Made by a program: the position numbers and the translations under genes. This document shows, piece by piece, positions 1-64,000 of a stretch of 64,000 bases of DNA (its first letter is position 1; each line of letters starts with the position of its first letter). This stretch comes from Psococerastis gibbosa. Lineage: Eukaryota; Arthropoda; Insecta; Psocodea; Psocidae. The DNA is taken from the NCBI GenBank assembly GCA_963971405.1, contig OZ020487.1, positions 12,621,344 to 12,685,343 on the forward strand. Reading direction: 5' to 3'. The notes under the pieces are model-generated. The model searched no databases. It was not told the origin of the DNA and was given only the letters and a program-made list of their open reading frames with translations.

Positions 1-114
1 CGATTTTTCTCCCTGTCGTTCCAAATAGTGTCGGATTTTGTCTAATATGCTCATAAGCTGCTACAACTTCATGCATAGCTGTTGGGTGTCGGTGTTCCGG
101 GGAGAGAGAATAAT
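1..114 (-). CDS. Hsl: Hsl exon 7 (partial, cut by window edge)
   Basis: The acceptor TTTCAG precedes position 114. The exon reads (N)YSLSPEHRHPTAMHEVV and on to FGTTGRKI, matching the HSL strand and helix just before the catalytic GDSAG motif, which would come next beyond position 1. Confidence 0.9.
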
Positions 115-3100
115 CTGAAAGCAATATTTTTTAGTTATTATAAAAACTTCAAGACTAAACGAATATGAAGTTCTCTATATTAACTCGAAAAGGTGTATTT
201 AAAATTAAACAGAGCTCTCACATTAAGCTGATCTGTATGTACGTAAGTAATATTACAGGATATAATTAAAACTACCAAAATCCGGACGAATGGGCTTTAA
301 GTGAAAGGTACTAAAAGACCAAGGCGTTTCGGGTACAACTTAAGACATCATCAGTGACGGCACTGAGTGGAGAGTTTGTTTTAACTTGTTTAACCTGGCT
401 TATGTAGGCCTTATTTATTATTATTTATTACGCTGCTTAGTCTTCCTGAGGTATGGTGTAGGTACCTTAGGTATGGTGTAGGTACCTTAGATTCATCACA
501 CCAGGCAAGGGTTTTCAAGAAGGAGTTTTGCTAGAGCTTTATTAATCTCAAGTTGGGAGCCATAAAAAAAATTAAGGGAAAGAATGAAAATCAATCAGCC
601 ATTCAGTGTAGAGAATAGAAACAAGGCACGTCAGAAACAATACATTTTTCAAACAAGAAAAATCTCGGTATCTCATCATCACGTTTACCCTTTCAATAAA
701 TAGTTTCATACTCGAAAACTGTAAAGAAACCAACTACCCCATGGATTTCAGACATTATTTGTATTGTTTCCGTATGAATTTTTGGTCATTGGCAAACTCA
801 TAATATTCGTTCTCGATGTCAACCTACACTGACTACAAGCGATAATGGACAAGCTGAGACAAGCTTAACATTGCCTCAATGAAACAGGCGAAAGCATAAC
901 TTAATTAAGAGTCTACCTGAACTAAGAATGGTGTAACCTAAAAATTATTGATTTCCTGCCCTCTGTTAATCAGATAGATCTTCAAGAATAGATCTAGTAC
1001 TAGATAATAATATAGTAATAATACTCTGTAGGGGGCACACCATCGACAGACATACTTGAGTGCATATGCAAAATGCAAAAATAATAGTAAAAAAGGGACT
1101 TACTGACGCTAAAAACTGGAACTTTGAGATGATTAGCCCAGTCTCTTAGATATATTTCAGCGGCCTTGGCAGTGTTTGATATGAACCCTCCCCCATGCAC
1201 GTGGATTATAATGCCAGGAGCCAAAGGCTCACGTCCACTCTGAAACATATGATAGTACAAAATAATAATAATAATAATAATGCGTGTATTTCTCAAAAAA
1301 ACATAACAAATTTTACTGAACCGGTGCCACACAGCCAAAAAGGCGCGTTGGGATCACCACAAGCTTGTCCATCGCCGAAGGTAAGGCTAGCTCCTCTTAT
1401 TTATTGGCACAAACTAGGTCGCCATGTTCTCACTTCTCCCATTAGAAACATACACTCCAGGCTCAAACTTGGTCATCTTATGGCAAACAAGCCGTCCCCT
1501 AGTTCTGTACTAGTACACCATAACTGTGACGTCCCAATAGGTTTAGCACTTAGTCGTCTGGTCTACATTGGTCCCAGATCCCTTCTGCTGCTTCCGTTAA
1601 CACTGCAACAACTACTCAGCATTGTCATTGTCATTGTGTACCATAAACTAATTCCATTCATCAGAATACTCTGAGGAGAGGCAGGGATTGATAACAGATT
1701 CCATCGACCTCGTTTGCACCGTGAGCGTGACATTGACGTGGTAGCAGACATTTTTAGACAGTCTTTAATGTCTGCTACCACGTCAATGTCACGCTCACGG
1801 TGCAAAACGAGGTCGGTGGAATTGCCGCCTTAACGCCTGTTACTTGTAAAATATATGAATAGGCCCCTATAAACAATATTTATTGCAAAAAAAAAAATTT
1901 GGAATCGTACGGACGGTTTACTTATCTCTACTCAAGGGCAAACTATGTTTCCCGTTGCGTAACGTGGCCGCCATATTGTTCTTCAGTAGACTCTAGAGTT
2001 CTATATAGGAGACATAGGACATTCGCTACCGCCAAGGATATTTTTGGAATTTCTGGTGCCACCTACACGTCATCTACGACCAATCAGAGCACACTTAAAC
2101 GCTTCCAAACGACTAAACAATCCTGTCGCGGTTGTAAGGCTTGGTCAAAATAGACGTGTAGGTAGGCTGAAGTTCTCACTGGTCCAAGAAGACGATGTAC
2201 GGGAAATTCAATAAATATTCTTGGCGGGAGTGAATGCCCCATCGCTCCTGTATAGAACGCTAGTCCCATTTGAAATACAAAAGAGTATCTTAACAAACCT
2301 GGTTATATGGTTTTTTGAATTGACGGCTCTGAAGCCGTTTTTCTGCGATACTCTTTCTTTTGCAAAAGGCACAAGAAGGTACAAACCATTATTCCCCGCC
2401 GTAGCACAGAAGAAATCAGACGTCCATTAATTTTTTTATCCTCATGAGATTCATAGTGAGATGAATATGCCATTGGTCTCATCAGCCTGCACAGCAACCA
2501 TAATATTCCTGAAAAGTAATAGATACCAAATGTGTTACTTATTGATAAAGACATAACACAGCCCATCGACAGTGGCCATCCCAAAATAGGTTGGCTTATA
2601 TTACATTTTTTTATTCTTCAGATATAAAGATTTAGTCTTGTTAATTGATAGAGGACTATTTCATCAAATGTATTAAAAGGGTTTTTCATTTTTGCTTTTA
2701 TAATTTTTCCATAACTTGATAATTCGTCAAATTTCGGTTGCTTATCAATTTCATGGAAAACCCCTTGCACCAAAACTAAAAAAAATCATCGTAGCACTAT
2801 ATTAGAAACCAAATTGATAAGACCAAATCTTTATAACTTAAGTATTAAATTAAATAAAAAATATAAACCAGCTTATTTTGGGGTTATCCAGGGGTAACTA
2901 ACTGCAAAGGCTTTCACGGCCGGAGTCGAATGAAGAACCTGTAGAATCCGGGATGATGGGCCGTGGTCGAAATGAAAGTGAACTTCCAAACGTTTCGTCA
3001 ACATCTGCGGTTGACATCTTTAGTGGCGCTGCGTAGACTTCGAAGGTTGTACCTCGGTGGCTCCGTAGCGCCACTGAAGATGACGACCGCAGATGTTGAC

Positions 3101-5645
3101 GAAACGTTTGGAAGTTCACTTTCATTTCGACCACGGCCCATCAGCCCAGATTCTACTGGTTCTTCATGATCCAGGTGTGGTCAATGTGAACAGCCAGCTT
3201 CCCCTTAAGCGTTACTTGGTTGACACCGAGAACTGAAGTGTTTCTAACTATATATTAAATTTAAGTTTTTATTTCAATTTAAGCTGAATTGAAATTTTCA
3301 TACCACTGTCAGATGAATTCCAAATGCTTCTAATGCTGTAAATATCCGCATGCCAAAACATTTTGACCAATCGCTGAGCCCTTTTCACCTCGTTTATTTC
3401 CCGTGAGAACCAGTTGAATACCCATTTCAGCTGCCACGAAAGCAATTCATCGAACTGTAATCAAATGTAGATCTTTTGTAAAGAAAATTTCGTCTACTTG
3501 TTTGGAGACAGCCAATCCGAAAATTTGACTTTTATGGATAAAATTAAATTACTCGGGACTTCGTTGAATTTCATTTTAATGAAAAAACAATAAATCCGTG
3601 TTTTATCAAAACTTGTCATCAAAACTAATGTTAGTAAAACCCAAGTAAACGTTAAAAATTCACTTTGTCAAAGAAACCAACTAATGCTAGTAAAAACTTT
3701 TTTTTCATTTTTTCTTCGGGTTGAGCAAGTCTCAAATCGTTGATAAAGTGTAATTGACAAGTGGGCAAGTTCACCGGAGAATTGAGAAATCCATAGTAAT
3801 AATTTACAAGCAAATACAAAGACAACCCGATCCCGAATTTCTACTATAGCGGGCGGTTCAAACAAGGTCCCGGGCAAAAGAGGAAATGATCCCTCTCGTA
3901 GAAGTAGTCAATTTAAATTAAGATTTTTTTTTTTTTTTTAAAGGCTAATCGCATACAAACAATTCAATGACTGCATCCGATTGACCTCTTCAGTCGCCTC
4001 ACTAAGTTACATAACAGGTACTTGTGTCGAGTAACGACACGTCTCCGATCGCATGGCGTGTAGAGACTCGCACACGTATAAGCACGCTACCACCTGGCCA
4101 TCGAAGTCGAAGAACCGTGGCACCTCACGAGGAGAAACCTGGGGGTTTCCCCCGGAGGAAAAATTTAAAAATTGAGGTAGGCCTACGTTTCAGGTATTTC
4201 ACATGCATATACACTGGACCTAAAATGAAATATCCGCTGCATCAATTAAAAGCTGCTGAAATTTCAAATTCTTCTCGCACAGAGAATTTTATGAGTGATT
4301 TTTATTTCGTTTTTGCTAACATCAGTTGGACTATGAATATGGTGGCACAGGGACACCAATGAGCAGGACATCGGATGTGGGGGCTGTGGATACTCCCTTA
4401 GGGAAAATTGTTGAAACCTTAGGCGTAAATTAGTCGGAGTTTAGCATTTCTAGGTGTTGTTTTTTTAGAAAACCAAGAATAAATTTTATACATTTGGACA
4501 TTTGCACTGGCGGCCCCCATCGACATGTGTGTTAAATTAATGACAAAATAGGAAGGTCTACAATACTGATTAATTATATAATTTTTGTGCTTGCGGTAAC
4601 CCTTCATCAGATGTTTACCTGCAATCCGAGGAAGTTCCCAAAGAAACACTCGAACCGCATTCCTTTTGTTATGCGTAAAAGTTCTGACACAGAAAAATGT
4701 TCTCTCGTGAGTAGTTCACCATCGGGATTTTGAGACATCATTTGAATAAGGTGGTCAAACAACTGTACTAGAGTAAAGTGAATGTCACTGAGTTGCCGCC
4801 ATCTCCTATAAATCGTAAAATAATAGACAAAAAAAACCAACCAGTAGGCTCATCAAATTTTATTAAGTTATGCTTATATTATGTTACAAAAAACAAAAGG
4901 ATTGCTTATTGCTATTAAGGGCTACAACAAATTCTCACTTACGAGACATTAGTACAGCGATTCTGTAATAACTGGTGAGTGATCCGCGCAACCTTTTCAG
5001 CTATTTTAACAAACGTTCGGTAGCCGTTCACTGGCACGTCCAGATCATAATTTGGAGCTTTTGCTGCGACTATTAAAACCATTGGTCCCAACTTTTCGTT
5101 CTTCCTAATGATACCTGAAAATTCAGTCATAGTCCTAACTATAGCAAATACCTAATGAACAACGAAAAATTATTGCAGAATTAATCTGCAGTACGGTATA
5201 CCTTATGTGCGAAAACCTTACTGTGCACGGCAGTCGGGACAAAGAGGATAATGATCCCATTTAACCTACTTTCTAAGCAAGATGTAATTGATCTTCAATA
5301 TGCCCGCAATCGCTGTCTTTAATTAAACATTTTTATCTCCCGTTCACTGGAAGAAGTCGGAAGTAGAAGATATTATACCAATTTAGGATCAACCTTTTAA
5401 GTTTTAACCTAGCATAAGCTATAAACCTACTTACCGAGTATTAATGATTTCACCTCTGTGAGCCTGCTGGTGGCAGCCAACATCATCTGATCTTGGCCGT
5501 AAGCCAATATTTTTTGAATAACTTCATTGTAGGGCTCAGAATTTCGCCCATTAGAAGATGAAGAAATTAGAGGTTGTAGCTGCCGAATGAAGAGGAAGAC
5601 AATATCTGTGGCTTTCGATACAATCGAATTAACAATTACAGCCAT
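1..5645 (-). CDS. Hsl: Hormone-sensitive lipase homologue, N-terminal part (gene continues past the left edge)
   Basis: A cytosolic/lipid-droplet neutral lipase that hydrolyses diacylglycerol and other acyl esters in fat mobilisation. Seven exons are inferred on the minus strand: 5645-5435, 5114-4943, 4805-4619, 3454-3304, 2508-2387, 1239-1104 and 114-1. All junctions are GT/AG and every phase agrees. The product starts MAVIVNSIVSKATDIVF and carries the HSL N-terminal domain (PVNGYRTFVKIAEKVARI; MRFECFFGNFLGLQ, compare CFYGRCLGFQ in mammals). The alpha/beta-hydrolase fold then begins with the oxyanion motif HVHGGGF and continues as NYSLSPEHRHPTAMHE, where mammals have DYSLAPEAPFPRALEE. The catalytic GDSAG exon lies off the window. 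The start was chosen as the first in-frame ATG. Exons 3454-3304 and 2508-2387 are less conserved and rest mainly on phase and position. Introns contain inverted-repeat elements and a SINE. Family assignment is firm; full exon structure is moderately firm. Confidence 0.86.
1104..1239 (-). CDS. Hsl: Hsl exon 6, oxyanion-hole HGGG motif
   Basis: It lies between acceptor TTTCAG and donor GTAAGT. It encodes SGREPLAPGIIIHVHGGGFI and then the segment ending VPVFSV. HGGG forms the oxyanion hole of HSL-type hydrolases. Confidence 0.93.
1680..1829. mobile_element. Foldback element (family A), left end decayed
   Basis: A near-perfect palindrome: ACGTGGTAGCAGACAT and its complement face each other around a 20-base centre, with arms continuing through CGTGAGCGTGACATTG. 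The right end GGTGGAATTGCCGCC is intact and followed by TTA; the left end is degenerate. It lies between Hsl exons 5 and 6. Confidence 0.8.
2387..2508 (-). CDS. Hsl: Hsl exon 5 (tentative)
   Basis: Acceptor TTTTCAG and donor GTTTGT bound a 122-nt open stretch whose phase joins both neighbours exactly. It begins GILWLLCRLMRPMAYSS, which can be placed after the conserved Trp-Asn of the HSL N-terminal domain, but the similarity is weak. It is the only phase-compatible candidate I found between exons 4 and 6. Confidence 0.5.
2578..3212. mobile_element. Inverted-repeat element (family C) interrupted by a palindrome
   Basis: The left part (CCAAAATAGGTTGGCTTAT, GATAGAGGACTATTTCATC) and the right end (GTGGTCAATGTGAACAGCC, then CTTCCCCTTAA) match the complete family C copy at 13515-14097. 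Between them sits the GACGAAACGTTTGG palindrome. It is in the Hsl intron between exons 4 and 5. Confidence 0.6.
2905..3176. repeat. Palindromic double copy of the GACGAAACGTTTGG repeat
   Basis: Two inverted copies meet near 3045. AACTTCCAAACGTTTCGTCA at 2980 mirrors TGACGAAACGTTTGGAAGTT at 3097, with arms of roughly 110 bp. Both strands give a similar open frame starting MVEMKVNFQTFRQHLR, a by-product of the symmetry. Confidence 0.75.
3304..3454 (-). CDS. Hsl: Hsl exon 4 (probable)
   Basis: Acceptor ATTACAG and donor GTATGA bound this exon. It continues directly from FLGLQ as FDELLSWQLKWVFNWF and includes RAQRLVKMFWHADIYSIRS followed by IWN, which resembles the mammalian segment ending FWKAFWNITE. 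The phase fits exon 3. Confidence 0.65.
3936..4135 (-). repeat. tRNA-related SINE, family 2, copy 1
   Basis: It reads on the minus strand towards a poly(A) tail (poly(T) at 3926-3940). It shares AGAGGCGACTGAAGAGG-type text, GGTAGCGTGC, and the tail TTGTTTGTATGCGATTAGCC with 33760-34320 and 37465-37690. Confidence 0.6.
4619..4805 (-). CDS. Hsl: Hsl exon 3, N-terminal domain
   Basis: Acceptor TTTATAG and donor GTAAAC bound 187 nt. It encodes WRQLSDIHFTLVQLF through FECFFGNFLGLQ, the conserved block equivalent to KGCFYGRCLGFQ of mammalian HSL. Confidence 0.9.
4943..5114 (-). CDS. Hsl: Hsl exon 2, N-terminal domain
   Basis: It lies between acceptor TTTTCAG and donor GTAAGT. It encodes IIRKNEKLGPMVLIVAAKA and DLDVPVNGYRTFVKIAEK, matching the HSL segment FDLDPETPANGYRSLV. 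Confidence 0.92.
5435..5645 (-). CDS. Hsl: Hsl exon 1 with start codon
   Basis: The first in-frame ATG is at 5645, with AACTATGG context. The exon encodes the N-terminal helices and ends LTEVKSLILG at donor GTAAGT. There is no signal peptide, as expected for a cytosolic lipase. An untranslated exon further upstream cannot be excluded. Confidence 0.8.
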
Positions 5646-6325
5646 AGTTAAGTATAGAATTAAAAGAACACGCACACAAAACAGTACTTATCACCTAAGT
5701 TAATACAGCAATACTTAAATGTAGCACCACTTTAGCCCTTAACAAATGCCATATTAGTATGGCTACAATAGCAGCAGTCACGGGGCATCTGTCATAACTG
5801 TAGCTCGAGCTCGAGTAGAGAATAGAGATCAATATTGTGCTCGGTATGCATAGATCACGCTGAGAACAGTTGCCATGGTCAAATTCCAACAAATAAAAAA
5901 TTAGATAACTTTATCACAAGCTTATCTAAACGTCAGTTTAAAAACATTGCATTAATTTGTAGGTCAAACTCTTCAAACACCTTAAATTAGTTAAATTAAA
6001 ACTAAAAAATGTAAACAATTTACTTCAGAATTCAGCGACAAGCGTTGGCATGGAAACGCACAAATGGTGTTGTGTCGCCACGTTTGTCGCCACCTTGCAA
6101 CCAATGTCACGGAGCGTGATGTCACCACATTATCTATAAATAAAAATTAAACTTTCTACTTTATAATGAAATTCCTTGTGAAATTATTTATTCAAATTAA
6201 TTACTTAAATCTTATTTTTGCACCTACATTTTAATTTTTTTCATGCATACTTTGACTTTAGCTTTGTGTTCATGTTCTGTCTGTTCAACTCGTTTGTTCA
6301 ACTATTTTATTAAGTAAACAAAAGA
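5646..6325. promoter_or_regulatory. Divergent intergenic region between Hsl and mRpL41
   Basis: These 680 bp separate the start codons of two divergently transcribed genes, so both promoters must lie here or overlap. I see no convincing TATA box. The region holds a GC-richer patch near 6030-6120 with short repeats of TTGTCGCCAC type and a CTCGAGCTCGAG palindrome near 5806. It looks like a typical bidirectional spacer; assignment is by position only. Confidence 0.5.
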
Positions 6326-6506
6326 ATGGCGGCTCACGTAAAACTTTTACCGAAATTTAATTTTTCATGCCGTTGTATTTCAACGACGCCGGTTGCCTTT
6401 GTTGGCAAAAAGAATGTTAGAAAGTTTCCATTATTTGCGTTTCGTTGGACCAGAGATTTTAAAGAGCGCCAAAAGACTCACCCGGATCCAGAAATACCAG
6501 TTTATA
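6326..6506 (+). CDS. mRpL41: mRpL41 exon 1, targeting peptide
   Basis: It encodes the transit peptide and FPLFAFRWTRDFKERQK, and ends in phase 1 at donor GTAAGT. Confidence 0.93.
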
Positions 6507-7658
6507 GTAAGTGGACATCAACTAAAAAGTTTTTTATTAGGATTTTAAACTATAAAAGATTTCGCACTTATGTATGCTAAAAAATCTTACAAACAAGGCT
6601 GTTAGAGAATCGGAAAATATAAGTAGTTTTCCCATGTTTTTTCTCCAAGAAGCTTAAACTGCACGCATACAGAACGTGTACGGTATGTGTTGGTAACTAA
6701 AACTGACTCCATTTATTATTATTCTCTTTTGTTAATTTATTTCAGAATATGGTGTCAAAGACCCTGGAGTTGTTATTAATGGGAAGTACGAAGAAGTGCC
6801 TGAAATGATTCCCGAAATAATAGTTCCTGATCTCACCGATTTCAAGGTACGGTACACAATCTCTTAATCTCACTTACAAGTTCAACGCTGTTCCAAACTA
6901 TATAGACAGGCTGAAAAGAACGGTGGTTATTTTGTAACGTACTAACTTAGTTTGTAATTAGGCTTGACTCGGTAGACTGGCAAATCCGATCTTTCGAGTT
7001 CGTTCATGTTGGCATGTAAGCAATTGCATGGATTTTTTCACATTGTCATTTACTTACTGAAATTTAAGTAGTACCTTGGTCTACTCACATCCACTACACA
7101 TCCAAGTTCCCTTCCTCGATGGCCACGATCTTTCGTTGACCAACCATCGCCACCTTAGGTTTCTCGTTCTTCACTGCTCAGGGGAGTAGTGTGTAGGGCT
7201 CTCCTCGCCGCTTGGTTTTTAGGCATGGGTTGTTCGTATGTGAACTATTGGACAGCGACTTTCTGTACTCCGACTACATTGGTGGGCTCTTCATATATTT
7301 CTTAATCTACTGGAGCATACAACCCCTGCAAACGTGCCACTCTACAGAGACCCTGAACCCCTTTTCCTCCGGAAATGAGTAACATTAAAATTGTAAGAAC
7401 CATGAGCCGAGAATGTACTGAGTGTTTTTATTTTAGCTTAAGCCATACGTGTCGTACAAAGCACCCGACGTTATTCAAAGTGAGTTCACGGCCCGAGATT
7501 TATTTGACGCTGTCTACAGCCGCAAGATTGAAGATGATTACCGGTTTGGCAAGCTCAATGAGAACGGAGACCCGATAGAATCCAGCGACGCTGAGAAACT
7601 CACAGCCGATGAAGCTAGAAAGTTAGCAAGACAAACGGGTTCTGACATTTTTGGATAA
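6326..7658 (+). CDS. mRpL41: Mitochondrial ribosomal protein L41 (complete, three exons)
   Basis: A structural protein of the large mitoribosomal subunit. Exons 6326-6506, 6746-6846 and 7437-7658 (stop included) join in phase across GTAAGT/TTTCAG and GTACGG/TTTTAG to give 167 residues, close to the fly protein's length. The first 20-25 residues are basic and hydroxylated (MAAHVKLLPKFNFSCRCIST), a likely mitochondrial targeting peptide. The diagnostic family block follows: YGVKDPGVVINGKYEEVPEM, then PEIIVPDLTDFKLKPYVSY. The C-terminus is acidic/basic mixed and ends ARQTGSDIFG. The start ATG follows AAAGA and opens the targeting peptide, so it is well supported. It is divergent from Hsl. An AATAAA at 8142-8147 is a possible, rather distant, polyadenylation signal. 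Confidence 0.95.
6746..6846 (+). CDS. mRpL41: mRpL41 exon 2
   Basis: Acceptor TTTCAG and donor GTACGG. It carries the VPEMIPEIIVPDL block, the most conserved part of L41. Confidence 0.95.
7437..7658 (+). CDS. mRpL41: mRpL41 exon 3 and stop
   Basis: Acceptor TTTTAG. It encodes LKPYVSYKAPDVIQSEF through the C-terminus and a TAA stop. Confidence 0.95.
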   Translation, partial: LKPYVSYKAPDVIQSEFTARDLFDAVYSRKIEDDYRFGKLNENGDPIESSDAEKLTADEARKLARQTGSDIFG

Positions 7659-8390
7659 TTTATACTGTACAGTAGGTTAGTGCTTATTATATTTAAAGAA
7701 TTCATTATCTTTTAACCAGATTTTTTTTTTAATGCATAACGTACGGTAAAGGAAGCAATGCTGGACTCATCAACCAGAAACAACTTTGGCGACGAGCTTG
7801 CTTTGCATCTAAGATGAATTATACAAGCCCATGTCTCTGATAATCATTAAGCAGGGCAGTGACTAGAATTCCCGGCTCTCAGTCCGTAAATTGCATTCAC
7901 AATAGTGTTTAGCTGCCGCTGTCGCCCGTGACTGGGCCTTCTAAAAAACTTACCTTCGGTGCAAAGCAAGCCTGAATCGTAAGTTGGTAATTTTTTTTAT
8001 ACATTTACTTGACATGTTTCACTAGATTTTTATTTTGTATGTTAGCTCTATTTAGAATAATGTAATTTTCTTTCGTGCACACTAACTTACATGTTCAGTC
8101 ATGTCATACTGTTTCATTCCTTGTGGGCGACATCCAAAGATAATAAAATAGAATATATGGCGCCTATACACTGAGTAAGGCCGGTAGCGGTGAAATGTGG
8201 AGTGAGATGGCAAATTTTTGTAGCGTTGCAGGAAAAAAAAATTGTAAATGAAAAGAAGAACAATCTAGCAGGCAGGGCTGATAAGGGAATGCAGGTACAG
8301 ACAGGCCTTGAATGCCTTATCTTGACCGTATTATGCCCGTATGTAGCTTAAATAGCGAGAACCTACAAGCTTGATCTGTCTCAATTTTTT

Positions 8391-8774
8391 TTATGATTCA
8401 TTGAAAGCGATGTTGATGGCCACCGCCTTGAGCTCGGCCATTGTTTTCCTTCTTGCTCCGGCGAGTTGTTCAATACTTTCCTCGAGGGTTGTCCTCGGTC
8501 TGCCGATGGGTCTTCTTCGTTGTGGCCTTGCTTCCGCCAACCTCCGGGCGGTCCTGTTCTCGTCCATCCTTTGAATGTGGCCGAACCATTGCAGCTGTTT
8601 GTTCTCCATTACTTCACTCAACCCAAGCCAGCTGATTTTGTACTTAATCATTTTTTTTTCAATTATATCAACTTCTTTCCCATTCAGTGTTTTTATATTC
8701 CACGTTCCAAATCGTAGTAGTCCATATTTCATGCGTAGTTGTTCTTGTCCCGGTTCTGTTTCCGAGGCTTCCAT
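8391..8774 (-). mobile_element. Internally deleted RTE-type LINE fragment
   Basis: One 127-codon minus-strand frame begins with the first motif of an RTE apurinic endonuclease (LRFGTWNIKTLNGKEVD, then WLGLSEV). It runs without a break into the far C-terminal RTE domain (LQWFGHIQRMDENRTARRL, then GRPRTTLEESIEQLAG). About 800 residues of endonuclease and reverse transcriptase are missing between them. Either the copy lost its middle in frame, or it descends from a short non-autonomous RTE derivative. Confidence 0.75.
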
Positions 8775-8799
8775 TATTGCTCTGAATCACTAATACCAC

Positions 8800-9570
8800 T
8801 GCGCAGGGGATTGACGTAGCGACAGTGGGGAGATTTTTTTCCCTCCCAGCGCTCTGCCTACGCTGGGGTTTTCTGTTAGGGCCCTCCCTTAGCCTTCCCT
8901 CAAGGCAGAGGGGTGGCTGGCCCCTTGCCCATCTGCCTCCTCCGCCGTTGTGGTGTTTCTAGGCACCATCTTCCGCCGTTGGGTTCGGCTTGCACTTATT
9001 TAAAGGCAGTGCTAATCGCCTCGTTCCGGCAGCTTTTTCGGCGCTTGTGGTATTTAATAAGGGACCCCTCCCCACTTAGGTTCCCTGCCACCGCCTCCAC
9101 TACCGCCCCCGCCTTTCTCAAACGGGCTTGGAACCGTCTTCAGCGGAGGTCTGAGTACATATTCATCGCCCATCTTCTTCTTCTTAGTACAGGGCATCCA
9201 GCTCAGGTGATGCCGACTGCCTGATGTCTCCGAAATGCCCTAGATGCTAGTGTCCACATGTTCGGCGTGCACAGGATCTTTTGATGTCCGCCCTCCTTGT
9301 GCCCAACCTGATCGCGTAGTTTGTCCCGTTGTGTGCATGGGGCCAAGCACTGCAGGAGTATGTGCTGCAGTGTTTCATTAGCTAGACCACATGCACGGCA
9401 TACTGGAGATTCGATTATATGGAAACGGTGCAAGTATTCATTGGTAGTAATGTGGCCTGTTCTTGCTCTAGCAGCAAAGGATGCAACGCTTCTGTTTATC
9501 CCGCGATATTGTACTGCTGAAGCCGGCTTAGGTTGTATTGCGTACAGTGGGAGAAACCCTCCATCTCTGT
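8800..9570 (-). mobile_element. 3' end of a non-LTR retrotransposon
   Basis: Read on the minus strand, INRSVASFAARARTGHITTN leads into LHRFHIIESPVCRACGL and the zinc-knuckle-like pattern C-x2-C-x8-H-x4-C (CRACGLANETLQHILLQC). This is typical of the C-terminus of I/Jockey/R1-like LINE reverse transcriptases. It ends with RAFRRHQAVGIT and is followed by a GC-rich 3' untranslated stretch (about 8815-9200). It is a 5'-truncated copy with an open frame over its last ~100 codons. Confidence 0.7.
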
Positions 9571-9599
9571 ATCCATTCTTGAAGTAGGATAGGATAGGG

Positions 9600-11790
9600 T
9601 AGCAGCATTCTTACAGTGTGTTCATCGCTCATAAACTGCATTAAAAGCTCATGGCATCCCTTTACATCACAATCATCAGCAGATAGATACATAGCTAGTA
9701 CATATCATGTACCTATATCAAACCCAGTTGGTGAGGTCGTCCGGGGGATGAAGGGGTTCAAAAACAAGATGTCCCAAAATGTAGAGGAGTATTTTTTCTA
9801 AGGGATGCGATTTTTTATAGCTCTAAATGATTGATATTTTCTGTGAAATTCGACCCGTAAAAAAAACGCGTGTTGGGGGGGGGGGGGGGTGTCCGATTTG
9901 TAGGTGGCCGAAAGGCCCAAAATTCGTTTATAACCAAAATAAAGATAATTTCTATTCCCTCTATTTCTTTCTTAAAGAAAAAAGTAATAATGGGCTCAAT
10001 AATTTAAAATAATTAAAGTAAGAAATACTGTATATTACATCATATTTTCAATCCAAGTCCCTGATGCACCTTGGCTAAAGCACATCGTTCGATTTCGTTG
10101 GTACAACTTGACTGGCTGACCTTGCAATGCCAAATTGGTTGAGATATGCCGTGTTGTATCGAGTCACCGTATAGGCTGCAACATACCATTGTTATTACTT
10201 ATTATGCATTGTCATTTAAAGGCTCTATACAATTTCTACTTCCTATCTTTTGTTACTGTTTTCGCATTTATTCCTAAATGGCATCCTCTCGTTTATTATG
10301 GTTTTGATGAACTAGCCTGAGGTAGCCATTTACCAGTATATACAGCAACTTGCAGTATACGGTAGTAAAGTTTGGACATGGAATTCTGGAACATCGAGTA
10401 ATCTATTGATAACCTATAATCTTAGTAAAGTTCCTTAGTTTGTGAATTGGCTACTTGAAAGTTTTAACAATAAAATATGTAATAATATGCTAGATAAGGT
10501 AGCTTATAAGTTAAAAAAAATAACACTTTTTTTTTGTATGAAAACAAAACATTAGAAATCACAGGTGTAGGGAAATTTCTTGCGAGCGCAGACCTCACTT
10601 CACGGAGCGGTGGTTTCTTCTTCCCTTGCAAATGACATCCTATAGCACAACATATTTCGCACTAGTGCCGACCCCACGTTTCCTCTATTGTTGATTCCAT
10701 TAGAGCAGAGCATGTTTCAAGCTGCGGCAACTTGGTAGTGTGCACAGCGTTGGCAGGGGAACCTGGTGGGACATGATAACGAGCTTAGGCAGTATAAGTC
10801 GAGTCCTGGTCACCTCCGATTTAATCGTGTGACTTTACCAGTACCTTTACAAGTGGTTCGGAATCCACTATAATCAGGAGGTCCACCCTGTTAGTCAACT
10901 CCCCTTTCCCCGAAGAGAAAGTGTCTGTCCTTAGGGTGCCTCAAGTTAACAAGCAGACTCACTCCACCCGCCAGGCTGACAGGGTTGCTTAAAGCAGAAA
11001 TGCTGAAGGCAGGCGTTAGAAACAACAACAACAACAACTTTTCCTCTATGCTGCGATGTTGATGACTATGAAGTTTTAAATAAGTATCACATTATTTTCA
11101 CTTTGACTGGACACCTTGAAATTTCAATTCCACTTCTCCCTGAGGTGAAGAAGTTTGCCCTTCAAGTTTAGTAACAGACTCACTCTCCCCGCCAGACTGA
11201 CAGGGATGCAGAGATCTTGAAAGCAGGCGTTGGAAAACAAACACTTTGGGGGGAAACTGTCCGATAATTTACTTACAGGCCGTTTTGGCGCCCTGCCCCA
11301 CTTAAAAATGCCTTCTGGCCTATGCTTCCTTTGCTGAACCAGCCTAGCTGTGTCAGGGCCATGATAAAACCCCTCTCTTACAGGTAAGGTACCTACTCAA
11401 TTATAGTACTATTGGCGGGCTAAGTCACGCTTACGCCTATTGCATTGTGTAAGTGGCAAGCGTATCATCTCAGCATGTACATTATCGCTTGTAGCCCCCC
11501 CCCCCCCCGCAGCTTCGTATAAATATTAGAAGTCTACGCAGTTCCATTGAATGTGTCGACGAAACGTTTGGAAGTACGCTTTCAGAACGACCACGGCCTA
11601 TCATCCCGGATTATACAGCTTCGTCACATATGTCCATATGTTTAGTGGGACTACAGTTTATGGAGACAATTGTACTTGTTAATAATACGACATTCCTAGT
11701 TTTGCAGTCATTGTTTAGTATAAAGCCGGGCTGAAGGCTGGGAACCTAGTGGCAGTATACATGCGACCTAGTGTAACTCGACAGGTGTTG
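9600..11790. other. Intergenic, repeat-derived, no gene seen
   Basis: No coding exon is recognisable. About 10555-10700 is an inverted copy of 15960-16110. About 10793-10905 is an inverted copy of 31518-31625, and a related piece recurs near 11165-11230. A 14-base C run lies at 11495-11508, directly before a TATAAATA and a GACGAAACGTTTGG motif. Confidence 0.5.
11510..11625 (+). repeat. GACGAAACGTTTGG repeat, copy with TATAAATA
   Basis: CGCAGCTTCGTATAAATATT is followed by GTCGACGAAACGTTTGGAAG and a CGACCACGGCC stretch. The same arrangement occurs on the minus strand at 63600-63800 (CAGCTTGGTATAAATATCAG). It looks like the end of a dispersed element; see the finding on this motif. Confidence 0.55.
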
Positions 11791-11795
11791 CTATC

Positions 11796-11883
11796 ATGAC
11801 GGGCTATCTCTACGTGGCTGTCGCTTTTCTGGCGGTTGGAAAGGCTACAGCAAGCAGCTCCATCCATCGTGAGACATGTGCTG
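11796..11883 (+). CDS. Npc2: Npc2 exon 1, signal peptide
   Basis: ATG at 11796; it ends ETCA(G) at donor GTAAGC in phase 1. Confidence 0.92.
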
Positions 11884-14800
11884 GTAAGCCCAATAAATCA
11901 ATAAAAATTAATAGTACATTTATTTTTGTTGGGAACAAAGTTCATTGGTCAATGCATACACAACATTGCAAGTTGTGCGTAATTTAAAATAGGTACTCGA
12001 TACTGGAGCAACCAGCGCACTAACATGCATGACGCAAAGCGCAAGCAGTGCTGCGTGCCTATAAAAACTTCAGCGATTTTGTTGTTTTGTTTTAAGCTTT
12101 TAAAACACGTCAATGCTGATGTTAAATTAGGTATTTACAGTATGTGGCTTCAAGGCTATTACATATTCATGATTCATTCACTCCTTAGATGTAGAGTAAG
12201 ATAAGGAAGGAATGAAGTACAAATGAAGGAAAGAAAAGCCTTATAGGTGTACATAATCAAATTATCCAGGAAATATCGTTTGTTGAGCTAGCATTAGGTC
12301 ACATCCCTTAGAAGAAAGGTTTCTCCACGTTTGAGGATTCGAGAATTCGTCTTTCTACTGATACGATACTGATACTGTACGTTCGATATTTCCTGTGAAT
12401 GTGTGAAATTAGACTCTGTGGAGGCGTCATCGGGTTAGGTTGTTTCTTAATAGGGAAATTTTTTTCACATCCATTCAAGTATTCAGTAACCTGCTGGCTT
12501 ACACTTGAAATATAAATAAATAAGGACTTTTTATTGTTTCTATTACTAAGCCAACCTAGCGGAGTTAGGGCTATTAGGGCTAGGCTCTTTCACTCAACTA
12601 GGAAAGCCCGGGACCGCCTGCTTTACATGCCCTCCGAAGCATGGCCAGAAAATGTAGTCAGTAGATATGTATATGTATATAGCCAGTAAATATTACATTT
12701 GCTTTGTTTTAGGGGACAACCCATTGGCGACAATCACCGAGCTTGTAGTTGAAGATTGCCATGCGCCGCCCTGTCTTCTAGTCAGAGGTCATAACATTCA
12801 TATGAACGTTACTTTCATTCCTAGTGAGTGTTCCCTTTTTAATAGTTTTATCGATAGCTTGCAGTGGCAGCCAAGGTTCGTGTTATCAGCTAAGCCTATA
12901 TATTGGACTTTTAGGTCTGTTTGCCAATTAATGCTTATTTACTTATTTAAGATCAAATGTTGCATACCCTTCGGAAACAGGGCAACAATCTGTCAAAATC
13001 ATTACTGTTGGAGACAGCCTCCCTGGCCCCCTTCTTATGAACGCAGCCAAGTGTCTTGAACTTTGTCTTATGCCAACTGCTCGACTGATTTCAGACATGA
13101 AATGCATTTTATGGGGCCTTTGGCTTGCCTTCCATTGACACAATGTAACATGGCCATGGGTACCTAAGTTGCAGAGGAGTGGAATGAAAGTCCGTATTAT
13201 TATCTTCGATAGTGGTAATCAAAACATTTTACGATCAACGATTTCAAGATGGCGTCCAGTCGAAGTGAAAATAATTTATAATGTCATACTTAGCCGGCTA
13301 TTCCACTTGTATATTACGTCATTTGTGCATCAATTATTAAAGAAAAATTGACAGGTGGAATAGCCGGCTAAGGAAAATTTCAGAGTCGTCTGCATTGTGG
13401 CTCAAAATTTGGAACACAGGAGTGTTTTCTTTGTTGATGTTGTGGTCGGGAATAGAATGGAGTCAATAGAGTGCGTATAGTTTTCCTTTAGAAGTATGTT
13501 TTTTACTTTTTATTAAGAGGAAGCTGGCCGTACACATTGGCCACCCCTTTATCACTACAAAATAGGTTGGTTTTTATTTTTTATTTACCTTTTTTATTTA
13601 TATTTATTTTATAGAGATTTGGTATATTCAATTGGTAGAGGACTATTTCATGCATTGTACTACTTTGGTGCAGGCGTTTTTCCGTGAAACTGATAATAGA
13701 CAGAATTTGACTGAATTATCAAATTCATGGACAAATTATAGCATTAAAAATAAATAAAAACGCCTTATAATAGGGTGTATGAAATAGTCCTCTACCAATT
13801 GAACATACCAAATTTCTATAAAATAAATAAACAAGTTAAACTGGAAGGGCGAGAGGGCGAGCCTTCCAATTCAATAGTACCACGGGGGGTCCCCTCCTTC
13901 AGTATCCCCAATAGTTCAGCCTACAACCCTACAAATTTTTGCTGCGTGTCGCGCCACAGGGGGGGCCAGCCCAACTCAGTACCCTGCTAAAATCTGTATC
14001 TGGTGCGCCCAAAGAAGTTTCACTTCAATACAAAATAAAAACCAACCTATTTTGTTGTGAACCAGGGGTGGCCAATGTGTACGGCCAGCTTCCTCTTAAT
14101 AAAAAGTAAAAGAGTGTATATCCCGTAGGAAATTGGCACCCCGAAATTTAATACCGTAAACCGGGGCGAAGCGAATGAGTTTTGACGGTTTTCTAAACAT
14201 TTAATAAGGTTTTTAAAATATGAACTTTACTCGCTGACTCACAGAACAACATAATATTGGCTGACTCACAGAGAGCAAAGCTTAATCATTCATTAACTTA
14301 GTCCTGTTATAAATTAGACGTTCGTTATCAATATAATAACAAATAGTTTATGGCCCATACCATGAGGCGAAGCGAATCACACCTTAAAATCGCTGCCTGA
14401 TTCTCTTCAGCCTGCCCTGGGGTATTGGGAATCGAATTATTTTTGCACTGAATTTCAAAATTAAAACGTTTCCGCATACACAGACGTAGCTATAAAGCTG
14501 TGTCCACACTACAGTTGCAGTGTGGACGTGTGATAGCGCGATCAGTATCGCTCGCAATGCTTCAGGAAGAAGATGACGTAGTGTTGGCCGCCGCTGCTGC
14601 CGTAATTTTGCCTTGTGCACCTATGCACAGGAAGAAAAGATTTTGTGTTCGACCGAGTCTAAAAAGCAGGACTACCTACAGCGCCAGCGGGGGGTCCACC
14701 TCAATGTATTAAAAACCCCTTAAAACTCGATTGCATATTCAGGAACGAACAGACCAATACATTGTAACAGTAGTAACAATGACCGGGCACGCAATGTATT

Positions 14801-17800
14801 GGAGCGTGAATTTTCCATAATTTATTCAACAAAACAAAAAATTTTCCATGAACCAAAAGTTTTTTTTGGGAAATCAACCTGTTTGGTTTTGTTACTCTAT
14901 TGAACACCTAAAACATGTCTGAAGGTAGAAATCATCGAGAGAATGGTACCGCAGAAAAATTATTTTTTAATCATTTTTCATGAAAATTGGCTTGTTTTTA
15001 ATTTTTTACCCCCAGAAGCAAACTAGCAAGGGGCAAGCGACCCCCGCATTTTTTCAACATTAATAACGACTACAATATATGTGAATTTTAAGGAAATCTT
15101 TGGAACCTTTTTTGAGAATTTTGACTTTTTTTTTGAGTTTTTTGAGAATAAAACCCCCCCAAATTGTGAGCTACCCCCAAATAAAATAAAATTGTCTCGA
15201 GGTATGATTTTTGTGAACCTACATGCCAAATTTCATCAAAATTGACTGAGTAGTTTGCCCGCAAATCTACTCACAGATGACTGAAACCTGACCACACGGG
15301 TACAGAGAACATGCGCATTAACAAATGCATCGGGAATAGGGATCAAGCGCCTTCCACACTACAGCGTGCCGATCGGCTTCCTTTAACAGAGACCGCAAAC
15401 TTTCGGATCCCGTAATCCCTGGCCGTAATGCATTGCGTCCACACTACGAAAAAGCACTATGGCATTGCCATAATGCATTGCGTTATGGCATAGTCTGGAC
15501 GCAGCTTTAAACAACTTCGAACTAAAAAAAATATTTTTCAATTTTTTATCTTGATTAAAAGTGTACAGCCCGTAGGAAATTGGCTCCCCGAAATTTAATA
15601 CGGTACTTATTATTTTTTATTTCATTAACTAAGCAAGTTGTTAATGATTTGGTTCATTTAAGTTGTAGAAGACTACTTCATGCGTCATATAATAATGTAG
15701 GCTATTTTTAATTTTCGGAATTGTAGTTTTTTCATAAACATGTTAATATTTTATAAACAATAACTTTTGGCGTAAAATAGATACCGTACTATGAAAAAAA
15801 ACAATTTCAGAAATTAAAAATAGGCTTACTATATGATGCATAAGGTAGTCTTCTACAACTAAAAATGAGCCAAATCTTTAATAACAATTGCTTAGTTAAT
15901 TAAATAAAAAATAAAAAGGATTAAATTTTGGGCTGCCAATTTCCTACGGGATGTACACTCGCTTAAATACCTACTGTATATAGCAGAGCATAGAGGAAAA
16001 GCGGGGTCGGTGCTAGTTCTGCAATATGTTATCATGTGCAAGGGAAGAAGAAACCAGCGCCCCGGGGTCTGCGCTTGCTTGAAATCTCCCTCTACTCTTG
16101 CTCAAGTGATCGGCCAGAGCCGAAAGGGATTTTTTTTTCTACTGTTATTATTATAATTATTTCAACTTTTTTCAGATGCCAGCGTTGATAAAATACGAGC
16201 ACACGCTTTTGGAAAAGTAGCTGACATGTCTGTTCCGTACAAAGTGCCGCAAGAAGATGCTTGCGTCGACTCTGGACTGACTTGCCCTCTGGAGGCCCAA
16301 AAGGAAGTTACTTATTTCGCTACTCTGCCTGTCCAAGAGTGGTATCCATTGGTAAGTTTTCTGTTCTTCGATATACCACATGCGTCTTCACCATCTTTCC
16401 AACACTTTTTTTAGATCTGGTAGTCCTAAGGTGCCCATTCCATTGACCGGCTAGGGCTATTTCCAAAAACGGTGACGTGGTAGCAGACATTCAAGACTTA
16501 GGTGGCGTTTCCATCGACCTCGCATTGCAGAATTGACGGAAATGTTTATTTTCCTCTATGCCATAGTTAAAATTGATCAATGATCACACAGTAAAATCAC
16601 AAACAAACAAACTAAAATTAAAAAATGGCGTCATGGGATATGTTAAGTAGGCTTACAAACATTTTAATAGATTTCTATAAAAAGAAAAATTCTAATTTCC
16701 GTCAATTTCATTTGCATTCTGCAATGCGAGATCGGTGGAAACTCAACCTAAGTTTTGAATGTCTGCTACCACGTCACCGTTTTTGGAAATACTATTTTGC
16801 TCTTATATTTTCAATTTTTCCTTAAATCCTGCCTGATGACGTCATAAGGTTTACCTAGTTTTGCCCCCGCCATCATTCTAAAACTTTACGCCTCTGGGTG
16901 GAGATGTACCCTGCTCCAGTGTTTCCCGAGCTTGGCATAGAGGAGCCGTCACAGTATATATGGAGCCACTCAGCAGCCGAGCCGGATAAGTTGTATGGAT
17001 TGTTTTTTTAATGCGGCTTTTCTCAAGGCTTCACTGGTAGATGGGTTTGTAGGGAGATTATGGCTAATTATAGATATAGCTGGGCGACTGGTAGCGAGTG
17101 CACGACTTAATGTTGTCCAGTAGCCTATGCTGTATTTGGATATGATTTGACTTACTTGACTTAATTAGGCGCGATCAGCCCAGGGGGACTTTTGGCCGCT
17201 CTGACGATTTCCCTCCATCTTTGCCGATCCTCAGCAGCCGCTGTCCAATCTACTGCCTCGACGCCAACTCGAAGGAGGTCCTCCTGGAACTGGTCCGCCC
17301 ATCTTCGCCTTGGTCTTCTTCCGCGGGGGATTGCTTCCCACACGGCCTTTGGGGGTCTGTGGTCCGGCATCCGGTGCACATGTCCTATCCATTGTAGCCT
17401 TTTTGCTCTAAGATCGTCAATGACGCCGAGGGCATTGTAGAGCCGATGGATTTCGGCTTTGCATCGGATTCGCCAGACTCCGTTGATGACTGTACCTCCA
17501 AAGATCCTGCGGAGCATTTTATTTTCGAAGACCGAAAGCATTCTCCGGTCCCGATCAGTCAATGTCCATGATTCGGCGCCATTTAGAAGTACAGGTTTCA
17601 CTCGAGTTTTGTATAACCGTATTTTTGTGGACCATGAAAGAAGTCGGAAGTTGTCTTGTCTGAAAATAAGCCGCATTGGCACTTTGGATATGATAGAATT
17701 CGCAAATGTTTTTTTTTTTCATTTTAGGCGCGGGACTATTTCGAGTATTTCCGCCGGTCTCTGTAGCCAAGCTTAGCTAATATTCGAACAGCCCTGCGCT

Positions 17801-20566
17801 GCATCTTAAATGCTAGGCTGGCCAGTGGGGCATGTCCCCAAGCCAACACTGCATAAACTAAGCGGCTGTGAAAGAGCCCAAAATAAGCCGTGAGAAGAGT
17901 CATTGCATCTACACATTTTGAAATATTTCTTAGTAAATAAGTTATTTTACTTAATTGGTTCGCCAGTTTTTCGCAGTGGACGTCCCAGTTTAGGGTTGGA
18001 TCGAGGTACACGCCCAGCAAGCGAGCTTCACTGGGATTAGCTATGCCAGAGAGATCTCGAAGGGAGAATGTCATATGCACCGTTTTGTTTTCGTTTAGTG
18101 TGAGCCTATTTGAGATCATCCACTCGTGGATTGTGGAGTTCGCCACTTTGTTTAGTGCTTCTGCTTCAGAATAGACTTTATGGGATGATACCGATGTACA
18201 ATCATCTGCGTACATTAGGCTGAAGGAGGGTTTAAGGGTACGGGGTAATTCATTCGTACAGACGATGAAATACAGTGAGCCGAGGATTGAGCCTTGTGGG
18301 ACTGAATAGGGTCCGGATCCTCTGTTCTTGAGGTACGAAGCGATGAGAGCAATCGCTGATTCAGAGAAGTTGTATAGTTTTAGCTTTTTTAACAATAGCT
18401 CATGGGGGACGCAATCGAAGCCCTTTGTGACGTCATACATACTGGCTTTTGCAAAGTTCCCGTCCGCGAAGTCCTCAAGAATTCTATTGGTGAAGTTAGA
18501 AGGGCAGTCTCAGTATTACGTTTTTTTCTAAAAGCAAACTGCTCTTCCGTGAAGATAGTGATTTTCGAAATGCCCTTGAAATTGTACATTAGGTGTCTTC
18601 TCGAAAACTTGGGAGAAGGCGGGGAGAATTGAGACTGGTCTATAGTTTGTCGGGTCTTTTTTGCAGCCTTTTTTGTGAATAGGCACAATTCTTGATTTTT
18701 CAGATGGTCCGGATAAGTTTGTATGGCTATTGATTCGTTGATGAGATAATGCAGGGGTAGTACGATGCAATTTGCTTGATTAGAAACGAGCCGTAAGCGT
18801 CAACGGCCTTGCTGTTTTTTAAAGATGCTATTGCTGTCCTAATGCTGACTTCCCCCACCGTTTTGAAGGAGAATAGTGGCGCAGACGTCCTTGGAATTTC
18901 ATTTAGTGGATCATAGGCTGGAGGAGGTAATTTTTTTTCTATGGATTTGGCAATGCCTTCAAAGTATTCCCGAAATGCAGTTTCTGATATGCAGTTTTCT
19001 TCGGGGCATTGCTAGTCCTGCTTCTTGACTTGTTTATAATGTCCCACATGGTTTTCCCTTTATTATTTGACTGAGCTATGAGGGTATTGTTGGCTGTTTT
19101 CTTTGCTTCGCTTATCTTCATTCGGTAGCGGCTTCTCGCCTGGAGAGCCTTCGTCGTTCCTCTGACGGATTTGAGTGATAGTGGTCTTTCAGTGAGTTAA
19201 CATGCTCTGATAATATTTTAAGCTCTTCCGTATACCATTTGGTTAAGAATTTCTGGTATAGTTTCCTTGGTTGGACAGGCTTAAGTGGGATAATCTTGTC
19301 CATATAATGTAGAATAGCATCTGTTAAGGTTGACCATTTTATTTCAAGGGGCAGATCTCTGGCTGGGAAAGACCAGTCGTGGCTTTTTAAAGCATCTCGG
19401 AGTTTGCTTAGTTTCAGGTCCGACATCCCTCTGCTGTTTCACACTGGCCCCTTGGAGGGTTCTCTTATTGACATCAAGATTAATTTGAATGGATTTGTGG
19501 TCGGATATTTTTGGGTCAATTGTAAAGCCTCCGTCATTTGACTTGTCACTTTTTATAAAGATGTTGTCTAAACAGTTGTTTTTCCTTGTGGGTTCTTCGA
19601 TACAATGATAATATCCAAATTCGGTCAAGAGGTAATTTATGGCTTTCCACTCTGGCCATTTGTTTATGACACACGCATTGAAGTCAGCGAGAATGGCTAT
19701 GTCGTTATACTGGTCTAAAAGCAAGAGAACTTTATCCATCTGCTCACAGAAAATGTTGTTGTTGAAAGTTGTGGTTTTGGTAAGGCGGCTATTCCACCGG
19801 CCGATTTGCTTCACTTGTGAAGCAGTGAATTTTGTCATTGACGTTTGTTTTGTTTTAAGGAGACTTTTATGTAGATACTTAACTTACTTATTATAAATTA
19901 AGTTATAATATGGTAGCAGATATCATTAATAATATTATAACTTAGATAAGTTAAGTATCTACATAATAGTCTCCTTAAAACAAAACAAACGTCAATGACA
20001 AAATTCACTGCTTCAGAAGTGAAGCAAATTGGCCGGTGGAATAGCCGCCTAACGAAAGTCTGACTACTGCGTATGTAGGCAATAGTCAGGTGGTGTTACT
20101 TGGGTCTTCAATCTGGAAGTCGCGTTCTTGTAACTGCCCCATTTCTTGGGGAAGATCCGTTTCTGCCTCTACCAGAATAGGAGTGATGCCCTTTTCCTGC
20201 AGCACTGGATTGACCGACCCCGACCTAGTCATTTCTGGTGTAGGCCTATGGCGATCCTGAGTGTAGTGGTACTGTATTAGTGTGATGTGGCAAACTGCCG
20301 TCAGGAGCTATCAGAACCTTCTAAAATAGTTTTTATGTTTGCCCGATTCAAATAGTGGATGTGTATGAGTTAGTAGTGTTGAGTAAATACCATGGAATGA
20401 AACAGGTGGAATTTGCTGTTGCAATACTTGGAATAATCTAATTTGTGTCATAATGTTCCAGATTTCTGTACCCGTGAAATGGGAGCTTTTGGATCAAGAC
20501 GACAATATTATATTCTGTACTGAAATCCTAGCCAAAATTGTGAAACCAAAGACGGATCATCACTAA
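11796..20566 (+). CDS. Npc2: NPC2-like ML-domain secreted lipid-binding protein (complete, four exons)
   Basis: A small secreted or lysosomal sterol/lipid carrier of the MD-2-related lipid-recognition family. Exons 11796-11883, 12713-12823, 16176-16351 and 20462-20566 join in phase to encode 159 residues. Residues 1-20 (MTGYLYVAVAFLAVGKATAS) are a signal peptide. Paired cysteines fit the ML fold: CAGDN, VEDCHAPPC, EDACVDSGLTCPL and IIFCTEI. NPC2 hallmarks are LLVRGHNIHMNVTFIP (NPC2: LHKGQSYSVNVTF), a VPYKVPQEDAC block, and the terminal ISVPVKWELLDQDDNIIFC. An NVT sequon is present. Arthropods have many NPC2 paralogues, some used in ecdysteroid handling, immunity or chemosensing, so orthology is not implied. 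Intron 3 (4.1 kb) and intron 2 (3.4 kb) are full of transposon relics. An AATAAA at 20938-20943 is a good polyadenylation candidate. Confidence 0.93.
12500..12660 (-). repeat. tRNA-derived SINE, family 1, 3' body
   Basis: On the minus strand it reads TTTTCTGGCCATGCTTCGGA, GGGCATGTAAAGCAGGCGGT, then CTCCGCTAGGTTGGC and a (TTTA)n tail. The tRNA head is missing. Confidence 0.75.
12713..12823 (+). CDS. Npc2: Npc2 exon 2
   Basis: Acceptor GTTTTAG and donor GTGAGT. It encodes NPLATITELVVEDCHAPPC and the NVTFIP strand. Confidence 0.94.
13293..13368. mobile_element. Miniature foldback, GCCGGC ends
   Basis: 76 bp bounded by GCCGGCTATTCCACTTG and its near-complement, flanked by TTA and TAA. It lacks the GACGTGGTAGC core. 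It is in NPC2 intron 2. Confidence 0.7.
13515..14097. mobile_element. Inverted-repeat element (family C)
   Basis: 583 bp with long terminal inverted repeats beginning AAGAGGAAGCTGGCCGTACA and matching the complement at the right end (within TTATTAAGAGG..CCTCTTAATAA). A second, inner inverted module contains AATTGGTAGAGGACTATTTC. About 13845-14010 is an unpaired insert with a GGGGGGTCCCCTCC stretch. Confidence 0.8.
14490..15512 (+). mobile_element. PIF/Harbinger transposon relic
   Basis: A frame near 14556-14695 reads LQEEDDVVLAAAAAVILPC followed by KKRFCVRPSLKSRTTYSASG, which matches the N-terminus of arthropod Harbinger nucleases (an Ala-rich helix, then a (W/V)RPSLK..YS motif). Its flanks are imperfect inverted repeats: AGCTGTGTCCACACTAC near 14492 and GTCTGGACGCAGCTT near 15495-15510. 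The rest of the transposase is absent; a separate repeat (14745-15290) fills the interior. It is a DNA-transposon relic in NPC2 intron 2. Confidence 0.55.
14745..15295 (+). repeat. Dispersed repeat, copy 1
   Basis: It is shared with 42408-43145: both have GACCAATACATT, GCAATGTATTGG, TCATTTTTCATGAAAATTG, GCAAACTAGCAAGGGG-like text, and end near TACATGCCAAATTTCATC. Both are non-coding and the family is unknown. Short pieces also occur near 31343. Confidence 0.6.
15561..15958. mobile_element. Inverted-repeat element (family D)
   Basis: 398 bp, ends GTGTACAGCCCGTAGGAAAT and complement. An inner inverted module TAGAAGACTACTTCATGCGT recurs in 32022-32377. A left-end fragment of the same family lies at 14112-14157. 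Confidence 0.8.
16176..16351 (+). CDS. Npc2: Npc2 exon 3
   Basis: Acceptor TTTTTTCAG and donor GTAAGT. It encodes SVDKIRAHAFGKVADM through LPVQEWYPL, with the DAC..LTCPL cysteine pair. Confidence 0.95.
16430..16790 (+). mobile_element. Composite foldback element (outer family B), right end missing
   Basis: The left end GGTGCCCATTCCATTGACC follows TAA. The core GACGTGGTAGCAGACAT comes next, then a complete inner foldback bounded by AGGTGGCGTTTCCATCGACC and its near-complement. The closing core copy is present but the outer right terminal repeat is lost after TTTTTGGAAATA. Internal sequence is almost identical to 33904-34281. Confidence 0.8.
17161..17700 (-). mobile_element. 5'-truncated RTE LINE (3' end)
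   Basis: A 173-codon minus-strand frame carries the RTE C-terminal domain: RLYKTRVKPVLLNGAESWTL, RLQWIGHVHRMPDHRPPKAV, and RRWADQFQEDLLRVGVEAVD, ending AKSPPGLIAPN and stop. The frame is intact, so this looks like one of the younger insertions. It abuts the 3' side of the LINE at 17700-20150, inside NPC2 intron 3. Confidence 0.85.
17705..20160 (-). mobile_element. Decayed non-LTR retrotransposon with APE endonuclease and reverse transcriptase
   Basis: Read 5' to 3' on the minus strand: an endonuclease C-terminal half (NDIAILADFNACV; NCLDNIFI; ISDHKSIQINLD), a linker, then reverse-transcriptase motifs NYRPVSILPAFSQVFEK, FDCVPHELLLKKLKLYNF, VPQGSILGSLYFIV and the catalytic LMYADD, followed by LLGVYLDPTLNWDVHCEKL. 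The order and motifs fit the Jockey/CR1-like LINE groups. The frame is broken in several places (frame changes near 19420, 19120, 18940, 18690 and 18440) and the 5' end is missing. A foldback element at 19784-20049 splits the endonuclease. Confidence 0.88.
19784..20049. mobile_element. Foldback element (family A) inserted in a LINE, TSD TAA
   Basis: 266 bp, ends GGCGGCTATTCCACCGGCC and complement, flanked by TAA on both sides. The arms contain GCAGTGAATTTTGTCATTG and AAGGAGACTTTTATGTAG. It splits the endonuclease region of the LINE. Confidence 0.88.
20462..20566 (+). CDS. Npc2: Npc2 exon 4 and stop
   Basis: Acceptor TTCCAG. It encodes ISVPVKWELLDQDDNIIFC, the closing strand, and ends KTDHH with a TAA stop. 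Confidence 0.95.
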   Translation: MSVPVKWELLDQDDNIIFCTEILAKIVKPKTDHH

Positions 20567-23500
20567 TGTGCCCCACAACGTACCTACATTCAGCACGTAA
20601 ATCCAGCAATGTATCATCTCAAAGCATCAATATCAAGGGTGTAGGCTGTGTTAAATTTGATGTAAATGGGGGAACCGATGGACAGTTTATATGCTTACAA
20701 TCTGCACTTGCTCTTACGCAGTACCTACTTATGCTACATTCTTTTGATTAATTTCTCTGTTTCGCAGGACTTAGATGGGGTATCTGATATATTTAAATAT
20801 TTTTATATATTATACACTTTCTGGTGTATATGGATGTTGTAATGGGTTATTGTTTGCGTGGTTCGGCAAACTACAATGGCAGCACATTAATTTATTGTGC
20901 AACGGTATTTCGTGTAATTTTACATTTTGCCATTTAAAATAAATAAGTGTCTTTCCTTCCATATACACACTGTATCAGGTCTCAAGCCGTGTTTGTTTCA
21001 TGTTTGTATAACCTAAGCCTAAAAAAATAATATTCGCACGAGGAGAACCCTTGCATTAAACATATATAGCAGGCAGACTAAAAAGCGCATTCCGAATGTA
21101 CCATTATATTACAGTAAGCAATCGGTAGTAATTAAAAAAGCAACTTGATTTCCAATCCTTTATTTCGTTTATACTGAAACTACATATTACGGAAATAACT
21201 AACTTTAATACAGAATTCCTGTTTAATTTCATTTTCCTTTTACTATTTAATTATTCCTAAGTATAGTTCAATTATTTATAATACACTAAATAGGACAAGT
21301 GTCTACTTAAGTAGTTTGGCTGGGCTGTATAAAATTAAAACGAATCTGTATATTAAATACACTTAATTCTCGTATCCATTCACACAAACACGCTACTCAT
21401 TGTTTATCAATAATATCATTTTGATGAACACATAGCGGGAATGAGTAGTGGGCTCGTTTTGTTTCGCCATTTTGTTTTTGCTGTCACCAATGGTCAACTC
21501 AGGTCGGATGAGGTTTGGTATAAGAGCTCGGGCAGCACGTAGCATGCAAGTTGCTGCGAGTTCTGTGCTCTCGACCAGAGTCAAGTATTGGTGATCATTT
21601 GAAACTAAATTAAATAGAAGCGAAGATGACTAACACAATGACAGTTAGCCAAACCTTAATTGTCAAACAAATTAAATTTACGTTAAAATTCACGGAAAAC
21701 AAATAAATTTTTGATTATTATTAAAACAGCCTAATATAGTGATTGGAGCAAAACAATTTTATTAGTGGCACAATCTCAGTTAATCCAACAGTTATTCGTC
21801 AGCTGCTGTTGAAAATTTATTTCTGAGAAATCAATAAGCCTAGCAGTAGCATGTAGGCTAGGCAGATGTGGATACGTTTTTGGAAAATTAAATTTTTTCA
21901 CCAATGCCGCAATGCGGCCGACATGAAATTAGCTTCATTCATAAGTGTAACAGGTACCGAATACAATACCTAATACCAATATATTGTTTTGTAAATATTA
22001 TGCCTACGCTGCTCAATTTAAAACTCTGGTTTTACACAACATGTGTATCAAGCCAAGCTTTAATGCATCACTTTCGTTTAGCAAAATGCTACGGCCAATC
22101 ATTCATCAATTATCGAAATAAATAACCAATAGGCATGCCATATATTATAGCCGGCATTTTAGATTTTTCACGAAAGGAGCCCATGACCCTCATTTAATAT
22201 TCGTTAACTTAATTTTTCTATGTTACCTTATATATTTTATCCTACAACTCGTTTACCATATATTGTGTATTAGGGTAAGTCATTGTACTGTCATTGTGTA
22301 TGCAAGGCAAAAGCATAAAAAGCCAGCTAAATAGACAAGTGCGGCCTCAATTTAAAAACAATATACTAATTTAAACCGCACGTTAAAACCTTTGGGCATG
22401 ACTACAAACAACGTAACAATGTATATCACATTATGAACGACTAACAATAGTTCATCCCGAATTAAGTCGAACTCGCTGTAGGAAATTGTTAATTGAAAAA
22501 GTAGACTTTGAGAAATTTAAAATCAGGAAATGTTTTACTAAGTTATTAACTGTGGCCGATCGGTGCTAGTGGCATACAGTGTAGTACATAAAAGGTCTGA
22601 GGAATATATTTCCTAGTTTATGGCACAACGTTCGATATTTCATGAGAAAATCAACTGCGCAAAAGATGGAACGTGAGGGGGGCGGGAGGGTGGGCTTCAT
22701 TTGCCCTTAAAAGTCTGATGATGGGTGTTTCGATGATAACACAATCAGTTGATGATGGTGTCACCATGGAAACAGCTGTCACTTATAATTGTGTTTGTGG
22801 ATTTTTTTTTAAACCCAAATCCCGAAGAAAATTCCTTAGTAACTTTTGTAGACACATTGAAAACAGCGTGGATTCCGCCTAGTGTCAGGCATAAAATAAT
22901 AGTATACGTCGTACACCCGTTATATGGAGTGCCCTTACCCATAAGTGATTCATGGGAGACAAGCGCCAACATAAAAAATATTGCAGCATTGTAACGCGCA
23001 GGTCTCTGGATCTGTTCAAAACCTCTTTTTATAGCTTATGTAGGACCATTACAGCCAAGTTCGTATGTGGCTTCAGACTCACTCAGTAAGTATAAAAGTA
23101 GCCTCACTATGACGGCCAAGCTGATTCATTTGATCAATTAATACAGTGCAGCCAACTTAACTTGGGATTGCCGTAGACTATAAACTAAGGACGTCAAGCC
23201 CAAGGTAAGCAACGAAACCATGGATACGATTTATTTAAAAACGGCTAAGATTGCTAATATATTACGATGTTTCCATCCGCTTAACATAGCATTTTTACGG
23301 CTAGGTATTCATAATCAAAACATACGGTCCAAAATCAGTCAAAATGGTGTACAATACTCTATTGCTCCAATTCCAATGTTATAATTTAAACTTTTTATGG
23401 GAATCTCCTAATTTTTGAAAAAAAACATGGCGTGAGAGCTTATTTATTAATTTCTTGTACCAAGGCCCCTATTTTTACAAAAATGTTCTTTGTAGACCTA

Positions 23501-24194
23501 AAATATATTAACTGATAATACGCAATGGATTTTGTCAAGTGAACAATCGTCAATCTATACAATTCGATAAAGGGTATGTATGTTCTTATGTATGCTTCTT
23601 AACCTTTCTGATAATCATGTTTTAACAATACTCCATGGGAGTAAAGGTATTGTGTATTAGGCTATATGTTTCAGGTCTTTAAGGAGCAAATTTGAAATAG
23701 AAACCGTGGAACGAGACAATGAATTAGCCCACACGCTTCGCTGTTCACCAAAAATGTGGAAAGATTCCCCTTTAAAAGCTTTCACCGAGATAGTTTTAAA
23801 ATAAGGCAGACTAAAAATTTGAATGCCTGAAAATTATTAATTTGCCCTGATAATTTAAGAACCAGTGACTAAACGTTAGCGTAAAACGTTCACATAAAAT
23901 TAGTTAGGTGTAAGAAGAAAATATGTCCGTAATGATAAACCAAAATGTAGAGATTCCATTTTACTCCTTGCATGGTCATGCTCTGTGCAGTGTTGGCTAC
24001 CGGAAAATATTGATGCTTTTCATTTGTAACCCTTTGATTTCAACAGAATATGATGATTGCCGTATGTTATAGGTCGTACACACCATTGACTACATGATTT
24101 TTTTCATAATCTATAGAATAATAGGCAAAGATTCAAAGAATGTCAGCAACGGAACAAGAGTTTTTGAAAATAAATATACGAACTTGTACAATAT

Positions 24195-24285
24195 AATAAA
24201 TAAATAATGACTTTGTTTTTGGCTGAGACCACCCTAGCGGAGCCATAAGGCCCTCTTACACTCAACTAGACCTAGGCAGCCTATT
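24195..24285 (-). repeat. SINE family 1, tail fragment
   Basis: It matches only the 3' part (minus strand GGCTCCGCTAGGGTGG, then the TTTA-type tail). Confidence 0.5.
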
Positions 24286-27200
24286 GAAATGTGACAGCCA
24301 AATTAAAGTTTTCCTATACAGCAGTAGCTGACAATACGTCATACAGTATAAAGTTGGTGCATTAATCAGTGGTATAGAAGCAACGGGCAAAATCCATTTC
24401 AGTAAATATTTCAGGACAGCCAAAAAACTGAAGCTAAACGCCCTGTGATTGCATATATACCCAGTATTTGAACTATGCCAGAATTAACATCTGATAACAA
24501 ATTCAATTTGTGGATTTTGCTTGGATTGCTTCTATACTCAATTGTGGCCAGGGATGGAAACAAGTAAAATCCAAGGAAACAGAATACTCAGAGAGCACGG
24601 ACCCAATATTATTTGCTTATCGAGCGCCCGTACCCATACCCGGCTTACATAGCCAGAGACTTATTCAAAGTTCCTTACTTAGCTTATGTAGGCTCACTTG
24701 ATAGCGATATTGATAACGGTCTAATTATAATTTATATCTTTGGAAAAAATCAAGCGAATGGTAAGAAGCGGTGAGATTAAGAAGACCTTAATATCACAAG
24801 CCAACTTACAACATAATCGAGAGGGCGTAGCCCATGAGCGAAGTAATAATTATGTGGGATTCAGCAATGAGGCCTGATATGTACATTTGCCTTATGAGCA
24901 GAACCGTCAAATAACGGCCTGTACGGATTCTAAGTCAAGATCCGCTGGAGTTCAGTGTAATAAGCCAGTCTTCACATCAACACTGGCATTATTATTATTT
25001 TTTCACTTTTTGTAAAAAGCGTCAATATAATTGCCCCTTGTCCGGGGTGGACAAGGAACCGTGTGATGTGAAGGGCTTTTTAGTGGCCCAATGAACCTTG
25101 TTATTGTCTACAAATCTCTGGGCAGCAGATCGATGATTACTGTCTATTTTACGTAACTTAGCAAAACAAAATTATACCATGAAGGAATTTAAATTGTACT
25201 CTGTATAAGATTTCCATTTTATTTGACTGTATTTGACTAAGAGCAGTTTTAATTAATTAATTAACAGTTAAATTGATAACTTGTGCATATTTAATATGCT
25301 TATTAAGTTGTATTGAATATAAAAATGGCAAATTTTGTATAAATTGTACAATCCACAATATTGTATGAATAAGAACGTTTAACGAGTATGTAGTTAGGAT
25401 TTCTTATCGCAAATTTGAATTTTGAGACCAAAGCATGGCCGGAAGTTTTCCCGTTTCATAATGTCATCAACGGTTATTTCTTATAACAAACAAGGATAAA
25501 AGAATAAAAATAAACGAAAAATACATAAAATTTATTTTATTATAACCTCCACAGCGGAGACTAATGGGTTTTCATTCATTTATACTGCATTCTACCAAGC
25601 CTAAGCATACTTTCAGCCCGAATATAGGGCTAACGAATTCTGTCCAACTGCTCCTTAATTAGAGGCGCCATTTTTATAAAATATTAAATTAATACTTGCT
25701 CCGAATCCTAATGAGTCAGTATTATCGAATCAACAAATAGCTTCCATGATCTTTCCACGAGAAATGGGAACATAAATTTTTAATGTACTGTATAAGAACC
25801 AGTGAGTCTAATTTTAAAACTACTTTTGTTTTTGGCCTTCAAAAAAGACTGAATTAATTACTCGTGTGGCCAATAAGTACGACAAGTAGCGAGTGTCTTC
25901 TACGCCCAGTCTTCTTAAGATCCTAAACAAATGTCGCCAGTCTTATTTCAGCTATACTGTGCGTATTCTCTCTACCAAATACCAAGAATTTCACGTGTTT
26001 TTTTCTATATGTTCCCACCCGATTGCTGAGGAAAAATAACTTCGAAAAATGTTTCCATTTTGCAATTAGATGGCTAAATTATTAGCACAAACCCATTGTA
26101 TGAAATATGACGGTCATAAATAGAAATAAATAATAAGTAGACGGATTTTAAAAAAAAATGAATTTTTATACCCTTATGGGAAATTAGTGGTGGGCATACA
26201 TAATATATATAATTATTGATGATGACGTTTCTAAAAAAAAAATCAAAATTTTTTACCTGACTGGTTTCCCCTATTGCAGTTATAAGGAAAATAAAATAAA
26301 TATCAATTTGCTGAGCCTTTTTTTTTTACAAATTTTTCATAAGAACATTATCATAACTTAACCGCTGTGGCACGTGGAATTAATTAATCTCCTCAAAATG
26401 ACACAGCCATCCGCTGTTCACAAAATATTTGTTTTAGACGACAGAATTTGATGACGACGCCCAGAAGCTAGCCTGAAAATGGCATGAATATAACTGATTT
26501 AAACTACGCCTTAATTACAGCAACCCGCTTATTATTGTGAGACAGTCGAAGAATTGCTTGTAAACAGCTACAACATACGGTTAATATGCCTTTTACTTTC
26601 ATATTTTTTTTTCTTTTCCTAATAAGGAACTTCACTAACTTTAATTATTTAAAAAAAAAAGTTGGTGGCTTGTAATGTCGTAATAAAAGTTTTGTTACAA
26701 ATGAAAAGCTTTCCTTTTTCTTCACAAAAACCGTAAACACTCTCCAGAAGTTTTATTCAAGCCGTTCTTAAATGAATCGACACCTTACAACTGAGTACTA
26801 ATATGAAAACAGTTTCATAAATATTGTTAATTTTCCAATCGACACATGAAATTTTTCTATCACAGGTGTCAGAGTCACCATTAAACCTTGAGTATTATTA
26901 CAACTAGGCCCAGTCTAATGGGAAAGTTTCTAATGGAAAAATGGGCTCAATTTTATCGTCATATTAAAAAAGAAATAGAGAGGGAAAAACCAAGTGAAGC
27001 AGTACTTTTTAAAATGGCTGCCCCGAAGGAAGATATCTACTGGTGAGATTTTGAATCAGAACGGCTTGAAATATTCTGGATGGAGCCATTGCAATGCATT
27101 AACATAGGCACTCACGGTTCGTCGAATCGTATTCCAAATAAAGTGATCTATGACATACTTATTAACTTAGGTAACCAGTCAACATTTTATTTTACTTTTT

Positions 27201-27835
27201 ACTCAAAACGCTACAACCTCAGCTTAAATTACAGCTCGACGCACCATGAATGCCTTGAATAGAGAACAATTTTCATTCAACTACCAGAAACCAATTAATT
27301 CATTTACCATAAACACCAACCCATACCGAGTTTACGATAGTTGAATAAAAAATAAGACTACAACGATGCAAAGTTAAATATTTCGTAAAATTTGCCTTTA
27401 AAAGATTTATCTTAACAAGTGACCATAACGTAAACCTTATAATTGAACAATGGAGACATTTCCAATGATCAGAATGTATTAAAATTAAACTATTAATATA
27501 TATCCAGTCACAGGAAATTTAGGAGGATACTTGAAATTTTTTATGTTTTATAACTGAACAATATTAAGACAGGTTTAGAGATAGCTGGATTCTTGAGATC
27601 TTATTGAAAGTGTCCACCTTTCTAATACTTAGCTGACGAGCATAAGCTCAATGCTAGTTTGAATGGCAAATCTTGAAAAAACTGTCCAAATGCGGTAGTA
27701 TGCACGTCCATTTTCTATGTCGTCACCGTGCAGGTGTACAACCGCGTTGCGACCATTTTCCATTACATAGATTTTCCATACAAATCAAACCAAATCAAAT
27801 AATCACCATAACCCAGGCCTAAAGAATCCACCTAC

Positions 27836-28083
27836 ATATCGTTACTTCGGAAGAAAAAGACTACTCAAAAATTGTCGATTTCGACTTAATAACGCTAAAA
27901 TATATTTTTTTGAAATCTGTATTTTGCTAGAAAGACGGCGTTAATGTAGTGTGTATATTTACCGTGCGAAGGCAGTTGTATTTGGCGGGAACTGTTAGGT
28001 AATTCATTGCATAAAAAAAAACTTCAATTTCTGTAAATTGATAGATTTAGAGTTGTGTCCTTTTTCTTCCGAAGTAGCGATAT
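27836..28083. mobile_element. Short terminal-inverted-repeat element
   Basis: ATATCGTTACTTCGGAAGAA at the left mirrors TTCTTCCGAAGTAGCGATAT at the right; 248 bp, no coding capacity. It lies in the gene-free block before the minibrain stop. Confidence 0.75.
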
Positions 28084-28109
28084 CAATATACAGATTTTTT
28101 CCAATATTT

Positions 28110-28760
28110 TGCAAACAAATTCACGAAATTAATTGATTCCTCGTTCTGCAGCAGCAAAGATATGGAAATAGTCAGAGGAAAAATTACAAGCTTTTCCAGT
28201 AATTTTACATTTCCTCACCTCCCATTAGCCCATGGGGCAATTTTTTTTTTTTTTTTTTTAAATTTTAGAATGGAAAGCATTACTTTAGTATTGTTTTGTT
28301 AACATATTTAATCACACAATAAGTTATTCTTTGAACTGCATGGCATGGCAAATATTAATAGCCTACTATAAATAAACGCGATAAAGCGCTTTATACAGAT
28401 TTTTATACAATAGTACTGCAGTAATTCAGTTAGGTGGGTAGGTACTCAGTTTTTTGTGAAAGCTTGTATTTGATAAGGCGGCTATTCCACCGACGTCGAA
28501 TTTGAATGTGAATGTGTTATGACGTGGTAGCAGACATCATTAATAAGTCTCTGCCATATTTTAAGGAGACTGTTATGCAGATAATTAACTTATCTATTAT
28601 CAATTAAGTTATAATATGGTAGACTTATTAATGATGCCTGCTACCACGTCATAACACATTCAAATTCGACGTCGGTGGAATAGCCGCCTATTGAATTTTT
28701 CAACTGACCATTATCATATCTTTGCACTGGAATAACGAAGAATTAGTATCGTTTAAAAAA
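28110..28760. mobile_element. Inverted-repeat element hosting a foldback
   Basis: The left arm (AATTAATTGATTCCTCGTTC, ACAAGCTTTTCC) and right arm (GAAAGCTTG, TTTTTCAACTGACC, GGAATAACGAAGAATTAG) resemble the arms of 59930-60292. The foldback at 28477-28688 interrupts the right arm. Confidence 0.5.
28477..28688. mobile_element. Foldback element (family A)
   Basis: 212 bp, ends GGCGGCTATTCCACCGACG and complement, with core GACGTGGTAGCAGACATCA. Flanks are TAA and TAT. It sits inside another inverted-repeat element (about 28110-28760). Confidence 0.87.
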
Positions 28761-30504
28761 ATGTGTGTTTACAATATATTTTAAAATCTCTGCCTTAACT
28801 ATATCTTATTATTATTATCTGTCAATGATTGGTATTTGCAACGCAACGTCACACATTCTAGTTTCCGAACTACTCATTTTCTCTCTAAGTAACAGGCTAT
28901 AAAAAGGTGAGAAATAATGCGTACTAGGCTATTATTCAATTATTATGAAAATGTCCTGCATTGCACAATCTGAAAGGAGTTTTTTTTATAATGGCCATCC
29001 ACTTAAGAAAACAATAGACTGGGCCGGCCATGTCCGAAAAAATATGAAAGTAAACGATGAGGAAAAATTTACGAATTAATTAACTATCCGCGTGCAACAA
29101 CAGCCAGTGCAGAAACAAGTGCCTTGAAAGTATTACTTCACCAATATCGAATTCTAGTAATATAGGCAATATTATCCATTGCTAATTCTATTCGCCATAG
29201 TAGTGTGGATACCTCTCGCACCTTTCCATAGCCCATTAGGTCTACATGCCCGTTGCATCTAATTACAGCCTATACGTTTTCTAAAAACAAAACAAAAACA
29301 CTGTCTTTCCGTCGATATAGTAATAGAGGGAACTTATGAGAGGGGGGGGGGGGGGGATATGGACAAAATCTGTACAAAATATCACACAGGAGCAACGAAA
29401 ACAGCTTTGTCTAAAATGTGTGTGAGGCTGTTTTGCTTTCCAATTTTGTCAACAAACAAACAAAAAATTACAAACCCTCACTGAAAATTTTATATTTTCA
29501 CTTTTTCAATCAAAGACCATAATAGGTTGTCATACAAGCGAAGCGAATCTTTACAAACTTTTGATAGTCTTTGAAGACAAAAAGCAATAAAATGCCGCCT
29601 AACGACACACTAGCTTAGCCCTCCATGAGAAAATGTTACAATAGAGCGCCACTTTACCGGTGGTTAACCAAATTAACAGTAACAATTTTCCCTCCAAACA
29701 TAATACAGCGTTTGACACCCTTTCTAATTACTTCACTGAAGTCAAGCAATCAGGCAACAATTAATGAAACAGCCGTTATCGGACTTTTACTGTTGACTTC
29801 CCAAACGTTTCGACAATCTTCAAACTACTGCTGACTTACAGCTTACGGCCGTCGATTAAAACCAGTCCAACTCAATTAACAGTCAACCTATAAGCCCGGT
29901 CTGTCCTTAATAGTCCTCCCAAAAGTCCATTAACTGTGTCAAGGACAATGCCTTGCTTGAACCACTACCCACCACCACTCCAGCATGTCCGCTCTCAGCT
30001 ATAGCCAGGGAAGGTTATGTATTCCCCAATCAATTGACTCACCACCCATCGGCGGAGCTAGGATTGGAACCAGGTCCTCCCCCCCCCCCCCCTGCACCTC
30101 ATAGCACATTCCCATTTCCACCATTCTTCTTAAAAGTCCTAACTTCTAGGAATGTTTATAAGACTATTGGAAATGGGAATGCGTTGTAGAACACGATAAG
30201 GCAATAGATTGGCGAATGAATATATGCATACCTTCTTTAACTGAAACCCGAAAGCTGACATGCTGGAATTATGTAAAATACAATTGAAATGCATAATGTA
30301 TAATTTACCAAAACTAATTAGCTGATTCACCCACAAGTTCTGGATACCAGCATTTTCATTATGAAAACCTCCCTTCTTGACCCGAGTCCAAAAATAAATC
30401 CTTCAAGTACAAGCCTGCCAACGACCCCTTTATCAGAAACGAAACGTTTGGGGATCAAAATCAATTGCACGTAAGCTCTCGCATGCCCGATTGCTTCGCC
30501 TAGC

Positions 30505-30547
30505 GTTGATTGGCTGCTTGGGAAGGGGCGGGGCTTGGGCTAGCCAA

Positions 30548-30552
<5 letters not shown>
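30505..30552. promoter_or_regulatory. CCAAT / GC-box / CCAAT cluster at the minibrain stop codon
   Basis: GATTGGCT at 30508-30515, GGGGCGGGGC at 30525-30534 and AGCCAATC at 30542-30549. The last overlaps the minibrain TGA stop. The outer boxes are exact inverted copies and could also form an RNA stem. Promoter function is inference. Confidence 0.4.
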
Positions 30553-54142
<23,590 letters not shown>

Positions 54143-54241
54143 TTAAAAAGAATAAGTTACAATTAATATGTATTGTATAGTACCTGTGGCGAAAGGAAAG
54201 AGATCCATCAACAACCATTCAATAAGCAATTAACAAACAAA

Positions 54242-54720
54242 ACATACAGTACAATTTCAGAAACTGTCTTCAATCCGATAGTGTTCTCGAAGAGCTACTA
54301 GCCTGTCGAAGAGATTACTGTCCACGGGAGCTCTAATGAGCAACTAACAAAAGATGCAGTACAATTTCAGAAACTGTCTCCAATCCGATAGTATTTTCGA
54401 AGAGCTACTAGCCTGTCGATCGTCTACGGGAACTCCGATGAGCAACTATCTCCCAAAACATATAAAGTACAATTTTAGAAACTGTCTTCAATCCGATAGT
54501 GTTCTCGAAGAGCTACTAGCCTGTCGAAGAGATTACCGTTTACGGGAGCTCCAATGAGCAACTAACTAACAAAACATACAGTACAATTTCAGAAACTGTC
54601 TCCAATCCGATAGTGTTCTCGAAGAGCTACTAGCCTGTCGACAAGATTACCGTGTGATGGAAGTCCAATAAGCATTTTGTACAATTTCAGAAATTCTCTC
54701 CAATCCGATTGTGTTCTCAG
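54242..54720. repeat. Minisatellite, about 4.5 units of ~110 bp
   Basis: Units begin near 54249, 54359, 54467, 54581 and 54679 with GTACAATTTCAGAAACTGTC and share CCGATAGTGTTCTCGAAGAG and AGCTACTAGCCTGTCGA. It lies 106 bp upstream of the minibrain exon at 53945-54136, on the intron side of its acceptor. Confidence 0.92.
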
Positions 54721-55027
54721 GTACTATTGTAGCTTGTCAGTGCCCACCATGGCTGTATGTGAGCCCACAATGCAAAAAAAAAAATTAAAATAAATAAACA
54801 ACAACTAAGGGCGGAGTCGTGAATTAGTCCTATAAACTCTGTAAAGTATTCTTTGTATATTTATGCACGGCTTACTATACTAGTCTTGTCAATAAAGTCT
54901 GATTTAACTTGTAGCCACTATATCCTTCAACACGACCTGTTATGTGTATTATTTAAAAACCAAAAAAATCTAAGAAAATCCCATTTAAAAGCATCATAAA
55001 TTTAACAAAATAATAATACCTAGTTTT

Positions 55028-55030
55028 GAG

Positions 55031-55075
<45 letters not shown>
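55028..55075. repeat. Long poly(A) tract
   Basis: About 48 consecutive A residues; possibly the tail of an old retrotransposed copy, though no body is recognisable beside it. Confidence 0.8.
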
Positions 55076-55078
<3 letters not shown>

Positions 55079-55924
55079 AGTCAAAATAGTGCAAAAATAA
55101 TTATAAATATTCTGTTAAAGCGAACCATATTACACGGAAACATACCTAGAAATATTGGGGTTTACAACAATCAACAATGTTTGTCTGGCTATTGCGATAG
55201 TGATTAATTATTCAACACGATATAGGGAGCATATTCGACTTCACCCTAACTACCAAAAGATATTTGCAATGGATCATAATCTACTGTATCACCAAATATA
55301 GTTCTTCTCCCCAAACAGACGCTACAACGGTGACTCAACAAGTAGGTCAAAATAGAATAACCCAGTCACTGGTGACTAGGTCATAATCAGTCCAGTCATT
55401 CAAAAGGGGGTGTTGGAGTGAGTCATAACAGATAAGTATTGAGTCATATCCGCACGCGAGTGAGCGCACGTCTTAAGGAAAATTTCATGGAAAACCTACC
55501 AAAGTTCGTGGACAATCTTTCTCTAATTTTATCTTGGGGTACTGTACAGTATATGCACTTAAGTATTACGCACTGAGTGAGTATTACTACTACTTGTTCG
55601 TCAAGAAATTTTCACTTAATGAATAATGATCAGGTTACACTTTTTTACACTCAGGTAGCTGAACTAAGCCTCACATGGTCCGGCCTTAGGCTATAATTCC
55701 ACATCAATTTTGATAATGTCATTGACGGAAATATCATTTATAGTTTTACACCTCAATCCACTTGTCTTAAATAATTGACCGTTTCTGTTTTCAATTTTTG
55801 CCAATTTTGTAAGTTTGCCTGCCGTTTTTCTTTTAATTTTATAATCTATTGTACAAGAAATTTTATGATTAAAATTATGAAATAATTCGTTTGTTCTCAA
55901 GAAACTGAAATTAATTAAAATTAT

Positions 55925-56102
55925 TTATAATATCCTGACGACGCCATTGTTTAATTTTAGTTTGTTATTGTTTGCAAAGCGTGATTTCATTCTTTGATCA
56001 TTGATCAATTTTAACATGAGGAAGTTAAAATGGACAATGAAATAAAGTAAAAAAAATCCATCAATTATTGACGGAATATTGACAAGTGGAATAGCCGGCT
56101 TA
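55925..56102. mobile_element. Decayed foldback relative
   Basis: The right end GTGGAATAGCCGGCTTA is recognisable. The interior (TGATCATTGATCAATTTTAA, ATTGACGGAA) matches the inner element of the family B composites. The left end is not identifiable. It links the GCCGGC-ended and composite types. Confidence 0.55.
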
Positions 56103-56228
56103 CCACATGGACTTCTCTTAAAGAAAGCTTTCTACACTGTCACTGAGGCACTAGCACAATGACAGAACTACCTGATTTTGACGATTTTAGTTTAATGAAC
56201 TTCATGTTGATTTCTTGTTGTACTTGTT

Positions 56229-56371
56229 GATTACTACCCAACCACGATAGGATGGCACTCGGAACACTTTGTTTATTCGAAAACTTGCATAAGCGGAATA
56301 CCCAGCCACCCAGGTTATTCGATTTTTATTAATGTTCCAAGTGCCATCCTATCGTGGTCGGGTAGTACTTG
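56229..56371. mobile_element. Short hairpin element
   Basis: ACTACCCAACCACGATAGGA at the left mirrors TCCTATCGTGGTCGGGTAGT at the right. About 143 bp with 35-bp arms. Confidence 0.75.
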
Positions 56372-57011
56372 ATTTTATAATTCAACAGAATAATATATTT
56401 ATTTATTTATAGCGTAGCCACTTACCAACCTTCCCACACAATAGCCAATTCCCAACCGACCAGCAAGCATTTTGCATTTTAGGTATTTCGGCACAAAGTA
56501 AGCATGTTGACTAGTAAGCCTGTCAAATAGGCAGGTCACTGCCAAATCCATGGATCGATGGAAATTATGTAGAGAAATAAAGTAGAAAACCACCATTCAA
56601 AACGAAATATTTACTAGACCAACAATCAAAACCTCACAGATATTCACAAAACATCGGATGAATCGACAAATAAAATGAAAACTTCAGAACCTATATTTTC
56701 AAAGCTGTGGGCAGAACCAGGAGTCGTATTCTTGTCAACAGACACCATAAACGAAAAAGAAAAAAAAAACAGTTCTCACAATTCCAATAACTTGTCATGG
56801 ACCATCACTGCTCGGGGCAGAATTGGGGTAAAGGGGGAAGGGGGGGGGGCGGAAGTCAGTAGTAAATACTGGCAATGGAGATCTAACAAGAGTTCTCAAG
56901 TCAATAGCCCCAAGAGGAGGGGCTGGCGGTTTTAGCATTGTCAACCTTCTTCCTCTTCTTCATCGGCGCTACCGCTCGGTCTTCCAGTCTTCCTCTGCCG
57001 AGCCACCACTG

Positions 57012-57200
57012 GCATAAATAAATAAATAAATAACTTTTGGTTCTATTACTAAGTCAACCTAGCGGAGTTAGAGCCTGGGACCGCCTGCTTTACATGCCTT
57101 CCGAAGCATGGCCAGAAAATGTAGCAAGTGTGGGACTCGCACCAACAACCTTTCGGACGAAAGTCAGAGTCTGTACCACTACTCTACATTTCCTGACATC
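57012..57200 (-). repeat. SINE family 1, copy with tRNA head
   Basis: The minus strand has the tRNA-like head (box A-like GTAGTGGTACAGACTC, box B-like GTTGGTGCGAGTCCC), the conserved body GGCCATGCTTCGGAAGGC, and a (TTTA)n tail. Confidence 0.75.
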
Positions 57201-58308
57201 TTCCGCTAGTCACCTCCGTGCTTTGCCGTATTCTGCTCTCCATTCTCGCTCAGTATACGAAGTTTGTAGCTCGGGTAAGTATTTACTTCAAAAGTTAGGC
57301 CTGGTCCCACCATCGCATGAAAAGTATTTGTAAGGAATACTGGATGGCACCGTCATCTACCAATACATGGCGGTACCGTGTAGGCGGAAGAAAAAGTTAA
57401 AGGCATTCATAACCTATAGCCTCTGTACAATACCATTAATTTTGTTCCCTATTACCAAAGTACAGAACCACGTTTTACTTCATATTTTTAAGTTCTTTTA
57501 TTCTTCACATTGTATTCAATTCGCAGCCGTTATGAAGCCCATTGGCGCCCAAAACGAGGGGCTCAACCTAAACTATATAACAAGAATCCATCCAACATCG
57601 CCCGATTTAAAAACCTCAGCCAACAGCCTAAGCTCTGCATAAAAAGGTTCTCCCCCCCCCCCCAACCACAAAAATAAACAATTCCCTATCACTGTAAGCT
57701 CTACACTTTATTGCTCAGAGATCAGACACTATATCTTCTGGGAAAAAGTTGGCAACCCTCCCCAAGCCCCGCCTCCCGACCCCCCCCCCCCCAAACAAAC
57801 TTTAATATCAATGGTAATAGAGGGGGAAGCAGTCAAAAACGTCACGAGAAATTGGTAATAACCAGATACCAGGCTGTCGTATCGGTATTCCTAATTTCAT
57901 TAAATACTTTTTCACAAGACAGACGACTTCGGCAGTTTATCACGGAGAAGGAGCGAGTGGATGAGAAAAAAGTGGAGGGGGTAAGCAATGGCGCCATCGA
58001 AATCTTCTCTACCAAATTAAGTGTGTTTTTTGGTGTGGAGTCGTCCCTTAAGGTAACGCAAAGGCAGTTAATGACCATCGTTAGTGAGCACGACTGCCCT
58101 TTGAGGGTCAGCTGACTTGACCACAGCTCAATTGGGAGTATTGTGGCCAGCAACATGCTCAGCAGCCGCGTTTTCCCCAACCGATGAGGATAAAGGGTGG
58201 ATCCAAGCTCGGAGGAATATATTTCCCTTTATTTCGAGTCTCGAGCCCCGAACTTCCACTCTATAGAACCTAGAACCGACTGTACTGAACTGACTGTAGA
58301 TTGTCATA

Positions 58309-58496
58309 GGCGGCTATTCCACTCGTCAATTTTCCCGTCAAATGTGATTAAAAAGAGTCTGCTACCATATTATAACATATTTAAGGAGACTATTATGTAG
58401 ATACTTAACTTATCTATTATAAATTAAGTTATGATATGGTAGCAGACTCTTTTTAATCACATTTGACATGGAAAATTGACAAGTGGAATAACCGCC
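58309..58496. mobile_element. Foldback element (family A)
   Basis: 188 bp, ends GGCGGCTATTCCACTCGTC and near-complement, flanks ATA and TAA. The arms share AAGGAGACTATTATGTAGAT with the copies at 19784, 28477 and 44715. Confidence 0.85.
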
Positions 58497-58821
58497 TAAG
58501 TGATATACTATTCACGCAATACATTGCGATGCGGTTCCGAAACTGATGATACTAAAATAATGAAAAAAGCTGTTCTCAGGCCTAAATTAAATCTCACATG
58601 ATATTAAAACCCTTTTTTAGACCCCATAAATTACCCTTTCCCGCTGCTCGAAGCATATGGGGACGTCAGCAATGCAGGCAATATTTCTTTTATTATACAA
58701 CTAAACTAAAGAAGCAAATCACTGGGCAACTGTTCAAAAAATAGGAGCAGTTACCACAGGTTAGGGGATTATAGAGCAGCCGCGTAGCGTTGGGCAGTAG
58801 CAATCAGCTAATGGGCCTTCT

Positions 58822-59035
58822 AAATAAATAAATTGTGACTTTCTGTTGTACTACTAAGCCAACGTAGCTGAGTTAGGGCTATAAAGAGCTCTCTTACACT
58901 CAACTACGACGACTCGGGACCACCTGCTTTACATGCCCTCCGAAGCATGGCCAGAAAATGTAGCAGTTGTGGGACTCAACCAACAACCTTTCGAGTGAAA
59001 GTTAGAGTCCATACAAATACTCTACATGTCCTGAC
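58822..59035 (-). repeat. SINE family 1, near full length
   Basis: Head (GACTCTAACTTTCACTCG, GTTGGTTGAGTCCC), body (GGCCATGCTTCGGAGGGC) and TTTA tail are all present on the minus strand. Confidence 0.78.
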
Positions 59036-59319
59036 TTCACTCCTGACACTTCATTACAACATGGAGCAGAATAGGTGGTAAATTAAGTTAAGACATTTCG
59101 CAAATACGAGAACTCTTCTAGAAAGAGTTATCCCGCTCTTAATGAAATTCAAAACCGAGGCACTGTGTGGACCACTTATTATTAATCATTTAAAAAAAAA
59201 AACACAGTGGACGATCAATCAATTCTCTCAGCTTTAGGTCACTTCATAGCTAAACATAATAGTTTCCTTAGTAACTTTGTAAAACTTGCTGTCACTCATT
59301 GTTAAAATTAACTTTGTAT

Positions 59320-59426
59320 AGTTTTACGAATAAAATAAAATTAAAAATTCACAACCGGATTTGACGATGGCGTGAGCCGAAACCGGTTGTGAATTTTTAA
59401 TTTTATTTTATTCGTAAAACTATTCT
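59320..59426. repeat. Strong hairpin with a GCCGAAACCGG motif
   Basis: Arms GTTTTACGAATAAAATAAAA and TTAAAAATTCACAACCGG pair with the mirror ending TTCGTAAAAC. The loop holds GACGATGGCGTGAGCCGAAA. The upstream neighbour (59253-59320) is repeated at 31355-31440. Confidence 0.75.
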
Positions 59427-59929
59427 TCATAGCTAGAACCGTACACATTTTCATCTAGTCCTTGGTTTATTTTCATTCAATCAGAACTAGCACTGGTCTA
59501 CTATGCTGTTAAGAGTGGGATCGACGAATTCAAGGTCTGTCTCACCGAAATTTAGAAAAAACTAACCAAGCAAAGCCACCGCACAAAAGTTCTCGAGTGA
59601 GAAAATTCAAATACGACACAAGTAATTTTCTATTTTTTAATAAATTAACTATATGAAATTCAAGACGCTAATTATTTAAAATTTTAACTATTGAATCAAT
59701 TTGTTGAAAAAAAAACAACTTCAACAACAAATTCAATTTTAGTCAGCCTAGACAATAGTTTGCTCCCATGCGCCCAATGCTTACCTTAGGCGATTTTTTC
59801 GCGCCAATTTTCCTTATTCGGGCCTGTAAACAAGACAGTTTTAGAATGCAAAGAACTATTCAAAGTTGTTTTGTTTACAATTTTATACCCCAGAATAAGT
59901 TCTTTACCACATACGAGTAGTAGCTGATT

Positions 59930-60292
59930 TGAAAATATTTCGTAAACAAGGAATTATCGTGTATTTTTGACGAAAATAATTAACTTCTCGTTCCACACCC
60001 GGAAAAATATTAAAGCGGTCAGTTGAAAAATTCATAAAAAAATACAAGCTTTAGCAAGAAAGTCGCATTTCTCACCTGAAATATTATTACTTCAGAAAAA
60101 CCTGATAAAGTGCATTAAACAGATTTTATTAGTAGTGAGTCGGGGAAATAGACAGCTTTTATTTAGAGAAAGCTTGCAACTGTTATGAATTTTTTATCTG
60201 ACCACTTCCTTATCATTGCGGCTGTGGAACGAGAAATTAATTGATTTCGCCACACAAAAAAAAATGTTTTCCTTGTTTACAAAATATTATGA
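59930..60292. mobile_element. Inverted-repeat element
   Basis: GAAAATATTTCGTAAACAAG at the left mirrors CTTGTTTACAAAATATT at the right. The inner arms carry AATTAACTTCTCGTTCCACA and its mirror. A related fragment lies at 61525-61625. Confidence 0.65.
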
Positions 60293-60318
60293 AATCTGCC
60301 CCTTAAACGGCTTGATAG

Positions 60319-60402
60319 GCCTGCGTCATTAATCCAGTTGGTAGAGAACTGGACTACGAAGAGACTACAGTAGAGACTCGGGTTCTAATCCAGTTTCCGT
60401 CA
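60319..60402 (+). repeat. tRNA-like SINE head
   Basis: CAGTTGGTAGAGAACTGG resembles a D arm/A box and CGGGTTCTAATCC a B box, followed by a T run. The stems do not close into a normal cloverleaf, so it is more likely a SINE head than a tRNA gene. Confidence 0.4.
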
Positions 60403-61849
60403 TTTTTTTTTTTCAGTATTTCCTTTTCTCTAGTTCCCCTGCCTACAGATTGTAGAGGCATTCAACAATTTTTTTACACGACACAATACGATATTATAAC
60501 TATTTTACCCTCATGACACGGGAAAAACATCCCAAGTAGAGCAATAGTAAGAGAGAGGATTCTCCACTGGGTTGGGTTGTCCTGCCACGGCGTTTATTAC
60601 AACCTGCTCGTATTTTAGAAAACGCTACTATATATGTACAGACCTACAGGTACAATACCATATGGATATTTCGGAATAAATCCACCGGGCCTACACGTGG
60701 AATAGCGTCGCGTGCGCGACCCGCGACCTGCCTGCGACAGAATGTCTGTTAGTCCTCGGAAAAAGGGCTGGTGATTGCGTTGCATGCGACAAAGGGCAGT
60801 GGTAAAGTTACCCGAATGCAGTAGGGGCGTGGTGTTTTTCTCGGAATTCACTTTCCCCCCTAGCGATACGATCAAACAGTGATCATTAAATCATAGGCGA
60901 CTAATGCAATATGTGTGCAGCGCCTACACAGAAGAATCAAAGAGTATTGTCATAAAAACCGCGAGTATTTACATTAGGTTCCTGAGTAATTTAAATCAGG
61001 TATTTTTTATTAGAAAGGCTAGTGAGACCCATTTACTGCTTCACCAAAGCCATGTATCATGATTGCAAGACAAGATTGGGTTATGAGACATAGGGCACCA
61101 ACAAGTCATTGATATATTCTGTGAAAAACAATAAAACCTAAGAAGAAATTATAATTATTATTATTTCCTCCTATTCAAATCAGAAATAAAAATCTGTAAT
61201 ATAAATAGATAGAAAAACATTTAGGTTACCAACACGATTAGATTAATTTGAATAAAAGAGCCACAAAAATTCTTCTGAAAGGATGACATTTTTGAGACTG
61301 TTCCAGCTTTAATGTCGTTTCTGTACAAAGGTACTACTTATCTTATACCTTTTCGATCAAATGTGTTGTGTAAACTTTCATTGTGTATCATCTAATACAC
61401 GATGCAGGGCAATATCTTGCATAGGTCAGGAGAAGCATAAATCCAAAGAGTTCGGTGCGCTCGACCCCCCCCCCCTCCCCTGCCCCCTATGGGGGTACTG
61501 TTAGGGTTTACTTAAAGACATTTTACTTTTTCAGAAAGCTTGCATTTTTCTAATGATTCATCTGCCATTTTTTTTTTACATCTGTGGCTGTGGAAGGAGT
61601 AATTAAGGGATTTGTTTAATGCGCTTTATTTTTCCATTTTTAAGTAATACTAGTAATACAAGTTCAGGCGAGAAAATGGAAATTGACTGAGAAAACTTTT
61701 ATATACTTTGAAATTTTCATTTGGTAATGTTATCATCATGTACTCTAAGGGTGCGTTCGCAGTAGCCTACATAGCAGAAAGTGTTTGGCAGGCTAACGGT
61801 CGATTACCAAATGATGGTAACCAACGAGTGTCAGGAATGGCTGCTAATA

Positions 61850-62346
61850 GGGGTCTTCACAGTGTTCGTGTTATCGAGTTATACCTAGTTAAGTGTGTTA
61901 TATCAAGTTAAGTTAACACACCGATAACCAAGCTAACCAGCGTGCTATCCTAAACGCACTTTCAAGTTGGTTAACGTACTATTTAGCTTGCGATGCGATC
62001 GATAGCTCAGATTTGACCACCGCCATCTTTGTTTTTGTTGATTGATTTGAAACTCGCGTTTAAAATTTTGTAGTATTTAAATTGATTTGTATAATCTATT
62101 ATTACAAGCAATTACCGTAAATACTTAAAATTATAATAACCAAAATGAACAAAAAATACAAACAAATGTACCACTAGAATAGAGTTCTGCCACTTTCTTT
62201 ATAACCGTGCCACGAACGTCTGACTACTACCACGTTGTTTACCCTGTTAAATATAGCATGATAACTCACTCCCGAGGTACACTCACGATTGTGTGTTAAC
62301 TTGGATAGCACATCTAACTCGATAACACCAACACTGTGAAGACCCC
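61850..62346. mobile_element. Terminal-inverted-repeat element with GGGGTCTTCACAG ends
   Basis: 497 bp. GGGGTCTTCACAGTGTTCGT at 61850 mirrors CACTGTGAAGACCCC at 62332-62346. The paired arms continue through GTTATCGAGTTA and GTGTGTTA. Flanks are ATA and TAA, compatible with a TWA-like 3-bp target. Confidence 0.75.
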
Positions 62347-62487
62347 TAATATTGGTTCCCGTCCCAGTCGCTATTGGTCACCCACCCGGCAAGGTGGAGC
62401 GGAGTCTCTGGTTCGAATCCTGTATCCGTCCAATATTATATATTTTCCTTCCACGAGCGCCCTAGAAGCTTGTCACATCCTGTTGTT

Positions 62488-62995
62488 ACGGTCCTTGCCG
62501 CATCAGTTGAGCTATGGGGTCGTGCGCGTCGTTTACGCCGTTCATGAGGCTCATCTCCTCGGGGTCAGGCAGCTCATGTTTTGTTGTCATCACATGTACC
62601 GACGTCTCTATTTCATTATCTTTCTTAAGAACTTCCTGGCTGGTTGCGAGGGCTGTGCAGGCGCTTAGCCCTCCCCTGATTTGCCACCAGCTAACGCCTT
62701 GACTTTGAGGGTCTCTGCTTGCTTCAGGAACGCTGATTAAGCCGTCTTGTCTCACATTGGCTTCCCCATGGTACATCCAGCATGTCCGCCAGTTTTTGGT
62801 GTCCAACATCCTTCAAAATGACTATTGGATGCTTGCAAGTATTAACCTTGAAGAGATATCTGGAGTAGGAGCTATCTTGTGTGCCTGAAAGAACTTTCGT
62901 AAACAACGGCCAACTTCTTGTATCAGGTCGTAGAACCCGGTCACTAAGTTGGACTGGAAATTGTTTCCTAACAACGAGAACTGGTCATGAATATT
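62488..62995 (-). pseudogene. BTB/POZ-domain protein pseudogene
   Basis: Pieces of a BTB domain are readable on the minus strand in more than one frame: NNFQSNLVTGFYDLIQE, LFKVNTCKHPIVILKDVGHQ and KLADMLD, MYHGEANVRQDGLIS and FLKQAETLKVKALAGGKSG. They match the arthropod lola/BTB-zinc-finger type (HPIVILKDV..., DFMYHGEV.V.Q..L..FL..AE.L.IKGL). The frame shifts between DML and MYHGEAN and again before FLKQAE, and no introns separate the parts, so this is probably a dead processed copy. A tail reading KKDNEIETSVHVMTTKHELP follows. A family 1 SINE sits at its 5' side. Confidence 0.75.
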
Positions 62996-63000
62996 GTCCA

Positions 63001-63220
63001 TTAAATAAATAAATAATAAGGACTTTTTTTGTTCTATTACTAAGCCAACCTAGCGGAGTTAGGGCTATAAAGCCCTCTCTTCCACTCAACTAAGAAAGCC
63101 CGGGACCGCCTGCTTTACATGCCCTCCAAAGCATGGCCAGAAAATGTAGGAAGTGTAGGACTCGAACCAACAACCTTTCGGGTGAAAGTCAGAGTCCATA
63201 CCACTACTCTGCATGTCCAT
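63001..63220 (-). repeat. SINE family 1, best-preserved copy
   Basis: On the minus strand: tRNA head with box A AGAGTAGTGGTATGG and box B GGTTCGAGTCC, then body GGCCATGCTTTGGAGGGC, GGCGGTCCCGGGCTTTC, and tail (TTATTTAT)n. It abuts the 5' side of the BTB pseudogene. Confidence 0.82.
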
Positions 63221-63599
63221 TGTGGATATACACGCTGTAACAACAGCTCGGCGTCTGATGCCCCTAATTCAACGATAATAATTAATCAATTGTTCCATAA
63301 CTGGTATGTAACACTGCATAGGCTTGATCCAAGGGTGACCAGTCAAACAAACAAAAAATGGTGGACAAGGACACACTTGTTTCCTGTAGTTATTCCTGTC
63401 GTTAGAAATATGCGGAGGTTATGTCTGGGTGACTGATTGCCCAGCACAAGACGCATTTTAAAATAAGTTCCCTGTATCCCCATGCCGATGGATACAATTT
63501 TATGCACGGCAGGCAGCCTATAATAATTTCCAGAAATCTAAAGAATAACTTATTAGGGGGTTACAATATAAAAAAAATAACAATTTTAGAATAATATAA

Positions 63600-63930
63600 T
63601 TACAAAGTTACGAGACGAAGCAGTATAATCTGTGGTCGTTCTGAAAGCGTACTTCCAAACATTTCGTCAACATCTCCGATCGACATCTTCAGTGGAACTG
63701 CGTAGACTTCGAAGATTGTATCTCGGAGGCTCCGCAGCAAGTCAGCAACTGATTGGGCAATAGGATGTGGACTGATATTTATACCAAGCTGCGGGGTGGT
63801 GGGGGATGGAGGCGGAGTCTTCCTCGCACCAGATTGGCCCCCTACTACCTCAACGTGATTTCCGGATGCTGATGTCATTTTCTTTGCTGTAGTCTTGTTT
63901 AAGGCTGGATACCACATTCTGTTCACCTTT
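63600..63930 (-). repeat. GACGAAACGTTTGG repeat with TATAAATA and upstream open frame
   Basis: On the minus strand: CAGCTTGGTATAAATATCAG, then CTTCGAAGTCTACGCAGTTC, GAAGATGTCGATCGGAGATG and TTGACGAAATGTTTGGAAGT. A frame from 63926 (MNRMWYPALNKTTAKKM..) runs through, but the stretch is dominated by the dispersed repeat. Confidence 0.55.
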
Positions 63931-64000
63931 AGTCCTTACTTTTCAGAATATTTTCTTTGTAAAAAATAATAATAATAATAATAATTAATATAAAAAATCT

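Follow-up and report, generated by a model that had tools for sequence, protein, structure and literature searches.

Does a 64,000-nt window of the Psococerastis gibbosa genome (the window being the whole stretch of DNA that was analyzed) hold one family of mobile elements at ten near-palindromic places, and if so, how did its members come to differ from one another and what moves them? We find one diversified, non-coding family of hairpin elements (MITEs), of which each of the ten places holds a copy. The family is real and coherent and of a general kind that is already known, and all results on it rest on copies within the window. Its members share their ends, hairpins occur in most copies, the flanks consist of A and T only and resemble TWA, and comparison with empty sites points to a gain of 2-4 bp, mostly 3 bp, at insertion. 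The joint explanation that we favor, and that we regard as reasonably probable, is that these are diversified, non-autonomous hairpin MITEs that all have the same kind of end and are mobilized in trans, most likely by a PIF/Harbinger transposase whose gene lies elsewhere; the end would be bipartite, parts would be exchanged at a shared core, and composites would be moved as units. Although the elements belong to an ordinary kind, they form an unusually readable record of swapped, nested and re-moved parts. The elements, the inner elements of composites, and the paralogous copies of their surroundings that represent empty sites are as follows.

1695..1829, no strand: E1, hairpin MITE with a T1-type arm and the left tip lost; two full cores around a short loop
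13293..13368, no strand: E2, 76 bp, GCCGGC ends, without the core; flanks TTA/TAA
16430..16800, plus strand: E3, composite in which T3 arms enclose an inner T7 element; truncated at the right outer end, right border approximate
16501..16748, no strand: inner T7 element of E3, between the outer arms; flanks TTA/TAA
19784..20049, no strand: E4, T4-type hairpin of 266 bp; flanks TAA/TAA; central partial core GGTAGCAGA
28477..28688, no strand: E5, T2-type hairpin with the core in both arms; flanks TAA/TAT
33904..34281, plus strand: E6, composite in which outer arms of 71 bp enclose an inner T7 element; flanks TAT/TAT; two paralogous empty sites
33975..34210, no strand: inner T7 element of E6, bounded exactly by the two outer arms of 71 bp each
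44715..44921, no strand: E7, T1-type hairpin with an E5-type interior; core of the right arm removed by a short deletion; flanks TAA/TTA
50760..51142, minus strand: E8, composite in reverse orientation relative to E3 and E6; 71-bp outer arms; flanks TAA/TAA
50831..51071, no strand: inner T7 element of E8
55689..56099, no strand: E9, left tip degenerate; TTA on both flanks; interior shares homology with the inner element of E3, E6 and E8; without the core
58309..58496, no strand: E10, T5-type hairpin, GTCTGCTACC...GGTAGCAGAC (core part reversed in orientation); flanks ATA/TAA
37587..37677, plus strand: first paralogous empty site of E6; TAT once, 3-bp duplication fits best
3946..4000, minus strand: second paralogous empty site of E6; TAT once, 3-bp duplication fits best
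60003..60061, minus strand: first paralogous empty site of E5; 3-bp duplication fits best
60162..60219, plus strand: second paralogous empty site of E5; 4 bp fits best, 3 bp next
11061..11122, minus strand: paralogous empty site of E2; 2 bp fits best, followed by 4 bp and after that by 3 and 5 bp

Membership in one family is supported by mutual alignments at E values up to 1e-3, which range, among the matches listed, from 26 bp to 403 bp. Intact elements are 76-411 bp long with matching ends, are non-coding, carry TIRs and occur in several copies, as is characteristic of MITEs. Eight of the ten elements were folded, using RNA parameters and no shuffled control, and all eight gave hairpins. The long inverted repeats were also recovered by direct search, in which the arms of these elements measured up to ~105-111 bp (among the 25 longest of 43 repeats). 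An earlier note on this DNA had proposed a single superfamily of elements or fragments at these ten places; the shared ends and mutual alignments bear this out, and each place holds an element of the family or part of one. The same note had called them near-palindromic, which is true of most, including all eight that were folded, with E9 standing outside that hairpin set. Three of its positions were refined: the element placed at 1680 (E1) exists without its left tip, the one at 16430 (E3) is truncated on the right, and position 55925 falls within an element (E9) whose real limits are 55689-56099, with TTA on both sides.

The ends of these elements had been described as different terminal types. 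They proved to be of one type: 24/24 ends begin with G and have TTCCA in bases 9-13, counting outer and inner ends, many of which are copies of each other. The first 13 bases otherwise vary little (12 representative ends), apart from base 7, at which each of the four letters is represented. This makes GGCGGC, GGYGCCC and GCCGGC variants of a single tip, and a division of the elements into separate families by terminal type was rejected.

The second shared part is a 17-bp core, GACGTGGTAGCAGACAT, which has 11 matches in the window at up to three mismatches (10 exact, and one with a single mismatch), compared with 0.04 expected; none of 100 shuffles reached that number. The core is thus real, although the statement that most elements share it must be qualified, as the complete 17-mer is present in six of the ten (E1, E3, E5, E6, E7 and E8). 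E10 has only GGTAGCAGAC, in two copies that are both reversed in orientation, and E4 has GGTAGCAGA once with no complete 17-mer; neither the complete core nor the partial forms GGTAGCAGAC and GGTAGCAGA were found in E2 and E9. All 13 occurrences of GGTAGCAGA in the window lie within elements.

The elements with the complete core fall into subfamilies T1 (E1, E7), T2 (E5) and T3 (E3, E6, E8), and these were compared with each other in eight pairings of the arms E7L, E1R, E5L, E8R and E8L, with 300 shuffles each. The tips were related (12-16 of 17 bases identical) and the core was identical at 17/17 positions in all eight comparisons. The identity of the spacer between tip and core was not above that of shuffled sequence in seven of them (P 0.10-0.71) and was weakly above it in the remaining one (T1b-T2, P 0.033). 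The core starts 44-45 bp inside the end in eight of the nine full ends that keep it, the exception being E5R, where a 6-bp deletion goes with a core at 38 bp that has one mismatch; in E7R the core has been lost by deletion. The core occurs with only three types of spacer, which leaves n = 3 for the shared spacing. A shorter form of the pattern, forward TGACG at 34-56 bp from the end, was found in 19 of 24 ends, which are not independent of one another, compared with 5.1% of random 70-mers; it is missing from E2L, E7R, E9R, E10L and E10R.

From a core that stays identical across spacers mostly at the level of shuffled sequence, and from its 44-45 bp distance in eight of nine ends, the end is likely to be bipartite, consisting of a tip plus a subterminal motif. 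It is hypothesized that the 17-bp tip is where the transposase would cut, and that the TGACGTGGTAGCAGACAT motif 44-45 bp inside it would be bound by the transposase or by its Myb/MADF partner, which would be why the motif is kept while the DNA between drifts. That the core may be a binding site has a precedent in zebrafish Harbinger3_DR, in which, according to the partial text of PMC9710019, a Myb-like partner protein binds a 9-bp subterminal motif; a conserved subterminal motif is a likeness between that element and the present family. The core is not strictly needed at every end, since E7R has lost it, E5R carries it at 38 bp with one mismatch, and four of ten elements lack the full form. 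If the fixed architecture of tip and core holds genome-wide, it would offer a handle for finding the transposase and its DNA-binding partner, and it would explain how one transposase keeps mobilizing very different MITEs.

The earlier note had gone further and suggested that the core itself is selected. Constraint is indeed suggested by the identity of the core and its distance from the tip, although selection is not the sole possible cause, because the core is also the joint between exchanged parts in E7. This element is a mosaic with two histories: outside the core it matches E1 at 22/28 positions and inside only at 8/21, whereas inside the core it matches E5 at 18/18. The right arm repeats this combination of outer and inner parts, although its core is deleted. 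One alternative is therefore that the core is conserved only as a homology patch for exchange, by template switching or gap repair, such that recombination rather than selection keeps it identical and no binding role exists. The exact junction of E1-like outer and E5-like inner sequence at the core of E7 is what this would produce, and the T7 ends, which by eye resemble T1 up to TTGACG and then differ, point the same way. Exchange alone leaves unexplained both the 44-45 bp distance from the tip in eight of nine ends and the conservation of the tip next to mostly unrelated spacers, and we hold it to be rather unlikely as the full account. In the explanation that we favor, the motif would have both roles, doubling as a homology patch at which copies such as E7 would exchange their outer and inner halves.

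The core together with its preceding base contains TGACGTGG, which occurs 11 times in the window and only within these elements (e.g. 1734-1741, 16473-16480 and 33947-33954). We take this sequence to resemble a bZIP/unfolded-protein-response element (UPRE), and one may speculate that the MITEs could scatter bZIP/UPRE-like sites.

E3, E6 and E8 record another process. They represent a single composite present at three loci, with copies 93-95% alike over 363-386 bp, and the interior of their inner element is related to the free-standing E9 (69-79% over 94-145 bp). In E6 and E8, each outer arm is 71 bp long, so that the inner element, flanked by CTTA and TAAG, sits exactly at the center of the hairpin. 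The composite is thus an E9-like element centered in another hairpin and then moved as a unit, as E6 and E8 have flanks of their own (TAT/TAT and TAA/TAA). Insertion of the inner element at the center may account for this arrangement, as may fold-back copying that produced the symmetric outer arms. By the favored mechanism, hairpins would gain arms when one element lands in the center of another, and the composite would then move as a unit, as in E3, E6 and E8. Together, mosaic and composite copies form a small record in which the possible origin of long-armed hairpin elements can be read.

The fold-back route was considered as an explanation in its own right. It holds that a new outer part on one arm is copied to the other through hairpin-primed (snap-back) synthesis or mismatch repair of the stem, including the flanking triplet, so that direct target duplications would come to look inverted (TAA...TTA or TTA...TAA). 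This would account for E5 and E7, which share an interior, yet each have the same outer type on both of their arms, as well as for the inner element of E6 and E8 lying between equal 71-bp arms with the inverted flanks CTTA/TAAG. The arms of E7 are moreover 100% complementary over 51 bp, with the flanking TAA/TTA included, and all six base differences in the five mismatched flank pairs are A<->T. The last point loses force with flanks composed of A and T only, in which no difference other than A<->T can arise; the middle base of the flank is identical in five of nine insertions and complementary in four, which is near even. The arms also keep old differences: a 10-11 bp indel between the inner arms is common to E3, E6 and E8, and the 6-bp deletion in E5R and the deletion in E7R each persist on one arm. 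We think it rather unlikely that copying between arms made them symmetric. A wider proposal, that hairpin MITEs owe their diversity to arms swapped at a fixed subterminal core and to fold-back copying, in which stem mismatch repair even inverts the flanking duplication (TAA...TAA to TAA...TTA), is put forward more tentatively still and is judged unlikely; if it were true, ends of different appearance would share one core recognized by the transposase.

For the target site, nine insertions with 18 ends were counted, leaving out E1 and E3, each of which has a missing end, and counting the inner element once. The flanking triplets were A/T-only at 18/18 ends, compared with a background of 24%, and TWA was present at 14/18 flanks, compared with 5.1%, which indicates a target preference. 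The likeness to the TWA target of PIF/Harbinger pointed out in the earlier note is thereby supported. Simple TWA duplications are a different matter. The two triplets are identical in four of the nine insertions (E4, E6, E8 and E9) and differ in E2, E5, E7, E10 and the inner element, and random re-pairing of the same flanks gives a mean of 3.1 identical pairs, with a P of 0.36 for the observed four. When the comparison was with random genomic triplets, 2 of 20,000 draws reached the 3/8 identical pairs of an earlier count. As re-pairing does equally well, the flanks alone are no proof of duplication, and their use as proof of a 3-bp TSD was dropped; only empty sites speak for its length. If flank mismatch of this kind is general, it would warn against classifying hairpin MITEs by TSD identity alone. 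Identical flanks of 4-10 bp were found in none of the nine insertions, and longer TSDs (4-10 bp) were rejected accordingly. Foldback/MULE elements have long target duplications of about 8-10 bp; the family differs from them in this respect, and an origin of that type was set aside.

Empty sites were defined as paralogous copies of the surrounding repeats without the element and were scored for duplication lengths of 0-8 bp, excluding matches of the flank search that did not span the insertion point. A 3-bp duplication was the best fit in three of five comparisons, two for E6 and one for E5. The second paralog of E5 fits 4 bp best with 3 bp next, whereas for E2 the best fit is 2 bp and 3 bp ranks below 4 bp. 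The margin of the best score over the next is only 1.5-2.5 points in these comparisons. A tabulation of target duplications, restricted to the window, thus favors 3 bp in most empty-site comparisons and falls short in the flanks themselves, which are identical in only 4/9. The best-confirmed target is that of E6, with two empty sites, and it is TAT rather than TWA.

Our best guess, short of assigning the family to that superfamily, is that the elements are mobilized by a PIF/Harbinger transposase, based on the TWA-like target, the gain of ~3 bp and the G as first base. PIF/Harbinger elements have a TWA TSD, and the first base of their TIR is usually A or G, as stated in the partial text of PMC4482050; the G at the first TIR position in 24/24 ends fits this rule. 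As in Tourist-like MITEs, which PIF/Harbinger mobilizes, the elements are short, have no transposase domain that was found, begin their TIRs with G, have TWA-like flanks and gained ~3 bp in most of the empty-site comparisons. They differ from them in arms of up to ~105-111 bp that form long hairpins, in flanking triplets that often disagree, in having TAT as the best-confirmed target, and in that no matching transposase was found in the window. The relic of a Harbinger coding region thought to lie at 14490-15512 did not hold up: translation of 14400-15600 in six frames gave no transposase domain and only two weak, sub-threshold matches to unrelated families. In addition, Pfam searches detected no DNA-transposase domain in any of the 79 stop-free open reading frames of at least 85 aa, a set consisting of frames contained within the window, with shorter frames covered only in 14400-15600.

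The elements may instead be moved by a different superfamily or group whose target is a 2-bp TA or is AT-rich and 3 bp long (e.g. Tc1/mariner-like, NuwaII-like or other), which we consider unlikely. TA is present within 0-1 bp of each end, the empty site of E2 fits 2 bp best, and no transposase is known for these elements, all of which would suit such a mover; the C|TNA|G context reported for NuwaII in the partial text of PMC4482050 surrounds three of nine insertions (E2, E10 and the inner element), and the left flank of E10 is ATA. Set against this are the two empty sites of E6 and one of the two of E5, which fit 3 bp best, the six of nine insertions without a C...G context, and the duplication of AT by ISL2EU, which is at odds with the flanks found here (PMC4482050, partial text).

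The groups ISL2EU, Spy, Pangu, NuwaI and NuwaII (PHIS superfamily), as far as they are described in the partial text of PMC4482050, resemble the family in that several have AT-rich targets, that GG is the usual first dinucleotide in ISL2EU and among Pangu, and that the TNA of NuwaII includes TWA. The targets AT, AAATTT without a TSD, ANT and CWG given there do not match the flanks of the family. ISL2EU, with the target A|AT|T and AT duplicated (PMC4482050, partial text), was rejected, since among E2, E4-E8 and E10 identical 2-bp flanks occur only in E2 and E10, and these are TA. Spy, which inserts into AAA|TTT without duplication (PMC4482050, partial text), was rejected because AAA/TTT flanks are absent from the nine insertions and the empty sites favor a net gain of 2-4 bp. 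For NuwaII, whose target is C|TNA|G with TNA duplicated (PMC4482050, partial text), the full context is present around 3/9 insertions at most, and the triplets are identical in none of those three. The Drosophila foldback elements Tetris and DAIBAM are likewise modular, non-autonomous and foldback-like, and are two element types that share only the final parts of their TIRs, which is another likeness to the present family; the arms of Tetris hold 220-bp tandem repeats (PMC4079207, partial text). In comparison with what that source describes, a short subterminal core is part of what the members share here.

That the ten places are chance palindromes or unrelated repeats with one short motif in common is refuted, and in our estimation exceedingly improbable, by the 11 core matches against 0.04 expected and by elements that align with each other over up to 403 bp at E values up to 1e-3, with nothing found in its favor. 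Using the ten elements as blastn queries, no further copy was found in the window at an E value of 1e-3. A profile scan of the window for further ends returned three extra weak matches (scores 9.9-13.3), compared with 4, 3 and 2 in three shuffled windows; as the scan missed the real, degenerate left end of E9, other degenerate ends may be overlooked. Exact-pattern scans of genome contigs and viral contigs for relatives yielded 47 loci, which we take to be chance or unrelated matches because none combines the end with the core. In a full-text literature search with four sequence strings, GGTAGCAGACAT appeared in four papers, all with titles on unrelated topics, and the other three strings were absent; a claim that the family is missing from the literature extends no further than those strings.

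The window also contains other features. Kinase exons lie at 45508-45918, 46280-46633 and 53609-54142 on the minus strand, and since the last one matches DYRK1A chains, some of the elements are probably located in introns of a minibrain-like gene. Matches to an ML domain (E1_DerP2_DerF2 model) on the plus strand are below the Pfam cut-off at 12658-13059 and well above it at 16157-16414. LINE remains extend over 17161-19883 on the minus strand, with a reverse-transcriptase domain at 17736-18509; an open reading frame at 19344-19883 (minus strand) runs into E4 and has no Pfam match, and by eye we presume it to be LINE-like. Two other inverted repeats have no match to the MITE family, namely a hairpin at 2930-3167 with 114-bp arms that are 90% complementary and an element at 13501-14111 with 85-bp arms. 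A tRNA-like match at 41092-41158 on the plus strand, just above the Rfam gathering threshold and the only Rfam match in the scan, is possibly the head of a SINE.
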